A DNA stretch of 64,000 bases from Aurantiacibacter marinus (GTDB lineage Bacteria; Pseudomonadota; Alphaproteobacteria; Sphingomonadales; Sphingomonadaceae), in contig NZ_LDCP01000001.1 of assembly GCF_001021555.1 (NCBI RefSeq), positions 744,001 through 808,000 on the forward strand, read 5' to 3'. Positions 1-64,000 of the stretch are shown in pieces. Position 1 is the first letter of the stretch. Each line of letters opens with the position of its first letter. The notes beneath the pieces were generated by a model. That model was not told where the DNA came from. It did not search any database and was given only the letters and a program-made list of their open reading frames with translations. Position numbers and translations under genes: made by a program.

Positions 1-1
1 G

Positions 2-1333
2 TCGCTGCTGCGGTCCGACGGCGGATTGATGAGCAGCCAGAAGGCTGAGGAGCATCCCGTCAATATCCTGATGTCCGGACCTGCTGGCGGTGTGACCGGT
101 GCCGTTTGGGTGGCGAAGAATGCCGGCCTGAAGAACATTCTCACGCTCGATGTCGGCGGCACGTCAACCGACGTTGCGCTCATCGAAAATCTGGAGCCGC
201 GCCGGGTGCGCACGACTGAGGTCGGGCACCTGTCAGTTCGCGCTTCGTCGCTTGATGTGAAAACCGTGGGTGCGGGCGGCGGCTCGATCGCCTTCGTGCC
301 TGAATTGACCGGCGCGTTGCGTGTCGGCCCGCAAAGCGCGGGCGCGGTCCCGGGACCTGTCGCATACGGCAAGGGCGGTGAGGAACCGACTGTGACCGAC
401 GCGAATGTTGTTCTTGGCTATCTGCCGGAAAACCTGCTCGGCGGCAGCTTCAAGCTGGACCGGGAAGGCGCGAAGGCATCGGTGCAGAAAATTGCCGATG
501 CTTTGGGCGTGGGTCTGATGGAAGCCGCCCGCGGCATCATCGATATCGTGAACGAAAACATGTTCGGCGCGCTGCGGATGATCAGCGTCCAGCAAGGTTA
601 CGATCCGCGCCACTTCGCGCTGATGGGCTTTGGCGGGGCTGGGCCGCTGCATGTGAACGCCGTGGCGCGGCTGATGGGCAGTTGGCCTGCTGTCTCGCCC
701 GTTTCCCCCGGCGTGCTGTGTGCGCTGGGTGATGCAACCACGCGGATGCGGACCGAAACTGCGCGCAGTTTCAGCCGCCTTGCGACCGCTACCGATGTGA
801 ACGAACTGATTGCGCTGCTGGATGAAATGGCATCGCAAACCCGTGCTGAACTGGAAGCCGATGGAATCCCGGCAGACAGCATCACCAGTGAATTTGAAAT
901 CGACGTGCGATATGCAGGGCAGGCGTTTGAAGTGCCGCTGACCATTGATCAGGCCACGCTGCGTGAAAAGGGGCTGGAAGGCATCCTGTCGCGCTTCGAT
1001 GAGGAGCACCACCGGCTGTTCACCTTCAATATGGATACCCCGCATGAAATCGTGAACCTGCGCGCCGTGGCGCAGGGTGCATCGCTGGAATTGCCGGCGG
1101 CGCAGCTTGAGAAAGGCGACGGCGACCCTTCGGCTGCGAAGATCCGCGATCACACTCTCTGGATGGACGGGGAAGAGCATGCGGCGATCATCTACGACCG
1201 TTCCAGGCTGCGTCAGGGCGATACGATCCCCGGCCCTGCCATCATCACCGAAATGGACTCGACCACGCTGGTCGAAACCGGCTGCGTCGCCACAATCGAC
1301 GCTGTCGGCAACATCCTGATCAATCCGGCCTGA
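2..1333 (+). CDS. Hydantoinase/oxoprolinase subunit A (HyuA family), 5' end outside the window
   Basis: C-terminal part of the ATP-dependent hydantoinase/5-oxoprolinase A subunit, a cytoplasmic ASKHA-fold enzyme that opens cyclic amides or carboxylates ketones together with a B subunit. The frame is open to the window edge: before the first ATG (26) it reads LLRSDGGL, which matches the family, so this is a 5'-truncated gene and not one starting at 26. Family hallmarks are SGPAGG (about 55 aa in from the edge), the phosphate loop DVGGTSTD, and GAGGGS followed by GPQSAG. The stop at 1331-1333 lies 13 nt before hyuB, whose Shine-Dalgarno overlaps it, so the two are co-transcribed. Substrate cannot be fixed by sequence: N-methylhydantoin, 5-oxoproline and aryl-ketone carboxylation are all known in the family. 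Confidence 0.93.
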   Translation, partial: SLLRSDGGLMSSQKAEEHPVNILMSGPAGGVTGAVWVAKNAGLKNILTLDVGGTSTDVALIENLEPRRVRTTEVGHLSVRASSLDVKTVGAGGGSIAFVPELTGALRVGPQSAGAVPGPVAYGKGGEEPTVTDANVVLGYLPENLLGGSFKLDREGAKASVQKIADALGVGLMEAARGIIDIVNENMFGALRMISVQQGYDPRHFALMGFGGAGPLHVNAVARLMGSWPAVSPVSPGVLCALGDATTRMRTETARSFSRLATATDVNELIALLDEMASQTRAELEADGIPADSITSEFEIDVRYAGQAFEVPLTIDQATLREKGLEGILSRFDEEHHRLFTFNMDTPHEIVNLRAVAQGASLELPAAQLEKGDGDPSAAKIRDHTLWMDGEEHAAIIYDRSRLRQGDTIPGPAIITEMDSTTLVETGCVATIDAVGNILINPA

Positions 1334-1346
1334 GGAGGCACACGCG

Positions 1347-3245
1347 ATGCCCGCTGAAATCATTCAAACGAACGACACTCCATTCGAGCGTGTTGCCATC
1401 GATCCGGTCACGCTGGACATTATCGAGAACGCCCTGCGCAATGCTCGCATCGAAATGGATGCTACACTGGTGCGCACTGCCATGTCGCCCGGTATCCGTG
1501 AACAGGGGGATGCCTTCCCGCTGATTGCGGATGCGAAGGGCAAGATGATCGTCGGCCAGTTCGGCAGCTTCATCGACGGCTTCCTGCGCCAGTTCGACGG
1601 GACGCTGGAGGATGGCGACATGATCTTCCTGTCGGATCCCTATTCCTGCGAAGGCGCCGTCAGCCACTCCAACGATTGGCTCGTGCTGCTGCCTGTGTTC
1701 AAGGATGGCCGCCTGATCGCCTATACTGCCATGTTCGGCCATCAGTCCGATATTGGCGGAAGCGTTGTTGGCTCCATGCCGATCAAGGCCAGCTCCATCT
1801 TTGAAGAAGGCGTTCGCATTCCGCCGGTAAAAATCTGGAAGAAGGGCGAATATAACGATGATCTGATGAAGCTGGTGATGCACCAGACGCGTAAACCCGA
1901 CTGGTGCCAGGCTGACCTCAATGCGTTGATTGCCAGCTGCCGGGTTGCCTCCAACCGCGTCATCGAAATGGCGGGGCGCTTTGGCGACGATGTGTATTTC
2001 TCCGCCACGCAGGAATTGCTGGAACGCAACCACCGCGCCATGAACGCGCTGATCGGCATGGCTATCGCGGAAGAGCCGGTGAGTTTCGAGGACTACGTCT
2101 GCGATGATGGAAAGGGCTTTGGCCCTTACAAGATCAAATGCACGATGTGGCGCGAAGACGGCAAGGTGATCCTCGATTTCGAAGGCACCGATCCGCAAAG
2201 CGCGGCGTCGATCAACTTCTATCTTAATGAAAACATGTTCAAGATGTTCTTCGGCATCTACATGATCATGGTGTTCGATCCGCAGATCCTGTTCAATGAC
2301 GGGTTCTATGATCTGATCGATGTGCGCATCCCCGAAGGATCGCTGCTGAAGCCGAAATTCCCCGCCGCGCTTTCGGGCCGGACCCACGCCTTGGGACGGA
2401 TTTTTGACATTCTGGGCGGCTTGCTGGGCCAGAAGACACCGGAATTCCTTAACGCTGCCGGATTCAGTTCCAGCCCGCATCTGTTCTACAGCGGGTGGGA
2501 TAACCGTGAAGGCAAATCGGGGGAATGGTTCCAGCTGTTCCAGATCGGCTTTGGCGGCATTCCCGGCAGGCCGATGGGCGACGGGCCGGATGGCCACTCG
2601 CTGTGGCCGGGCTTTACTAATGTCCCGAACGAATTCCTCGAGCGTTATTTCCCGCTGCGGATTGAACGTTACGCGACAGAACCAGACAGCGGCGGTGCGG
2701 GCAAGCATCGCGGCGGTAATGGCATCCGCATGACGTACCGCTTCCTGGCCGACGGCCAGATCGCGGTGCATGATGATCGCTGGTTCGTGCCCCCGTGGGG
2801 CGTGAATGGCGGCGCTCCGGGTGGACGGGCGACCAAGCTGCTTGAACGTGCCGACGGGACCAGCGAAGTCGTCGGCAACAAGGTTGAAGATGTTGACGTG
2901 AAGGAAGGCGATTTGCTGCACTTCGTCACCTGGGGCGGTGGCGGCTGGGGCGACCCGCTTGAACGCGATCCTGAATTGGTGGCGCTGGAAGTGGAGCAGG
3001 GCCTCGTGACAGCAGAAGGCGCGCGCGCATATGGCGTGGTGTTGGCTGCCGATGGCACTGTGGATCAGAATGCGACGGCGGCTTTGCGAAAGGAGATCAC
3101 TTCGGATCGCGGCGAGTTGCCTCTGTTCGACTATGGTCCCAATCTTGATGAACTGCGAGCCAACTGCCTTGCGGAAACAGGCTTGCCCGCACCCACGCAG
3201 CCGGAATGGGCCAATCACAAACACATGGCGGAAGCGGCAGAGTGA
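1347..3245 (+). CDS. Hydantoinase/oxoprolinase subunit B (HyuB family)
   Basis: A 632-aa B subunit, close to the usual family length. It works with the A subunit in ATP-dependent hydrolysis or carboxylation. The N-terminal half carries the family pattern around residues 15-80 (DPVTLDIIENAL, then RTAMSPGIREQGD) and the C-terminal part has the glycine-rich stretches GGAGKHRGG and GGGGWGDP that are typical of HyuB. The ATG at 1347 follows GAGGAGG with about 8 nt spacing. The stop TGA (3243-3245) overlaps the GTG start of the next gene, which argues for translational coupling. The neighbouring CoA-transferase and amidase suggest a catabolic operon for a cyclic amide or N-carbamoyl compound; that pathway is inferred. 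Confidence 0.93.
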   Translation: MPAEIIQTNDTPFERVAIDPVTLDIIENALRNARIEMDATLVRTAMSPGIREQGDAFPLIADAKGKMIVGQFGSFIDGFLRQFDGTLEDGDMIFLSDPYSCEGAVSHSNDWLVLLPVFKDGRLIAYTAMFGHQSDIGGSVVGSMPIKASSIFEEGVRIPPVKIWKKGEYNDDLMKLVMHQTRKPDWCQADLNALIASCRVASNRVIEMAGRFGDDVYFSATQELLERNHRAMNALIGMAIAEEPVSFEDYVCDDGKGFGPYKIKCTMWREDGKVILDFEGTDPQSAASINFYLNENMFKMFFGIYMIMVFDPQILFNDGFYDLIDVRIPEGSLLKPKFPAALSGRTHALGRIFDILGGLLGQKTPEFLNAAGFSSSPHLFYSGWDNREGKSGEWFQLFQIGFGGIPGRPMGDGPDGHSLWPGFTNVPNEFLERYFPLRIERYATEPDSGGAGKHRGGNGIRMTYRFLADGQIAVHDDRWFVPPWGVNGGAPGGRATKLLERADGTSEVVGNKVEDVDVKEGDLLHFVTWGGGGWGDPLERDPELVALEVEQGLVTAEGARAYGVVLAADGTVDQNATAALRKEITSDRGELPLFDYGPNLDELRANCLAETGLPAPTQPEWANHKHMAEAAE

Positions 3246-4450
3246 GCACACCCAAGAATGCTCCGGCCACTGGCGCACTCGCAGGTCTGCGCGTCGTGGA
3301 AATGGGCCAGCTGCTGGCCGGGCCGTTCTGCGGTCAATTGCTTGGCGATATGGGCGCTGATGTCATCAAGGTGGAACCGCCCGGCCGCGGAGATCCCATG
3401 CGTGACTGGGGGCAGGGCGAAGAAAAGGTGCAATGGGAAGTCATCGGCCGCAACAAGCAGTCGGTCACCTGCAATCTGCGCGTGCCAGAAGGACAGGCGA
3501 TAGCCCGGAAACTGATTGCCACAGCCGATGTGCTCATCGAGAATTTCAAGCCGGGAACGCTGGAGAAGTGGGGCCTGTCCCCCCAGATATTGCATAGCGA
3601 TAATCCGGGACTCATTATCGCGCGCATGTCCGGCTACGGTCAGGATGGCCCCTATTCCAACCGCGCTGGCTTTGGCGGCATCGGGGAAGCAATGGGCGGA
3701 TGGCGCTACATCGTGGGCGAACCGGACCGTATGCCATCGCGCATGGGCATTTCCATCGGCGACACGCTGTGCGCGAGTTATGGCTGCATGGGCGTGCTCG
3801 CCGCGCTGCATCACCGGGATAAAACCGGCCAAGGCCAGATTGTCGATACTGCGTTATACGAAGCGGTATTGCAGGTGATGGAAGGGCTGGTGTCTGAATT
3901 CGATCACAATGACTTCATCCGCGAACGGTCCGGTTCGATCCTGCCCGGCATTGCGCCTTCGAACGTCTATCAGTGCAAGGACGGGCCATTCATGATCGCG
4001 GCCAACAATGATGCGATTTTCGCGCGGCTGGCGCAGGCCATGGGTCAACCCGAACTGGCACAGGATGACCGGTATTCCACGCACATTGCGCGCGGCAAGA
4101 ACCAGACAGAGCTGGACAATATGGTCAATGCCTGGACCAGCACGCTCACCGTTGAAGAGGTGGACGCAGCGATGATCGCACATTCGATCCCGGCAGGCCG
4201 TGTCTACCGCGCGCCGGACATGCTGGCGGACCCGCACTTCAAGGCGCGTGATGCGATCATCGAGGTCGAGACGGAGCGTTACGGCAAGCTGAAGATGCAG
4301 AACGCCTTTCCCAAATTCTCCGAAACCCCGTCCAGCGTGCGGCGCGCGGCGCCATCGGTGCCGGGGCAGGACAATGCGGAAATTTATGGTGCTGCGCTGG
4401 GGCTGGACGAAGCTGAACTTGCCAGACTGGCCGAGGAAGGCGTTGTCTGA
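3242..4450 (+). CDS. Class III CoA-transferase (CaiB/BaiF family)
   Basis: A family III acyl-CoA transferase of about 402 aa, moving CoA between carboxylic acids in the cytoplasm. The N-terminus has the family signature GQLLAGPFCGQLLGDMGADV followed by IKVEPPGRGD. The catalytic aspartate is expected in VDTALYE (D202 from the chosen start). The GTG at 3242 is preferred over the upstream ATG at 3206 because GGAAG lies 7 nt upstream and the GTGA overlaps the hyuB stop; starting at 3206 would add 12 residues unlike the family. The downstream stop overlaps the next ATG (TGATG at 4448). It could be a formyl-, succinyl- or other CoA-transferase. Confidence 0.93.
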   Translation: MSTPKNAPATGALAGLRVVEMGQLLAGPFCGQLLGDMGADVIKVEPPGRGDPMRDWGQGEEKVQWEVIGRNKQSVTCNLRVPEGQAIARKLIATADVLIENFKPGTLEKWGLSPQILHSDNPGLIIARMSGYGQDGPYSNRAGFGGIGEAMGGWRYIVGEPDRMPSRMGISIGDTLCASYGCMGVLAALHHRDKTGQGQIVDTALYEAVLQVMEGLVSEFDHNDFIRERSGSILPGIAPSNVYQCKDGPFMIAANNDAIFARLAQAMGQPELAQDDRYSTHIARGKNQTELDNMVNAWTSTLTVEEVDAAMIAHSIPAGRVYRAPDMLADPHFKARDAIIEVETERYGKLKMQNAFPKFSETPSSVRRAAPSVPGQDNAEIYGAALGLDEAELARLAEEGVV

Positions 4451-5073
4451 TGACTGACAGCAGCGTGCAGGACAATTATGCGGGCGTTTACAATGGCAAG
4501 CTAGCGCCGGGCCGCAAAGCGGCTCTGCTGATTGTCGATGTGGTGATGGCTTACCTTGAGGAAGGCTCGCCACTGTTTATGCAAACTGCCGAGGAAGCGC
4601 TGCAAAGCAATGTCAGGCTGACAGACGCCGCGCGGGCTGCGGGGATGCCGGTCATCTTCACCAATCTCGAATATCAGGCGGGCGGCGCGGATGGCGGGGT
4701 GTTTTATCGCAAGGCGCCGGTGCTCAAGGTTTTTGACGCAGGCTCGCCGCGCGGCGCCTTTCCGGGCAGGCTGGAGCCGCAAGCGGGCGAACTGGTAATG
4801 ACCAAGCAATATGCCTCGGCGTTCTTCGGCACTCCGCTTGCCGCGACATTGACGGCGATCGGCGTCGATACGCTGCTGATCACCGGTTACTCGACATCGG
4901 GCTGCGTACGCGCCACCGGCGTGGATGCCATGCAGCACGGGTTTATCCCGCTGATCGTGCGGGAGGCCTGCGCTGATCGTCATGAAGGCCCGCATGAAGC
5001 GAATTTGTTCGATCTTCAGGCCAAATATGCCGAAGTTATCAGCGAGGCAGAAGCGCTCGGCGTGATCGGCTAA
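4450..5073 (+). CDS. Isochorismatase-fold cysteine hydrolase, N-carbamoylsarcosine amidase-like
   Basis: A 207-aa cytoplasmic cysteine hydrolase. The catalytic triad is visible as D30 (LLIVDVV), K119 (MTKQYAS) and C152 (STSGCVRAT). The SGCVRAT motif with the following GVDAMQHGF is typical of the N-carbamoylsarcosine amidase/maleamate amidase branch. The start codon overlaps the CoA-transferase stop. Together with HyuA/HyuB this resembles the N-methylhydantoin to N-carbamoylsarcosine to sarcosine route, in which hydantoinase A/B opens the ring and a cysteine amidase removes the carbamoyl group. The CoA-transferase is not part of that known route, so the substrate remains open. Confidence 0.88.
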   Translation: MTDSSVQDNYAGVYNGKLAPGRKAALLIVDVVMAYLEEGSPLFMQTAEEALQSNVRLTDAARAAGMPVIFTNLEYQAGGADGGVFYRKAPVLKVFDAGSPRGAFPGRLEPQAGELVMTKQYASAFFGTPLAATLTAIGVDTLLITGYSTSGCVRATGVDAMQHGFIPLIVREACADRHEGPHEANLFDLQAKYAEVISEAEALGVIG

Positions 5074-5085
5074 TTAGGCCCGGAC

Positions 5086-5829
5086 TTACGCCGCTGACTG
5101 CAAAATTCCCAGCACCAGTTCTGAATGCTCTTTCCGGCAAATCAGCAGGTCGGGCAGGTAGGTATCGCGTTGATTGTAAATCAGCGGGCTTCCATCGATC
5201 CGGCTGATATGCAGGCCGTGTGCTGCGGCAACGGCAGCAGGGGCGCAGCTGTCCCATTCGAACTGGCCGCCCGAATGCAGATAGATGTCTGCCTCTCCGC
5301 GCAAGATCGCCATGGCCTTGGCTCCGGCGCTGCCCATCGGCACGAGCGCCGCGCCGATTGCTTCTGCCACCATGACAGCCTCCGCAGCAGGTCGGGTGCG
5401 GCTGACAACCATGCGCAGCTTTTCAGGCGCGGCGGGCACTTCCACCAGCCGGTCGGTCCGCAGGACCTGGCCTAAACCGGGCAGGGCAACAGCACCGATC
5501 TTCGGCACGCCGCCAACGGCCAGTGCAACATGCACTGCCCAGTCGGAGCGTTCCTCGCCATATTCGCGAGTGCCGTCCACCGGATCGATGATCCACACGC
5601 GATCTTTCTCCAGCCGCTCCTCTGTATCCTTGCTTTCTTCCGACAGCAGCCCGTCATCGGGGCGTTGCTGGCGCAGCGCGTGCATCAGGAATTCGTTGGC
5701 CGTCTGGTCGCCCGCTTTGCCCAGTGATTTACCTTCGAACATGCCCGAATTGCGCACTTCGATCAGGATGCGGCCAGCGCATTCGGCAAGGTGTGCAGCA
5801 AGCTCGGCGTCGGTTCGGGGAGAGGTCAT
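5086..5829 (-). CDS. cysQ: 3'(2'),5'-bisphosphate nucleotidase CysQ
   Basis: A 247-aa inositol-monophosphatase-fold enzyme that removes the 3' phosphate of PAP/PAPS, the by-product of sulfate activation or sulfation. Metal-binding motifs of the family are visible: LLSEES, then WIIDPVDGTREY, and the later aspartate in QFEWDSCAPAAV. The ATG at 5829 is preferred; an in-frame GTG at 5844 overlaps the cysNC stop but has no clear Shine-Dalgarno, whereas GAAGTGAG sits upstream of 5829. It is the last gene of a cysD-cysNC-cysQ operon. Confidence 0.93.
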   Translation of the reverse strand: MTSPRTDAELAAHLAECAGRILIEVRNSGMFEGKSLGKAGDQTANEFLMHALRQQRPDDGLLSEESKDTEERLEKDRVWIIDPVDGTREYGEERSDWAVHVALAVGGVPKIGAVALPGLGQVLRTDRLVEVPAAPEKLRMVVSRTRPAAEAVMVAEAIGAALVPMGSAGAKAMAILRGEADIYLHSGGQFEWDSCAPAAVAAAHGLHISRIDGSPLIYNQRDTYLPDLLICRKEHSELVLGILQSAA

Positions 5830-5840
5830 GTGGGCACTAC

Positions 5841-7766
5841 TCACTTCAAAGGCAGGATTTTGTCGATGATGTAATTTGCCGCTTCTTCGGGCGACATCTC
5901 GACAGTGTTGACGGTGATTTCAGGCGCTTCGGGCGCTTCATAGGGGCTGTCGATCCCGGTAAAGTTCTTCAGATTGCCTGCCCGGGCCTTTTTATACAAA
6001 CCCTTCACATCGCGTTCTTCAGCAACTTCCAAGGGAGTGTCGACGAAGATCTCCACAAACTCATGGCCTTCCAGCATTTCCCGCACCATTTGCCGCTCTG
6101 CACGGAAGGGCGAAATGAAGGCGGTGAGCACGATCAACCCCGCATCGGTCATCAGCTTGGCCACTTCGCCAATGCGGCGGATATTCTCTATCCGGTCCGC
6201 TTCGGTAAAGCCAAGGTCCTTGTTCAGGCCGTGACGGACATTGTCCCCGTCGAGCAGGAAGGTATGGCGGTTCATCAGTGCCAGCTTCTTCTCAACCTCG
6301 TTCGCAATTGTCGATTTGCCGGAGCCGGAAAGGCCCGTGAACCACAGAACGCGCGGTGTCTGGTTCTTCATGCTCGCATGATGTTCGCGCGTTATGTCGC
6401 TCGCCTGCCAATGCACGTTCTGGCTGCGGCGCAAGCTGAAATTCAGCATTCCGGCAGCGACGGTTGCATTGGTGATCTTGTCGACCAGAATGAAGCCGCC
6501 CAGAGTCCGGTTGTCGGCGTAGGATTCGAACACCAATGCCTTGTCTGCATAGACTTCGGCGACACCGATATCGTTCAGCGACAGGGTCTTGGCCGCCAGT
6601 TCGTCCATGGTGTTTACGTCAACGCGGTGCTTGGGCTGCTGCACGGTGGCGGATACGGTCTGTGTGCCCAGTTTGAGCCAGTAGCCACGCCCGACATGCA
6701 GGTCTTCATCGTTCAGCCACACCAGTGTCGCTTCGAACTGGTCGGCGGTTTCGGGCGGATTGTCCGCGACGCACAATACATCGCCGCGTGAACAATCGAT
6801 CTCGTCATCAAGTGTAATGGTGACGGCCTGACCGGCAATCGCTTCCTCCAGATCGCCGTCATACGTCACGATGCTTTTGACAGTGCTGGTCTTGCCCGAG
6901 GGAAGAGCGCGCACGGCATCGCCCGGCTTTACAGATCCGGTCGCAATCAGACCGGAAAAGCCGCGGAAGTCGAGGTTGGGGCGATTGACCCATTGCACCG
7001 GCATGCGGAACGGCTTCTGCGAAGCGACTTCGGACAGCACCGCGACGCCTTCGAGATGCTCGACAAGGCTTGGGCCGACGTACCACGGCGTCTTTTCTGA
7101 AGGTGCTGCCGTAATGTTGTCGCCCTTGAACCCGCTGATGGGCAGGGCGGTGAAGCTCTCGATCCCGATCTCGCTTGCAAACTTGGCGTAGTCGGCAACG
7201 ATCGCATCGAACCTGGCCTGATCGTAATCGACCAGATCCATCTTGTTCACTGCCAGCACGATGTTCTTGATACCGATCAAGTGGCACAGATAGCTGTGGC
7301 GGCGCGTCTGCACGAGCACGCCCTTGCGCGCATCGATCAGGATCACGGCAAGATCAGCGGTGGAAGCACCGGTCACCATATTGCGCGTATATTGTTCATG
7401 CCCCGGGCAATCGGCGACGATGAACTTGCGCTTTTCAGTGTTGAAGAAGCGGTAGGCAACATCGATCGTGATGCCCTGTTCGCGTTCCGCCGCCAGGCCA
7501 TCCACCAGCAGCGCGAAATCAATTTCCTGCCCCTGCGTGCCGACCTTCTTGCTGTCTGCGCTCAGCGCATCGAGCTGGTCTTCGAAGATCATCTTGCTGT
7601 CATACAGCAGCCGCCCGATAAGCGTGCTTTTGCCGTCATCCACGCTGCCGCAGGTGATGAAGCGCAGCATCGTTTTGTGCTGGTGCGTTTCCAGATAACT
7701 GTCGATGTCTTCTGCAATGAGGGCTTCGGTCTGGTAGACGGAATTGCCGCTGGTATCTTGAGCCAT
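5841..7766 (-). CDS. cysNC: Bifunctional sulfate adenylyltransferase subunit 1 / adenylylsulfate kinase CysNC
   Basis: A 641-aa fusion of the regulatory GTPase subunit of ATP sulfurylase (about residues 1-430) with APS kinase (about 445-641), converting sulfate to APS and then PAPS with CysD. GTPase motifs are [17 protein letters not shown] and NKMD. The kinase half has its own P-loop GLSGSGKST and the DGDNVRHG motif. The ATG at 7766 gives MAQDTSGN and overlaps the cysD stop (TGATG). A longer open frame to 8186 lies inside cysD and is not used. The fused form is common in proteobacteria. Confidence 0.96.
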
Positions 7767-8680
7767 CAGAAATACCCCTCCTGCTTCTTTTTCTCCATGC
7801 CGGCACCGCCAGCATCCTTGTCGATCACACGTCCCTGCCGTTCGCTTGTGGTTGTGAGCAGCGTTTCCTGGATCACTTCGGAAAGCGTCTTGGCCTCGCT
7901 TTCGACTGCTCCTGTCAACGGGGAGCAGCCGAGCGTGCGGAAGCGGACCGATTTGATGGTGATTTCGGGCATATATCCCAAAACACGTTCCAGCCGCTCC
8001 GGATCGTCGGCCATGAACAGACCGCCTTCCCATTCGTAAGTCGGGCGCGGCGCGGAGAAATACAACGGAACAATCTCGATATTTTCCAGCTGGATATACT
8101 GCCATACGTCCAGCTCGGTCCAATTGGAGATCGGGAAAACGCGGATGCTTTCGCCCTTGTTCTTGCGGGCATTGTACAGGTTCCACAGTTCCGCCCGCTG
8201 GTTCTTCGGGTCCCAGCCGTGGCTGGCGGTGCGGAAGGAAAAGATGCGCTCTTTCGCGCGGCTCTTTTCCTCATCCCGGCGGGCTCCGCCGAAGGCTGCA
8301 TCGAAGCCATGCATCGTGAGCGCCTGCTTCAGCCCTTCGGTCTTCCACATGTCGGTATGCAAGGGTCCGTGATCGAATGGGTTGATGCCGCGTTCCTGCG
8401 CTTCGGCGTTCTGGTGGACGAGCAATTCCATGCCCGCGTCTTCAGCTGCCTTTTCGCGCAGCGCGTACATTTCCTTGAACTTCCAAGTGGTGTCGACGTG
8501 CAGCAGCGGAAACGGCGGGGGGGAGGGGTAAAAGGCCTTCTTCGCCAGATGCAGCATCACGGCAGAATCCTTACCGACCGAATACATCATGACGGGCTTG
8601 TCAGCCTCGGCCGCGACTTCGCGGATAATGTGGATCGCTTCAGCTTCGAGGCGTTGCAGGTGAGTCAGTGGTGCGGTCAC
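7766..8680 (-). CDS. cysD: Sulfate adenylyltransferase subunit 2 CysD
   Basis: The 304-aa catalytic subunit of ATP sulfurylase (PAPS-reductase-like PP-loop fold). The PP-loop is [10 protein letters not shown]. Further family blocks are [27 protein letters not shown] and the C-terminal [16 protein letters not shown]. The GTG at 8680 is chosen: AAGGGA lies 8 nt upstream and the resulting length and N-terminus ([13 protein letters not shown]) match the well-known E. coli enzyme of about 302 aa. An in-frame TTG at 8731 would add 17 residues with no support. First gene of the cysD-cysNC-cysQ operon. Confidence 0.95.
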
Positions 8681-8741
8681 GGATGGTGTCCCTTGTGGCT
8701 CTTGTTGCAGCGCGGCATAGGACGGACGCAATCAAGGTGGA

Positions 8742-8757
8742 CCTCCCATTTGGGAGG
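8742..8757. repeat. Perfect inverted repeat in the cysD/luxR-type divergent promoter region
   Basis: CCTCCCA, a two-base spacer, then TGGGAGG. The right arm contains the GGAGG that serves as Shine-Dalgarno for the regulator starting at 8762. It could be a protein operator or an RNA hairpin that hides the ribosome binding site. The repeat is seen; the role is inferred. Confidence 0.5.
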
Positions 8758-8761
8758 GGGT

Positions 8762-9823
8762 ATGCTCCAGTTCATGCGCATTCCAAATCTTGGCGAGACA
8801 GAACTGCTGGTCCCTTTGTATGATGGCATGTTTGAGCAGCCTATGTGGCATACCTTTCTCTCCCGTCTGCGGCAGGTGACAGGGGCGGGCTTCGCCGCGA
8901 TCATGCTTCGCCCTACGAAAGGCGCGGAAACGGTACGACTTGCATCCGGACAGGAAGGTTGGGAAGAGCGCCTTCGGCCGCTGATCGCGAAAACTGGCAC
9001 AGGCGAGATCGCGCTGCGCGAAGGCCGTGTTTACGGGCGCAGTGAATTTGATGCGGATATCACTGCGATTATCCCCGCTCTGCAAGTGGTCCGCATTTGC
9101 GAGGAATCGGGATTGGATGCCGCGCTGATACTGGCCGGTGATGCGAATCTTGGCGCGGACATCGCGAGTCTGCTTTCCGCGCTCGCCCCGCACATGAGCA
9201 CTGCTCTGCGCGTGCTTGCCAGTGTTGAGCGCGAACGGGCGCGATCGGAAATGAGCGCCGAGGTTTTTGCCCGGATCAACTTCGGCTGGATATCGCTTGA
9301 TGCCAAGTGCCGGATCGTCGACTGCGACCCGCAGGCGGAGCGATTGATGCAGCAATCGGGCATTTTGCGGCGCGGGCATTATAACCGGCTGACGCCGGCT
9401 GCCCCCGCAGTCGATCGCCAACTGACTGCGCTGGTGCGAGAATTTGCGACAACGCCACGCGCGCGGCCACGCGCTATCAATCTCAGCCATGATCCGTGGA
9501 TCGATATTCTGGCGGCGCCTTTGCGGCTTGAAGCCTTGGCAGGCGGGACAGATGCAGTAGCGGTGGTGTATATCCGGGGCGATCGCTCATCCTCGGCAGA
9601 TCGTGCCGAACAATTGGTCGATCTGTTTGATCTGACACCCAGCGAAGCGCGGCTGGCATGGTCCATGGCGCAGGGGCTCTCCATTGCCGAGGCCGCCGAG
9701 GAGCACGGCCTGACAATCGAGACAGCGCGTAACTATTCCAAGAAAATCTATGCCAAGACCGGCGCGCGCGGGCAGGTGGATCTTGTGCGCCACGTACTTA
9801 CCGGAGTGCTGGCGCTTGCGTGA
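8762..9823 (+). CDS. LuxR-type helix-turn-helix transcriptional regulator
   Basis: A 353-aa cytoplasmic regulator with a C-terminal LuxR/GerE-like HTH (about residues 280-345: LTPSEARLAWSMAQGLSIAE, then GLTIETARNYSKKIYAKTGA). The N-terminal 270 residues look like a GAF/PAS-type sensor with no obvious signature residues. The ATG at 8762 is 4 nt behind GGAGG; an in-frame ATG at 8774 is the alternative. A longer upstream frame overlaps cysD and is a shadow. It is divergent from cysD and 42 nt from the dehydrogenase downstream, so it may control either; the ligand is unknown. Confidence 0.85.
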   Translation: MLQFMRIPNLGETELLVPLYDGMFEQPMWHTFLSRLRQVTGAGFAAIMLRPTKGAETVRLASGQEGWEERLRPLIAKTGTGEIALREGRVYGRSEFDADITAIIPALQVVRICEESGLDAALILAGDANLGADIASLLSALAPHMSTALRVLASVERERARSEMSAEVFARINFGWISLDAKCRIVDCDPQAERLMQQSGILRRGHYNRLTPAAPAVDRQLTALVREFATTPRARPRAINLSHDPWIDILAAPLRLEALAGGTDAVAVVYIRGDRSSSADRAEQLVDLFDLTPSEARLAWSMAQGLSIAEAAEEHGLTIETARNYSKKIYAKTGARGQVDLVRHVLTGVLALA

Positions 9824-9865
9824 CCCAGCATGAAATGTCAGGCAACATGACAAGGAGAGAGACAC

Positions 9866-10738
9866 ATGAAAATCGCATTTATCGGTCTGGGAAACATGGG
9901 CGGCGGCATGGCGGCAAATCTTGCCAAGGCCGGTCATGACGTGCGCGCATTCGATTTGTCTGCGGATGCTCTGGCGGCGGCAGAGGCGAAGGGCTGCACC
10001 GTTTTTCATGATGCGCAGGAGGCCTGCGAAGGCGTGGATGCAGTGGTTTCTATGCTGCCCAATGGTGCCATAGTGCGCAGCGTCTATACCGACAGCGTCA
10101 TCGGCCATGCGCCCAAAGGTGCCGTGCTGCTGGATTGTTCTACCATAGATGTTGCGACTGCCCGTGAAGTCGGCCAGGCGGCGGCCAAGGCCGGATACCT
10201 CATGGTTGATGCCCCGGTATCGGGCGGGATTGCGGCGGCAGAGGGCGGTACATTGACCTTCATGGTCGGCGGAACCGAAGAAGGGTTCAAGCGGGCCGAA
10301 CCAATCTTGAACGATATGGGCAAGGCGGTGATCCACGCTGGCGATGCGGGCAACGGGCAGGCCGCGAAAATCTGCAACAACATGTTGCTGGCCGTCCAGA
10401 TGATCGGGACGGCAGAAGCGTTTGCCATGGCGCAAAAGCTTGGCCTGGATCCGCAGACTTTCTACGATATTTCCAGCGTCAGTTCCGGGCAGTGCTGGTC
10501 CATGACAAGCTATTGCCCGGTGCCCGGCGTGGGACCAAAATCGCCAGCAGATAATGATTATCAGGGCGGTTTTGCTACCGGTCTGATGCTCAAGGACTTG
10601 CGGTTGGCGATGGAAGCGGCGGAAACTGCCGGCGTGGCTCCGCGCATTGGCGGCATGGCGAAGGAATTGTACGAAGCTTTCGATGCAGCGGGAAATGGCG
10701 CACGGGATTTTTCCGCCATCATTACAGAATATGATTGA
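9866..10738 (+). CDS. mmsB: 3-hydroxyisobutyrate dehydrogenase-like NAD(P)-dependent oxidoreductase
   Basis: A 290-aa beta-hydroxyacid dehydrogenase. The Rossmann motif GLGNMGGGMAANLAKAGHDV is at the N-terminus, the substrate motif DAPVSGG near residue 118 and the catalytic lysine block NGQAAKICNNMLL near residue 165. Length matches MmsB of valine degradation, which oxidises 3-hydroxyisobutyrate to methylmalonate semialdehyde. AAGGAGAG precedes the ATG. Other valine catabolism genes are not present in the window, so a related beta-hydroxyacid substrate is possible. It converges on the CHAT gene with only 3 nt between stops. Confidence 0.88.
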   Translation: MKIAFIGLGNMGGGMAANLAKAGHDVRAFDLSADALAAAEAKGCTVFHDAQEACEGVDAVVSMLPNGAIVRSVYTDSVIGHAPKGAVLLDCSTIDVATAREVGQAAAKAGYLMVDAPVSGGIAAAEGGTLTFMVGGTEEGFKRAEPILNDMGKAVIHAGDAGNGQAAKICNNMLLAVQMIGTAEAFAMAQKLGLDPQTFYDISSVSSGQCWSMTSYCPVPGVGPKSPADNDYQGGFATGLMLKDLRLAMEAAETAGVAPRIGGMAKELYEAFDAAGNGARDFSAIITEYD

Positions 10739-10741
10739 AAG

Positions 10742-13700
10742 CTAGCGGCGGACCGGGATCGTACCATCACCCACCACGGCGAATGCTGCCCAATAAAACG
10801 GGTGCGAGGTATTGGCATCGTCCATCAGGCCAAGCTGCGCCTGGCGTAGTGCCTCCGTCGTGGTTTCGCCGTCCTGGGCGCTGAATATTCCGCTGACGAG
10901 CCTTTGCGTGGCGCCGAAATCATCGGGCACTGGCCAATGGCTTGCCACAACAGTACGCCCGCCTGCCCCCACAAATGCGCGCACCAGACCGTCCAGTGCA
11001 AAATCGCCGGAGCCGCCAATGCCAGCTTCCCGGCTGGCCACAAGCCCGCCTTCGCTCGCGGTATTACAAGCGGACAGGATGATCAGATCGGCATCAAGCC
11101 GCAGGTCGAAAATCTCCGCGAAACTAAGCAGGCCGTCCGAATCACCGCTGCCAAAGCTGGTCAGCAAGGCAGGACGCGGCGGACAATCGGGCTGCGGCGC
11201 GGTGACAAGGCCGTGGGTCGCGAAATGCAGAATGCGGTATTCGTCCAGCTGATCCATCGCCAGCAGCGCCGTATCGGTAAAAGCAGCATCGGTAAGCACT
11301 GCTGCGTTCGAACCTTCGGATTTCACAAGCGTTTCTGCAGCGCGCAATTCGGTCGCGGCAATGGGGTTATTCCATGCAGCAGCAGACCATTGGCAACGCT
11401 CGGCACGTCCGGCGCCCTGTGCCGTTTGTGCGGCAGCGACCGATGTTTCCGTGACCGGCTGGTTCTGACCCAGTCCGAGATATTCTATTCGCGCATCAGA
11501 TGCGGGCGAATTGCGCACATCGCGGAAGGATGACGGGGAAACAGCCGTGGTCACGCGCACATCCCTTCCGAGCCATGCGGTACCGGTGTAATCGAAGCTG
11601 TCGCCTTCTGGTCCGGCAGCGCGGGCCAGCTGCCGTTCCACACTGGCGTCATCGGTAACGAGCAGGTTGATCGGCATACGCAGCAGGGCACCATCGGGCT
11701 CGAAAACGAGATGACCGACCCCTGCCATTGCTTCGCCCAACTGTCCGAACAGTTCTGCATAAAGCGCCCGCGCTGTCGGCATGTCGAAGGGATAGGTAAT
11801 CGTCTGTCCGGCCAGCTCTACCGCGATGGAATCGCGCAGGTCATCGACCATCCGCGCAATGGCATCGGAGGCGGCATCAATGCGGAAAGCCTGCGCGGTG
11901 TGAGGTGACGCGAAAATCGCATAAGTAGCCTCATCCAGCATCACCAGTTTGTAATAGGCCTCCCCTTCGCGGAGCGTGCCTTGCAAGTCGGCAAGTGTCA
12001 TGCGCCCGTCCTCGACCACACGATACCTTGGATACCGCGCGAGATCCTGTTGCAGTTCGAGCTGGCGCACTTCCAGCGCATCCAGCTGCTGCCGCAATTG
12101 CGCCATATCGGAACCCGGTGCGGCGCTTTGCGTGCCAGCAGCATCGAGACTCGCCTGCGAGATTTGGGCGCGCAATTGCTCGATCCCCCGGCCCACATTG
12201 AGCGATTGGCGGAACAGCTGCGAGGCTTCATCACTTCCGCCTGAAAGCTCGCGTGCAAGCACGGCCTGTGTCTGGGCCAGTCCGGGCCGCAGCAGCAATT
12301 GACTGGCAGTAAACATCTCCGCTGCCGTTCCTTGGCCGCCGCGCTCCGCCAGGAGGCTGAAATAGGGGGCAAGCAGACGCCGGAGACTGGCAGCGGGTTT
12401 TGTGCCGGCGGTATCTACAAGAGAACGGTACAGCGACAGCGCTTCACCTTCGCGCCCGTTCCGCGCAAGGTATCCGGCATATTGGGCCTGCGCACTCGCA
12501 AGTGCGGGGGAGCCGGGATAATAGGCCTCTAGCATGCCTACCGCTTCGCGGTGCAGGGCTTCTGCGGCCCCAAGCTGACCGTCCCTCTCGTCAATCTCGG
12601 CAATTTCGCTGAGTACCTGCGCACGCAACCACAATACCGAGACGATGCGGCCTCCACGAACATCGAGCAATTGTGACCGGGCATCAACCAGCGCGCTGCG
12701 GGCCTGCTGCGGCAAACCCTGAGAGCGCAGGGCGCTCGCACGGATATACAATGCCTGTGCGTCAAGCAGTTGCGCTCTTTCGCCTCCTGTCAATTGGCCC
12801 GTACCGCCGCTGATCGCATTGCCGTTTTCCGCGGCGAGCCGCTCTGCCAATCCGCTGCTGACCTGCATCTGCCGGAGCTCTTGAATGCTGGACGTATTGG
12901 CAGGCAGTGGCATGTCCAGCGTCATGATCGCTTCCGCTGCACTGCCGCGGTTGAGCGCATCGATGGCTTCGAAATTGCGCGCGAGCCGGTGCAGGATCGG
13001 ATCTTCGCCAAGCACGTCGCGGATATCGATAAACAGCAGTGCTGCTTCCAGATAGTTTCCAAGGTTTGACTGCTGGAGCGCGGAATTCAGCAGTGCTTCA
13101 GTGGCACTGCGGCCATCCAGCGCGCCCGCCGATGCAGAAAAGAATTCGGCGGCTTCGGCGTAATTGCCTGCATTTGCGCGGCGATAGGCTTCGGCCAGCG
13201 CACTTTGCGCCGAAATCGCTTCGGCCTGCGCGCGGGCAAAGGCACTTGCATCGCCCGCCATGGTGAGCGGAATATCGACTGTGCCCGCTACTTCCCGATC
13301 GGTGGCAAGCGTTGCCACACCAAGCCGCAAGGCATCGCTGTAAACTGCGATCCCCTCCGCCGCTATTGTGTGCCCCGCACCGGTAGTCCCAATGACCAGC
13401 AATCTGTTCAGTGTGCTGCCCGGCTGCGTGCAGGCAAATGCGCGCGCGTTGGAAATGCCAGGTGTCATCCCGGTAAGCGCCGCCTGAGTGCAATCGCGCC
13501 CGTCGGCAGAGAAGGCAGCAAACACCTGGTCCGGAGAACGGCTGGGCAGGACCACAAGGCTGCCGACGGAGATTGAGGCATCCTGACAGATAATCGCGTA
13601 GTGCCGGTCAAACAGGCCATCAGCCTGCGTGGGTGACTGTATTTGCGCCTCGCACAATCCGTTGGAGCCGATCGGAACGCTGTCACGCAGCGCCATCGGC

Positions 13701-13774
13701 ACATCTTGCGCAGCCGCCGGTGTGGAGGCGATAAGGCCAATTCCTGTAAGCCACGCGGCAAGAGTGCGAGCCAT
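10742..13774 (-). CDS. Secreted TPR-CHAT protein (caspase-like peptidase domain)
   Basis: A 1010-aa protein with a clear Sec signal peptide (residues 1-22, ending AAAQD), helical TPR-like repeats over about 200-560, a coiled-coil-prone stretch near 560-610 and a C-terminal CHAT domain (about 720-1005). The predicted caspase-type dyad is present: H854 in HFATHG and C903 in ILSACNTAS. CHAT proteins are cysteine peptidases or scaffolds related to separase and caspases. The signal peptide places this one outside the cytoplasm. Its ATG overlaps the stop of the TpsA exoprotein (TGATG at 13774), so it is the third gene of a two-partner secretion operon and may process or display the exoprotein; that role is inferred. 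Confidence 0.88.
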   Translation of the reverse strand: MARTLAAWLTGIGLIASTPAAAQDVPMALRDSVPIGSNGLCEAQIQSPTQADGLFDRHYAIICQDASISVGSLVVLPSRSPDQVFAAFSADGRDCTQAALTGMTPGISNARAFACTQPGSTLNRLLVIGTTGAGHTIAAEGIAVYSDALRLGVATLATDREVAGTVDIPLTMAGDASAFARAQAEAISAQSALAEAYRRANAGNYAEAAEFFSASAGALDGRSATEALLNSALQQSNLGNYLEAALLFIDIRDVLGEDPILHRLARNFEAIDALNRGSAAEAIMTLDMPLPANTSSIQELRQMQVSSGLAERLAAENGNAISGGTGQLTGGERAQLLDAQALYIRASALRSQGLPQQARSALVDARSQLLDVRGGRIVSVLWLRAQVLSEIAEIDERDGQLGAAEALHREAVGMLEAYYPGSPALASAQAQYAGYLARNGREGEALSLYRSLVDTAGTKPAASLRRLLAPYFSLLAERGGQGTAAEMFTASQLLLRPGLAQTQAVLARELSGGSDEASQLFRQSLNVGRGIEQLRAQISQASLDAAGTQSAAPGSDMAQLRQQLDALEVRQLELQQDLARYPRYRVVEDGRMTLADLQGTLREGEAYYKLVMLDEATYAIFASPHTAQAFRIDAASDAIARMVDDLRDSIAVELAGQTITYPFDMPTARALYAELFGQLGEAMAGVGHLVFEPDGALLRMPINLLVTDDASVERQLARAAGPEGDSFDYTGTAWLGRDVRVTTAVSPSSFRDVRNSPASDARIEYLGLGQNQPVTETSVAAAQTAQGAGRAERCQWSAAAWNNPIAATELRAAETLVKSEGSNAAVLTDAAFTDTALLAMDQLDEYRILHFATHGLVTAPQPDCPPRPALLTSFGSGDSDGLLSFAEIFDLRLDADLIILSACNTASEGGLVASREAGIGGSGDFALDGLVRAFVGAGGRTVVASHWPVPDDFGATQRLVSGIFSAQDGETTTEALRQAQLGLMDDANTSHPFYWAAFAVVGDGTIPVRR

Positions 13775-16700
13775 CAGTTTTCTCCCCCGCCAATAGCGCC
13801 GCCACCGATCAGAGCCTGAACAGCGCTGTCACCGCCGCTTGTCACCGGTTCGTCAATCACCTCTTCCTCGCTGATCAGTGCTGAATCGAGCAGTCTGGGG
13901 AAGTCGACCCCGAACCGGAAATCACTGGTGGCGCCATCTTCGACAATTTCGGGCACAGCCAGTGGCTCTTCGATCAGCCTGTGATTGATGTCCGGAATGA
14001 TCGGGTCGACCGGCTCGGGTTCGGGCGGAACGGGACATGCTCCGGCGGCAATGTTGCAATTGTTGAAGACCGATTCCGAAGAATAGGTCGATGCGGGGTC
14101 GGCGCTGAATTCGACCAGTGCAAACCAGTCATCATTCGTTGTCTGCGCCCCGGCAACATCGCGGAGACCGAATGCGATGACTTGCAGCAAAGCTGTTGCA
14201 CCTGGCAAGCTGGTGATGAGCAAGCCGCCTGCGCCAACTGTAATGCCGCCGTAAATATCATTTGCGCCGGTATTCTGTGTCAGCACCAATTCACTGGCAG
14301 ACAGTTCTACTCGGCCAGCCGAAACAAAGCTGGAAGGAGAGGCCGCTCCGCCGTTGTCAAGCAAGGCATCTGCGATGGCCTGACTGGCAGGATCGGCGGC
14401 GATTTGTGCAATCAACGCGGCATCTGCTGCGACGATACGGCTCGCGCCGATTTGCAGCAGCCCTGACACGCCGCTGCCATCGTCAATGCTGATGCTGCCT
14501 GTTGGCAAGGTGATCTGCACCTGCTGCGCCGCGCCGAGTGCCAGCACATCTCCCGCTCCCGCAGAGGTTAAAGACAGCGCGCCAATGATATCCAGCGATC
14601 CGCCAACGGAAATGCCCACCCGGGAAAAGCCCGAATTGCCTGAGCCTGTGCCTGTACCTGTGCCTGTGCCTATGAACGAAAGATCACCCACCACTGCGTC
14701 AATCAGGGTGCCGGCAACGTCCGGCAAAATGACACTGAGCGTGTCACCTCGGATCGCATCGACCTCTGCTTGCAGCAACGAATATCCAGCTCCTGCCGTG
14801 GTTCCGCCAAGCACTGCCTGTTCGGCGGTATTGGTCGATACCAGAGTAACGCTGCCACCTCCGAATTGCGTATCTGCGCCAATGGCAAGATCGGCAGAAG
14901 TGTAAGTGGAATCCAGTGCGCGGATGGAGCCGACGCCCGCATCATCGCCGTCCAGCGAAATGGTCCCGCCTGCCTGCACATTGAACGTGGCGGTCAGCGT
15001 GCCGGGGTCGGCGCCGCCGATGATCAAGCCGCCATTGGCAGTCGTGAATGCAATATCGCCTGTGGCATTGGCATCAAGCGAGACGGCAGCGCCGATCTGC
15101 CCGCCGTCGCTGGCGCTGATCTGCGCCTGTGGCCCAGGATTGGCGCCCAGGGCGCTGATGGTGATGGTGTCGGTTTCGATCAGTCCGCCGGTGCTGGTCA
15201 GCAATAGCTGTCCCGGTGTCCCGTCCGCAGCGCCAGCCGTATCGGTATTAAGCGTCAGGTCGGTGATTGTGGCCAGGCCAAGATCGACATCGAACCGGGC
15301 CGTGCCTGATGTGGCCACTGCGCCGCCTACGCCCTCGGCATTAGATGTCAGAGAGAGCGCGGCCAGTGTTACTGAACCGCTTCCCGTGGTCGCCAGAAAG
15401 GCATTGCCAGCCGCTGCATCACCACCCGGACCCGCTCCGGCTGCGCGCGCATCAGAGCGGATGGCAAGCGCAGCTGCGTTCAGGACTGTACCGGACAGAT
15501 CGGCCCCTGCATTGCCGCTGGTCGCCGCGCCGCCGCCATTGCCCGTGCCGCCTGCAGCATCCGACGCAAGCAGTGAAGCGCCCGTCAAGTCCAGCAATCC
15601 ATTGCTGGCTGTCAGCAGCACATCGCCCGCACTGGCAGTTCCGCCAGAAGAAGATGTCGAAGTACCTCCGATCGCTGTGCTGCTCCCATCCAGAGCGGTA
15701 GTCAGCGTGCTGTCGGTGACGGTTACGTTGATCGCCCCGGACGTGGCATCGGCACCTGCAATGCCAGTAGCTGCACCTGATTCAGAGCCACCCGTCGCTG
15801 TGCTTCTCAATTGCGTTTGAGCCGCGCTAAGAGTGCCGCTGTTCGTAAGATCCAAAGCGATTCCGCCACTGCTGGCTGTGCCCGCAGTCCCGCCTACCAA
15901 TTCGCTGCTGCCGCCGAATGCGATGCTTTCGAGCAAGGCAAAAGTGTCTACTGTGGCAGCCGAATTGTTGTCTACGGTCAAGCTGACATCGCCGCCTTGG
16001 CCCGCTCCGCCGTTACCATCGACTGAGAAAGCGCCAAATCCCGATGCGGTGCCGATGAGAAATGCTGCATCAAAAGAGGAGTTGTTGACAGCAGAAAGCG
16101 TGACAGTGCCGCCAGTGCCGCTGCCGCCGTTGGTGCCCACGCCGGCACCCTGGGCACGAACAATGATCCCTGCGGTTGACACGAGCGCCCCGTTATCAAC
16201 GCGCGTAATCGCAGTGCCGCCCTGGCCGTTTCCGCCGCTTGCGCCGTCGATGCCTTCGCCGCCGTCGCCAGAAGCACTGACGTTCGTTTGCGCGTCAAAT
16301 GACGCGGTGCCGCCTGTGACAAGCAAGCTGGATGTGCCGCCAAATCCATCGCCCGCTGCGCCGCCTGTGGCACCTTCACCGCCGCGCCCGCTTGCCTCCA
16401 CTTGTGCTCCGCCGCCAATTGCCAACGTCGCTGCATCGGCTTGCACGCGTGCATTGCCGCCTGTGCCGGTGCCGCCCAGAGGACCATCTCCGCCCGATCC
16501 GTTGGCGCGCACGTCCAGGTCTGTCGCAACTATTACGCCGCTGAGTTCTGCCGCAATGCTGGCGTCACCGCCCGTCGCTGTTCCGCCGCTTGTCAGACTG
16601 CCGCCGCCAACAGCGCTGGCGCGTACCGCCAGCGTTCCACCAGATTGCAAATTGCCGATTTCGCTCGTTAAGATCGTGGCCGTTCCGCCTGTTGCCGTGC

Positions 16701-19700
16701 CGCCTGCAAAGCCTGTGGCAGTGCTCGCACCGCCGGTGCCGCTGGCAGAAACAATGGACGACGACGCCGCCAGAACAAGCTGCCCCCCATCGCCGCTGAC
16801 CGAAGCTGTTGCCGTGCCGCCGTCCCCGCTACCCCCTGCCGCATTTGCGCCAGTTCCGCCAATCCCGTCAGCGGTCAGTATGAAGCTATCGATAGTGGTA
16901 TTCGCGCCAGCGAAAGTGGCGAATACCACATCTCCGCCGCGGCCATTTCCAGCTGGCTGTCCGGCAGTCAGGGCATCTCCGCCGACGCCGATTGCGTTGA
17001 TAGTCAGTACGGTGGCGGCTGCGTCCAGGGTACCTAGGGCATTTTGCACCTGCACATCGCCGCCAAATCCCGCGCCGCCGACGCCCCCGGTTGATGCGCC
17101 GCCCGTGCCGATGCTCCCCAGATTGAGCGGTCCGGTCAGACTGATAATGCCGCCATCGATATCGACAGCAATGGTTGCCCCGGTGGCCTGGCCGCCGTCG
17201 CCCGCAAGCCCAGCGCCGCCAAACGCGCCACCATCGGCCGTATAGCTGCCGAGATTGATCTGGCTGCTATTCCCGGCAAATAGATTCAAACCAGCACCGA
17301 TGGCAGAACCGCCCGCGCTGCCATTGCCTCCAATGGACTGTGCGTCTTGCGATAGCACACCGGTAACAGCGACAATTCCGCCGTTGACTGCAGCAGCTTC
17401 ATGCAGACCGCCCACGGCGTTGCCGCCTGCACCGGATTGCGAAAAGCCGCCTGTGACGGTGCCGGTCTGGACCAATGTGTTGGTGATGCTGACGGCGGCA
17501 CCCGCCCCATCGGCAATAACGGCTGTACTCCCGCCGGATGCTGCGCCGCCAGTGCCGCCTATCGAACTGCCACCTGTTGCCGTGCTGCCAAGCGCTGCGC
17601 CGCTGGCCCCGGCAATGATGATCTGCCCGTTCGCATCAGCCAGTATGGCGATGTCGCCGGATGTTGCATTGCCGCCCGCGCCTGCGGTATTGACGTTTCC
17701 GCCCTGGGCATCTGCCGCCACGGTCAGGATGCCGCCGACCGACAGGACGCCGGCGGTTGCGATCATGTCTGCGAAACCACCTTGCGCAGCGCCGCCGTTA
17801 AAGCCGCCCGATGCCAGGGCAGAACTGTCGAGAACAAGCTGACCGCCAACCGTTATATCGGCATTGGCAATATTGATCGCCGTGCGACCGCCAATTGCCT
17901 GCCCGGCATTACCGCCGCTGATCACCGTCCCGCCAGAACTGCTTGCATCAAGCGTCACATCGCCTTGCAGATCGACAATACCGGAATCGATGGCGCTGAT
18001 TTGCACATTACCGCCAGTGACGGTGGCCGCAGTACCGGTAAGGATATCAGCAGGTGCCGATACACTGGCCGCGCTCGCCACAACATTGCCCGCGATGCGG
18101 GTGAGGCCGCCGCCTGTATCCGTACCGATCAGGATATCGCCGCCTGCGGCATCATTCAGGAAAGTATCATCGGAGGCGGCGATGGAAGGTGTTTGCGCGC
18201 CTGCGTCAATCGAAAGTCCACCCAGCGCGGCCAGTGTCCCGCCCAATACGGATACGAATTGCGCCGAACCTCCGCTCATCAATCCATTGCCGGCAAAAGC
18301 CCCTGTTTGGTCGGTTCGCGCAAAGGCCTCCATCCGCACATCACCGGTGAGATCTATCGTTCCGCCATCAGCCAATATTTGCGCCTGGCCGCCCGCGCCC
18401 GAACCAATCGTGCCAAAGTTGGGATTGATGCCGGGAAGCGCGCTCGCGGCGACCATTGTCTGGCCGGTCACGCTCACCAGGCTGCCAATCCCGGAGCGGA
18501 CCGCAGCGAAGCCGCCGACAGCATTTTCGTTTGTGAAAATCAGCGAATTGGTGCCGAAACTGCGCGCAGAGACGAACAGGTCGCCGCCGACGATTATTTG
18601 CTGGCCTGCATCGGCATTGACGACTGCCTGTTGCCGCCCGACCAGCGTCAGGTCGCCCGCAAAACTTGACGATACCGTTACTGCGTCAAGATTGGTCTGG
18701 CCTGTTGCTATTGCCAGCAGATTGCTTGTCGCGGTCACGCCGTTCAACACGATGTCGGCCTGTACGCCGGAGGTCAGGCTGCGCCCGTCAAAGAAACTGC
18801 CTGCGCCTTGCCGATTGTCGTCGCCGTCAACCGTTCGGCCCGTCACATTGAAATCGGCCGACAGGATAATATCACCATTGACCACGCCAGCTGCAACGGC
18901 CGGATCAAAACCGAGGTTGCCGCCAAACAGCATCGAAACGCCGCCGCCGCTGATTGCGCCCGCCGTAACGCCGTAGATGACATGTTCGTCGGCGGCCCCG
19001 GTGCTGGATGGGCCGCCAGAACTGCCCGAATGGTCGATCGTCAATCCGCCCGTTGAACCGTTCTGGACGATGATATCAAACAGGCCGCTTGAATGGGTCA
19101 GCTGGACCGCCGTTGTCGCGACATAGGCGATGGACCCGTTGTAATAGGCATCGCCCGCCATCGTGATCTGTGGCGATGCAACAATCAGGAAGCTGTTTTC
19201 CGGAGTGCCGGTCAGGCTCGCACCAGCTTGAATGTCGACAAATCCGCTTGAACCATTCAGCAGAAGCGGACCTGTTCCATTGGCGAAATTGCTAAAGCTG
19301 GCGAGATCGACATCCTGCGATGTCAGCATCAGTTGCGGTACTTCAAAGCGGCCGGTTGACCCGACAATGATGCCTGTAGGGGAGTAAAAGGCCACAAAAC
19401 CGCCCGGGCCGATCGGGATGCCCGAGAAATCGGTCAGGAAAGCCTGCACCAATCCGTCAAACTGCGCCGGACTGTTCGTGCCGTCCGGGAGGATGCGGTT
19501 GAGGATTGCGAAATTGGCCGTGCCCTGGAAAATCGCGGTATTTCCGTCTGGCAGAAATGTGAAAGGCTGGCCGTTCGCTTCATCGAAATCGGGAAACCAG
19601 TCGACGACAGCATCGGTTCCGTCCACGAAAACCCGGGTTTCACCGGGCACCATGGTATCAATACTGACTGTCCCCTGCACCACAGTGGGGCTTGCCTGAA

Positions 19701-19806
19701 TTCCCTGCGCCTGCGCACTTTGCGCGGCAAAGCTCGCCCCGGAGATTAAAGCTGCGAGCGCGCAGCCGCGCAGCAGTGAAGGTTTGGCGAATGGGCGCAT
19801 GGTCAT
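13774..19806 (-). CDS. Large TpsA-type exoprotein (filamentous haemagglutinin N-terminal domain)
   Basis: A 2010-aa secreted protein. Signal peptide residues 1-34 (ends AQSAQAQG) are followed by a TPS secretion domain (about 35-280) with a diverged YSPTGIIVG motif where the family has NPNGI. About 1700 residues of Gly/Ala/Thr/Ser-rich degenerate repeats follow, expected to form a long beta-helix. The only cysteine pair, C-x6-C in NNCNIAAGACPVPP, lies near the C-terminus before a Pro/acid-rich tail. The ATG at 19806 has GGAGGT 5 nt upstream and overlaps the TpsB stop; longer frames upstream belong to tpsB. Likely role: adhesin or surface filament exported by the adjacent TpsB. Confidence 0.9.
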   Translation of the reverse strand: MTMRPFAKPSLLRGCALAALISGASFAAQSAQAQGIQASPTVVQGTVSIDTMVPGETRVFVDGTDAVVDWFPDFDEANGQPFTFLPDGNTAIFQGTANFAILNRILPDGTNSPAQFDGLVQAFLTDFSGIPIGPGGFVAFYSPTGIIVGSTGRFEVPQLMLTSQDVDLASFSNFANGTGPLLLNGSSGFVDIQAGASLTGTPENSFLIVASPQITMAGDAYYNGSIAYVATTAVQLTHSSGLFDIIVQNGSTGGLTIDHSGSSGGPSSTGAADEHVIYGVTAGAISGGGVSMLFGGNLGFDPAVAAGVVNGDIILSADFNVTGRTVDGDDNRQGAGSFFDGRSLTSGVQADIVLNGVTATSNLLAIATGQTNLDAVTVSSSFAGDLTLVGRQQAVVNADAGQQIIVGGDLFVSARSFGTNSLIFTNENAVGGFAAVRSGIGSLVSVTGQTMVAASALPGINPNFGTIGSGAGGQAQILADGGTIDLTGDVRMEAFARTDQTGAFAGNGLMSGGSAQFVSVLGGTLAALGGLSIDAGAQTPSIAASDDTFLNDAAGGDILIGTDTGGGLTRIAGNVVASAASVSAPADILTGTAATVTGGNVQISAIDSGIVDLQGDVTLDASSSGGTVISGGNAGQAIGGRTAINIANADITVGGQLVLDSSALASGGFNGGAAQGGFADMIATAGVLSVGGILTVAADAQGGNVNTAGAGGNATSGDIAILADANGQIIIAGASGAALGSTATGGSSIGGTGGAASGGSTAVIADGAGAAVSITNTLVQTGTVTGGFSQSGAGGNAVGGLHEAAAVNGGIVAVTGVLSQDAQSIGGNGSAGGSAIGAGLNLFAGNSSQINLGSYTADGGAFGGAGLAGDGGQATGATIAVDIDGGIISLTGPLNLGSIGTGGASTGGVGGAGFGGDVQVQNALGTLDAAATVLTINAIGVGGDALTAGQPAGNGRGGDVVFATFAGANTTIDSFILTADGIGGTGANAAGGSGDGGTATASVSGDGGQLVLAASSSIVSASGTGGASTATGFAGGTATGGTATILTSEIGNLQSGGTLAVRASAVGGGSLTSGGTATGGDASIAAELSGVIVATDLDVRANGSGGDGPLGGTGTGGNARVQADAATLAIGGGAQVEASGRGGEGATGGAAGDGFGGTSSLLVTGGTASFDAQTNVSASGDGGEGIDGASGGNGQGGTAITRVDNGALVSTAGIIVRAQGAGVGTNGGSGTGGTVTLSAVNNSSFDAAFLIGTASGFGAFSVDGNGGAGQGGDVSLTVDNNSAATVDTFALLESIAFGGSSELVGGTAGTASSGGIALDLTNSGTLSAAQTQLRSTATGGSESGAATGIAGADATSGAINVTVTDSTLTTALDGSSTAIGGTSTSSSGGTASAGDVLLTASNGLLDLTGASLLASDAAGGTGNGGGAATSGNAGADLSGTVLNAAALAIRSDARAAGAGPGGDAAAGNAFLATTGSGSVTLAALSLTSNAEGVGGAVATSGTARFDVDLGLATITDLTLNTDTAGAADGTPGQLLLTSTGGLIETDTITISALGANPGPQAQISASDGGQIGAAVSLDANATGDIAFTTANGGLIIGGADPGTLTATFNVQAGGTISLDGDDAGVGSIRALDSTYTSADLAIGADTQFGGGSVTLVSTNTAEQAVLGGTTAGAGYSLLQAEVDAIRGDTLSVILPDVAGTLIDAVVGDLSFIGTGTGTGTGSGNSGFSRVGISVGGSLDIIGALSLTSAGAGDVLALGAAQQVQITLPTGSISIDDGSGVSGLLQIGASRIVAADAALIAQIAADPASQAIADALLDNGGAASPSSFVSAGRVELSASELVLTQNTGANDIYGGITVGAGGLLITSLPGATALLQVIAFGLRDVAGAQTTNDDWFALVEFSADPASTYSSESVFNNCNIAAGACPVPPEPEPVDPIIPDINHRLIEEPLAVPEIVEDGATSDFRFGVDFPRLLDSALISEEEVIDEPVTSGGDSAVQALIGGGAIGGGEN
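14641..14670 (-). repeat. Hexanucleotide tandem repeat inside the TpsA gene
   Basis: Five near-identical 6-nt units (TGTGCC and variants on the plus strand) encode an alternating Gly-Thr run near the C-terminal third of the exoprotein. Because the unit is a multiple of three, copy number changes would alter length without breaking the frame. Confidence 0.6.
15300..17850 (-). repeat. Degenerate Gly-rich repeat region of the TpsA passenger
   Basis: Across about 850 codons the exoprotein repeats loosely spaced GGxATGG/GGAGxGG blocks separated by short hydrophobic beta-strand segments, roughly one every 15-30 residues. DNA repeats are imperfect, so the region looks old and not recently expanded. 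Proline-rich open frames on the opposite strand here are by-products of the GGC/GCC-rich codons. Confidence 0.6.
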
Positions 19807-21656
19807 GAGGACCTCCAGGGCAGCAGCCGGGCGTTCAAAGTGAAGAGGACGCGCACATCGCCGCGCTGCCCGGTGGAATCGAGCCGATTTATCGGCACAG
19901 CGACCGTCAAATCGCCTTGAATATTGGCGCCGCGCACAAACCGCAGCCCCGCTCCTGCTGACCACAAATGATCGGTCGGATCGAACAGGCCGGGATCCTT
20001 GTTGTCGGTCCACGCTGCGTCTGTGAAAACATAGGGCTGAAAGTTCAGGTCGGTGTTGTTGCGCGGGACGAGCGAGCCATAGCGCAGCTCCAGACTGGTC
20101 CCGATCCCGCTATCTCCCAGTATCGCGCTGGGATCATATCCGCGCCCGATGGCGTAATTGCCTCCTGCAAATTCCTCGAAGGCAGGCAAGGCGGAACCGC
20201 TCAGCTGCGCCTCCAGATCGAAGGCGATGGCAAACATCGGAGTCGGACGGAATTCGTTGGCAATTTCAGCCCGCACATACAGCGGTGTCGGATCCTGCGA
20301 AATGCGCGACGGCCCGATATTGCCGCCGATCAGGCAGGCGGCGATATTGCCGCGGCAATCATCGCTCGCCCCAAAAATGCCAAATCCCTGTCGCACCTCC
20401 GCCGTGGCGGCGAGCCGGTAACGCGGTTCGTACGGTGAATAGCCGTCGCGGCGCGCAATGGAGCCGGCATCAACATGCAGGAATGTTCCGCGCACAAAGG
20501 CAGTGCGTCCGCGATCACGAGTGAAGGGATTGCCGTTTACCGTTACATCCTGATCGACATAGTCGAACCCCGCTGCGCCCCAGAACGAATTTTCCTGTGT
20601 GCGAAGAAACGCATAACTTGCCTCGAGTGAGGCAAAGAGTGTCTCGGATTTGATATCGAAGCCGGGCAGCGCGTCGGGATTGGTCCAGCCGTAAGTCAGC
20701 TGGGCAGACGCGACGAGACTGTCCGATCCGAGCCGCATGTCGTGGCCGAATTGCAGTGTTCTTTGCTCATCGAAATCCAGCGTAGTGAAGGCCGAAATGC
20801 TTGTCCGGTCGCCATTGCCCGTAAGGTTATAAATTTCACCGCGAACCAGCGCGCCGTAGCGCCCAAGCGCGCGGCTGCCCCAGTTTTGTACATTGACGTC
20901 AAGCGCGCCGCGCTGGCGCAACACCGCAATTTCGCCGATCAGATCACCAGGCTCTCCCGTGGGAGCAGGGCGCAGCGAAAGCCGCACATTCATTCCCGGC
21001 ACATCATTGGCGAGCAGCAGATAACGCTCCGCCTGATTTACGTTGAATACATCCTGCCCGACCAGCCGTTCAAGATAACTCTCGATCAGGCCTTCTGCGC
21101 CCGCAGTGTCGCCGCGCGCGCGAATTGCCACCAGCCGGCCCAATATGACGCGCATTTCGGCACGGCCATCGCCAAGGCTCTGCGCCGGAATTTCAACGGC
21201 GGCGAGATAACCTGCCTGTTCCAGCAGAGCGGCGGCGCGGTCGCGAATGTCGCACAGCGCGCGAATTGGCAGCTCGCGGCCCAGATATCCCTCATGCGCC
21301 AGTGCCAGGGCAACTTCGGCTGCGCGTTCCGCGCCGGTGTAATCGACACCGGTCAGCGTTACGGTCAGGGTTTCATAATCGGGATTGTCGAGCGCGCAGG
21401 GTGATCGCTCCATCTGTCCGTCGACAGTCAAGGTGGTGTCTTGCCGCGCATCGGGGCGCGCCTGCGGAGCGGTCAGCTCGTCACGCGTTGGCGGGCTGAC
21501 ATCTTGCGCTACAGCTGCGCTTGGCAGCATGAGCCCGGCGAGCATGCTTGCCCCTGCCAAAGCGCGCGGAACGAATGAGATACTACGGCGCGGCCTGCTT
21601 CCTCGGCAGGATACCAGTCGTGATTGCCGTAGATTACGCATTCGGTCGTCTCCCAT
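19803..21656 (-). CDS. TpsB outer-membrane transporter (ShlB/FhaC/HecB family)
   Basis: An Omp85-superfamily transporter of 612-617 aa that exports the TpsA protein across the outer membrane. Signal peptide (to about residue 50, ending AAVAQD), a POTRA region (about 80-240, including YLGRELPIRALCDIRDRA) and a C-terminal 16-strand barrel with the conserved loop-6 type motif AIGRGYDPS are seen. Start is either ATG 21656 or ATG 21641; the latter has GGGAG 8 nt upstream and removes five residues. The stop overlaps the TpsA start, giving the order tpsB-tpsA-CHAT. The partner gene directly downstream fixes the substrate with good confidence. Confidence 0.92.
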   Translation of the reverse strand: MGDDRMRNLRQSRLVSCRGSRPRRSISFVPRALAGASMLAGLMLPSAAVAQDVSPPTRDELTAPQARPDARQDTTLTVDGQMERSPCALDNPDYETLTVTLTGVDYTGAERAAEVALALAHEGYLGRELPIRALCDIRDRAAALLEQAGYLAAVEIPAQSLGDGRAEMRVILGRLVAIRARGDTAGAEGLIESYLERLVGQDVFNVNQAERYLLLANDVPGMNVRLSLRPAPTGEPGDLIGEIAVLRQRGALDVNVQNWGSRALGRYGALVRGEIYNLTGNGDRTSISAFTTLDFDEQRTLQFGHDMRLGSDSLVASAQLTYGWTNPDALPGFDIKSETLFASLEASYAFLRTQENSFWGAAGFDYVDQDVTVNGNPFTRDRGRTAFVRGTFLHVDAGSIARRDGYSPYEPRYRLAATAEVRQGFGIFGASDDCRGNIAACLIGGNIGPSRISQDPTPLYVRAEIANEFRPTPMFAIAFDLEAQLSGSALPAFEEFAGGNYAIGRGYDPSAILGDSGIGTSLELRYGSLVPRNNTDLNFQPYVFTDAAWTDNKDPGLFDPTDHLWSAGAGLRFVRGANIQGDLTVAVPINRLDSTGQRGDVRVLFTLNARLLPWRSS

Positions 21657-21744
21657 CGCCCCCCCACGGGATGACCCTAGTGTGTAAAACTTATGCGCCC
21701 ATAAACGGGCAGTGTCTATGCGCGCTGGCCCGGTTTCCCGCCAT

Positions 21745-22647
21745 TCATTCTACGCCAATGGCGTTAGCGGCCGCATTGATGTTCGCAGCTTCGCCGGGAT
21801 GTGCGGCAAGCGCCCGATCACGGGTGCGGCGTGCATCACCGGTTCTTCCGAGCTGGTCGTAGCTGCGCATCAACATGACCCAGTCCTGCGCGCTGCCGCC
21901 ATCGCTTTCCAGCCGTGCTGCCAGCCGTGCGGTCATGCCTTCGGCCATGTCCTGCTGCTCATCCGGAGCGAGCGAGGCGGCGGCCGCCATCTGTTCCTGT
22001 GTGGGGCCAGGGCGCGCGCCGGTGATATTGGCGGGAAGAATGTCTCGTGCCGCGGAGGCACGACTTATGCGGTCTTCCACCGGAATTTCATTGATCGCGC
22101 CCACCTGGGTAATCGTGCGCACCAGATCGTTTTCCCACGGCGCGCCAGCCGGGCTATCGGCGAGCAAGGCAAGCCAATCACCGATTGCGCCATCATGATC
22201 GCCGGTCAGATCCCGCGCTACGCCAAGGAAATAGCGCGCCCGCGGATCTCCTGAATCCAGTTCAACGGCGCGGCGGAAGGCCTGCTTTGCGGCATCCGGC
22301 ATCGGATCGTCCGCACTCGCCATCACCCGCGCTTCGCCCAGCGATGACCACAGGACGGCGCTATCCGGGTCGGCTTCTACGGCTTTCCCGTAGGCATCTG
22401 CGGCTTCGGCAAAACGATTGGCGGCAAACTGCGCTGCGCCAAGTTCCTGCCAGCCCACGGGATCGTTCGGGTCTGCCTGCGCACGCGCTGCCAGCATCTC
22501 CAGCGTGGGCGGCAGGGACATGCCAGCCGCATCGGTTCCGGCGATTTGTGTATCGCTGCGTGCGTCCATTGTGCGGTAACCGACGATTGCCACGACCAGC
22601 GCAACGCCCGCCAGCGTTGCGATCCCGCCCTTGCTTATTCTAGCCAT
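21745..22647 (-). CDS. TPR protein resembling CcmI/NrfG (c-type cytochrome biogenesis factor)
   Basis: A 300-aa membrane-anchored protein with one N-terminal transmembrane helix (IATLAGVALVVAIVGY, about residues 8-23) and three or more TPR units (about 50-150: WQELGAAQFAANRFAEAADA, then WSSLGEAR). In CcmI/NrfG the TPR part presents apocytochrome c to the heme lyase. The ATG at 22647 has GGGGT about 8 nt upstream; the GTG at 22662 is less likely. It lies divergently beside a multiheme cytochrome cluster, which makes a dedicated maturation role attractive, but there are no ccmF or ccmH neighbours here, so it may be a generic TPR protein. Confidence 0.75.
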   Translation of the reverse strand: MARISKGGIATLAGVALVVAIVGYRTMDARSDTQIAGTDAAGMSLPPTLEMLAARAQADPNDPVGWQELGAAQFAANRFAEAADAYGKAVEADPDSAVLWSSLGEARVMASADDPMPDAAKQAFRRAVELDSGDPRARYFLGVARDLTGDHDGAIGDWLALLADSPAGAPWENDLVRTITQVGAINEIPVEDRISRASAARDILPANITGARPGPTQEQMAAAASLAPDEQQDMAEGMTARLAARLESDGGSAQDWVMLMRSYDQLGRTGDARRTRDRALAAHPGEAANINAAANAIGVE

Positions 22648-22764
22648 GTCGAAAAACCCCACTCGTTACACTTGCCAGATTAGCGCGCCCCCGCCACACC
22701 GCAAGGGGACCGCCATTGCTTTTCAATCGCAGTTTGTTTGGGCATGGTGGCCTTAGGGGGAATA

Positions 22765-25218
22765 ATGGGGCAAGTAACGCAGAAGGTTCAGGTTGCAATT
22801 GTCGGGTCCGGCCCGGCTGGCCTGAGCGCCGCCGCCCATGCGGCCGCGCTGGGTATGAGCCATGTGCTGATCGAAAAGACGGATCACCTGTCCGATACGA
22901 TTTTCAAGTATCAGAAGGGCAAGCACGTGATGGCGACGCCCAGCAATCTGGTGCTGCGCAGCGATCTTGATTTCGATGCGGGCAAGCGTGAAGCCATTCT
23001 GGAAATGTGGGACAGCCAGATCGAAGAGGGCAAGGTCAATGTCCTTTACCGTGCCGAAGTCACCGCGATTACCGGCGAGCCCGGCGATTTTCTGCTGGAG
23101 ATCAAGGGCCAGGATACAGTTCAGGCAGAGCGCGTTGTGCTCGCCATTGGTACGCAGGGCAATCCCAACCGCCTGCGCGTTCCCGGCGCAGATTTGCCGC
23201 ATATCCAGTATCAGCTGGATGATCCGGGCGAGTATTTCGACGAGCATATTACAGTAGTCGGATCGGGTGATGCGGGTATTGAAAATGCGCTTGGCCTGGC
23301 GGCTGATCCAGCGCAGTCCAACACCGTTACCATCCTCAACCGCGGAGACAGCTTTGCCCGCGCCAAGGGGGCAAACGTCAAACTGCTGGAAGAGGCGGAG
23401 GGAGATGGCCGGATCATCGTGCGGCGGGAAACCAGCCCCAGTGAAGTAAAGCCCGGCGAACTGGTGCTGGAAACCCGCGACGGTGAAGAAGTGATCCGCT
23501 GCGACCGCATAATCGCGCGCACCGGTTCCAAGCCTCCGCGCGACTTCGTGACGGCGATAGGCGTCGATTTCACCAGCGAAGAGCGCGATGCCTTTCCGGC
23601 GCTGACGCAGACATTCGAAACAACCAAGAGCGGCGTCCACGTGATTGGTGCGCTGGCGGGCTATCCGCTGATCAAGCACTGCATGAACCAGGGCTATGAC
23701 GTGATCGAATTCCTTGCCGGGAACACCGATCTGAAGCCTGCCGACCAGCCCATTCTGGAAGAGAAATTTGCCCCGTTACCGGGCCGCCGATCAGTCGAGG
23801 AATGGCTGGATGTGTTCGGTGCGAATGTGGTGATCTTTGAAGAGCTTTCACCGCTGCAATTGCGCGAGCTCATGCTCGACTCCACGGTAAGCGCCTTCGA
23901 TGCGGGTGACATCGTGTTTACCCGTAACGATCCCGGGTCGTCCATGTTCGCCATTGCCGAAGGGTCGGTGGTGGTGGAGGTTAATCCGGAAGATCCGTCA
24001 ATTACCGTGCCGATCGAGCAAGGTTCCATCTTTGGCGAGGTCGGGCTGATTTCTGGCCGCAGGCGGGGGGCCACCGTTCGCGCGGCCGAACCCCTCGTCA
24101 CCATCGAACTTTCACGCAATGCCGCGCTAAAGCTGATCGCCACGGCACCAAGCGCGGGACGCGCGGTCAATCGAATCAGTGTGGAACGGCAATTCCTGCA
24201 GATGTTCGGATCGGGCCTCACACGCGAAGATGTGGCAGAGATTGTAGAAGCGGGCGAAGTGCAAGACGTGCGCGCGGGCGAAGTGGTGGTGACAGAAGGC
24301 GCGGACGACAAGGATATCTTCATTATCCGGCGCGGCTCCATGATCGTGGAAAAGAGCATTGGCGGGCAGCCGGTATTCCTCTCCTACCTGCCCGCAGGGT
24401 CCTATTTCGGGGAAATGGCGGTGATTGACGGATCGGCGCGCACTGCCACCGTCAAGGCGGCGATCAAAAGCGAAGTCGTGCGGTTTCCGGGCGAGATGTT
24501 CTTGCGGTTGCTGGATGCCAAGCCCGATCTGAAACACCGCGCGCTGGAAGACATGAAGGGCCGCCGCGAAGTCAGCGCCTTTGTCGAAGCGCGCAAGGAA
24601 AGCTTCGGCAGCGCAGCGGATATGTATTCCGAAACCGCCGCCTTCCTGGTCGACAACGGCATTGGCGAGGCAACCGATGTGTTGCTGATCGACGAGACAT
24701 TGTGCGTTGGCTGCGACAATTGCGAGAAGGCTTGCGCAGACAGCCATGACGGCCTCTCCCGGCTCGACCGCGAAGCGGGCCGGTCTTATGCGCACCTCCA
24801 CGTCCCCACGTCCTGCCGTCACTGCGAGCACCCGCACTGCATGGCCGATTGCCCGCCGAACGCAATCAAGCGCGGTCCTGACGGCGAAGTGTTTATTGAC
24901 GATACCTGCATCGGCTGCGGCAATTGCCAGCGCAACTGCCCTTACGGCGTGATCCGCATGGATGCGGTGCCGCCCAAAAAGCCGGGCCTGCTCAGCTGGA
25001 TGCTGTTTGGCGCCGGACCAGGGCCGGGTGAGGCAAGCTATGGCTGGCGCAAGAAACACGCAGATCCGGATAAGCCGAAGCAAGCCATCAAGTGCGATAT
25101 GTGCGCCGGTATCAAGGGCGGCCCCGCCTGCGTCCGCGCTTGCCCCACGGGTGCAGCAATCCGCGTGGCACCGGACAAATTCCTCAGCGTCACCAAATTG
25201 ACGGAAGAGGTCGAATAA
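22765..25218 (+). CDS. Flavoprotein / dual cyclic-nucleotide-binding / four-cluster ferredoxin fusion
   Basis: An 817-aa cytoplasmic redox protein. Residues 1-330 are a thioredoxin-reductase-like FAD/NAD(P) unit (GSGPAG at 14-19, GSGDAG at 166-171) without the CxxC dithiol, as in YpdA-type reductases. Two CNB domains follow (about 361-475 and 477-600), the second with a canonical phosphate-binding cassette (FGEMAVIDGSARTATV). Residues 647-793 hold 16 cysteines in four groups (CxxCxxCxxxC, CxxCx4CxxxC, CxxCxxCxxxC, CxxCx8CxxxC), a DmsB/NrfC-like ferredoxin for four [4Fe-4S] clusters. ATG 22765 has GGGGG 4 nt upstream; ATG 22744 is an alternative. The stop overlaps the next ATG. Inferred: an electron input module gated by a cyclic nucleotide. 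Confidence 0.88.
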   Translation: MGQVTQKVQVAIVGSGPAGLSAAAHAAALGMSHVLIEKTDHLSDTIFKYQKGKHVMATPSNLVLRSDLDFDAGKREAILEMWDSQIEEGKVNVLYRAEVTAITGEPGDFLLEIKGQDTVQAERVVLAIGTQGNPNRLRVPGADLPHIQYQLDDPGEYFDEHITVVGSGDAGIENALGLAADPAQSNTVTILNRGDSFARAKGANVKLLEEAEGDGRIIVRRETSPSEVKPGELVLETRDGEEVIRCDRIIARTGSKPPRDFVTAIGVDFTSEERDAFPALTQTFETTKSGVHVIGALAGYPLIKHCMNQGYDVIEFLAGNTDLKPADQPILEEKFAPLPGRRSVEEWLDVFGANVVIFEELSPLQLRELMLDSTVSAFDAGDIVFTRNDPGSSMFAIAEGSVVVEVNPEDPSITVPIEQGSIFGEVGLISGRRRGATVRAAEPLVTIELSRNAALKLIATAPSAGRAVNRISVERQFLQMFGSGLTREDVAEIVEAGEVQDVRAGEVVVTEGADDKDIFIIRRGSMIVEKSIGGQPVFLSYLPAGSYFGEMAVIDGSARTATVKAAIKSEVVRFPGEMFLRLLDAKPDLKHRALEDMKGRREVSAFVEARKESFGSAADMYSETAAFLVDNGIGEATDVLLIDETLCVGCDNCEKACADSHDGLSRLDREAGRSYAHLHVPTSCRHCEHPHCMADCPPNAIKRGPDGEVFIDDTCIGCGNCQRNCPYGVIRMDAVPPKKPGLLSWMLFGAGPGPGEASYGWRKKHADPDKPKQAIKCDMCAGIKGGPACVRACPTGAAIRVAPDKFLSVTKLTEEVE

Positions 25219-26087
25219 TGGCGACGGCACCAGACGGGCGCTTTGTGCAGGACGAGGCACGCCGCGATTCCGATCACGTCAGTTTTCTGAAGCATCGCCG
25301 CTGGCGGTGGGCGAAAATCGCGACTGTGTTGAGCATTGTCGCCATCGCCAGCTATCTGCTGGTCGACGTCACGCCGCGTCATAATGGCGGCAGCTGGTAT
25401 GGTTATACGCTGGGCACGATTGGTGCATTGCTCATCCTGTGGTTGAGCATGCTCGGCGTGCGCAAGCGGAACATGAGCGAAGGGCGCTGGAGTTTGAAGG
25501 CATGGACATCTGCGCATGTCTATCTCGGCCTGGCGCTGGTCGTAATCGCTACGCTGCACACCGGCTTTCAGCTTGGCTGGAATGTTCATACGCTGGCCTG
25601 GGCGCTGATGCTGGTGGTGGTGATTTCGGGCATTTACGGCATCAGTGCCTACGCCGCTCTGCCCAAGGAAATCAGCAGCAACCGGCGGCAGATGACCAAG
25701 GGGGATATGCTGGAAGCACTCGCCGCGATTGATCGCCAACTGGAAAGCGCTGCGCAGCCGCTTGCGCGCGATGAAGCCGATCTGGTGATTGGAGCGCTGG
25801 AGCAGGACCCGTTCGATTTCGGGATCGGTGCGCGCCTTTCAGGCCAGTATCGCCGATGCCGGACCATTGCCGCACTGAAGCAATTGAACGCCACTGCCCC
25901 GCATGAGGCTCCGGTGGAGAAAGTTGCGTCGCTGCTGCGAAAACGCCGCGCCCAACTGGAACAGATCCGCCGCCAGATGCGCCTGCGCGCATTGCTCGAC
26001 ATCTGGCTTTATGTACATGTGCCGGTCACGATCGCGCTGATTGCGGCGCTCACGGCGCATATCGTTTCCGTGTTCTATTACTGGTGA
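25218..26087 (+). CDS. Four-helix membrane protein, probable diheme cytochrome b
   Basis: A 289-aa inner-membrane protein. Predicted helices lie at about 33-50, 62-80, 97-115/125-143 and 262-288. H100 and H114 in one helix and H267 and H281 in the last are each separated by 13 residues, the HX13H spacing used by membrane diheme b cytochromes. A hydrophilic helical insert (about 150-255) with a basic coiled-coil-like end separates the two halves. The ATG overlaps the upstream flavoprotein stop (TAATG), so the ferredoxin domain above is the likely electron donor. I do not recognise a named family; the heme assignment is inferred from the histidine pattern. Confidence 0.8.
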   Translation: MATAPDGRFVQDEARRDSDHVSFLKHRRWRWAKIATVLSIVAIASYLLVDVTPRHNGGSWYGYTLGTIGALLILWLSMLGVRKRNMSEGRWSLKAWTSAHVYLGLALVVIATLHTGFQLGWNVHTLAWALMLVVVISGIYGISAYAALPKEISSNRRQMTKGDMLEALAAIDRQLESAAQPLARDEADLVIGALEQDPFDFGIGARLSGQYRRCRTIAALKQLNATAPHEAPVEKVASLLRKRRAQLEQIRRQMRLRALLDIWLYVHVPVTIALIAALTAHIVSVFYYW

Positions 26088-26097
26088 GGGGGCTGCG

Positions 26098-27825
26098 ATG
26101 AATATCCTGATACGCAGCATTGATGTCACGTCTGGCGGGCGGGAAATCGTGCGCGAGCGCGAGGCCGAGACAGACAAGCTCACCATTGGACGGGCCAGCG
26201 AGAACACCATCCATCTGCCCGATCTGGCGATTGAGCAGCAACACATCATCATCACGCCGGGCCTGAAGGACACGCTGGACGTCCGGGCAGCAGGAACGCT
26301 CGGATTCACCCTTGATGGCGTAGCTACCGAACATGCGGTGATTGATCCTGCCAAGGGCGGTGAAATCGGGCTGGGCGCATACCGCCTGCAATTTTCCCGC
26401 GATGATCAGGGCCGCGCCGTTATTACCCAGCGCAAGGTGGAAGCATCCACCGGCGCAGCGCGGGACCGACTGGCAGGTTTCGGCCTGTCGGGCACGTTAC
26501 CGGGCAAGCGGGCGATGGCGTGGGCAGGGGCGCTGGCCGTACTGATCGCATTTCTCGCTGTACCGATTTACTCCCACATGAATCGCCCGACGGGCGGCGA
26601 TCCCGGCGACGGGCCGGGCGCGACAATCATGGATGCAAGCTGGTCGACTGGAAGTTTATCCAGCGCCCATCACAGTCTGGAAGACAGTTGCGAAGCCTGC
26701 CATGTTGAACCCTTTGTCGCCGTGCGCGATGAAACATGTGTCAGCTGTCATGAAGGGCTGGGAGATCATGCAGAACCGCGGCGCCTTGTCACAGGCATGC
26801 CCGAATTTTCCGGCGGCGAAGCGGTTCTGTGGGATATTGCGCAAGCGTTCAACAAGCCCGGTCCGGGTGCCTGCACAGATTGCCATACGGAACATGAAGG
26901 CGCGGGCCGGATGGAGCCTACTTCGGAGCAATTCTGCGCCGACTGCCATGATACGCTGGATCGTCGTCTGACTGACACTGCGCTTGGCAATGCGCGCGAT
27001 TTCGGCACACTCCACCCGCAATTTCAGGCGTTGGTGCGCCCTGCACGCGGGGCCGAGGAGGAGCGCAGCGAGCTTGCAGCGGGCCTCAGGGACTTCAACG
27101 GGCTCAAATTTCCGCATGATGAACATCTCTCCACCACCAACGGTGTCGCGCGCATGGCTATGCGGCTGGACGGGGAAGTTCTGGATTGCGCCAGTTGCCA
27201 CACGCCTACTGCGGACGGCGTACGCTTCCTGCCGGTCGATATGGAGACGAGCTGCGAAAGCTGTCACAGCCTTGTCTATGATCAGGTCGGCAGCACTTTC
27301 CGTTCCTTAAGTCACGGTGATCTTGATCAGGTAGAGGCTGATCTGCGCGCCGCAGACCGTGCCCCGCGCCGACCGGTTGCAAGTGGCCGCCGCCGCCCCG
27401 GCCAATATGCCGAAGGCGGTATCTATTACGGTAACTTCAGCCGTGTTTCGGTGCCCAGTATTCGCAACGCGATGTCCGATGAAGGCATTTGCGGCGAATG
27501 CCATTACCGCGACACTTCGGCTACCGGCGCGCTTGCGGTGCATCCGGTGACGCAGCGAGACAGGTATTTCCAGCACGGCTGGTTTGATCATGACTCTCAT
27601 ACGCAGGAGGAATGCTCCACCTGCCACGCCGCCGATACATCGGATTCGGCGAGCGATCTGCTGCTGCCAGATCTGGAAAGCTGCCGTGATTGCCATTTGG
27701 GAGAGACCGCGCTTGAGGCTGATGTCCCCTCCAGCTGCGCCATGTGCCATTCTTATCACCCGCGTGACGGGGCTGCCGCTGCTCCGCCACAAATCGCGGC
27801 ACGAAGACGGGAAGGCGGCGGTTGA
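26098..27825 (+). CDS. FHA-domain / transmembrane / decaheme c-type cytochrome fusion
   Basis: A 575-aa protein. Residues 1-110 resemble an FHA domain (GRASENTIHL at 31-40, QQHI at 47-50). A single transmembrane helix is at about 140-158, followed by a periplasmic part with ten CxxCH heme motifs (CEACH, CVSCH, CTDCH, CADCH, CASCH, CESCH, CGECH, CSTCH, CRDCH, CAMCH). There is no cleavable signal peptide, so the helix acts as a signal anchor, leaving FHA in the cytoplasm. The serine that normally contacts phosphothreonine before the FHA histidine is replaced, so phosphopeptide binding is uncertain. The start is 10 nt after the cytochrome b stop. Likely role: accepts electrons from the b cytochrome and passes them into the periplasm. 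Confidence 0.88.
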   Translation: MNILIRSIDVTSGGREIVREREAETDKLTIGRASENTIHLPDLAIEQQHIIITPGLKDTLDVRAAGTLGFTLDGVATEHAVIDPAKGGEIGLGAYRLQFSRDDQGRAVITQRKVEASTGAARDRLAGFGLSGTLPGKRAMAWAGALAVLIAFLAVPIYSHMNRPTGGDPGDGPGATIMDASWSTGSLSSAHHSLEDSCEACHVEPFVAVRDETCVSCHEGLGDHAEPRRLVTGMPEFSGGEAVLWDIAQAFNKPGPGACTDCHTEHEGAGRMEPTSEQFCADCHDTLDRRLTDTALGNARDFGTLHPQFQALVRPARGAEEERSELAAGLRDFNGLKFPHDEHLSTTNGVARMAMRLDGEVLDCASCHTPTADGVRFLPVDMETSCESCHSLVYDQVGSTFRSLSHGDLDQVEADLRAADRAPRRPVASGRRRPGQYAEGGIYYGNFSRVSVPSIRNAMSDEGICGECHYRDTSATGALAVHPVTQRDRYFQHGWFDHDSHTQEECSTCHAADTSDSASDLLLPDLESCRDCHLGETALEADVPSSCAMCHSYHPRDGAAAAPPQIAARRREGGG

Positions 27826-27865
27826 GGGCAGGGCCCACAAGAAGGCCAGTTGAAGGGGAACCGCG

Positions 27866-28726
27866 ATGCTGATCGCGCAGATGACCGACATACATATCGG
27901 ATTTGAACCGGACGCCAGGCCGGAGGAGCTGAACCGTACGCGTTTTCGCGCCACGCTGGACAGATTGCTGGCCCAGCCCAACACGCCGGACCTGCTGCTG
28001 GTAACTGGCGACATTACTGATCGCGGAGACCGCAACAGCTTCACCCGCACGGCTGAAATGCTGGCCGAATGTCCGTTCCCGGTGAAGGCGCTGGTCGGCA
28101 ACCATGATAGCCGCGAGGAATTGTTGCGCGCTTTTCCCGGCACAGCAACCGACGAACATGGTTTTATCCAGTCCGCTTTTGTGCAGGACGGCCTGTTGGT
28201 GGTGTCGCTCGACACGTTCGAGCCGGGTCGCCACGGCGGAGCCTTTTGTACAAAGCGCCGTGACTGGCTCATGACCGTGCTGGAGGAACATTCAGACACG
28301 CCTGCAGTGATTTTCATGCACCATCCGCCTGTCGTTTCCGGCATTGCATGGATGGACCCGGACCCGTCAGAGCAATGGATCGCCAATCTCGCCGCTGCGC
28401 TTGAAGGGCGGGCCGATCAGGTGCAGGCCATCCATTGCGGCCATTTGCACCGGCAATTGAACGCGCGGTTTTGCGGTATTCCGGTCTCCGTCACGCCGTC
28501 TGTCGCGCCGCTGGTGTCAATGGATTTGCGTTCCATCAGCAGCGATATTCCTGATAGCCGCTCGCTTATTACTACCGAACCGCCCACCTATGCGCTGCAC
28601 CGCTGGGACGGGACCAATATTGTCAGCCATTATGAACGCGTGTGCGACTGGGAAACCATCGCCTATTACAGCCCGCATTTGCAGCCGATGATCCGCGAGA
28701 TGGAGGCGGAAAAGGGGACGGGATAA
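27866..28726 (+). CDS. CpdA-like class III cyclic nucleotide phosphodiesterase (metallophosphoesterase)
   Basis: A 286-aa calcineurin-fold enzyme with the full dinuclear metal set: DIH near residue 8, GDITDRGD near 50, GNHD near 80, HHPP near 155 and GHLH near 195. Length and motif spacing match E. coli CpdA (3',5'-cAMP phosphodiesterase), though members of the family also hydrolyse other phosphodiesters. No signal peptide, so cytoplasmic. It follows the decaheme gene by 40 nt on the same strand. Its position beside a protein with two cyclic-nucleotide-binding domains supports a cyclic nucleotide substrate. Confidence 0.85.
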   Translation: MLIAQMTDIHIGFEPDARPEELNRTRFRATLDRLLAQPNTPDLLLVTGDITDRGDRNSFTRTAEMLAECPFPVKALVGNHDSREELLRAFPGTATDEHGFIQSAFVQDGLLVVSLDTFEPGRHGGAFCTKRRDWLMTVLEEHSDTPAVIFMHHPPVVSGIAWMDPDPSEQWIANLAAALEGRADQVQAIHCGHLHRQLNARFCGIPVSVTPSVAPLVSMDLRSISSDIPDSRSLITTEPPTYALHRWDGTNIVSHYERVCDWETIAYYSPHLQPMIREMEAEKGTG

Positions 28727-28832
28727 TACACCGGGGGCCGCTCGCCCCATAACCATCGAACGACTGGTTGATTCCGGCGAGCACGAAGCGGAATGTAGCA
28801 GCGAAACCGTTCTGGAATTCTGGAATTACCGC

Positions 28833-28851
28833 AAAAAGCGAACGCGCTTTT
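28833..28851 (-). terminator. Probable intrinsic terminator of the minus-strand cytochrome operon
   Basis: Read on the minus strand, AAAAGCG, a four-base loop, then CGCTTTTT overlaps the TAA stop of the 1406-aa cytochrome. The stem is short but followed by a T run. It also separates the two converging operons. Confidence 0.5.
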
Positions 28852-31800
28852 ACTGCCCCGGCCTGCGCCGCCCTGCAACCGGCCCTGCACCGGGCTGCCA
28901 AGCCGACATATCCGGCTCGTCAGAAACGCGCCACGGCACACCAGCTCTGGTCAGGAACAGGTTTTCCATTTCGCTGCGGTTGAATGGCCGAGAGCCAAGC
29001 CTGCCGAATACAGCCATCTGCCCGCCTGTTTCGTCCACCGCCCGGTCCCGGTCCAGGCCCTTGCTCAGCGCGATCGCGGGCGTTTCCGTTCGCGCCCATG
29101 CCACCATTTGGGGCATCGGTGCGGGGCTGAATCCGTAGAAATTGCGCTGGCTTTCGGGGCTGGTCAGTTGCAGCACTTTCAACCCGTTCACCCCGTCCGC
29201 AACATAGGCGAACAGGCTGGCGTTGGTACTGGCGATAATTACGTCTTCAGCATCGGTCATCGTGCCGCCGAGTGTTTCCATGCGGTATATCCGCGGGGCT
29301 AGCGGGCGGGTGACGTCGACAATTCCCAGTCCTTCCTGCTTGGCCGCCACGTAAAGATAGGTGCGCGCGATATACATGCGCTGGGCATTGGCCATCGGCA
29401 CAGTGCCTTCAGGCCGCGCAACGGGATTGGAAAGCTGAGTTACATCGAATAGCTTTACACCCTCGGCATCGGTGACCCAGAGATAGCGGAATTGCAGAGT
29501 GGTCGCGCGCGCGTCCGTCAGTTGGCGCACGGCGGCAAGGCGCGGATTGGCCGGGTCTGCCAGATCGACCACCACCAGCCCGACATCGGCTGTGATATAG
29601 GCCACTGCGCCTGCCAACGTGATATGCCGCGCACCGGTCAGCACGCCGTCCGGGTTCCACGCGTCAGACCCATCAGCATAGGTCAGGCGGTCCAGATTGT
29701 TGTTGCGCAGTTCCCCGTCAGCCAGCGTATCCACATTGATCATGATCAGCCCTTCAACCGCATCGGTGACGGCGGCGTAGGAATAAATCGGCAGGAACGG
29801 CTGTTCCTGGTTCATTGCGCGCAGTTCTGCGGTGTTGCGGGTTGGTGCGATGGGCTGCGTTGTGGCGAGCGCCATGCAGGTGGCGTTTTCGCTGCTCACA
29901 TGGGTATCATGCCCCAGCGGGCTGAACGGCGCGGTGATGATGCGTTCGGAAAAGCCCTTGTTGGCGATGCTGGCGATATCATAGACACGGAAGCCTCCAC
30001 TGCCTTCTGCCACGAACATATACTCGCCGCGCATCTGCAGGCAGCCGACACGGTCGCCTGTGCCTTCATGGACATTGGCGAATTCTTCGAGCGCGCGGGT
30101 TTCGCCCGACAAGTCTGCGTCAAAGATATCGCCGCGTGCCCAATTGATCAGTTCGCGGCCATTATCGTCCACATGCATGCGGTAGTAATCGGGATAGGCA
30201 TAGCGGTGGAGATAGCTGCCGAGCACGGCTTGCGGTTCTTCCCATTCGGTAACGCGCGTGGCCTCGAAGCCGCCTTCCTGTCCGGTCCATGCATTCATCC
30301 CCACGAAGTTTACAAAATTGGTGCCGAGCAGCAGCAGCTGCGACATGATTGCATTGTTGTCTTCTGCTTCAGACAGGTGGCAATCGGAACATTGCTTGGT
30401 CTCTGTCAGGCGCACCGTATGCGGGAAATGCGGCGCGAAGGCCTGGCTGGAAAAGCCCGCCGCGCTGATCGGCGGCTGCTGCACATAGATCCGTTCGCGG
30501 TTGATATTGGTGGAGCTGAGGATCAGCGCGCTGGTGGAGCGGACAGGTGCAATCTGGTTGCCTTTCGTCGTCTGGTGAATGCCCAGCTGGAACATCTGGT
30601 CGCGCGCGACCTGCGGGTTGTAGGTTGCAAAATTGCGCGTCGTTTCGCCTTCATAACGGTGGCTTTCGCTTTGCCAGTTCGCCTCGATCGGCAGATGGCA
30701 CCCTCCGCAACTTGTCGTCCATGACAGGTGACAGGTGAAACACGCCATCTCCTCTTCACCATGGGCGCGGTTTTCCAGAGCGACGCCGGGGCCAAATTCG
30801 AAGCGGCCTGTTTCCGCGCCGTCCGCGCTCATCAATTTGGAACGGGCGGACAGGGCGTTGAAGTCGGGATGCGTTGGGTCAACGCTGTCGCGCACCAGGC
30901 TGACTTCCCATTCCAGAGAAGGATCCACGATGCTTCGCTGGATCAGCGTGCGGCGTCCGTTGCCTTCTTCGGTCCATTCAAAGCGGCGCTGGCCATCGGG
31001 GTTGCGCAGCAAGGCAAGGTCGTGCCCCTGCGGCGGGGCCGCCGGGCCGGAGGTGCGCAGGGTGGGATAATCGTCTGCCGTGCCGTGGCAATCCTTGCAG
31101 CCGATCTCCACTGCATTGGCGACTTCGCCGTAGATCAGGCCATTGCCGTGACTGTCCTGCGCGTAATGGCAATCGGCGCATTGCATGCCGGCTTCGGCAT
31201 GGATGCTCATCAGATGCACGGCTTCGCCTGGATTGGTGCCGGGCTGCACGAATTGTTCTTCTCCGTCGCGGCGGAAGCGCTGGCGCCAGCGATCTTCATG
31301 GCGGGCGGCATCTTCGGGAGTGTCGGTTTCCTCTGGCGGACGGATGATTTCTCCGTCCTCGTCAACCAGATTGCCTTCGCGGTCGCGGCGGAAGATGCCC
31401 CGGAAGGTCCAGCCGTGGCCATGGTAATCGGCAAACTGCGTGTCTTCGAGCTCTGAATTGAGATCGTAGACGTTGCGCAGGAAATCCATGTCGCCCCAAA
31501 GACCGCGCGGGGCGGCGCCTTCGGGATTGCGGTCCAGCACTTCGCGCACTTGTTCTGCGGTGGGGTAGCGTTGGCGCAGGAAGAATTCCTCATACTCCTC
31601 GTCGCTCATTCCCGCAGGGCGTGGCGTGGTATTTTCCGGCCCGGGCCACATGAAGGGCGCGTCGCTTTCATAATCCCACATCGTATAACCGAGGTAGGAA
31701 TTGAGGAAGATATTGGGCTGGTGCATGTGGCAATTCATGCACTGCGCAGTAGGAATGGCGCGGGTGAACACGTGGCGCAGCGGGTGACCGCGTTCACGGT

Positions 31801-33070
31801 CATCCGGCGGGTCGAGCGACAGGGCGCCGCCTTCGTCATCATGGCTTTCACCGGGGCCGATCAGATCGCCGTGCTCCGGCTCATCGCCATGCTCTTCGCC
31901 GTGATCGCCGGAATAGTCATCGTGCAGGCGATTGATCTGTTGCGCGATGGTCGGATCGGAAGTCACTGTCTGCCCGTCGCGCCCGTATTGCGCGTAGATC
32001 AGCGAGTGGCGCGGTTCGCGGTCATTGGCGTAAACCACATGGCACGATGCGCAGCCGGAATGGCGATAATCGCCAGGCTGGTCGTTCGTCCCCATGAACC
32101 AGGTGAAGGGATCGTTCAGGCGGGTCTTGTGAATGTTCAGGACCGGTATGGCGGCGCGCAGGCCGGTGCCGGGCCCCCGATTGGATTGGCGCAAGTCAGG
32201 ACGACCGGGTTCTTCCAGGCGTTGCAGCAGACCGGTCGGATTGGGCAGGCCGATTTCAGGGAACTGCGTGTTGATCGTGCGGCCTCCACGCTCGAAAACG
32301 CGGAATACATCGCCCGGCGGTACGACATGCCACGTCGGCATCGGGTACAACGTGGCGAGCGCGCCGCGTGCGGCCTGCTCTTCGGTCACCGTGCCATGCG
32401 GTTCGCCTGGACTTTGGATGACTGCCGCTTCGCCCTCGCGGGTGTAAGCCTCGCCAAGCACGTAATTCTTGTAGGGCAAAATGCCGTTATTGTAGGCTGC
32501 GCCGCCCCACAGCATCGCGCCTGATGCCATGAGAGAACGCTCCGCCGCCTCGATCACCGGCATATGGCACGATCCGCAGGCTTCCCGCGCCACGCGGTAA
32601 TCGCTGGGGTTCACAAAGCGCACGAAAATCGGGCTTTCGCGGTTAAGCAGGGAATAGCTGCGTTCCGGATTGGCGGAGCTGGGATAGTGCCAACTGCTTG
32701 GATAGGTGGGCAAAACATGCGCTGCTTCACGGGCAGTGATGTATTCCGCCGCTTCAAAACCAAGATCGGGATCGCCGTAAACATCCGCGTTGCCGCCGTG
32801 GCAATCGGTACAGCCAAGCACGACCGCGTCCGATACATGCATGGTCGGTGCATCGGTGCGCACGTGGCAGGAATTGCACCCCGCGGACTTTTCATCAGCG
32901 AGCATTTGGGTCTGGTTTTGCGGGGCGGGCGGCGCGATGACGCCAGCGGCTTCATAGTCCCGCACCACTGCGGTTTCATATCCTTCTGCCAGCAGGCTGC
33001 CGGTTCCAAGCATGGCCGCACAGCCGGCAAAGAAGACCGTGACGATTGTGGTGGGGGATAGTCGCCGCAT
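28850..33070 (-). CDS. Large decaheme c-type cytochrome with C-terminal LVIVD beta-propeller
   Basis: A 1406-aa exported protein with a signal peptide (about 1-29). Ten CxxCH motifs are spread over about residues 60-930 (CNSCH, CTDCH, CGSCH, CASCH, CMNCH, CADCH, CKDCH, CFTCH, CGGCH, CSDCH) with many extra histidines for the distal ligand. A His/Asp/Glu-rich segment at about 382-413 looks metal-binding. From about 980 to 1340 there are LVIVD-type blades (for example GLVVVDLADPANP, GLGIVDVTRPLAP, GLKVLQL), predicted to form a beta-propeller. The ATG overlaps the stop of the barrel gene upstream. No CXXC lipobox was seen. Likely periplasmic or surface-exposed electron carrier, with the propeller as docking or substrate domain. 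Confidence 0.87.
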   Translation of the reverse strand: MRRLSPTTIVTVFFAGCAAMLGTGSLLAEGYETAVVRDYEAAGVIAPPAPQNQTQMLADEKSAGCNSCHVRTDAPTMHVSDAVVLGCTDCHGGNADVYGDPDLGFEAAEYITAREAAHVLPTYPSSWHYPSSANPERSYSLLNRESPIFVRFVNPSDYRVAREACGSCHMPVIEAAERSLMASGAMLWGGAAYNNGILPYKNYVLGEAYTREGEAAVIQSPGEPHGTVTEEQAARGALATLYPMPTWHVVPPGDVFRVFERGGRTINTQFPEIGLPNPTGLLQRLEEPGRPDLRQSNRGPGTGLRAAIPVLNIHKTRLNDPFTWFMGTNDQPGDYRHSGCASCHVVYANDREPRHSLIYAQYGRDGQTVTSDPTIAQQINRLHDDYSGDHGEEHGDEPEHGDLIGPGESHDDEGGALSLDPPDDRERGHPLRHVFTRAIPTAQCMNCHMHQPNIFLNSYLGYTMWDYESDAPFMWPGPENTTPRPAGMSDEEYEEFFLRQRYPTAEQVREVLDRNPEGAAPRGLWGDMDFLRNVYDLNSELEDTQFADYHGHGWTFRGIFRRDREGNLVDEDGEIIRPPEETDTPEDAARHEDRWRQRFRRDGEEQFVQPGTNPGEAVHLMSIHAEAGMQCADCHYAQDSHGNGLIYGEVANAVEIGCKDCHGTADDYPTLRTSGPAAPPQGHDLALLRNPDGQRRFEWTEEGNGRRTLIQRSIVDPSLEWEVSLVRDSVDPTHPDFNALSARSKLMSADGAETGRFEFGPGVALENRAHGEEEMACFTCHLSWTTSCGGCHLPIEANWQSESHRYEGETTRNFATYNPQVARDQMFQLGIHQTTKGNQIAPVRSTSALILSSTNINRERIYVQQPPISAAGFSSQAFAPHFPHTVRLTETKQCSDCHLSEAEDNNAIMSQLLLLGTNFVNFVGMNAWTGQEGGFEATRVTEWEEPQAVLGSYLHRYAYPDYYRMHVDDNGRELINWARGDIFDADLSGETRALEEFANVHEGTGDRVGCLQMRGEYMFVAEGSGGFRVYDIASIANKGFSERIITAPFSPLGHDTHVSSENATCMALATTQPIAPTRNTAELRAMNQEQPFLPIYSYAAVTDAVEGLIMINVDTLADGELRNNNLDRLTYADGSDAWNPDGVLTGARHITLAGAVAYITADVGLVVVDLADPANPRLAAVRQLTDARATTLQFRYLWVTDAEGVKLFDVTQLSNPVARPEGTVPMANAQRMYIARTYLYVAAKQEGLGIVDVTRPLAPRIYRMETLGGTMTDAEDVIIASTNASLFAYVADGVNGLKVLQLTSPESQRNFYGFSPAPMPQMVAWARTETPAIALSKGLDRDRAVDETGGQMAVFGRLGSRPFNRSEMENLFLTRAGVPWRVSDEPDMSAWQPGAGPVAGRRRPGQ

Positions 33071-35055
33071 CAGTAGCTCAGTGTCGCATTGGCGAGGACG
33101 GAATAATAGACATTATCACCGCCCCGGTTGTCGAAAAGATCCTGAAAGCCCTCACCAGCTACCAGAGCGGCCGCAGACAGGCGAAATACAAGGTTCTGAT
33201 TTGCGCGTGGTCGCCAGATCGCAGCTGTCGACACATCATAGCCGATGTCGGCCGGGATCGAACCTTCGACGCGCAATGTTTCCAGCACAGTCGTATCTTC
33301 AAACCACAAATGGTTGGCGTTGGTCGATATGCGCAGTTCCGGCGTAAGATCGAAATCCGCGCCAAGGCCGGTCAGGATCAGGCCAGGATTGTTGAAGTTG
33401 CTTTGCCCCTGTTCTTTCGAACTGCGCAGCGAATTGAGCAGGCCGTTGCGGCCATTCAGGCTGATCGCGCGCCCGCCGCCGGCAAAGGGGATGGTCTGGC
33501 GCATCCAGTACGACGTATCTGCGCCTGCAAAAATCGGATTTTCGAAGATTGCATCATAGCCCGCCTCGACATTGTTGAACGGATCGGAATCGCCATTGGC
33601 GAACAAGGCGGAAAGCCGGAAGCGCGCCCAGTCCCGGTCATAACTGAGTTCCGCTGCACCGAAGAAAGAGCGGATATCGGCAGGCTGGCCGGTAAAGATA
33701 GAATTGCGGTCTTCGCCAAAGGCCCCGTATAGGCTGGCGGTGACATTGATGCGCCCGATGCGGCCATCGGCGTTGTAACCTACATAGACAACATCGTAAT
33801 CGCGCCCACGCAGATCGCCCAGCAGGGCGGGGCGCACCGGAAATCCGTTGTCGTCAATCTCCACATCGCCGCCTTCGCGGTTCATGTTGTAGACCAGCGT
33901 GAACTGGCTGGTGAGCGCGGGTATGAGGAAGTCCTGCCGGTAAGCGTTGGCAACAAAAACAAAATCGCTGCGTGGTGCTTGCACGACCGAGTTCAGGCCT
34001 GAATTAGTGTCTTTCTCCAGTCGCCAGAACGCGCCCAGATTATACTGGAACCGGTTGTTGTCGCGCGTGCCGAAGAAGCGCAGGCCTAGCTGGCTGTCCT
34101 GAAACAGAAAGCCGCGGAAATCGGCCTGAAATGGCTGGATGCCGATGCGGAAGCTGTCAAAATCGTACCGGTCCGATGTGTTGCGGATGTGATAGTCGAA
34201 AAAGGCTTCCTGCACGCCAAGGAACTGGTCGGTGCGATTGGACGCGCGGCTCGGCTCTACCAGAAGCACGCGCCGTTCGGGCACATCGACATGACTGATG
34301 TTGTAAGCCAGCGTCAGGCGGTATTCGACGTCAGGCGGTTTGTAAGCGGTGGACCCCTTTATCAGCGCGGCGCCGAAGATGAATGTCTGGCTGAATACGG
34401 GCGAAAAATCATTGCCGAACACATCCAGCCGGTCTGGATCGGATGTAGTCTGCACGCCTACGGGGATGGGGAAGGTGCGCGGTTCGATTACCGTATCGCT
34501 GATGGCATTGGCGACAAAGAACCAGTCATTGCCTTCCAGCCCAAGGAAGCGGGGTGTCCAGCAATCATCGCTGCCATAGGGGTAGGGAACGCCAGCAGGA
34601 TCGTAAATGCGGCCTTCCTCGGCGGCCCGGGCGCGCTCTTCCTCTTCCGCAGCGGCGCGAAGTCCGGCGCGGTATTGCCGTTCTTCATCCGAATTGATGC
34701 AGATCGGGCGATCGCCCTTGTAGGTATTCTGGTTGTAGGGATCGAGCGCGTCTTCGGTCACAAGGCCAAGGTTCTGGATCAGCCGCCAGCGATCGGGGAT
34801 GGGTATCTGATCAGCCGGAAAAGCTTGCGGCGGCGGAGCGCGCACAGCTCCTCGATTATCCTGGGTAACGGGATCGGGCAGTTCACCGGTGAAGCCGGGG
34901 CGGCGACGACCATCGATTATATCCGGATCGATCGGATCGGCAGGATCTACTTGCGTACCGAGGCCGCCATCGGGGCGCTCTTGCGATTGCTCTTGGGGCG
35001 CATCCTGGGATGGGGCCGCTTGAAGCAAGATGAGAAGGGCTAGGGCTGTGCTCAT
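33070..35055 (-). CDS. Outer-membrane beta-barrel protein of the cytochrome cluster
   Basis: A 661-aa protein with a short hydrophobic leader (about 1-16), a Pro/Asp-rich linker to about residue 80 and then alternating amphipathic strands up to the C-terminus, which ends ANATLSY with an aromatic final residue as expected for BAM substrates. It has no CxxCH motif. I do not recognise the family. Its stop overlaps the start of the decaheme-LVIVD cytochrome (TGATG), and it begins 3 nt after the GlcG-type lipoprotein. The arrangement recalls porin-cytochrome conduits, where a barrel sheathes a multiheme cytochrome across the outer membrane; the analogy is inference. Confidence 0.75.
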   Translation of the reverse strand: MSTALALLILLQAAPSQDAPQEQSQERPDGGLGTQVDPADPIDPDIIDGRRRPGFTGELPDPVTQDNRGAVRAPPPQAFPADQIPIPDRWRLIQNLGLVTEDALDPYNQNTYKGDRPICINSDEERQYRAGLRAAAEEEERARAAEEGRIYDPAGVPYPYGSDDCWTPRFLGLEGNDWFFVANAISDTVIEPRTFPIPVGVQTTSDPDRLDVFGNDFSPVFSQTFIFGAALIKGSTAYKPPDVEYRLTLAYNISHVDVPERRVLLVEPSRASNRTDQFLGVQEAFFDYHIRNTSDRYDFDSFRIGIQPFQADFRGFLFQDSQLGLRFFGTRDNNRFQYNLGAFWRLEKDTNSGLNSVVQAPRSDFVFVANAYRQDFLIPALTSQFTLVYNMNREGGDVEIDDNGFPVRPALLGDLRGRDYDVVYVGYNADGRIGRINVTASLYGAFGEDRNSIFTGQPADIRSFFGAAELSYDRDWARFRLSALFANGDSDPFNNVEAGYDAIFENPIFAGADTSYWMRQTIPFAGGGRAISLNGRNGLLNSLRSSKEQGQSNFNNPGLILTGLGADFDLTPELRISTNANHLWFEDTTVLETLRVEGSIPADIGYDVSTAAIWRPRANQNLVFRLSAAALVAGEGFQDLFDNRGGDNVYYSVLANATLSY

Positions 35056-35058
35056 CGC

Positions 35059-37056
35059 CTATAATCCCTGACACACGTTCTGGGCGGCAGTATCGAGGAA
35101 CGGTGCGAACGGGCAATTGATATAGCGCAGGCGCACGCCGCGCCCGTTTACATTGACTACGATCCGGTCTGCGCGGATGGCCGGATCGGCATTGCCAAGG
35201 GTGCCCAGGCGGACACCTGCGTTATTAAGGCCAAGGAAGCTGACCATGTCATCCTGATCGATCCCGTCGCCTGACACGCCGATGCCGCCGATCAGCTCTC
35301 CGGCGCGATATATCGGCACGCTGCCGGGGAAAATCTGGATGCCATTGGCGATGCGCGGGCTGCCAGAAGGCGAATTCGGCACTTTCGTGCAGCCGCGCTG
35401 CGTATCTGCGTTTGCACCATTGGACGCGACATATACCACGTGGTCCACGATATTGGGCACCACCAGATCGGTTTGCAGGCCAACCGCAAAGGGGCTGAAT
35501 GTGTCCGATGCCAATACCGAAAGCGGGCCGGGTATCTGGCCCACTTCGCCATCGGGGAAGTATGGGCGCGACAGATTGCCGCCCGAACGATCTGCGAAAG
35601 CAAATGTACCGGTCAGCGCATTTGGATCACCGAGAAAACTCCGCACACGCGTGACGTAATCCGCGCCGCTCAGGCCGCCCGGCGGTGCCGGAACAGCTTG
35701 CAACTGGGGCGCTGCAACTGCGCTTGAGAAGAATGTCGCAGTGCGTGCTTTTTGCAAGGACACATCGACCCCGAAGATCGGCCCGTCGGGAGAGCGCACA
35801 ATGCCAAGCACTTCGCCATGCGTATCGACCACGCTGATGCTCGCCTGCATCCGGCTGTCGAGCGGGCGGCGGATTTGCGCACGGGCCCGGCTGAGGACGG
35901 CGAACGCTTCTTCCATGATTGCGCGCACTTCCCCAGCGCTCAGCGGCTGGGCAACGCTGGCCGCATCGGTTCCGCCGCGAATGGGGTACCGCGCATTGCC
36001 CGCACCATCGCTGAGGACAAATGCATCGGGGTTGCTGAATTCGGCAGGCGTGGCCGCGCGCATGCCGGATGCTTCGCTTCCGTAAGCTGTCCCGGCGCGA
36101 AGCACGCCGGTGTTATAACCTTCCACGGCCAGCAGCATGCCCGCAGTTCCGCTGATCGCGGCGAAATTGCCCGATGACGGCGCGATTTGCGCTTCTGTGA
36201 CATCGCTGAAACGCAGGCTTGTCCCGTCCACGAAAATCCGGTCCGCACGAATGTCGGTGGGCGCCATGAAGCCCTGCGCGCCTGCCACGGCAATCGCTTC
36301 TTCCGCGTCGTTTTCCGTATCGAGGATATTGGCGTCAAATCCGTAATTGCCATCACCCATCACGCCGATACCGCCCACGACGACGCCGTTCTTGTACAGT
36401 GGAATTCCGCCGGGATCAGCGGAAAGGCCCAGCGGAGAACGCTTGGGCCCGATCAGCCCGTCGCTCGCCCGTGCCGACAAGTCGGAACACGGTAATTGGC
36501 TGAACTGCACGCCGAACAATGGCCCGCTTTCCAGCCCCACGGTGGTTGGTGCTGGTGGAAAATGTTCCTGCACGATCATGCTGGCGGTGCGGGTGGTAAA
36601 AGCGTTGCCTCCGCTCGACAGATACGCGCCTGTTACTGCCTTCGCTATGGCGGCGACCTGAGAAGGAACTGCCACGCCTTGCAAGCCAAGCATGTCACCC
36701 TGCGGCAGAGGCGCGCCGATGCGGTTGCGGCTGACCACGGCTTCCGGATTCGCGCCGTTCATGGCAAACACGGCCAGCACATTGCCGACCCGGTCCGTCA
36801 CCGCGATCATGGAGGGCAAACCTCGTGTCTGCGCCTCGTTTACCGCTTGTGCGATGATGGTCTGCACTTCGGAAACAGAAAGCGCCTCTTGCGCTGGTGG
36901 GGCAAACAACCGGCCTGATGGCGGAGGAGTGGGCGTTGGTGTGGGGACCACGGCATTGCCGCTGCCGTTCTGCCCGCCCTGCGATCCACCGCCGCCGCAA
37001 CTCGCCAGCACCAGGGCGCTTGCCGTCAGGAAAGTGATCCCCCTTCGCAAATGCAT
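35059..37056 (-). CDS. Lipoprotein with two GlcG/HbpS-type heme-binding domains
   Basis: A 665-aa lipoprotein. The signal ends in LASC with the lipidated cysteine C20, followed by a Gly/Pro-rich linker. Two copies of the GlcG/HbpS fold follow (about 45-300 and 370-640). The first opens with VQTIIAQAVNEAQTRG and the second with VRAIMEEAFAVLSRARAQ; both contain the family ending GGIGVxGDG (GGIGVMGDG and GGIGVSGDG). Family members bind heme or cobalamin and sense or scavenge them. The gene overlaps the c554-like cytochrome stop upstream (TAATG). A tandem, lipid-anchored version in a cytochrome operon suggests heme delivery or an electron relay. Confidence 0.83.
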   Translation of the reverse strand: MHLRRGITFLTASALVLASCGGGGSQGGQNGSGNAVVPTPTPTPPPSGRLFAPPAQEALSVSEVQTIIAQAVNEAQTRGLPSMIAVTDRVGNVLAVFAMNGANPEAVVSRNRIGAPLPQGDMLGLQGVAVPSQVAAIAKAVTGAYLSSGGNAFTTRTASMIVQEHFPPAPTTVGLESGPLFGVQFSQLPCSDLSARASDGLIGPKRSPLGLSADPGGIPLYKNGVVVGGIGVMGDGNYGFDANILDTENDAEEAIAVAGAQGFMAPTDIRADRIFVDGTSLRFSDVTEAQIAPSSGNFAAISGTAGMLLAVEGYNTGVLRAGTAYGSEASGMRAATPAEFSNPDAFVLSDGAGNARYPIRGGTDAASVAQPLSAGEVRAIMEEAFAVLSRARAQIRRPLDSRMQASISVVDTHGEVLGIVRSPDGPIFGVDVSLQKARTATFFSSAVAAPQLQAVPAPPGGLSGADYVTRVRSFLGDPNALTGTFAFADRSGGNLSRPYFPDGEVGQIPGPLSVLASDTFSPFAVGLQTDLVVPNIVDHVVYVASNGANADTQRGCTKVPNSPSGSPRIANGIQIFPGSVPIYRAGELIGGIGVSGDGIDQDDMVSFLGLNNAGVRLGTLGNADPAIRADRIVVNVNGRGVRLRYINCPFAPFLDTAAQNVCQGL

Positions 37057-38426
37057 TATTGCAGCCGCTCTATCGCGACGACTGCCTGACCCAGAGCGCT
37101 TCGGAAATCTGATGGACGATAGGTTTCGGGGCTGCGCACGGCAGCATAGGCGCGGTTGATGTTGGTGCGGATGCCCGCTGCTGCACCCACGGTCACGCGG
37201 CCATCGCTCACCAGCGCATTGAGAAGTGTATCGATTGCCATCACGGCCTGCACCGAACCGGCATAGTCGGTGAAGCGTGCAGAGGTTGCACCATTGCCGA
37301 TCCGTTCAATTACGGCAAAGGCGCTGTCTGGCCCATAGGGACGCGCTGCCAGTGCGCCGGACAGTTCCAGCGCTTCACTGCGCAGCGCAATCGCTGCTGT
37401 TTGCGCCTCTGCGCGGCCGTCATCCATGGCTGAGTGGAACTGGCGGCTGGCGCTGCGGAAGCTTTGCGCGCGCCCGGGCGCCAGCGTATCCGCAACGGCC
37501 GAAAGCATGATGATATTTTCATCATTGAAGGGCGGTTGGCCGAAGGCGATCGGCCGGCCCGGATTTGTCTCGAACGTCAGACGCCGGTCATCGCCATCAG
37601 TGATGGAACGGTGACAGCTGTGGCAGTCATAGAAATACAGTTGCGGGAATACACCTTGGGTGCCGAAAGCCGGACGGGCGAACAGGTCCGTCGCGCGCGC
37701 TACTGCCTCTGCCTGGCCAACGGCCCACAATTGCACAGCATCGGGCCGGCCCTTGCGCTGGATATAATCGTCATCGACATCGTGGTGCTGCTGGAATGCG
37801 CTGAACAGATCGAGTTCGAAAGTGATGCGAGGGTGGCCTGCCGCCATCATTTCATGGGTGACAAACTGCCCCGTTTCCGTGCTGCCATAATGGCAATCAA
37901 GACATACACGCGCCCGCGTTGTCGGCTGTTCGAGCGGGACCAGGCCATTGCGGACATTGGCCGGGTGCGTCCCGCGCACTTCGTAATGGCTCGACAGCCA
38001 ACCGATAGAGGCGCCGTGGCAGCTTTCGCAGCCAACGCCGTCGTCGAGCCGGAAGCGCGGTCCGCGTTCGGAGGCGGGCGCAAAAGTCGAATGGCAACCG
38101 AGGCAGGACTGCGCCGATTGCGGATCGCCCAGACCCAGCGTGCCCGCGATCTGGCGCGAACGGCGTGAACCCAGGATTGCATAAGCGCGGCTGTGTGCGC
38201 CGCTAACGGCAGAGGGGCTTTGCCAAGTTGCGATTTCGTCCTGCCGGACAATCGCGCCATTGCCTTCGCTGCGGCCATGGCAGGTCGACCCTGCGCAGGA
38301 AGCAACGCCGGTAAAGGAATAGCTGCCTTGCGCATTCAGCGGTTCGCCCGCTGTCAGACCTAGTGTCAGGGTAAGGATGGCCGCCATTGCAAGCGCGAGC
38401 ACGGTATATCGCGCGTGGCTGACCAT
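37056..38426 (-). CDS. Pentaheme c-type cytochrome, cytochrome c554-like
   Basis: A 456-aa periplasmic cytochrome. Signal peptide about 1-32. Heme motifs in order are an unusual CAGSTCH (CX4CH), then CLGCH, CESCH, CLDCH and CHSCH, all within about residues 40-270; the C-terminal 180 residues are helical and lack heme motifs. The combination SxCAxxxCHG plus SCLGCHS and GVGCESCHG is typical of cytochrome c554/multiheme oxidoreductase folds. The ATG at 38426 is preceded by AGGGGGA; an upstream in-frame start at 38480 would bury the signal peptide. First cytochrome gene of the minus-strand operon, with the GlcG gene overlapping its stop. Confidence 0.85.
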   Translation of the reverse strand: MVSHARYTVLALAMAAILTLTLGLTAGEPLNAQGSYSFTGVASCAGSTCHGRSEGNGAIVRQDEIATWQSPSAVSGAHSRAYAILGSRRSRQIAGTLGLGDPQSAQSCLGCHSTFAPASERGPRFRLDDGVGCESCHGASIGWLSSHYEVRGTHPANVRNGLVPLEQPTTRARVCLDCHYGSTETGQFVTHEMMAAGHPRITFELDLFSAFQQHHDVDDDYIQRKGRPDAVQLWAVGQAEAVARATDLFARPAFGTQGVFPQLYFYDCHSCHRSITDGDDRRLTFETNPGRPIAFGQPPFNDENIIMLSAVADTLAPGRAQSFRSASRQFHSAMDDGRAEAQTAAIALRSEALELSGALAARPYGPDSAFAVIERIGNGATSARFTDYAGSVQAVMAIDTLLNALVSDGRVTVGAAAGIRTNINRAYAAVRSPETYRPSDFRSALGQAVVAIERLQ

Positions 38427-38530
38427 ATTGCTTTCCCCCTTCCCCATCGATGGTGGCGGCCCCCCTGGCCGTGATTCCACAATCGTAAATTACAATGCCA
38501 GTGTCCGCGCGGTTTGCGCGGATCACGGAT

Positions 38531-39256
38531 CTAGCTTGCAGCCAAAGCCTGTGACATTTGTTCAAGTTGCACTGTGCAGCCGTTTTCGATCAGCGCAAGC
38601 GCCAAATCCTCCGGATCCTCGGGAATTTCCTGCAGGAACACAAAACGCACCTGTGCCACATCGTCCGAAACCGTGGAGGAGATCGTGTACATCTCGCCCT
38701 CGCGCAGCTGTACGGCAGATTCCCACATGGCCAGCATTTCGCGTTCGGGGAAAATCAGCTGCGCGGGCTCTTCCGAGGCGCCTTCCCGTGAAAACGTATA
38801 GACAGCGGCATCCTCTGTCCTTGCCCGCCACAGCCGAACCGGATCGGCATTGGCAAGGCACACCGTGCCCGAGACGCTGACGTCGACATACCAGAGGTTG
38901 GGATTGGTCACTTCCTCCCCATCGCCGCGCACAGCCCCGGTGCGCGCCCGGTCCGCAGCGCGGCGCGTGGTTAGCGCGGCAAGCGCCCGGTTGCGGCCCT
39001 GCGGTGCGCGCTGCGCCAGCACGAATGTTCCGGGTCCGCGCAAAGTCCGTGTGCGGCCGTCTTGCAAGACAGTTAGCGTATCGCCTTCGCGCAGCGTCAC
39101 CCGCTGCGTATCCGAAAGGCGGGTGCCAACCGGATATTGCGAAGCTGACGGCCCGCTTGCCGCGACAACAGTGCCAGCGAGTGCAATTTGCGGAACAAAT
39201 GCCAGTGAGATGACTGCGGCGATAATACCAAAGATGGTCTTGCGGACCGAATTCAT
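38531..39256 (-). CDS. FecR-domain-like exported protein
   Basis: A 241-aa protein with a signal peptide (about 1-24, ending IALAG). Residues 30-85 have the FecR beta pattern (PVGTRLSDTQRVTLREGDTL, then LRGPGTFVL). The remainder is not recognised. The ATG at 39256 has AAGGGAA 7 nt upstream. It sits between the CHASE2 cyclase (72 nt upstream) and the cytochrome operon (104 nt downstream), all on one strand. Stand-alone FecR-like proteins often accompany CHASE2 cyclases and may be the periplasmic signal for the sensor; that link is inferred. Confidence 0.75.
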   Translation of the reverse strand: MNSVRKTIFGIIAAVISLAFVPQIALAGTVVAASGPSASQYPVGTRLSDTQRVTLREGDTLTVLQDGRTRTLRGPGTFVLAQRAPQGRNRALAALTTRRAADRARTGAVRGDGEEVTNPNLWYVDVSVSGTVCLANADPVRLWRARTEDAAVYTFSREGASEEPAQLIFPEREMLAMWESAVQLREGEMYTISSTVSDDVAQVRFVFLQEIPEDPEDLALALIENGCTVQLEQMSQALAAS

Positions 39257-39328
39257 GGACAGATTCCCTTGTGTGTTGATCATCTATAACACGATTGCGC
39301 AGCACTGCGTTGATTGATTGCAGCCAAT

Positions 39329-41404
39329 TTATTTCCCCGCCATCACATAGGCACCATCCATATCCAGATCATGGCTGCGGATGACGAGGGCTGCAAGTGC
39401 AGCATCATCCGGATTGGCTGCCGCTAACGATTGCAGCCGCTCCAGCGCAGCGGCCCTGTCGGTATCGAGCAATGCCACCGCCTCTGCCAATTCCGCTCGG
39501 CTGGCAGCGGCGAAATCGGGTGCCGGCTCATACAGATCGACTGGCTGCGCACGGCCGGAAAGCACCACGCGGCCCATACGCCGCCACCAGTCGAGGCCGG
39601 AACGGGTGGCAAATTCCGCACTCGCCATGACTGATGTTTTCAGTGTCTTGTTCGCGGATTCGAGCCGCGCGGCAGTGTTCATGGAATCGCCCAGCGCGGT
39701 ATACTGGATACGGTTCTCCCCGCCGAAATTGCCAACGACAGCTTCGCCGAAATGCAGGCCCACACGGGTCTTGCCGATCTTGGGCAGATCCGGGTCCATC
39801 GCGGCGACCTCCGCGCGAAACGCTTCGCCTGCCTGCCAGATGGCGTAACCGGCCTCTGCCGCACGCCTGGCATCATCGGGCCGCGAAATGGGCGCACCCC
39901 AGAATGCGACGACAGCGTCGCCCACGAATTTGTCGAGGATGCCATCATGATCAAGCACGACCTGGCTGAGCATTTCGAGGTAGCGATTGAGCAATTTGGC
40001 GACCATTTCCGGTTCGACCGCATGGCTCATCTTGGTGAAGCCTTCGAGATCGGAGAAAAGCACGTAAATCTCACGCTTTTCTCCGCCAAGTCTCAGCAAT
40101 TCGGGCTTTTCGATGATTTCATCCGCAATGCTCTGCGGCAGATATTTGCCCAATGCACCCTGCGCAAAACGTCGCTGCACTGCGCCCGATGCGCGCGCCG
40201 CGCTGGTGACGGCAGTGAAGGCAATGACCCAGCCAAGCGCCGGGCCGATGGCTGGAAAGCCATATGTGTCGACCCCGCGCGCGTGGAGGAAATACGGCAG
40301 ACCGATGAACAGCAGTATCTGGCCGGCGAGCAGCGGCAAGATGCGCCAGTCGCGCAGCTCCAGCAGCGCAGTCAGCGTCGCGGCGATCACCACCAGGATG
40401 ACAAGCGCCCACAGATAGTAAGGCGAGATCGGTGAAAGCGCGGCGCCGTCGAGCATTTGCGCGATCAGCGCGGCGTGAACTTCCAGCCCTGGAGGTGTTT
40501 CACCATCAATGCTTGTGAAGGTGGTTTCGACCCGGTCGAAGTCTGTCAGATCGCCGCCGATCAGCACGTATTTGCCTTCGATCGCGGGGCGAATTTCCTC
40601 AGCGATGGCCGGGATTTCCAGCAGCGCCGGATCCGCAAACAGGGTAATGTCGAGCATGGGGAAGATCGATGTTGCGTCCATCGCCTGCCCGGTCTCTGCA
40701 TCAATCTGGCTTTCCAGCGCGGTATGCCGATAGCGGATGCCGCCTTCGTAACCGGGCATGGTCAGCGGGCCTTGGCCTGCGTCCTCCAGCATCACTCTGC
40801 CCAGAACCGGCGGCAAGTGATCGAAAACTTGCGGCCAAACGCGGGTAGCGCCGTATTGGTCGTCCAGCCTGATGCTGGCAGGGCGGGCATTGCTGCCCTC
40901 CAGCCGGTTCAGGAATTCAACCAGATATTCTTGCTGAAAATATTCGATATCGGCAGCGTTTGTTTCCGTTTCGGCAAAGGCAACTGCCACCGGGGTCCGC
41001 ATGGATTGCAGCACAGCGATCAATTCTTCGTCTTCTGCCTGCGGCTGATCGAACAGGATATCGATGCCAATGGCCTTTGCTCCCATGGCATCGATCGCGG
41101 TCAAAGCATTGGCGAGCAGATCCCGCGGGAGAGGGGATCGCTTGCCGTAATCGAACAGGGTCTGATCGGTGTAGACGACCATCGTTACGCGGTCATCGCC
41201 TTCCACCTCCTGAGCCAAGGTGTAAGCGCGGGAATCATACAGCGCACGCTCCGCCTGCCCGGTGAAAGGCACATCCCAACTGAACCGCGCAAGCAACAGC
41301 GCAAGCAGCAGCAGCAGGCCTGTCAGCACCAGCCGTTTGGGTCCGGCCTCACGCACACTGCGCCAACCGCTGTTTATCATGCGCAAAGGCGCTTCCCGTG
41401 CCAC
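39329..41404 (-). CDS. CHASE2-domain membrane adenylate/guanylate cyclase
   Basis: A class III nucleotide cyclase of about 691 aa. An N-terminal transmembrane helix (LVLTGLLLLLALLLARF), a periplasmic CHASE2 sensor (about 40-325), three more helices (about 330-410) and a cytoplasmic cyclase domain (about 445-640) are seen. Catalytic residues are intact: metal aspartates in FSDLEGFT and VGDAV, the purine-binding lysine in DKFVGD, and the transition-state Asn/Arg in LGDSMNTAARLE. The DKF lysine favours ATP, hence cAMP. The GTG at 41404 is chosen because GAGGGGG lies 5 nt upstream; ATG codons at 41422 and 41467 are alternatives. It may be the first gene of the long minus-strand unit. Confidence 0.88.
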   Translation of the reverse strand: MAREAPLRMINSGWRSVREAGPKRLVLTGLLLLLALLLARFSWDVPFTGQAERALYDSRAYTLAQEVEGDDRVTMVVYTDQTLFDYGKRSPLPRDLLANALTAIDAMGAKAIGIDILFDQPQAEDEELIAVLQSMRTPVAVAFAETETNAADIEYFQQEYLVEFLNRLEGSNARPASIRLDDQYGATRVWPQVFDHLPPVLGRVMLEDAGQGPLTMPGYEGGIRYRHTALESQIDAETGQAMDATSIFPMLDITLFADPALLEIPAIAEEIRPAIEGKYVLIGGDLTDFDRVETTFTSIDGETPPGLEVHAALIAQMLDGAALSPISPYYLWALVILVVIAATLTALLELRDWRILPLLAGQILLFIGLPYFLHARGVDTYGFPAIGPALGWVIAFTAVTSAARASGAVQRRFAQGALGKYLPQSIADEIIEKPELLRLGGEKREIYVLFSDLEGFTKMSHAVEPEMVAKLLNRYLEMLSQVVLDHDGILDKFVGDAVVAFWGAPISRPDDARRAAEAGYAIWQAGEAFRAEVAAMDPDLPKIGKTRVGLHFGEAVVGNFGGENRIQYTALGDSMNTAARLESANKTLKTSVMASAEFATRSGLDWWRRMGRVVLSGRAQPVDLYEPAPDFAAASRAELAEAVALLDTDRAAALERLQSLAAANPDDAALAALVIRSHDLDMDGAYVMAGK

Positions 41405-41542
41405 TAAATCCCCCTCTTTCATCCTCTCTTGCAGCGCGCGACTATGCATTTGCAAGCGTGCAGGCATTGATCATTGGAGAAAAAACGCGCCATAGTGCAG
41501 CGGGAACAGAAAATTATAACGGCATAAGGGGAGGGCCGCGAT

Positions 41543-42904
41543 ATGGCTTCAGTATACGATCGTCACGTTGATCTGGATCAGTTCATGAAGGGCGTGAAGA
41601 AGCGCAATCACGGGCAAACCGAATTCATCCAGGCAGTGCAGGAAGTGGCACAGGACATCTTCGAATTCATCGAAGACAAGGAACAGTACCACACCGCGCA
41701 AATCCTTCGCCGCATCGCCGAACCCGACCGTATTGTATCGTTCCGTGTGTGTTGGGAAGATGACGAGCACAACATCCGCGTGCAGCGCGGCTGGCGGGTA
41801 CAGAACAATAACGCCATTGGCCCTTACAAGGGCGGCATCCGCTTCCATTCCAGCGTGAATGAAAGCGTGCTGAAATTCCTCGCCTTCGAGCAGACTTTCA
41901 AGAACTCGCTCACCGGTCTGCCGATGGGCGGGGGCAAGGGCGGATCCAACTTTAATCCCAAGGGCAAAAGCGATTCCGAAGTGATGCGCTTCTGTCAGAG
42001 CTTCATGAGCGAGCTGTACCGCCATATCGGCCCCAATACCGATGTGCCTGCCGGCGATATCGGCGTGGGCGGGCGTGAAATCGGTTATATGTTCGGCCAG
42101 TACAAACGTCTGACAGGCCGCTGGGAAGGCGTGCTGACAGGCAAGGCCACGGAATATGGCGGATCGCAGATGCGGCCCGAGGCGACTGGCTATGGCGCCG
42201 TGTATTTCCTGCAGAACATGCTCAAACATGCAGGGCATGATGTGGAAGGCAAGACTGCGGTAATTTCCGGTTCAGGAAATGTCGCCACCCATGCGGCCGA
42301 GAAGATTGTCCAGCTTGGCGGCAAGGTGCTGACCTTGTCCGATTCAGGCGGCTTCATTCACGATCCTGATGGCATCGATCAGGAGAAGATCGATTGGGTC
42401 AAACGTTTGAAGAACGAGCGGCGCGGCCGGATCAGCGAATATGCCGACCATTTCACCGGCGCGACCTATCACGACGGCAAAAGGCCTTGGGATGTAACGT
42501 GCGATGTCGCCTTGCCTTGTGCCACGCAGAACGAGTTGAACGAAGGTGAAGCGAAAGAGCTAGTGGAAAACGGCGTCATCGCCGTATCCGAAGGCGCGAA
42601 TATGCCGACCACGCTGGACGGGGTTAAAGTCTTCCACGACGCCAAGATCATGTACGGCCCTGGCAAAGCGGCCAATGCCGGCGGCGTTGCGGTTTCAGGC
42701 CTCGAAATGAGCCAGAATTCCGAGCGCATCAGCTGGAACCAGGAACGTCTGGGCGACATGCTCACCGAACTGATGGCCGACATCCATGAAAAATGTGTCG
42801 AGTACGGTGATCAGGGCGAAGGCCACGTGGACTATGTGAAGGGTGCAAATATCGCAGGCTTCAAGAAAGTTGCCGACGCGATGCTGGCATTCGGGGTGGT
42901 GTAA
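41543..42904 (+). CDS. gdhA: NADP-specific glutamate dehydrogenase GdhA
   Basis: A 453-aa enzyme that aminates 2-oxoglutarate with ammonium in the cytoplasm. Family motifs are VQRGWRVQNNNAIGPYKGG, LPMGGGKGGSNF with the catalytic lysine, the aspartate in DVPAGDIGVGGREIG and the Rossmann SGSGNVA. Length and the PYKGG...GGGKGG order match the hexameric bacterial NADP enzymes. AAGGGGAGGG lies upstream of the ATG. Its stop abuts the mannose-6-phosphate isomerase stop with no base between them (convergent). Confidence 0.96.
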   Translation: MASVYDRHVDLDQFMKGVKKRNHGQTEFIQAVQEVAQDIFEFIEDKEQYHTAQILRRIAEPDRIVSFRVCWEDDEHNIRVQRGWRVQNNNAIGPYKGGIRFHSSVNESVLKFLAFEQTFKNSLTGLPMGGGKGGSNFNPKGKSDSEVMRFCQSFMSELYRHIGPNTDVPAGDIGVGGREIGYMFGQYKRLTGRWEGVLTGKATEYGGSQMRPEATGYGAVYFLQNMLKHAGHDVEGKTAVISGSGNVATHAAEKIVQLGGKVLTLSDSGGFIHDPDGIDQEKIDWVKRLKNERRGRISEYADHFTGATYHDGKRPWDVTCDVALPCATQNELNEGEAKELVENGVIAVSEGANMPTTLDGVKVFHDAKIMYGPGKAANAGGVAVSGLEMSQNSERISWNQERLGDMLTELMADIHEKCVEYGDQGEGHVDYVKGANIAGFKKVADAMLAFGVV

Positions 42905-43708
42905 TCAGCCTATCGGTGCGGTCACCAGGCATTTGCCAGTGGGGGCAAATGTGACGCTCGCAAGCCCGGGTGCATAGGCGCATTCGCCGGGCTTGACGAC
43001 ATTGCCTGTGACCAGCACATCGCCCGACAGCGGAACGACCAGCAGTCTTTCAGCATAGGCATACAGCAGGCCGTCATCGGCGATGCCGTCCACCAGATCG
43101 AGGCGGAAGTGCGGGCCATCGACAAGCGTCGCATGACCGTTTTGTGGTATGCTGCCGCGCAGCGTTTCCGGATGCGGGATTCCGCGTGCAACAGCCAAAC
43201 CTTCGTCCAGATGCAATTCGCGCGGGCGGCCGTAATCGTAGAGCCGGTAGGTAATGTCCGAGTTTTGCTGGATTTCAATAATCGAACAGCCGGGCCCGAT
43301 TGCGTGGACCGTGCCTGCCGGAATGTAAAAGAAATCGCCCGCCTGCACTACGTGCCAGGTCAGCAAATCCTCTATCGAACCATCCAGCGCTGCGCCGCGC
43401 ATGGCTGCGGCGCCGATTTCATTATCGAAGCCCACACCCAGCGTTGCGCCCGCTTCGGCAGCGATCACCAGCCAGCATTCTTCCTTTCCGCTACGGCCCA
43501 CACCAGCAGCCCGCGCTTGTACCGTATCGGGATGGCACTGAATCGAGAGTTTCTGGCTGGTGAAGAGGTATTTGACGAGCAGTTCCGGCAAATTTTCCGG
43601 CGGTTCAAACCAGATTTCGCCCACACGGACACCTTCTGGCGCGACGAATGGCGCGGGCAGGACATCCTTGCCCCAAACCTTTTCGACCGTGCGCGTAGGC
43701 AGCAGCAT
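42905..43708 (-). CDS. manA: Mannose-6-phosphate isomerase, short class I type (ManA)
   Basis: A 267-aa cupin enzyme interconverting mannose-6-phosphate and fructose-6-phosphate. Zinc ligands are visible in SIQCHPD (Gln and His) and GTVHAIG (His), with the glutamate of the short family near CSIIEIQQNSDITYRLYDYGR, split here between IEIQQ and YRLYDYGR. It is shorter than the E. coli enzyme (about 390 aa) but typical of the compact alphaproteobacterial form. It stands alone, with 153 nt of featureless DNA separating it from the hydrolase on its right. Confidence 0.9.
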   Translation of the reverse strand: MLLPTRTVEKVWGKDVLPAPFVAPEGVRVGEIWFEPPENLPELLVKYLFTSQKLSIQCHPDTVQARAAGVGRSGKEECWLVIAAEAGATLGVGFDNEIGAAAMRGAALDGSIEDLLTWHVVQAGDFFYIPAGTVHAIGPGCSIIEIQQNSDITYRLYDYGRPRELHLDEGLAVARGIPHPETLRGSIPQNGHATLVDGPHFRLDLVDGIADDGLLYAYAERLLVVPLSGDVLVTGNVVKPGECAYAPGLASVTFAPTGKCLVTAPIG

Positions 43709-43861
43709 GTGTGACCTTTTGAAAGAGTGTGCAGCGTCCAGTACGCTGCCGTTTAGTGCGTGATTGTTGCGATTTGCACAACGCGCCGCGCTTTTCCAGT
43801 ATTGCGGGATTCATTTGTGCCGGTTGCTGGTCGAAACCTGCGCATTTACCCAAAGCCGTTG

Positions 43862-44794
43862 TTATTGGCCCGAGAGGAACATCTGGAGCGTTTCGCGAAA
43901 CGCCTCCGGCTGATCGACCATCACGAAATGCGCCGCTGGACCGATACCGACAAGCTGCGCGGCCGGCAAAGCGGCATATTGCTGGCGATAAAAGGCGGCG
44001 ACGCTTTCTTGCGGCATCGCACCGGGGCGGTGCGGATAAATCACAGTAACCGGCACAGTGATGGCGGCAATATCTTGTCGCATGTCCGCAATCATTACTT
44101 CGTAGAACAACTGCCCGGTCACACGGGGGTCGGCGTCGGCAGTCCATTCGCGAAGAAGCGGTAAATTGGTCTGATCGACGATATAGCTTCGCAGCAGTGC
44201 GTCATTTGCCGCTTCGGGTATCTCCTGACCATAAAGACCCAGCATCATGGCGCGCATCTGTTCTGCCTGCGCCGTGACTGCGGTCATTTGCGGTTCGGTG
44301 CCCGGAATGACGGTAATCACCGCAAACCACGGCATGCTGTCGACGATCATGATCCGGCCTGCAAGATCAGGATGCGATACGCCAAGCTTCATCGCCAGCA
44401 AACCGCCAAGCGAATGACCGATAACAGCGGGCTGACGTAGATCATTGTCCCGAATATAGCGCGCCAGTTCGTTCACGACAGGCTGCATGATCGGCCCCCG
44501 GGCATTGACCCCTGCGTCCTCGCCAAAGCCGCGCAGCTGGATCAGATGGGCGCGGTGGCCATCCAGCCCGTCCACCGTATCACGCCAGACTTCCCGGCTG
44601 GTCGAAAGTCCTGGAATGAAGAGGACATCGGGTCCCTCCCCGCTCACTTCCACGCTGAAACGAACCGGCCCGGATGCGTCTTGTGCCGCCGCCGGACGAG
44701 CTATCAGGAGCGTCACTCCTGCCAGCAGTAACAGCACGGAGGCATAGGCAAAGAACAGGCGTTCCGGCCGAAGCCGGTTGAAGAAAGGCGTCAT
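43862..44794 (-). CDS. Exported or anchored alpha/beta hydrolase
   Basis: A 310-aa hydrolase. An N-terminal hydrophobic segment (about 17-38, ending AAAQD) acts as signal peptide or anchor. The nucleophile elbow GHSLGG, an oxyanion-hole region LFIPGLSTSREVW and the C-terminal His in GPAAHFVMVDQPE give a complete catalytic triad pattern. The substrate is unknown. It lies 23 nt downstream of the small HTH regulator and is probably the last gene of that overlapping operon. Confidence 0.85.
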   Translation of the reverse strand: MTPFFNRLRPERLFFAYASVLLLLAGVTLLIARPAAAQDASGPVRFSVEVSGEGPDVLFIPGLSTSREVWRDTVDGLDGHRAHLIQLRGFGEDAGVNARGPIMQPVVNELARYIRDNDLRQPAVIGHSLGGLLAMKLGVSHPDLAGRIMIVDSMPWFAVITVIPGTEPQMTAVTAQAEQMRAMMLGLYGQEIPEAANDALLRSYIVDQTNLPLLREWTADADPRVTGQLFYEVMIADMRQDIAAITVPVTVIYPHRPGAMPQESVAAFYRQQYAALPAAQLVGIGPAAHFVMVDQPEAFRETLQMFLSGQ

Positions 44795-44817
44795 GACAAG
44801 ATCCTCTGATTGCGCGG

Positions 44818-45030
44818 TTATTCAGCCGCTTGTTCTGCGACATCGCGCAGGAAAATCTCTTCGATTTGCAGGCCGAACACATCGGCGATTTTGAACGCGA
44901 GAGGCAGTGACGGATCGTATTTGCCGGTTTCAATGGCATTCACGCTCTGGCGGCTGACTTCCAGCCGGTCCGCCAGTTCCTGCTGGCTCCATTCTCGCAT
45001 CGCCCGAAGGACGCGGAGGCGGTTCTTCAC
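44818..45030 (-). CDS. Small Cro/C1-type helix-turn-helix regulator
   Basis: A 70-aa DNA-binding protein, nearly all HTH: MREWSQQELADRLEVSRQSV is helices 2 and 3, followed by the family motif IETGKYDPSLPLAFKIA. This compact type commonly controls an adjacent membrane protein operon. The start is GTG at 45030, overlapping the stop of the upstream membrane protein (GTGA). The repeated palindrome over the operon promoter (46280-46325) is the natural candidate binding site. Confidence 0.9.
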   Translation of the reverse strand: MKNRLRVLRAMREWSQQELADRLEVSRQSVNAIETGKYDPSLPLAFKIADVFGLQIEEIFLRDVAEQAAE

Positions 45031-45638
45031 GGCAGGTCTCCAGCATCCCGTTCAGGCCGCGCCATGCCGATGCCAAGGCCAATCGCCCATGCGGGGAAGA
45101 CCCACCAAGCCCAGATATGCGGTACGAGGCCGAAGGTTTCCAGGAAGCCCCAGCCTGTGCCCAAGACCAGCACGAAACCGAGGCCTACCATCGCGGCGCT
45201 GACGGCGCGCTGGCGCAGATATTCGTCTGCCTCTTCGCGCAAATAGCGGTACATCGCCCAGATCATTCCCATGGCGGCAAGCGCCGGGGCGATGGCCAGC
45301 AGCCACACGACTGCCGATCCCTCGGCCATTTTGTCATACAGGCCAGAGGCTGCCAGCATCACGACCATATAGAGCGCGCTGAAGCTGAAGAACCGGCGGT
45401 TGTAGCTGCGCATCGCGGGGCTCATCGCGCCTTGTTGTTCCTGCCGCTGATATATTGTTCGAACCAGCGGGATCAGCAGCGTGAAATTCAGCGCGTAGAG
45501 TATGAAGGGGGCCGCACCCTCAAGGGCCCCGGTGATGTGCAGTACCGCGATAACGGCGACATTCGCGCCGAACAGGCCAGCCCATATGCCTGGTTTCGCA
45601 TTGGCTTTGTTGTGTCTGTGTGCTGCGCTCGTCATCAT
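45027..45638 (-). CDS. Membrane protein of unknown function, paralogue of the next upstream gene product
   Basis: A 203-aa protein with about six hydrophobic helices. Its C-terminal part (REEADEYLRQR, then WGFLETFGLVPH and GLGIG) matches the preceding 141-aa protein, so the two genes are an ancient tandem duplication. The ATG at 45638 has GGGGAG 5 nt upstream and overlaps the previous stop. Upstream in-frame codons are shadows of that gene. No enzyme signature is seen. Presumably the cargo of the small HTH-controlled operon. Confidence 0.8.
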   Translation of the reverse strand: MMTSAAHRHNKANAKPGIWAGLFGANVAVIAVLHITGALEGAAPFILYALNFTLLIPLVRTIYQRQEQQGAMSPAMRSYNRRFFSFSALYMVVMLAASGLYDKMAEGSAVVWLLAIAPALAAMGMIWAMYRYLREEADEYLRQRAVSAAMVGLGFVLVLGTGWGFLETFGLVPHIWAWWVFPAWAIGLGIGMARPERDAGDLP

Positions 45639-46060
45639 GCACACTCCCCGAAGGTGCCCATCGTGATCTTGTTGTAGATCGCCCCGATACCAAGGCCGAA
45701 GCACCAGATCGTGGGCCACCAGAATGCGCGCACATGCGGTACCGGCATATAGGTTTCGAGGAACCCCCAGACGGCTGCGGCAGTCAAGGCAATGCCGGTC
45801 GCGACCATCAACTGGCGCACATAAAGCATGCGGAAAAACTCATCCCGTTCTTCAACGATGAGCCGCACGAAGATCCAGAAGACTGCTGCGAAGGCGAGGC
45901 CGGGCAGGGCAGCCAGCATATAGGCTGGCCACCCTGACAGTCCGCGATCCTCGATCAGGATTTCGGCGGCGAAAAGCGAGCCGAGATACAGCGCCATCGC
46001 CAGTGCAATCCGGATCAGATAGCGCAGCTTTTCAGGCTTCGCGCGCGAACTGGCGTTCAT
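45635..46060 (-). CDS. Small membrane protein, paralogue of its downstream neighbour
   Basis: A 141-aa protein with four predicted helices (about 14-34, 46-66, 82-102, 112-130). Shared pattern with the 203-aa neighbour: VEERDEFFRMLYVRQ, WGFLETYMPVPH and CFGLGIG. The start ATG at 46060 overlaps the stop of the 66-aa gene (ATGA) and its own stop overlaps the next ATG. Function unknown. Confidence 0.8.
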   Translation of the reverse strand: MNASSRAKPEKLRYLIRIALAMALYLGSLFAAEILIEDRGLSGWPAYMLAALPGLAFAAVFWIFVRLIVEERDEFFRMLYVRQLMVATGIALTAAAVWGFLETYMPVPHVRAFWWPTIWCFGLGIGAIYNKITMGTFGECA

Positions 46061-46257
46061 GACTTGCCTCCAAACCGGCTAAACGGCGAGCAAGGCGTAC
46101 ATCCGCGCTGGCCTCTCGTAATCATGATGGCTGTCACGCCGGGTATAGTGATGAATGCCATTTGCGCGGCATCGTCCGAAACCAGACCAGCCACGTTGAG
46201 AAGTGCAATGCCAATCATGATGGCCGCAAGCCCGAGTGCTTCGTAAATCCTGATCAT
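46057..46257 (-). CDS. Small two-helix membrane protein, first gene of HTH operon
   Basis: A 66-aa protein: two hydrophobic helices (about 6-24 and 30-46) and a short basic cysteine-containing tail (TRGQRGCTPC). The ATG at 46257 has AAGGAGG 6 nt upstream, an excellent site, so the gene is likely real despite its size. A longer frame to 46314 would run through the promoter and is rejected. No homologue recognised. Confidence 0.72.
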   Translation of the reverse strand: MIRIYEALGLAAIMIGIALLNVAGLVSDDAAQMAFITIPGVTAIMITRGQRGCTPCSPFSRFGGKS

Positions 46258-46279
46258 ATCAAGCCTCCTTGAATTTATG

Positions 46280-46325
46280 TAAAGGAACCTAGACACGATT
46301 CGCAAATAAGTCAAGGAACCTTGTC
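46280..46325 (-). promoter_or_regulatory. Promoter with two operator-like copies, HTH/membrane protein operon
   Basis: Two 15-bp near-identical copies (TAAAGGAACCTAGAC at 46280 and TCAAGGAACCTTGTC at 46311 on the plus strand) are exactly 31 bp apart, three helical turns. The second has arms CAAGG/CCTTG. On the minus strand TTGACT (46309-46314) and TAGGTT (46286-46291) with a 17-bp spacer form a plausible promoter, so one copy overlaps the -35 and one the -10. This suggests autorepression by the operon's own HTH protein. Confidence 0.6.
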
Positions 46326-46476
46326 ATAATGATTGGCGGGCTTGACGAATCTGCCGTTCCGCAGCGCGGTCAGCCGTTCACAGCAATCGAAAATGCCGTC
46401 CAAATCCCGTGTTCGCGTTATCTTGCCATTCACCCGTGTGCGCCTACATTGGAGGTCACGAAAGGATGCCCTGCGC

Positions 46477-48426
46477 ATGAGCGAGAATCGCGAACCTGAA
46501 GAAACACCGAACCCCTGGATGAAGAGTCTCTTTGTCTGGGGCGGCATTTTCCTGGCCCTGTTGCTGGCCGTCTCCATGTTTGGGGGCGATCGTGAAGTGC
46601 CCGGTACGCCGATCCTGTATTCCGACTTCAAAGAGAAGGTGGAAGAAGGCAGCGTTCGCGAAGTCACCATCGCTTCCGATCGCATTACGGGCGTTTTGGG
46701 CAATGATGAGCGGTTCTCCACCACTCCGGTACCGGGCGACACTCGCCTGACCGAGCAGTTGGAAGACGCAGGTGTCCAGTACACCGGTACCCAGCCGGAG
46801 CAGGGCAATCTGTGGATCGCGCTGCTGATCAACACGCTTCCGTTTCTGCTGATCCTCGGCATCGCGTTTTTCGCGCTGCGTCAGGTGCAGAAGGGCGGCG
46901 GCGCTGGCGGGGCGATGGGTTTCGGCAAATCCAAGGCCAAATTGCTCACCGAAAAGCAGGGCCGTGTGACGTTTGAAGACGTTGCAGGCATCGATGAAGC
47001 CCGCGAAGAATTGCAGGAAATCGTCGAATTCCTGCGTGATCCGCAACGCTTCTCGAAGCTGGGTGGCCAGATCCCCAAGGGCGCGCTGCTGGTTGGCTCA
47101 CCCGGTACTGGTAAAACGCTGCTTGCCCGCGCAATTGCAGGCGAAGCGCGGGTGCCGTTCTTCACCATTTCCGGCTCCGACTTTGTCGAAATGTTCGTTG
47201 GCGTCGGCGCGAGCCGCGTGCGCGACATGTTCGAACAGGCCAAGAAAAACGCGCCGTGCATCGTCTTCATCGACGAAATCGACGCTGTGGGCCGCCACCG
47301 CGGCAACGGCGTTGGCAATTCCAATGACGAGCGCGAGCAGACGCTGAACCAGCTGCTGGTCGAAATGGATGGTTTTGAAGCCAACGAAGGCATCATCATC
47401 ATCGCGGCGACCAACCGCCCCGACGTGCTGGACCCCGCGCTGCTGCGCCCGGGCCGGTTTGACCGTCAGGTTGTGGTGCCGATTCCCGACATCGATGGCC
47501 GCGAGAAAATCCTTGCCGTCCACATGAAGAAAGTGCCGCTGGCGCCTGACGTAAACCCGCGCACGATTGCGCGCGGTACGCCCGGTTTCTCTGGGGCAGA
47601 CCTTGCCAATCTCGTGAACGAAGCTGCCTTGCTGGCTGCGCGCCGTAACAAGCGCCTTGTCGCCATGCAGGAGTTCGAAGACGCCAAGGACAAGGTGATG
47701 ATGGGCACGGAACGCAAGTCCATGGTCATGACCGAAGACGAGAAGAAGATGACCGCCTATCATGAGGCTGGCCATGCCATCGTTGCCGTCCATGAAGAGG
47801 CATCGGACCCGATCCACAAGGCCACCATCATCCCGCGCGGTCGTGCCCTTGGCATGGTGATGCGTCTGCCGGAACGCGACAATTACTCGTACCACCGCGA
47901 CAAAATGCATGCGAACCTCTCTGTCAGTATGGGCGGCCGCGTGGCGGAAGAGATAATTTTCGGGCACAATAAAGTGTCGAGCGGCGCAAGCTCCGACATC
48001 CAGTATGCCACTGATCTGGCGCGCAACATGGTGACCAAGTGGGGCATGTCCGACAAGCTCGGCCCGCTCCAGTATGAATCGAGTCAGGAAGGCTATCTCG
48101 GCATGGGTCAAACCACGCGGACAATGGCGGGTGCTGAAACCAACAAGCTCATTGATCAGGAAATCAAGGACCTTGTCGAAGGGGCGCACAAGCGCGCCAC
48201 CGACCTGCTGCAAGAGCATGAGGACCAGCTGCACCTTCTCGCTCAGGCCATGCTTGAGTATGAAACCCTGACAGGCGACGAGATTACTTCGCTGCTGAAA
48301 GACGGCAAGATTGATCGCCCCGATGCACCAAGCGGTCCGATCCCTGTTGTACCGACACACGGTTCTGCCATCCCCAAGGCTGGCAAGCGCTTCGGCGGCA
48401 GTGACGAGGCGCCACAGGGAGCCTGA
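46477..48426 (+). CDS. ftsH: ATP-dependent zinc metalloprotease FtsH
   Basis: A 649-aa hexameric inner-membrane AAA+ protease for quality control and short-lived regulators. Two N-terminal helices (about 15-35 and 107-130) flank a periplasmic domain. Walker A GSPGTGKT, Walker [10 protein letters not shown], the second region of homology ending LLRPGRFDR and the zinc motif HEAGH are intact. The ATG at 46477 gives [15 protein letters not shown] lies about 11 nt upstream, and the longer frame to 46333 runs through the intergenic region. Divergent from the small HTH operon. Confidence 0.96.
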
Positions 48427-48456
48427 TCCTATACGGCAGGCGAAAGGGGAACGGCA

Positions 48457-49188
48457 TTGGCGGGCGAATTCTCCCTCCACGAGGGAATTGATGCAGCCGC
48501 ATTGGCAGGTGAATACGCCCGCACGGGACGTGTGACCATTGCGCCTTTCGTCCAGCCGGATCAGGCTCAGGCATTGTATCAATTGCTGCGTGAACGCACT
48601 GACTGGCAACAGGTGATCAACAGCGGTGCGGACAAGATTTTTGAATTCGACCGTACCGCCCAGGCAGGGCTGGACGCGCCGCAGAAGGAAGCGCTGGATC
48701 AGGCGGTATATGCCGGGGCGCGCCATGATTTCCAGTTTCGCTACGAAACCCTGCGCGTGCCTGATGATGATACCGTTCGCGCCGCGTCCGATGATCTGGT
48801 GTTTGCCTTCGCGCGATTTCTATCGCACGGCCCGGCCCGCGAATTGCTGCGATTCATTACTGGTGATGCGGCCATCGCCTTCGCTGATGCGCAAGCCACA
48901 GCCTATGCCCCCGGCGATTTCCTGACCCGCCATGATGATGACGTGGCAGGCAAACACCGCAGCGCCGCCTATGTGATGAGTCTTAATCCGCAATGGCGGA
49001 TCGAATGGGGTGGCCTGTTCCTGATGCATGATGCCGACGGCCATGGCGCAGACGCGATAGTGCCGGGGTTCAACCGGCTGAATCTGTTTGCCGTGCCGCA
49101 GATGCACTCTGTGTCAGAGGTAACCCGCGCAACGCCCTATCGCCGGTATTCGGTCACCGGCTGGCTGCGCCGGTCAGAACAGCGCTAG
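48457..49188 (+). CDS. 2-oxoglutarate/Fe(II)-dependent oxygenase (prolyl 4-hydroxylase-like)
   Basis: A 243-aa double-stranded beta-helix oxygenase. Iron ligands fit HxD in TRHDDD (about residues 156-158) and the distal histidine in MHSVSEV (about 219), with the 2OG-binding arginine in RRYSVTGW. The start is TTG at 48457 with AAAGGGGA 6 nt upstream. It follows ftsH by 30 nt on the same strand. The substrate (protein proline or small molecule) is unknown. Confidence 0.85.
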   Translation: MAGEFSLHEGIDAAALAGEYARTGRVTIAPFVQPDQAQALYQLLRERTDWQQVINSGADKIFEFDRTAQAGLDAPQKEALDQAVYAGARHDFQFRYETLRVPDDDTVRAASDDLVFAFARFLSHGPARELLRFITGDAAIAFADAQATAYAPGDFLTRHDDDVAGKHRSAAYVMSLNPQWRIEWGGLFLMHDADGHGADAIVPGFNRLNLFAVPQMHSVSEVTRATPYRRYSVTGWLRRSEQR

Positions 49189-49199
49189 CGCTCAAATAC

Positions 49200-50153
49200 T
49201 CAAACCCTGATCCCTTCCAGCCAATCCAGCGCCAGATCGAACCGGTGGGCGTGGTGCAGTTCTATTTCGCGGTTCGCCTCGTCCTCCTCCGAAAGTGAAT
49301 AACGGCGGCCCGGGTCTTTGGCGTGGGCGACCAGATCCAGACCGGCCGGGTTTTCCGCAGGCGGCGGAAGGCCCAGCGCCGTTGCCGCACGCTGCACTGC
49401 TGCTCGGCGATCGGCAATTAGCTCGGCGTGATCGATGCGCGCGGTATTCGCGGGCAGAAGACCATCCTGGGCGCGGTCAAACAACTGTAGCTGGAAGCGA
49501 TGCGCGAGCGCGACAACCAGTGCGGCACGGTCCAGCGGATCGGCAGCATCGGCCATGGCGCGCTGCATCAGCCATTCACCCTCCTCCAGCTGCGGAGCGA
49601 GCAATTCTGCCAGGCGCATGCAATGGGCCAGCCTGTCCCGGCCACCGCGAAAAGCCGCGCGCAGGAATGGGCGCAGTTCCATCGTCAGGAACACCGCGCA
49701 CGCCACCTGTCCGCCTGCCACAAGCGCCGGGGCGAGACCGCTCACCCAGTTTGATGGCTTAATCGCCAGTGCCTCCCCGGCGGGGGCGATCGCTGTGATC
49801 TGAGCAAGCGTCCAGCTCAGCAGATCATTTGTTCGTGCAGCCGGAATGTGAGCGGCCTGACTGGCAATATCTGTAAGCGCCTGCGGTTCCTTCAGCACCA
49901 GCACGCTTCCGGGTGAATCCAGCAGGCGGGCGAGCAGGGTCGATCCGCAAAAGCCGGTGTGAAAGATCATCCGGCACGCCGGCGAAGCTTCAGGCTGGCG
50001 AGCGGCAATCGCTTCCACCCGCTGCGCGCTCCAGAATGTCTCCCGTCCATCGAGGAATGTTGCCGCGCGCAAATCGGCAGGACGGGTCGTCACCCACTGG
50101 GCTTCCCTCCGGATGCCGTCCACCCGGTGCAGGAATTCGCGGGTTCCGCTCAC
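49200..50153 (-). CDS. P-loop sulfotransferase-like protein
   Basis: A 317-aa protein with the phosphosulfate-binding loop pattern FHTGFCGSTLLARLLDSPG at about residues 63-81 and the downstream VLVLKEPQAL segment, as in the sulfotransferase superfamily that uses PAPS. The rest is diverged. The GTG start at 50153 overlaps the stop of the DUF3667 gene (GTGA). PAPS could come from the cysD-cysNC genes in this window. The acceptor is unknown, and some members of this group are of uncharacterised activity. Confidence 0.78.
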   Translation of the reverse strand: MSGTREFLHRVDGIRREAQWVTTRPADLRAATFLDGRETFWSAQRVEAIAARQPEASPACRMIFHTGFCGSTLLARLLDSPGSVLVLKEPQALTDIASQAAHIPAARTNDLLSWTLAQITAIAPAGEALAIKPSNWVSGLAPALVAGGQVACAVFLTMELRPFLRAAFRGGRDRLAHCMRLAELLAPQLEEGEWLMQRAMADAADPLDRAALVVALAHRFQLQLFDRAQDGLLPANTARIDHAELIADRRAAVQRAATALGLPPPAENPAGLDLVAHAKDPGRRYSLSEEDEANREIELHHAHRFDLALDWLEGIRV

Positions 50154-51337
50154 GTCGATCCAAGCAGGAACAGAATCTGGAAGAACAACGCGGCCACAAT
50201 CCAGATGAACGCGCTGAGCACCAGCAATCGCCAGAACGCGCCGAAGCGCGACAATTCGTATGCACCGCGCAATTGTTTGTAGAGATGAACAGGCGGGATG
50301 ATCAGCAGCGGCAGCACCACGAAAATCTCGTGCGCGCCGGCATTCGCAACGAGTGATGCGGTGACAAACAGCAGCGTCATGAAGCTCAGCGAGTAAGTTA
50401 CGAAAATTGCGTGATCATAGGCTTTGAAGCGCCGCTTCCACGCGAACAGCAGCCACACGAAGGGTATGGAAATGGGGATCAGAAGCCAGCTGAATTTGTA
50501 GGCGTTGGCCTGCAATTTGTAGAGCATCAGGCTTGGATTGGCCCGCCATTTGGCCACGGCACTATCGATGAAGTCCACCCCGGTCTCTTCGCTGGCAAGC
50601 GACACTGCGGTTCCGCCACCTTCGGCAAGATCGATCCTCTCGTCATTCTGATCTGCCGCAGGGCTGGTCTTGGCTGGATATGTTGCCGCGCCATCACGTT
50701 CTCCGCTCGCCCCGTCGCGGATGCCTCTCAATAAGTCGCCGGCTATCGAACGCTCGGCATCGGGGTTCTCTCCCAGATAGGTCTCCAGCAGGGCCAGACG
50801 CTCTTCCAACTCCGCTCGCTCGGCGTCGTTCAAATCTTGCGTTTCAAGATCGTTGCGGATTACCCCGATTTCTGTCTCGGCCGCTGCGTGCGCGTCGCTC
50901 AGCGTGTCTTCAAAAGCCTGTTCGGGGTCGATATCGCTCGGTGCGGTCAGCCCAACCATTTGGAACACGGCGAACATCAGGAATACGCCGAACAGGAACA
51001 GCGCCATGGGTGATACGAAGCGCGCGCGTTCCCCGTCGATATACCGGCGGGTCAACTTGCCCGGTCTGAATATCAAGACAGGCAGTGTGCGCCACAGTTT
51101 GCCTTCGAAATGCAGCGCCCCGTGGAGCAGATCGTGCATGAACGCACCAATCGTGCGATGCAAATGGCCCTTTTGGCCGCAGGCCTGGCAATAGGCACCG
51201 GTCAACTGCGCGCCGCAGTTCAGGCAGGTTTCAGGCTGATCCGGATGCGGCTTTCGGGCACCGGAATCCGGTTCCAATGCGCGCGCGAAGAGCCCGCCTT
51301 CGGTCGCTGTACCAATTCCATCCAGAAGATCGCTCAT
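50150..51337 (-). CDS. DUF3667-type membrane protein with N-terminal zinc ribbon
   Basis: A 395-aa protein. A C4 zinc ribbon (CLNCGAQ...CQACGQ, about 37-54) precedes the characteristic block (TIGAFMHDLLHGALHFEGKL, then RPGKLTRRYIDGER) and a first helix near 100-120. A long charged acidic segment follows, and then four helices at the C-terminus. The ATG at 51337 is chosen; the longer frame overlaps the divergent desaturase-like gene. Function of the family is unknown. Co-transcribed with the sulfotransferase-like gene through a stop/start overlap. Confidence 0.83.
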   Translation of the reverse strand: MSDLLDGIGTATEGGLFARALEPDSGARKPHPDQPETCLNCGAQLTGAYCQACGQKGHLHRTIGAFMHDLLHGALHFEGKLWRTLPVLIFRPGKLTRRYIDGERARFVSPMALFLFGVFLMFAVFQMVGLTAPSDIDPEQAFEDTLSDAHAAAETEIGVIRNDLETQDLNDAERAELEERLALLETYLGENPDAERSIAGDLLRGIRDGASGERDGAATYPAKTSPAADQNDERIDLAEGGGTAVSLASEETGVDFIDSAVAKWRANPSLMLYKLQANAYKFSWLLIPISIPFVWLLFAWKRRFKAYDHAIFVTYSLSFMTLLFVTASLVANAGAHEIFVVLPLLIIPPVHLYKQLRGAYELSRFGAFWRLLVLSAFIWIVAALFFQILFLLGST

Positions 51338-51442
51338 ATCGTCTCCGTTTGTAACGCATTGCACTATAGGCTGCATCGCGTCGTGGCAATCGGGGCCAAG
51401 TCTCACCTTGTGCGACTGCTGACGGGCAGCCACATAACGAGC

Positions 51443-52279
51443 ATGAACATCGCCCCGAACATCACCCTGAACATCGCGCCGGACATCACCCTGAACCAAT
51501 TGCCGCTGATTGGCCTTTGCATTGTCGGCACCGCTTTCTTTGTGTTCCTGGCTGTGCAGATAAGCGCGCCTGTCCGGGGCTACGTACTTCCGCGCGGCCG
51601 CCGCCGGCTGACCAATCTGTCGCTGTTTTTTATCGACACCGCTGCAATCCGCCTGCTGTTGCCGCTGGCTCTGGTTGGCGCGGCGGTGCTGGCGCAGGAG
51701 CGCGGCTGGGGCCTGTTCAACGTTTTGGAAGCACCCGCATGGCTGGCTTTCACAGCAACGCTGCTCGTGCTCGACCTTGCGCTTTACGTGCAGCATTGGG
51801 CGACGCACCGTGTCCCATTGCTGTGGCGCCTTCACCGTGTGCACCACACCGACCGCGATTTCGACGTGACTACCGCTGCACGTTTTCACCCGGCCGAGAT
51901 ACTTTTGTCGATGGCCTACAAATGCGCTGTGGTGATCGCGCTAGGAGCGCCTGTGATGGCGGTGTTTGTATTCGAAGTAGGTTTTGCCGTCGCCACTTTG
52001 TTCACCCATGCCAATTTCGCGCTTCCGGCCCGGATGGACAAGATGGTGCGCAAGCTGATTGTGACGCCCGATATGCACCGCATCCACCACTCGGCGCGAA
52101 TGGTGGAGACCAACAGCAATTACGGCACCACATTGTCGCTGTGGGACAGGCTTTTTGGCACATACCGTGCACTTCCACATGATCCGCAGGCGCAGATGAC
52201 TATCGGGCTGGAAGAATGGCAGGATGAACGGCCTGCGCAGCTTGGCTTCGCGCTAAAGCAGCCCTTCATCGGCAAATAG
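51443..52279 (+). CDS. Sterol desaturase / fatty acid hydroxylase superfamily protein
   Basis: A 278-aa di-iron membrane enzyme. Histidine clusters are in YVQHWATHRVPLLWRLHRVH plus H, and in PDMHRIHHS. Four to five helices surround them, and the ending NSNYGTTLSLWDRLFGTY is typical of the family. The ATG at 51443 begins a short N-terminal sequence made of two 8-residue repeats (see the tandem repeat entry). An upstream in-frame extension overlaps the divergent DUF3667 gene. Substrate unknown; carotenoid, sterol or fatty acid hydroxylation are options in the family. Confidence 0.87.
   Translation: MNIAPNITLNIAPDITLNQLPLIGLCIVGTAFFVFLAVQISAPVRGYVLPRGRRRLTNLSLFFIDTAAIRLLLPLALVGAAVLAQERGWGLFNVLEAPAWLAFTATLLVLDLALYVQHWATHRVPLLWRLHRVHHTDRDFDVTTAARFHPAEILLSMAYKCAVVIALGAPVMAVFVFEVGFAVATLFTHANFALPARMDKMVRKLIVTPDMHRIHHSARMVETNSNYGTTLSLWDRLFGTYRALPHDPQAQMTIGLEEWQDERPAQLGFALKQPFIGK
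51446..51493 (+). repeat. Two 24-bp in-frame tandem copies at the desaturase start
   Basis: Unit 1 (51446-51469) and unit 2 (51470-51493) differ at two positions and encode NIAPNITL and NIAPDITL directly after the start methionine. A recent local duplication that lengthens the N-terminus by eight residues. Confidence 0.75.
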
Positions 52280-52306
52280 ACGCACGGCGAATCTATGGCG
52301 CAAAAG

Positions 52307-52339
52307 CAAGGGGCCGCAACCTTTCGGCGCGGCCCCTTG
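52307..52339 (-). terminator. Probable rpoZ terminator (bidirectional stem)
   Basis: A perfect 11-bp stem CAAGGGGCCGC / GCGGCCCCTTG around an 11-nt loop. On the minus strand it is followed by a short T run (TTGCTTTTG); on the plus strand it lies 27 nt after the desaturase-like gene and could stop that transcript too. Confidence 0.65.
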
Positions 52340-52364
52340 GCTTGATAAAAACGGCGTTGGCGCC

Positions 52365-52709
52365 TTAGCCGTCGTAGTCGGCACCGATCGAGGTGGACCG
52401 GGTTGGCGCAGATGCGGACAGGCGCATGGCTTCGGCCGACTGGCTCAACGAACCGATATCGTCAGCTTCGTCTTCTTCATCGGGAAGAATCGTCTGCAGC
52501 GACTGGACCAGTGATTCCTGCAAATGCTTCGGCTTGACCGTCTGTTCTGCGATTTCACGCAGGGCCACAACGGGGTTCTTGTCCCGGTCCCGGTCAATGG
52601 TAAGTTCGGCACCGCCGGAAATTTCCCGCGCGCGCTGAGCGGCAAGCAGGACGAGATCGAAACGGTTTGGAATCTTGTCGACACAATCTTCGACGGTAAC
52701 GCGCGCCAT
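52365..52709 (-). CDS. rpoZ: DNA-directed RNA polymerase omega subunit RpoZ
   Basis: A 114-aa core polymerase assembly subunit. N-terminal block [20 protein letters not shown] is followed by the conserved [10 protein letters not shown] and the alphaproteobacterial pattern of [12 protein letters not shown]; an acidic tail follows. The ATG at 52709 has GGAG 5-6 nt upstream; a GTG two codons earlier is less likely. Divergent from the phospholipase D family gene. Confidence 0.95.
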
Positions 52710-52811
52710 GGGCACTCCGATAGTCTGGTGTTTTCGGAAAGCGTGTCATTTAGGCGGGAACGGCATGTCAGTCAAGGTTTTCCGCAGGGCGAAGCGTGCT
52801 ATCAGGTACAG

Positions 52812-54002
52812 ATGGACCAAATGCTATCGAACCCAGCAGCTGCGGATTTGCCCGCCTACGCCGATCCGGAGCCTTTTGCCGCAGAAGCACAGGGGCAGTC
52901 TTTCACCTTTTACCCTGCGGGCAAGGATCGCCGGGCGGCCCTGCTGGATATCATAACCGGTGCGCAGGAAAGCCTGAAAATCGCGTTCTATATCTTCGCG
53001 CCCGACGGAGTCGGCACGGCAGTGCGCGATGCATTGGTGGCGGCCGCGCGGCGCGGAGTGGATGTGACGCTGATTGTCGATGGGTTCGGTGCCAGTGTGG
53101 ACGAAAAATTCTTTGACGAACTGCGGGAAGCGGGCGGCACCTACTATCTGTTCATGGCCAGATGGTCCCACCGTGCGCTGATTCGCAATCACCAGAAGAT
53201 CGTGGTTGCGGACGACAGCGTTGCGATGATGGGCGGCTTTAACGTCGAGGACGATTACTTCGCTCCGCCGCAGCAAAATGGCTGGAATGATCTTGGTTTT
53301 CGGCTGGAAGGCAGCGTGGTGGGGCAGGTTGCCAAATGGTTTGGCGAACTGAAGGCATGGGCCAGCGATGACAAGGCCCAGTTCCGCGACATTCGCCGCC
53401 GGGTGCGCGAATGGGATGGCGGGCAGGGGCCAGTCCAATTGCTGATTGGCGGCCCGACAAAGGGCCTTTCCAGCTGGGCGCGCTGTATCCGGCAGGACCT
53501 GCGGCAGGGGGAAAAGCTGGACATGATGATGGCCTATTTTTCGCCCAGCAAGAAACTGCGTCACATGATCAGGCAGATCGCGCGCAAAGGGCAGACCAAT
53601 CTGGTGATGGCCGGAAAAAGCGATAACAGCGCGACCATCGGCGCCAGCCGCGCGCTGTACAAGAAACTGCTGGAGGCGGGTGCAAGGATTTACGAATTCC
53701 AGGCCTGCAAGATGCACACAAAACTGTTGGTGCTGGACGATGCTGTTTACATGGGCAGCGCCAATTTCGACATGCGCAGCCTGTATCTCAACCTGGAAAT
53801 CGTGCTGCGGATAGAAGACGCGGCGCTGGCAGAAACCATGCGCAAGTTCATTCACGGCCATCTGGATGCCAGCGACGAGATCACGCCCGAAGACCATGCC
53901 AGACGGGCGACATTATGGACGCGCGGCAAGTGGTGGCTCAGCTGGCTGCTGGTCGGCGTTCTGGACTACACCGTGACGCGGCGGCTCAACCTGGGATTAT
54001 AA
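52812..54002 (+). CDS. Phospholipase D family protein, cardiolipin synthase-like
   Basis: A 396-aa protein with two HKD motifs: HQKIVVADDSVAMMGGFN (about residues 122-139) and HTKLLVLDDAVYMGSANFD (about 303-321). Both have the His-Lys-Asp core, so the enzyme should form a two-motif active site, as in cardiolipin synthases that join phosphatidylglycerol. The N-terminus lacks the two helices of classical ClsA; a hydrophobic C-terminal stretch (WWLSWLLVGVLDY) may anchor it. ATG 52812 is preferred, with ATG 52821 possible; the Shine-Dalgarno is weak. The longer frame overlaps rpoZ. Confidence 0.87.
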   Translation: MDQMLSNPAAADLPAYADPEPFAAEAQGQSFTFYPAGKDRRAALLDIITGAQESLKIAFYIFAPDGVGTAVRDALVAAARRGVDVTLIVDGFGASVDEKFFDELREAGGTYYLFMARWSHRALIRNHQKIVVADDSVAMMGGFNVEDDYFAPPQQNGWNDLGFRLEGSVVGQVAKWFGELKAWASDDKAQFRDIRRRVREWDGGQGPVQLLIGGPTKGLSSWARCIRQDLRQGEKLDMMMAYFSPSKKLRHMIRQIARKGQTNLVMAGKSDNSATIGASRALYKKLLEAGARIYEFQACKMHTKLLVLDDAVYMGSANFDMRSLYLNLEIVLRIEDAALAETMRKFIHGHLDASDEITPEDHARRATLWTRGKWWLSWLLVGVLDYTVTRRLNLGL

Positions 54003-54062
54003 ACGGGTCGCAAATGACCGGTTTCGGCCCAGTTGCGCATCCCGGCAGGAGTTGCCTCGCCT

Positions 54063-55178
54063 TCAGGCCGCGGCTGAAATGCGGGCTGCTTCGCGGAAAG
54101 TCACAAGCTTTCGTTGACCTTCATCCCACAAGGCGAGCCGCAAGGCGCTGATCGTCTTCAGTGCCGTGAACCGGTTCAGATCGCGCAAAGCCGGATGCTT
54201 TTCCAGCACTTCGGGCAGGCGGTAGAACGGAATTCGGCTGGCAAGGTGATGGACATGATGGATGCCGATATTGCCGGTAAACCAGCGCAAGACAGGCGGC
54301 AGGTCGAGGTGTGAACTGCCATGCAAGGCCGCATCGTGGAACGACCAATCGGATTCTTCATGCCAATGCGCATCTGCAAATTGGTGCTGGATGTAGAACA
54401 GCCACACACCTGTCGACGCGGCGGTCAGCAGCACGGGGAAAAACACCATCGCTGTAACGCCGAAACCAGCCAGATAAATCGGCAAGACAAGGATCATCGC
54501 GGTCACCAGATTGGTCGCGAGCGCGCTGACCCAATATTTCCGCCCTTCTTTCATGAGGCCAATCGGAAGCCGGTGCCGCAGGAGGAACAGATAGGCAGGG
54601 CCGAGACCCAGCAGAACCAGCGGATGACGGTACAGACGGTACTGGAAGCGCTGCCAGCGGCCACGTTCCTGGAATTCGCGGACCGTCAACGTGTCCACAT
54701 CACCAATTCCGCGGGCATCCAGATTGCCAGTAGCGGCGTGATGCTGCGCATGGGATCGCCGCCAGCAATCGTAGGGCGTCAAAGTGAAGACGCCCAGCGC
54801 TCTGCCGAACCAATCATTGCCCGCCCTGCCGCGAAAGAACGCGCCATGCCCGCAGTCATGCTGAATGATAAACAACCGGAGCAGAAAGAGCCCCGCAACC
54901 GGCGTCAAGAGAAGCGCCAGTAGATAGCCTGCCTCCACCGCAGTCACGATAGCGGCAAACAGCAACAGGAACGGTATCAGCGTAATCGCCAATTCCCATC
55001 CGCTGCGCACCGGGCGCGGATCGCGAAATGCCTTCAGGTCGCGCATCAGCTGCTGCGGATCGATCAGGGGTGGAGCAATCGGGGCAGGGCCCGCCGTGCG
55101 GGCTCCATCAATGCGGATTTCTTCATGTTCGGGAGAGTTCACGCGAATACCGCTAGAGCGCGCCGCCAAATTTGTCAC
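54063..55178 (-). CDS. Membrane fatty acid desaturase
   Basis: A 371-aa di-iron desaturase of the omega-6/acyl-lipid type. Three histidine boxes are intact: HDCGHG (about 119), HAQHH (about 155) and HHVHHL (about 300). Four main helices are arranged in pairs between the boxes. About 60 hydrophilic residues precede the first helix. It would introduce a double bond into membrane acyl chains with a ferredoxin or cytochrome donor. Stands alone between the PLD family gene and dnaB. Confidence 0.9.
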   Translation of the reverse strand: MTNLAARSSGIRVNSPEHEEIRIDGARTAGPAPIAPPLIDPQQLMRDLKAFRDPRPVRSGWELAITLIPFLLLFAAIVTAVEAGYLLALLLTPVAGLFLLRLFIIQHDCGHGAFFRGRAGNDWFGRALGVFTLTPYDCWRRSHAQHHAATGNLDARGIGDVDTLTVREFQERGRWQRFQYRLYRHPLVLLGLGPAYLFLLRHRLPIGLMKEGRKYWVSALATNLVTAMILVLPIYLAGFGVTAMVFFPVLLTAASTGVWLFYIQHQFADAHWHEESDWSFHDAALHGSSHLDLPPVLRWFTGNIGIHHVHHLASRIPFYRLPEVLEKHPALRDLNRFTALKTISALRLALWDEGQRKLVTFREAARISAAA

Positions 55179-55262
55179 GCAGGTTTAAGATTTGTTCCGG
55201 ATCAGGCGCGAGGCAGGCATGGAACTTCCGCGCCGTGATCAAACTCCATCGGCCTGGCGGCC

Positions 55263-56783
55263 CTATTCGAACCCGTAGTCCGAATAATCCTTCATATTGG
55301 GCGAGGTGAACTTCGTGAATTCGCTCTGGAAATGTAGCGGCACGTTGCCGGTGGACCCGTGGCGCTGCTTCGCGACCATCAATGTCGCCTTGTTCTTCAG
55401 CTCCAGATAGCGGTCTTCCCACACGCGGTACTTTTCCTGATCCGATTCGGAGCTGGTTTCGTTCGGCATGTCGGGGCGCGATGCCTCGTGGTAATATTCG
55501 GCACGGAAGATGAACCAAACCATGTCGGCGTCCTGCTCGATCGAGCCTGATTCGCGCAGATCGGACAGCATCGGGCGCTTGTCCTCGCGCGATTCCACCG
55601 CGCGGCTGAGCTGCGAGAGCGCGATTACCGGAACCTGCAATTCCTTGGCCAGCGTTTTCAATCCGCGCGAGATTTCAGAAATTTCGTTTACCCGGTTGTC
55701 GCTCGCCCGGCCGGAGCCTTGCAGCAGTTGCAGGTAATCGACCACGATCAGGCCAATATCATGCCGCCGCTTCAACCGCCGGGCGCGGGTGCGCAGGCCT
55801 GAAATCGTCAGTGCGGGCGTATCGTCGATAAACAGCTGCAATTCGGACAGCTTTTGTGCCGCATAGGACAGCTTCTGGAATTCTTCGCGGTTGAGCTTGC
55901 CCGAGCGCAAAGCTTCGGAAGACACCTCTGCCTGCTCGGCCAGAATACGCGTGGCGAGCTGGTCCGCGCTCATTTCCAGGCTGAAGAAGGCCGCTGGCGC
56001 GCCGTAATTGTGCGGGCCGCCATCGCGCTGGAAGCGCATGTGTTCTTCTGCGCAATTGAAGGCGATGTTCATCGCGAGCGAGCTTTTGCCCATGCCCGGA
56101 CGGCCAGCCAGGATGATCAGATCGGAATTGTGCAGGCCGGCGGTCTTGTTATCGATCAGTTCCAGTCCGGTCGTTTTGCCGGAGAGGCCGCCGCCGGAAT
56201 TCATCGCCGCTTCGACCATACGGATCGCTTCGTGCGATGCGCTGCGGAAACTGGTGCCGGTGTTTTCGCTCACCGCGCCTTCGGCAACTTCGAACAGCCG
56301 CGCTTCGGCAGATTCGATCTGGCGCATCGGTTCTACATCCTGCGATGTATCGAGCGCGTTTTCCACCAGTTCGCGGCCCACGCCAACCAGTTCGCGCAGC
56401 AGGGCAAGATCGTAAATCTGCTGGGCCAGTTCGCGCGGGGCAAGCAGGCCTTGGCCATCTGCGGTCAATTGCGCCAGATAGGCGCTGCCGCCCAGTTCTT
56501 TCAGCCCTTCATCATTTTCGAAATAGGGCTTGAGCGTTACCGGAGTGACGATCATCTGCTTTTCGACGCTGATCAGGATACGGTCGTATATCCTTTGGTG
56601 GACCGGCGCATAGAAATGCTTGGGCATCAGTTCGATCGGCAGTTCTTCCAGCACCCGGTTATCGATCAGCACAGCACCGATAAAGGCGGCTTCCGCCTCC
56701 AGATTGGTGGGCAGAGCCTTGCCGGCAGGCGCGCCGTCGGCGGATTTAGAATCACTGCGGGTAAGAAGGGCTTCGTCTGACAT
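55263..56783 (-). CDS. dnaB: Replicative DNA helicase DnaB
   Basis: A 506-aa hexameric helicase that unwinds DNA at the fork. The N-terminal primase-interaction domain (LPTNLEAEAAFIGAVLIDNR, about 25-45) is followed by the RecA-like domain with Walker A AGRPGMGKSS, and the DnaB motifs VVDYLQLL and VIALSQLSR. The ATG at 56783 gives MSDEALLT; the extension to 56900 has no support. No intein or insertion in the Walker region. Confidence 0.96.
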   Translation of the reverse strand: MSDEALLTRSDSKSADGAPAGKALPTNLEAEAAFIGAVLIDNRVLEELPIELMPKHFYAPVHQRIYDRILISVEKQMIVTPVTLKPYFENDEGLKELGGSAYLAQLTADGQGLLAPRELAQQIYDLALLRELVGVGRELVENALDTSQDVEPMRQIESAEARLFEVAEGAVSENTGTSFRSASHEAIRMVEAAMNSGGGLSGKTTGLELIDNKTAGLHNSDLIILAGRPGMGKSSLAMNIAFNCAEEHMRFQRDGGPHNYGAPAAFFSLEMSADQLATRILAEQAEVSSEALRSGKLNREEFQKLSYAAQKLSELQLFIDDTPALTISGLRTRARRLKRRHDIGLIVVDYLQLLQGSGRASDNRVNEISEISRGLKTLAKELQVPVIALSQLSRAVESREDKRPMLSDLRESGSIEQDADMVWFIFRAEYYHEASRPDMPNETSSESDQEKYRVWEDRYLELKNKATLMVAKQRHGSTGNVPLHFQSEFTKFTSPNMKDYSDYGFE

Positions 56784-56933
56784 ATGCCGCTCTAATGCGG
56801 GGGAGTTGCGGCGCGGGCAAGGCAGACCTTGCGACATTTTTTCATCAATGCCTGTGGAAAGCGGGGACGAATTCGCGCCGCCTCCTTTTCGCAATTGCAA
56901 TATACCCCTGCGCTAGGCCAAGAGAGAGGTGAG

Positions 56934-57425
56934 ATGGAGACGAGTTCAGACAACCGGATCGAAGCGATCACGCTCGATGAAGCGACGGTCATTGCGCGCA
57001 ATGATGAGATCGAGAAAGAACGCGAGGTCGCAATGCGCGATCTTGTGGAGGACAATCTCTTCAGCCCGCTTCGCGCAATCGCCAATGGTCATGCTGGCCC
57101 GTGGCACGTCCATCTCGGCATTGTCGAAGGTATGTTGGCGCTGGGCCTGAAAGACCGCGCGGGCGCTGATGCGGGCACAATCGGGCTGGGTCTTGGCCGC
57201 CTTCGCCGCGTGGTGCGTGAATATTTCGCCATCTGCGATAGTTATTACAAGGCACTGCGGCGCACATCCGCGCAGGAAATCGAAACTATCGACATGGCCC
57301 GCCGCGCCATTCACGACCGCGGCACACGGCAATTGGAAGAGGCGCTGGATGGCAAGGTCGATACCGATTTTGAAACCGCGCGACGCTTGTTTACATTAAT
57401 TTGCGTGCTGCATATCAAGGCATGA
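56934..57425 (+). CDS. UPF0262 family protein
   Basis: A 163-aa protein recognised as UPF0262, a family found in Alphaproteobacteria and of unknown function. Typical pattern: LVEDNLFSPL, then GPWHVHLGIVEGMLALG, and a helical C-terminal half. The ATG at 56934 has GAGG 4 nt upstream. It is divergent from dnaB and 72 nt before the GH25-like gene. Confidence 0.88.
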   Translation: METSSDNRIEAITLDEATVIARNDEIEKEREVAMRDLVEDNLFSPLRAIANGHAGPWHVHLGIVEGMLALGLKDRAGADAGTIGLGLGRLRRVVREYFAICDSYYKALRRTSAQEIETIDMARRAIHDRGTRQLEEALDGKVDTDFETARRLFTLICVLHIKA

Positions 57426-57497
57426 CCTAGTTCGGTGATTGCCTGTCGCCACATCCGCTTACCCAGCCAACACATCCAGAATTGAAGGTCGCGCCCG

Positions 57498-58196
57498 ATG
57501 GGCAAGAAGAAGAAATCTGTCTGGCGCTTCTGGATCGAGGCGCTCCTCCTGCTCGCGCTTGTCGGCACCGGCGTGTTCCTGTGGTGGCGAACGCATAATT
57601 GGAGCCCGTCGCGCGCGGAATTTCCGGTGCAAGGCGTCGCAATGGGAGCCGCAGACGGGCCGGTCGATATCTCCGCCCTGCGCACAGCGCGCGCCGATTT
57701 CGTTTACTTGGAAGCTAGCAGCGGCGCCGATGGCCGCGATGATCTGTTCGGCCGCAATCTGGCGGCGCTGGCAGATACCGGCATCATGCACGGCGCAATC
57801 CATGCGTATGATCCGTGCATCCCGGCAGAGCGGCAAGCGGCCAATTTCGTTACCATCGTGCCGCGTGATCCGGAAATGCTGCCGCCTGCCATCGCGCTCG
57901 ACAAACCGGCCAGCGCATGCGGTGATCCGGTGGTCGAAGCAGCGCTGGAAAGCGAACTCACCACATTCATCAACCAGGTCGAAGGGCATGCCGGGCAGCC
58001 GGTGGTCTTGAAAGTGAGCGAAAGCTTCGAAAAAAGCTACACCATCGCGTCCCGTATTGAGCGCAATCTGTGGCTCGAGAATGACTGGTTACAGCCCGAT
58101 TATGCAGGCCGCCCCTGGACGCTGTGGACGGCCAATGCCCAGTTGAAAAACCCTGCCAACGGACAGAACATGCGCTGGGTAGTGCTGCAGCCCTGA
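57498..58196 (+). CDS. GH25 lysozyme-like protein with missing catalytic residues
   Basis: A 232-aa membrane-anchored protein: one N-terminal helix (about 12-30), then a GH25-type barrel. Landmarks are YLEASSGADGRDD (family YIKATEG), the HGAIHAYDPC strand and LPPAIALDK. The first catalytic aspartate (GIDVS) is GVAMG here, and the Glu of the DxE pair is replaced by Lys-Pro (ALDKP), so muramidase activity is doubtful. It may bind cell-wall glycan without cutting it. The rest of the fold and length are normal. Confidence 0.8.
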   Translation: MGKKKKSVWRFWIEALLLLALVGTGVFLWWRTHNWSPSRAEFPVQGVAMGAADGPVDISALRTARADFVYLEASSGADGRDDLFGRNLAALADTGIMHGAIHAYDPCIPAERQAANFVTIVPRDPEMLPPAIALDKPASACGDPVVEAALESELTTFINQVEGHAGQPVVLKVSESFEKSYTIASRIERNLWLENDWLQPDYAGRPWTLWTANAQLKNPANGQNMRWVVLQP

Positions 58197-58232
58197 AGTG
58201 CTGACGGCGCGCAGACAAGGATCATTCTGTAA

Positions 58233-59378
58233 TCACTCTTCGCCGCTTTCCAACCATTCGACCAGCGCCGCAAGGCATTCACGCGCCAGCAGTTTGCAGC
58301 GTTCCGGGCTCCAGCCCTGCGCCGGATCGGGCCAGTCGGCATTGTCCTTGAACGGCATTTCGAGCGTCATCGCGCAGGCGCCGAAACGCTCTGCCACCTG
58401 ATTGGTGCTGATCGCCAGATTGGCCTTGCCGGGGGCTGACTTGGGATAACCCTTGGCGGTCTGGAAATCGGGGCAACGGCGGTCGAGGATGCGCTGGTAG
58501 CGGTACATGCTCTCTCCCTGTTCGTCCGTCCACGAAGGGATGCCTTCAAACCCTGCGAGGAACACGGCGGCAATCGCTTCGTCCCCGTGCACATCCATGG
58601 CGAAATCGACACCGCTTTCGTCCATCGCATTGCGAATGGCGAGCACCTCGGGAGACGACTTTGCACTAGGCTCGGCCCATTCGCGGTTCAGGTTCACGCC
58701 GTCTGCATTGGTGCGCAGGTGGCCGCGAAAACTACCGTCGGGATTGCAATTGGGTACTACATGAATGCGGCAGTGGCGGCGCAGAGCGCGGCCTACGACA
58801 TCGGCGGGATCGGTCAGCACTTCCAGCGCCCCTTCCATCCACCATTCGGCCATGCTTTCGCCGGGATGCTGCCGCGCATAAAGCCAGACCTGCGTGTCGC
58901 CATCGCCCATGGCAAGACAATCCACGGACCGGCCATCCAGCGTTTCACCAAGGCGGCGATATTCCACGCCTTCCGCGCTGGCGGCTTCTGCCACCAGATC
59001 ATTATGACGTTCCATCGAATAGGGCGCGAAATAGGCGAAATAGGCCATGTCGGATGCCGGCGTATACCGCACCGTCAGCGTGCCATCGCCCGCGGCCTCG
59101 TCGTAAGAACTGTCGGCTCGGCCCCAGTAATCGCGGTCTTCGGATACGCAGGCGTCATAGCCCGGCCAGCCACCGGGATAGGCGCTTTCCTTCAGGTTCT
59201 CGATATGCAGCACAAGTTCGCGCCCTGCCGCGCCGGACACGCGAAAGTGAAACCACTGTGCAAATTCGCTCTTGTGGTCGCGCGGGATGCGTAAACGGGC
59301 GGTTGCACCGTCAACGGACACAGTTTCGATATTGCCGCTGTCGAAGGCGGCGTCGATCACGATATTGGCTTGAGTCAT
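58233..59378 (-). CDS. M14-family zinc carboxypeptidase, cytosolic (AGBL/CCP-like)
   Basis: A 381-aa cytoplasmic peptidase. An N-terminal beta domain (about 1-130, with [11 protein letters not shown]) precedes the catalytic domain. Zinc ligands are HPGES (H and E, about 175-178) and the H in VHGDE; the catalytic glutamate is in TLEMPFK. This N-terminal-domain plus M14 arrangement is that of bacterial cytosolic carboxypeptidases related to deglutamylases. Its ATG overlaps the stop of the DUF4136 lipoprotein (ATGA). The natural substrate is unknown. Confidence 0.88.
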
Positions 59379-59989
59379 TCTACCTCGATAGTCTCGCCGG
59401 AATTTCCAGGGAAGCCTGTAAACAGCGCGTCGGCCATGCGCGATGCGGCGGCGGCCTCGCTGCCATAGTCACTGTTGCTGGTGGCTGTCATGCTGGCGCG
59501 GCCTTCCCACAGGTTCGCGCCGCCTTCAGGCGAGCGGATGGCGACAAAAATCTGCCGCTCGATGCGTTCAGCTGGCGGGCCGGAGAGCAGGCTATTGAGA
59601 TTGATACCGACACCAACGCCAACGCCCGATCCATATCGACCTGTCGAACCGCCGGCGCCAACGCCAACGCCTCCGCGCCGGTCTTCGCCTTCGGTTGCGT
59701 ACGCTTCCAGATCCAACATTGCGATTTGTCCGCCATTGCTGGCGACAACGCGATATCCCAGCGCCTCCAGTTCCTGCCGAATGGCTTCGCGGTAAACGCC
59801 GAATTCGAGCGAGTCGCCGTCCATTGCCGGGCCGGCGACGATTTCAATGGTCCCTTGGGCGAGAAAGGTCGGCGTATCGCCCACAAACCGGGTCACTTCG
59901 ACCGGAGAGACATAGGCGGGCGTTGCACAGCCTGTGGCGAGTGCACATGCGGCGAGGAGGATGATGGCTTGCTGTTTCATACCCTTCAT
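59375..59989 (-). CDS. DUF4136-like lipoprotein
   Basis: A 204-aa lipoprotein. The signal ends in LATGC with C21 as the lipidated residue. The following beta-rich domain (residues 30-195) has the DUF4136 pattern [15 protein letters not shown] and a glycine-rich strand pair ([16 protein letters not shown]). Start ATG 59989 or ATG 59980 (three codons later). Co-transcribed with the carboxypeptidase. Function of the domain is unknown. Confidence 0.8.
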
Positions 59990-60083
59990 AATGCACCAGA
60001 TCGGCCCCGGTGCCTAACGCGGGCCTGAAAAGACCAATTTCAGCGATTGCCACTCCGTTCAATCATGCTAACCGCTGGGCCCC

Positions 60084-61097
60084 ATGGATAAGCAGATACC
60101 CGTTCTCGTCACCGGAGGTGCCGGCTATATCGGCAGCCATGCCGTCCTTGCCTTGCTTGATCGCGGATGGCCTGTGGCGGTGATCGACAACTTCACCACC
60201 GGCTTCAGATTTGCCGTTCCTGACGGGGTGACGCTGTATGAAGGCGATATCGAGGACGGGGCATTGCTCGCGCGGATCTTTGCCGAACAGGGCATCGGCA
60301 AAGGCAACGGAGCGATCATGCATTTCGCCGGTTCCATCGTGGTACCCGAAAGCGTGGAAGACCCGCTCAAATATTATCACAACAACACCGTGAAGAGCCG
60401 CGCCTTGCTGGATGCGGCGGTAAAGGCAGGTGCCGCGCACTTCATCTTCAGCTCGACAGCTGCGACCTATGGCATTCCCGAGGAATCGCCGGTGCGCGAA
60501 GACATGCCGAAGACGCCGATCAATCCTTATGGCTGGTCCAAGCTGATGACGGAGCAGATGCTGGCGGACACGGCAGCGGCGCATGATATCAATTACTGCG
60601 CGCTGAGATATTTCAATGTCGCTGGCGCCGATCCGCAGGCGCGCAGCGGCCAATCGACGGCTGGCGCGACGCATCTGATCAAGGTCGCGGTAGAGGCCGC
60701 GCTGGGCAAGCGTGACAGCGTAAGCGTGTTTGGCACTGATTACGATACGCCCGATGGCACCGGCGTGCGTGATTACATCCATGTCAGCGATCTGGCGGCA
60801 GCGCATGTGCTGGCTTTGGAAGAACTTATCGCGCAGCCGGGCACATCGATGACGATGAACTGCGGCTATGGCCGGGGCTTCTCCGTGCTCGAAGTGCTGG
60901 ATGCGGTGGACCGCGTAACCAATATGCAGATCAACCGGGTGCTTGGGCCGCGCCGTGCCGGTGATCCCGATTCGCTGATTTCGGACCCCGCGCGCATCAA
61001 ATCGACCTTGCCGTGGCAGCCGCAGCACGCCGATCTCGATGCGATCGTGGCTCACGCCGTCGCGTGGGAGCGCAAGCTGGCGGATATTAGCGGTTAA
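60084..61097 (+). CDS. galE: UDP-glucose 4-epimerase GalE
   Basis: A 337-aa extended short-chain dehydrogenase interconverting UDP-glucose and UDP-galactose for surface polysaccharide synthesis. NAD motif TGGAGYIGSH at about 9-18, catalytic SSTAATYG and the YGWSK tyrosine/lysine pair are present; the NVAGADP block follows. Length matches E. coli GalE (338 aa). Shine-Dalgarno is weak. Stands alone, 120 nt before rpmJ. Confidence 0.94.
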   Translation: MDKQIPVLVTGGAGYIGSHAVLALLDRGWPVAVIDNFTTGFRFAVPDGVTLYEGDIEDGALLARIFAEQGIGKGNGAIMHFAGSIVVPESVEDPLKYYHNNTVKSRALLDAAVKAGAAHFIFSSTAATYGIPEESPVREDMPKTPINPYGWSKLMTEQMLADTAAAHDINYCALRYFNVAGADPQARSGQSTAGATHLIKVAVEAALGKRDSVSVFGTDYDTPDGTGVRDYIHVSDLAAAHVLALEELIAQPGTSMTMNCGYGRGFSVLEVLDAVDRVTNMQINRVLGPRRAGDPDSLISDPARIKSTLPWQPQHADLDAIVAHAVAWERKLADISG

Positions 61098-61124
61098 TGG
61101 CTCGCCGGACCGGGTAGGTTTGGG

Positions 61125-61153
61125 TTGACTTCGCCCCCCGCGGCCCATATTGG
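61125..61153 (+). promoter_or_regulatory. Likely rpmJ promoter
   Basis: TTGACT (61125-61130), a 17-bp spacer and TATTGG (61148-61153), starting 66 nt upstream of the rpmJ Shine-Dalgarno. The -35 is strong, the -10 weak. Pattern seen; activity inferred. Confidence 0.4.
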
Positions 61154-61218
61154 CCCGCCTTGAAATTCCGGCATCGGGGACTATCTCCGGTGCCGCTTAT
61201 TTTTTGCAGGAAATTGTC

Positions 61219-61344
61219 ATGAAGATCCGTAACAGCCTCAAGTCGCTGAAGAACCGCCACCGCGATTGCCGCGTTATCCGTCGTCGTGGGCGCACCTATG
61301 TGATCAACAAGACCAACCGTCGCTTTAAGGCCCGCCAGGGCTAA
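61219..61344 (+). CDS. rpmJ: 50S ribosomal protein L36, zinc-free type
   Basis: A 41-aa basic ribosomal protein. Sequence begins [17 protein letters not shown] and contains [20 protein letters not shown]. It lacks the four zinc-binding Cys/His of the C+ type, which is normal for the longer C- paralogue. GCAGGA precedes the ATG by 7 nt. A strong terminator follows at 61402. Confidence 0.95.
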
Positions 61345-61401
61345 TCGGTTCTGCGGCGCGAGTGATTCGCGGCGCTGGCCTCAAGATGGTTGGTCTTTTG
61401 C

Positions 61402-61429
61402 AAAGCCCCCGCCACCACGGGGGCTTTTT
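61402..61429 (+). terminator. Intrinsic terminator after rpmJ
   Basis: AAAGCCCCC, an 8-nt loop, then GGGGGCTTT followed by two more T. A classic rho-independent hairpin 57 nt after the rpmJ stop. Confidence 0.85.
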
Positions 61430-61450
61430 GCATGTCTGGAGGGCACGCAG

Positions 61451-62050
61451 GTGACAGCAGTTGTATTCGATGTCGGGCGAGTGCTGGTGCAGTGGGATTT
61501 GCGCTGCCTGTTCGCGAAACTGATAGGCGACCCGGAAGAGCTGGAGTGGTTTGTCACCCACGTCGTGACTGAAGAATGGCATCACCAGCACGATGAAGGC
61601 CGCGCCCTGGCCGATATGGTGCCGGAACGGATTGCCGAATTTCCGGACTACGCCGAACACCTCCACGCCTACGCAACACGCTTTAACGAGACAATTCCAG
61701 GAAATGTCCCCGGCACCCATGATCTTGCCCGCCGGCTGCATGCCCGCGGCGTACCGGTATTCGGGTTGACCAATTTCGGCCACGAGTTCTGGGCGATGTT
61801 CCGCCCCACGCAACCAGTCTTCGACCTGTTCACGGATATCGTGGTGTCCGGCACGGAGAAACTCGCAAAGCCTGATCCTGCGATTTACGCACTGGCAGAG
61901 ACGCGCTTTGCACTGCCGCCACAGCAATTGTTCTTCATTGACGACAAGCCTGAAAACATCGCCGCTGCCGCCGCACGTGGGTGGCAAGGGCATGTCTTCA
62001 CCGATGCCATGCGGCTTGAAACAGACCTGGCTCGGCGAGGTCTGCTTTAA
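61451..62050 (+). CDS. HAD-superfamily hydrolase, YihX-like
   Basis: A 199-aa phosphatase-type protein. Motif I is VFDVGRVLV (nucleophile Asp, with Gly in place of the second Asp as in YihX-type sugar phosphatases), motif II is the LTN in FGLTNFG, motif III the lysine in KLAKPDP and motif IV FFIDDKPEN. The GTG at 61451 has weak upstream purines (GGAGGGCACGCAG). It directly follows the rpmJ terminator. Substrate unknown; glucose-1-phosphate is known for E. coli YihX. Confidence 0.85.
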   Translation: MTAVVFDVGRVLVQWDLRCLFAKLIGDPEELEWFVTHVVTEEWHHQHDEGRALADMVPERIAEFPDYAEHLHAYATRFNETIPGNVPGTHDLARRLHARGVPVFGLTNFGHEFWAMFRPTQPVFDLFTDIVVSGTEKLAKPDPAIYALAETRFALPPQQLFFIDDKPENIAAAAARGWQGHVFTDAMRLETDLARRGLL

Positions 62051-62057
62051 TTCCCGC

Positions 62058-62090
62058 AAAAAAAGCCCCGGCACGCGAAGGTACCGGGGC
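62058..62090 (-). terminator. Terminator for the minus-strand secreted protein gene
   Basis: On the minus strand GCCCCGG, a 12-nt loop and CCGGGGC are followed by seven T. It lies about 50 nt past the stop at 62141 and 8 nt after the plus-strand HAD gene, so it mainly ends the minus-strand transcript. Confidence 0.8.
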
Positions 62091-62140
62091 AATGGAGTGC
62101 CGCCCAGGATGGAGAGGGGGCGGCGGAATGTGGATGCGGC

Positions 62141-62461
62141 CTAGCCGTTGCAGCGGGCCAGCAGACTGTCCGAAATTGCTTCGCCATTGGCAGTAAAGCT
62201 GGCGATCGTGCCGACCTTCCGGCGCAATTCACTGCATACGCGCAAGGGACGGTCGCCGCTGCGTGGGCCAGTGCAGGTCACACCTTCGCAAGCAAACACC
62301 ACACCGCCTGCGATGGCAGTCGCCTCGTCGGTCGGCTCTGCCAGCTGTACGGAGAAGTAGGACCCGCGCGCCTGCGACGATGCGGTCGCAGTTGTGACAG
62401 GCGCGGCAATTGCACCGAATGACAGGAGAGCGGCAAGGGATGTGACTGCGAAACGTGACAT
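62141..62461 (-). CDS. Small secreted protein, CC_3452 family-like
   Basis: A 106-aa protein with a signal peptide (about 1-28). The mature part has YFSVQLAEPTDEATAIAGGV and four cysteines that may pair (CEGVTC near the middle, C in RVCSELRR and the penultimate region LLARCNG). I recall this pattern as the CC_3452 family of Alphaproteobacteria, with no known function. AAGGAAG lies 5 nt before the ATG at 62461. Divergent from the HxlR regulator. Confidence 0.78.
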   Translation of the reverse strand: MSRFAVTSLAALLSFGAIAAPVTTATASSQARGSYFSVQLAEPTDEATAIAGGVVFACEGVTCTGPRSGDRPLRVCSELRRKVGTIASFTANGEAISDSLLARCNG

Positions 62462-62499
62462 GGGATCTTCCTTCTGGACATCAGTGTAGGTTGCGTTTG

Positions 62500-62557
62500 A
62501 CAACCAGTTGTGATTCACCACCTATCTAGGAGAGTTTCGTTTCGCAACCCTTTTGCG
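62500..62557. promoter_or_regulatory. Divergent promoter region with two short inverted repeats
   Basis: ACAAC-CA-GTTGT (62500-62511) and CGCAA-5 nt-TTGCG (62543-62557) lie between the secreted protein and the HxlR gene. Either could be an operator of the HxlR protein. Seen in the sequence; role is a guess. Confidence 0.3.
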
Positions 62558-62616
62558 CGAATATTTTGGCATATCCGCATTTCCCTGTAGGAGAAGTGCG
62601 GGATAGAGATGCATTT

Positions 62617-63153
62617 ATGGGAATAAGAGAACCGCTACGTGAGCTAGGCTGCGGCCTTCCGCATGCACTGGAAGTGATGGGAGAGCGCTGGTCGTTCCTG
62701 ATCTTGCGCGCCGCCTTCAATGGCCTCTATCATTTCGAGGAATTTTCAGGTGAGCTGGGCATTGCCCGCAATATCCTCTCCAACCGGCTCGCCAATCTGG
62801 TGCGGCACGGCGTGCTGGAACGGACGCCGTGCGAAGAGGACCGGCGCAAGGTCGAATACCGCCTGACGGAGAAGGGCCTTGGCCTGCTGCCCGCAATGCT
62901 CGCGCTGCGCCAGTGGGGGGAGCGATATACCGAGAACTTCAACGCTGATCTGGTGCTGGTCGATTGCCGCGATGGCTTGCCGGTGGCCCCCATCGGCATC
63001 CGCGCGCATGACGGGCGAGAGCTAAGCTGGGAAGAGCTGGGCTGGCAGACGGCAGACAAGCTGGGCACGCCGGTGGACCGGCACAGCGGGGCGTATACGA
63101 AGGCTGAGGTTGTTGGGCAGTCCACGAAAATGGGTGAGGAAGACTGCTGCTAG
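62617..63153 (+). CDS. HxlR-family transcriptional regulator
   Basis: A regulator of about 178 aa with the HxlR winged helix at residues 8-100: LEVMGERWSFLILRAAFNG, then the helix GIARNILSNRLANLVRHGVL and the wing EDRRKVEYRLTEKG. The C-terminal part (about 100-178) is a family extension ending in EEDCC. The start is uncertain: ATG 62617 is chosen, while GTG 62596 and TTG 62566 are in frame. HxlR proteins often sense electrophiles or redox through cysteines. The divergent secreted protein is the nearest candidate target. Confidence 0.85.
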   Translation: MGIREPLRELGCGLPHALEVMGERWSFLILRAAFNGLYHFEEFSGELGIARNILSNRLANLVRHGVLERTPCEEDRRKVEYRLTEKGLGLLPAMLALRQWGERYTENFNADLVLVDCRDGLPVAPIGIRAHDGRELSWEELGWQTADKLGTPVDRHSGAYTKAEVVGQSTKMGEEDCC

Positions 63154-63244
63154 GCGGGATTGCACTTCACAAAGACTGCAACTGCGCGACCACGGCATCA
63201 TATCCGGTATTGAGTGGAAAGCGGACTTCGCGGGGCTCGCGCTC

Positions 63245-63523
63245 TTAATCCAATCGGACCGTGTTGCCTTTGAAGAATCCTGAGCAAACAGCTCCTTCAA
63301 CTCTTTGGCCCGATGGCCCGTTCGCTTGAAATGCGGTGGCGATGATATCATCACTCCCGCAGTCGAAATAGGCATAACCTGTGGTCTGAATATCGGTATA
63401 GCCTTGCGCAAGAAGTGTCTGAGTAGCGCGATCAGGCGATGTGCAGGCGACCGGCGCCACGAATGGGAAGGCTGCCAGGAACGCGGCCGCTAAACCGAAA
63501 CGGATCAACCTCTTGCGTGCCAT
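63245..63523 (-). CDS. Small exported cysteine-containing protein
   Basis: A 92-aa protein with a signal peptide (residues 1-27; VAPVACTS also fits a weak lipobox with C27). The mature part reads ATQTLLAQGYTDIQTTGYAY, then FDCGSDDIIATAF and a Cys-containing end VCSGFFKGNTVRLD. From memory a similar short 'GYTDI-x-TG' protein family is widespread in proteobacteria and phages, with no known function. It is convergent with the HxlR gene and just downstream of comM. Confidence 0.7.
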   Translation of the reverse strand: MARKRLIRFGLAAAFLAAFPFVAPVACTSPDRATQTLLAQGYTDIQTTGYAYFDCGSDDIIATAFQANGPSGQRVEGAVCSGFFKGNTVRLD

Positions 63524-63567
63524 CGAAGGTTACGTGCCATAATTCAAAGTCGTTCGCAAACCGTCCA

Positions 63568-63999
63568 TCAAGCCCTCGGCGCCTGCCTCCGGTAGCTGAG
63601 CGCTTCGGCGATATGCACACGGCCCACGTGCTCGGCTCCGGCCAGATCAGCGATTGTGCGGGCCACGCGCAGCATCCGCACATAGCCCCGCGCGGAGAGG
63701 CGCATTTTTTCGGCTGCCTGCATCAACAAGGCGCGGCCTGCCTCGTCAGGTGTCGCGTATTTCTCCAGCGCATCACCGTCCAGTTCTGCATTGGAGCGCA
63801 CACCGCGCTCCGTCTGACGGGTGCGGGCCTTGGCCACGCGGGCGGCGACTTCAGCAGACCCCTCGGCAGATGGCGGCAAGTGGAGGTCGGCGGCGCTGAC
63901 AGGATCAACATCGACATGCAGATCGATCCGGTCGAGCATCGGGCCGCTCACCTTGCTTTGATAGTCCACTGCGCATTTCGGTGCGCGGGAACAGGCAAG
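63568..63999 (-). CDS. comM: YifB/ComM-type Mg-chelatase-like AAA ATPase, 5' end outside the window
   Basis: C-terminal 143 residues of a ComM/YifB protein, which promotes branch migration during natural transformation. The frame is open past the window end; before the first internal ATG-like codon it reads CSRAPKCAVDYQSKVSGP, matching the family's Cys-containing lead into SGPMLDRIDLHVDV. The end RMLRVARTIADLAGAEHVGR, then HIAEALSYR is the usual C-terminus. The Walker A half is outside the window. Confidence 0.9.
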   Translation of the reverse strand, partial: LACSRAPKCAVDYQSKVSGPMLDRIDLHVDVDPVSAADLHLPPSAEGSAEVAARVAKARTRQTERGVRSNAELDGDALEKYATPDEAGRALLMQAAEKMRLSARGYVRMLRVARTIADLAGAEHVGRVHIAEALSYRRQAPRA

Positions 64000-64000
64000 C

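Follow-up and report, generated by a model that had tools for sequence, protein, structure and literature searches.

Two converging gene sets in Aurantiacibacter marinus form one co-inherited system, rather than a chance assembly, with a component for each layer of the cell envelope. With slightly better than even confidence, we read this system as a two-module, NAD(P)H-driven, cyclic-nucleotide-responsive conduit that would carry electrons outward across the envelope. The window analyzed is a 64,000-nt stretch of contig NZ_LDCP01000001.1 (744,001 to 808,000), and all coordinates are positions within it. The D-C-B-A side lies on the (+) strand and H-G-F-E on the (-) strand; the genes and their neighbors are as follows.

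TPR protein, 21745..22662, (-): CcmH/CycH (NrfG-like) kind, divergent from A
A, 22765..25218, (+), 817 aa: YpdA/TrxR-like Pyr_redox flavoprotein with two cyclic-nucleotide-binding domains and a DmsB/HycB-like 4x[4Fe-4S] domain (Pfam/NCBIfam)
B, 25218..26087, (+), 289 aa: five-helix diheme cytochrome b, PCC3/PCC4-type inner-membrane protein (motifs, hydropathy)
C, 26098..27825, (+), 575 aa: FHA-like cytoplasmic N terminus, one transmembrane helix, periplasmic decaheme
D, 27866..28726, (+), 286 aa: metallophosphoesterase like class III cAMP phosphodiesterases (SpdA/CpdA)
E, 28850..33070, (-), 1406 aa: decaheme cytochrome c, hemes at residues 65-898, C-terminal LVIVD propeller
F, 33070..35055, (-), 661 aa: predicted outer-membrane β-barrel, 18 strands, AlgE-like fold
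G, 35059..37056, (-), 665 aa: lipoprotein with HbpS-like domains
H, 37056..38426, (-), 456 aa: periplasmic pentaheme cytochrome, c554-like (Pfam)
I, 38531..39283, (-), 250 aa: secreted protein, optional neighbor
J, 39329..41467, (-): CHASE2 sensor with adenylate/guanylate cyclase (Pfam), optional neighbor
NADP-specific glutamate dehydrogenase, 41543..42904, (+): NCBIfam; recurrent neighbor, position varies

The genes named in an earlier note on this DNA are all open where it had placed them, and its heme totals of 10, 10, and 5 are confirmed: C and E each carry 10 CxxCH motifs, and H carries four CxxCH and one CX4CH (CAGSTCH). Its claim of a part for every envelope layer holds in the parts and motifs seen. 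As it had also said, a catalytic molybdenum or nitrite-reductase subunit is absent, here from among the matches listed for the ten proteins (for A, the best 25 of 117 NCBIfam matches). It had overlooked the two cyclic-nucleotide-binding domains of A, the phosphodiesterase-like D, and the cyclase J.

Inner Module

A carries a Fer4_11 domain (Pfam) and retains 16 Cys in 53/53 homologs, enough for four [4Fe-4S] clusters. Its first cNMP domain keeps the cassette Glu and Arg in 53/53 homologs each and its second in 52/53 and 53/53, which was counted in favor of the conduit reading; matches to PDB sequences are to YpdA and to PKA/PKG regulatory domains. The end of A and the start of B overlap by one base, and the two proteins are fused in genomes G094 and G211. 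B has five hydrophobic segments by hydropathy, His 100, 114, 267, and 281 in 61/61 homologs, two WX3HX13H motifs in 60/61, and SGXXG in 50/61; its profile found no match among PDB sequences.

The start of C was corrected to 26098. The protein has a transmembrane segment at residues 139-157, 10 CxxCH motifs kept in 61/61 homologs, an N terminus with weak FHA likeness (Pfam FHA, E=0.042), and a local match to Pfam MtrC/MtrF domains II/IV (43.1 bits against a cut-off of 30); its profile gave weak matches only to PDB sequences. D retains metal-site motifs across 60 sequences and matches the NCBIfam models SpdA (1.7e-41) and CpdA (4.4e-22), both below the curated cut-off.

Upstream motifs were counted with consensus patterns against mononucleotide shuffles. 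By these counts FNR, Fur, and Irr motifs are not enriched upstream of A or of H, a point counted against the conduit reading, nor is a CRP-like motif upstream of A. CRP-like matches exceed expectation ahead of D (5/60, expected 0.2), where most lie in the coding end of C, and ahead of H (4/71 at ≤1 mismatch, against 0.2 expected), where the number is too low to be informative.

Co-inheritance and Distribution

Of 61 related genomes, the same 19 contain E, F, C, H, and a near-complete A; four of these A matches, and some of those to E and F, are fragmented. Profile matches among multiheme proteins in general reflect, in part, the heme motifs they share. Gene order, whose recurrence the earlier note had proposed to test, is largely conserved: 63 of 64 loci with sufficient flank have H-G-F-E, and 49 of 63 testable loci have D-C-B-A. 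Among the 14 exceptions to the latter, locus L036 retains A through D in a different arrangement; in the other 13, B is encoded outside the visible flank. A search for B in 20 genomes was positive in 18, or in 17/19 if G451 and G456, evidently one genome, are counted once; B was not found in the genomes of loci L065 and L096. That A-B-C and H-G-F-E are mere neighbors was rejected, since B is encoded elsewhere in genomes with separated loci. The phylum samples differ (one of 398 genomes, two of 396 each); G451, E-positive in the sample of 398, is absent from those of 396 despite its F and B and was taken as not drawn.

More distant genomes vary in layout: A, B, C, E, F, G, and H are all on one strand in G424 and G432, the set converges in G317, and in G212 it is kept up to the contig end, with E/H not seen there. 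Some genome matches are interrupted by a stop in frame, namely those to E in G031, G359, and G432 and that to C in G015. Independent occurrence of the genes, which the earlier note had named as refuting its reading, is not seen for E-F-G-H, which comes with A-B-C, although three sampled genomes (G061, G094, and G211) have A-B-C without E/F. The inner module can therefore have another use, which was counted against the conduit reading, as was locus L078, where E and F are present with no match to G or H.

The flanking genes are less constant. D is matched in 59/80 loci and the TPR protein in 52/80 (many truncated in both cases); the latter matches Pfam TPR_CcmH_CycH (1.3e-13) and, below its cut-off, NrfG (1.2e-5), and is probably an accessory for heme attachment. 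I, matched in 21/80 loci, has no Pfam or NCBIfam match, and a FecR-like label for it would be tentative. J is matched in 27/80 loci, 19 of those at ≥50% identity, and its restriction to some lineages was counted against the conduit reading. The NADP-specific glutamate dehydrogenase lies near E in 31/80 loci, with no fixed side or orientation; its recurrence was counted in favor. Two-partner secretion genes occupy the same neighborhood, with a TpsB-type transporter in 4/80 loci.

Outer Module

E keeps 10 heme motifs in 85/87 homologs (the remaining two have 8 and 9) and carries LVIVD repeats (Pfam); its heme core resembles ExtM-like 12-heme cytochromes. A predicted model of the heme region (residues 28-1000) had a pLDDT of 31.6 and was discarded, and the E and F profiles found no match among PDB sequences. 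The location at the cell surface given by the earlier note is an interpretation and not an observation: a lipobox is present in 0/87 E sequences by the strict pattern and in 7/87 by the loose one, the window's own E included, and a search for gspG, which marks type II secretion, found it neither in this genome nor in any of the 37 same-genus genomes covered, the 19 with the system among them. A known route to the surface is therefore missing.

F has no family match in Pfam or NCBIfam. Its AlphaFold2 model is an 18-strand barrel (mean pLDDT 64; 336/661 residues at pLDDT ≥70) with the alginate pore AlgE as best PDB structural match (Foldseek E=5.9e-16), and the C-terminal residue is Tyr or Phe in 27/27 sequences. 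Mtr-type barrels have 26 strands; on this model F would have fewer, and its AlgE-like fold would also suit a substrate pore. G has a Pfam HbpS-like match (3.2e-22) and a lipobox-like motif in 68/75 sequences by the loose pattern and 63/75 by the strict one. The four CxxCH and one CX4CH motifs of H are kept in 71/71 homologs; its profile gave weak matches only to PDB sequences.

The same module could instead belong to a porin-coupled reductase of soluble anions, a reading that we consider unlikely but deserving of weight. F would then be an AlgE-like uptake pore, nothing would be wired outside, and periplasmic reduction of an imported oxyanion, such as selenite or tellurite, would fall to E (with G), like the ExtI/ExtM proposal for Geobacter. 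The ExtM-like heme core, the AlgE match, and the lack of an export route for E in the lipobox and gspG searches all point this way, as does the published link of the ExtI porin to selenite/tellurite reduction. The sphingomonad Erythromonas ursincola is reported to reduce tellurite through a membrane activity that depends on NADH. However, the likeness of E to ExtM is partial (59.5 bits against an ExtM cut-off of 800), ExtN and ExtO match E locally and below cut-off, no rhodanese or Rieske match was found in the ten proteins, and ten hemes with a propeller do not alone imply a small-substrate site. The E. ursincola tellurite reductase was rejected as a candidate product of the locus: the mass-spectrum match of the purified band is GroEL, so no gene is assigned.

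Proposed Electron Path

In the outward conduit that we favor, the FAD of A would take electrons from NAD(P)H, and its four predicted [4Fe-4S] clusters would pass them on to B. Through this diheme cytochrome b they would cross the inner membrane and reach the ten periplasmic hemes of C. Pentaheme H would then bridge the periplasm, relaying them to decaheme E, which would be linked to the barrel F and the lipoprotein G and may reduce an acceptor located at the outer membrane or beyond it; candidates are Fe(III)/Mn(IV) minerals, humics, and oxyanions. The two cyclic-nucleotide-binding domains of A and the phosphodiesterase D, joined in some lineages by the cyclase J, could set the flow. Tentatively, the system may be a second-messenger-gated electron valve, in which cyclic nucleotide on A would switch NAD(P)H electrons from the cytoplasm onto a complete protein wire reaching the outer membrane, and this in known aerobes; the inner and outer modules can be unlinked in the genome yet are kept together.

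Flow in the opposite direction, from extracellular Fe(II)/Mn(II) to E and from B to quinone, would follow the PCC3/PCC4 model of He et al. and seems improbable to us. The Pyr_redox flavoprotein A directly precedes B and in G094 and G211 is fused to it, which ties B to NAD(P)H. Reduction of NAD(P)+ by Fe(II) is thermodynamically uphill, which also argues against an inward conduit. In its favor, B shows the features of the inner-membrane protein for which that model was drawn, and He et al. 2017 (PMC5566968) list an Erythrobacter Mn(II) oxidizer with PCC3. A redox sensor, in which the FHA-like and cyclic-nucleotide domains report the envelope redox state to adjoining regulators and secreted proteins, would account for the joint presence of cNMP domains, a weak FHA-like domain, cyclase, phosphodiesterase, and two-partner secretion genes, but is very improbable, as 25 conserved c-type heme motifs seem excessive for it and neither the cyclase (27/80) nor the TpsB-type transporter (4/80) is a constant neighbor.

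Sphingomonadales such as Erythrobacter and Novosphingobium are usually regarded as aerobes, and the candidate conduit gene set is carried by many ordinary aerobic soil and sea bacteria. If the outward conduit functions as proposed, many Sphingomonadales (Erythrobacter, Novosphingobium, Sphingobium, Sphingomonas, and others) could export electrons across the envelope, which would matter for the reduction of minerals, the transformation of pollutants and metalloids, and the redox balance of biofilms.

Comparison with Known Systems

In the Mtr conduit the input is CymA, whereas here it would be a flavoprotein with a diheme cytochrome b. MtrCAB/PioAB and the present system share a barrel and multiheme cytochromes across the outer membrane (in part from PMC5566968). 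At the level of families, H has a DmsE-type match below cut-off and F has no barrel family match; C passes the Pfam MtrC/MtrF cut-off locally, yet is membrane-anchored; and for NCBIfam OmcA/MtrC, C and H fall below cut-off and E has no such match. No one-for-one counterpart was seen among Mtr, Omc, or Nrf/Dms families, in line with the earlier note. The Geobacter extHIJKLMNOPQS cluster, as described in PMC5877670, shares the ExtM-like heme core of E and a porin beside cytochromes; it differs in its rhodanese and Rieske components, not seen among the Pfam matches here, and E combines ten hemes with a propeller.

For PCC3, He et al. (PMC5566968) and the Gallionellaceae pangenome (PMC10734462) describe a porin, extracellular and periplasmic multiheme cytochromes, and the same inner-membrane hallmarks. 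The PCC3 porins are larger and the cytochromes mostly have more hemes, with repeats and a low residue-to-heme ratio (medians of 34 and 21 hemes, ratio 22-39; PMC5566968), against 10, 10, and 5 hemes and 141, 57.5, and 91 residues per heme in E, C, and H. PCC4, in PMC5566968, comprises a porin, 4-, 5-, and 10-heme periplasmic cytochromes, an inner-membrane protein, and, in subgroup II, an upstream PF13247 Fe-S gene, with no extracellular cytochrome as published. The PCC3/PCC4 inner-membrane protein is there given five helices, two WX3HX13H motifs, and SGXXG, all found in B. A, with Fer4_11 directly before B, corresponds to the subgroup II gene; in place of the 4/5/10-heme trio there are a 5- and a 10-heme protein, with the ten-heme propeller protein E as the third.

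Four clusters in our genomes (G338, G086, G082, and G349) roughly fit this published description of PCC4. By profile, all four match the cNMP/4Fe-4S part of A, B, and H, and C matches a ten-heme protein in G082 and G338; B aligns with the G338 inner-membrane protein (hhalign, E=2e-11). The four stretches have no match to the E, F, and G profiles, and F does not match the candidate G338 barrel (459 aa, judged a barrel from its ends; E=0.14). From these likenesses in sequence, the inner half (A and B above all), and H as well, resembles PCC4-fitting clusters and the outer half, E, F, and G, differs. In G338 and G086 the flavoprotein is separate and FNR-like with 2Fe-2S; here it is a TrxR-like part of A.

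By titles and abstract openings, none of the papers listed from the open-licence PMC literature concerns the present cluster, apart from related PCC/Ext work. That work includes a 2026 study of Sterkfontein ghost-rock metagenomes (PMC13264449), which reports group 1 PCCs, unnamed and not taken further there, with a 4-5 kb decaheme gene beside a ~20-strand porin and a ferredoxin-NADP reductase nearby in 7/11. Compared by description, these are likely the same as the present system. The candidate novelty that the earlier note had proposed is therefore not supported as stated: the system is not wholly new, related conduits having been described before without this version or its purpose being worked out. 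That TrxR-like and FNR-like flavoproteins both accompany the same cNMP/4Fe-4S and B pair argues for a link to NAD(P)H rather than quinone. If the conduit works as proposed, it would also amend the published PCC3/PCC4 model: here the inner-membrane diheme protein goes with a flavoprotein of the NAD(P)H type that has cyclic-nucleotide domains, and not obviously with quinone.

Two converging gene sets with operon-like spacing

The window contains two gene sets that converge, A-B-C-D on the + strand and H-G-F-E on the − strand:

22765-25218, + strand: A, a flavoprotein with two cyclic-nucleotide-binding domains and four [4Fe-4S] clusters
25218-26087, + strand: B, a diheme cytochrome b
26098-27825, + strand: C, a membrane-anchored decaheme cytochrome
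27866-28726, + strand: D, a cAMP-phosphodiesterase-like metallophosphoesterase
38426-37056, − strand: H, a pentaheme cytochrome, first of its set
between H and E, − strand: G, an HbpS-like lipoprotein, then F, a predicted outer-membrane barrel
33070-28850, − strand: E, a decaheme cytochrome with an LVIVD propeller, last of its set

One-base overlaps occur at A/B, E/F, and G/H, and the gaps at F/G, B/C, and C/D are 3, 10, and 40 bases; this spacing suggests that each set is an operon. Searches of Pfam and NCBIfam assign A a Pyr_redox domain (YpdA-like), two cNMP_binding domains, and 4Fe-4S domains; C, E, and H are multiheme c cytochromes, with LVIVD additionally in E. The same searches return G as HbpS-like, D as a cAMP-phosphodiesterase-like metallophosphoesterase, and the cyclase J as CHASE2 plus cyclase; B has a single match, below cut-off, and F matches no family. 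Heme motifs number 10, 10, and 5, as the earlier note had counted.

The gene set is conserved across genomes

Among 61 related genomes, an identical group of 19 carries E, F, C, and H, and the remaining 42 have none of these four. A matches at ≥67% identity over most of its length in these 19 (in two or more pieces in four of them); 40 of the other 42 have partial A matches only, the best being 35% over residues 8-269. A scan of named genomes yielded at least 593 relatives of E, and the 80 best of these were retained, with titles naming Sphingomonadales, or metagenome-assembled genomes (MAGs) assigned to class or phylum only. H-G-F-E stands in order on one strand at 63 of the 64 of these loci with at least 6.5 kb upstream of E, the sole exception (L078) having no G or H match. 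D-C-B-A converges on the E side at 49 of the 63 loci with at least 9.8 kb downstream. One of the other 14 (L036) has A-D arranged otherwise, and in 13 B is encoded in the genome, beyond the flank seen. B was found in 18 of 20 genomes searched, or in 17 of 19 when G451 and G456, which yield an identical position, are counted once; the genomes without a B match are those of L065 and L096, whose contigs are 8,960 and 5,877 bases long. Two genomes (G272 and G405) have a complete D-C-B-A far from H-G-F-E. The earlier note took the converging operons for a candidate new electron-transfer system, to be checked by co-occurrence in the same order; co-occurrence and gene order across genomes bear out its observation and mark these genes as a genuine conserved system, beyond chance assembly.

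E is also present on 13 plasmid records (12 Sphingobium, one Sphingopyxis). Both plasmids examined retain H-G-F-E; A-D adjoin it on one, and no A-D was seen within 14 kb on either side on the other. On an S. herbicidovorans plasmid, a ShlB gene and a 6.3-kb gene lie just upstream of H. In the window, a two-partner secretion pair adjoins the cluster (13774-21656), consisting of a ShlB-type transporter and a 2079-aa protein that we call TpsA-like by its place; a window-like TpsB lies near E at only 4 of the 80 loci. Directly downstream of the gene for this large secreted-type protein is that of a 1010-aa TPR-CHAT domain protein (10742-13774).

In phylum-wide samples, E has 19 matches in 398 genomes (11 to the whole or nearly whole protein, 8 local), and F is found in 11 of 396, every match being strong. 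B is found in 18 of 396: the 11 with F, three with strong matches for which neither E nor F is among the matches listed (G061, G094, and G211), and four with weak matches (G338, G349, G082, and G086). G424, from another part of the phylum, carries A-B-C-G-F-E-H on one strand; G432 reads A-B-C-H, glutamate dehydrogenase, G-F-E; G317 has A-B-C convergent with H-G-F-E; and G212 has A-B-C and G-F as far as the contig end. A and B are fused in G094 and G211 (1118 and 1123 aa). These fusions, at L152 (9850-13206) and L154 (3052-6423), adjoin a nine-heme C-like protein, and the matches listed for their genomes include neither E nor F.

Anatomy of the proteins

H100, H114, H267, and H281 of B are kept in 61 of 61 sequences, forming two HX13H pairs on, or at the edge of, the third and fifth hydrophobic segments. 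The 16 Cys of A, in four groups, are kept in 53 of 53; the cassette Arg is invariant across all 53 in both of its cNMP domains, and the cassette Glu is present in all 53 in the first domain and in 52 of 53 in the second. The model of F has 18 strands and a disordered N terminus (mean pLDDT 64; 336 of 661 residues ≥70), and its top Foldseek match is AlgE (E = 5.9e-16; TM 0.69 by target length, 0.47 by query length). The heme core of E matches a 12-heme cytochrome resembling ExtM of the Geobacter ext selenite/tellurite cluster (342 columns, E = 1.5e-28; the comparison protein scores 226.6 bits vs. the ExtM cut-off of 800), and C passes the Pfam cut-off for MtrC/MtrF domains II/IV (57 residues, 43.1 vs. 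30 bits), all profile matches among multiheme proteins being inflated by common heme motifs. A model of the E heme region was unusable and was discarded. ExtM-like 10- to 12-heme cytochromes of ∼760 to 860 aa are encoded in four other phylum genomes (L110-L113).

Proposed electron path and its direction

Electrons would pass from NAD(P)H to FAD and the four [4Fe-4S] clusters of A, and then through B, C, and H to E, with F and G. NAD(P)H is the probable donor given the fold of A, the A/B overlap and occasional fusion, the FNR-type partner in clusters resembling the porin-cytochrome cluster PCC4, and a recurrent glutamate dehydrogenase. This NADP-specific enzyme (window 41543-42904; L107 3936-5270; L117 7151-8506) lies near E at 31 of the 80 loci, upstream at 12 (9 opposite strand, 3 same) and downstream at 19 (18 opposite, 1 same), and likewise in G432, G317, and the Sphingopyxis plasmid; such varied placement beside the cluster suggests a functional tie through NADP(H). 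Cyclic nucleotide would gate the flow, judging from the two cNMP domains of A together with D (matched at 59 of 80 loci, many matches incomplete).

Because NAD(P)H has a low potential, the conduit most likely runs outward. A serious rival is that E is a periplasmic reductase served by a pore. E has no conserved lipobox (strict pattern 0 of 87; the loose pattern used for G, 7 of 87, the window's E included), and gspG, a type II secretion marker, is absent from the window's genome and was found in none of the 37 same-genus genomes searched, which leaves E with no known route to the surface; in the order's other families, 14 of 24 genomes have gspG. Both gspD matches in the window's genome fall below cut-off, and the gene next to one of them suggests a pilus secretin. 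The existence of A-B-C without E and F also weakens the outward conduit. Motif counts gave no FNR, Fur, or Irr enrichment upstream.

Comparison with known porin-cytochrome clusters

He et al. (2017; PMC5566968) give common hallmarks for the inner-membrane proteins of PCC3 and PCC4: five helices, with WX3HX13H on the third and fifth and SGXXG on the fourth. B resembles them, with two WX3HX13H motifs in 60 of 61 sequences and SGXXG in 50 of 61. The same paper describes PCC4 as combining a porin and this inner-membrane protein with cytochromes of 4, 5, and 10 hemes, and subgroup II as having a PF13247 gene upstream. The clusters at the four weak B matches each encode an H-like cytochrome, A-like and B-like proteins, and a ten-heme cytochrome (profile E-values: A, 5e-35 to 1.5e-51; B, 5e-11 to 9e-14; H, 7e-12 to 6e-17), and roughly fit PCC4, as set against its published description alone. 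The C profile matches the ten-heme protein in two of them (G082, 1.9e-8; G338, 1.4e-7) and a five-heme protein of G086 (3e-4). In G338 and G086, the two scanned with Pfam, the A-like protein has cNMP and 4Fe-4S domains, and each cluster has a separate FNR-type FAD/NAD/2Fe-2S protein. In the PCC4-like cluster L158 (1446-12214), an FNR-type 2Fe-2S flavoprotein accompanies a cNMP/4Fe-4S protein; this pairing calls into question the link to quinone that has been proposed for PCC4. F has no match to the 459-aa candidate barrel of G338. The inner half of the window system resembles these clusters, whereas the outer half differs, as does the fused cyclic-nucleotide flavoprotein A.

A 2026 metagenome study (PMC13264449) describes a first PCC group of 11 clusters with a 4- to 5-kb decaheme gene adjoining a porin of ∼20 strands, 7 of them with a ferredoxin-NADP reductase nearby; its authors suggest that most PCC-bearing heterotrophs there may export electrons. 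That description fits E, F, and A well, and the window system has therefore probably been seen before, without name or analysis. The window system is a form of porin-cytochrome conduit with a PCC4-like inner half and a different outer half.
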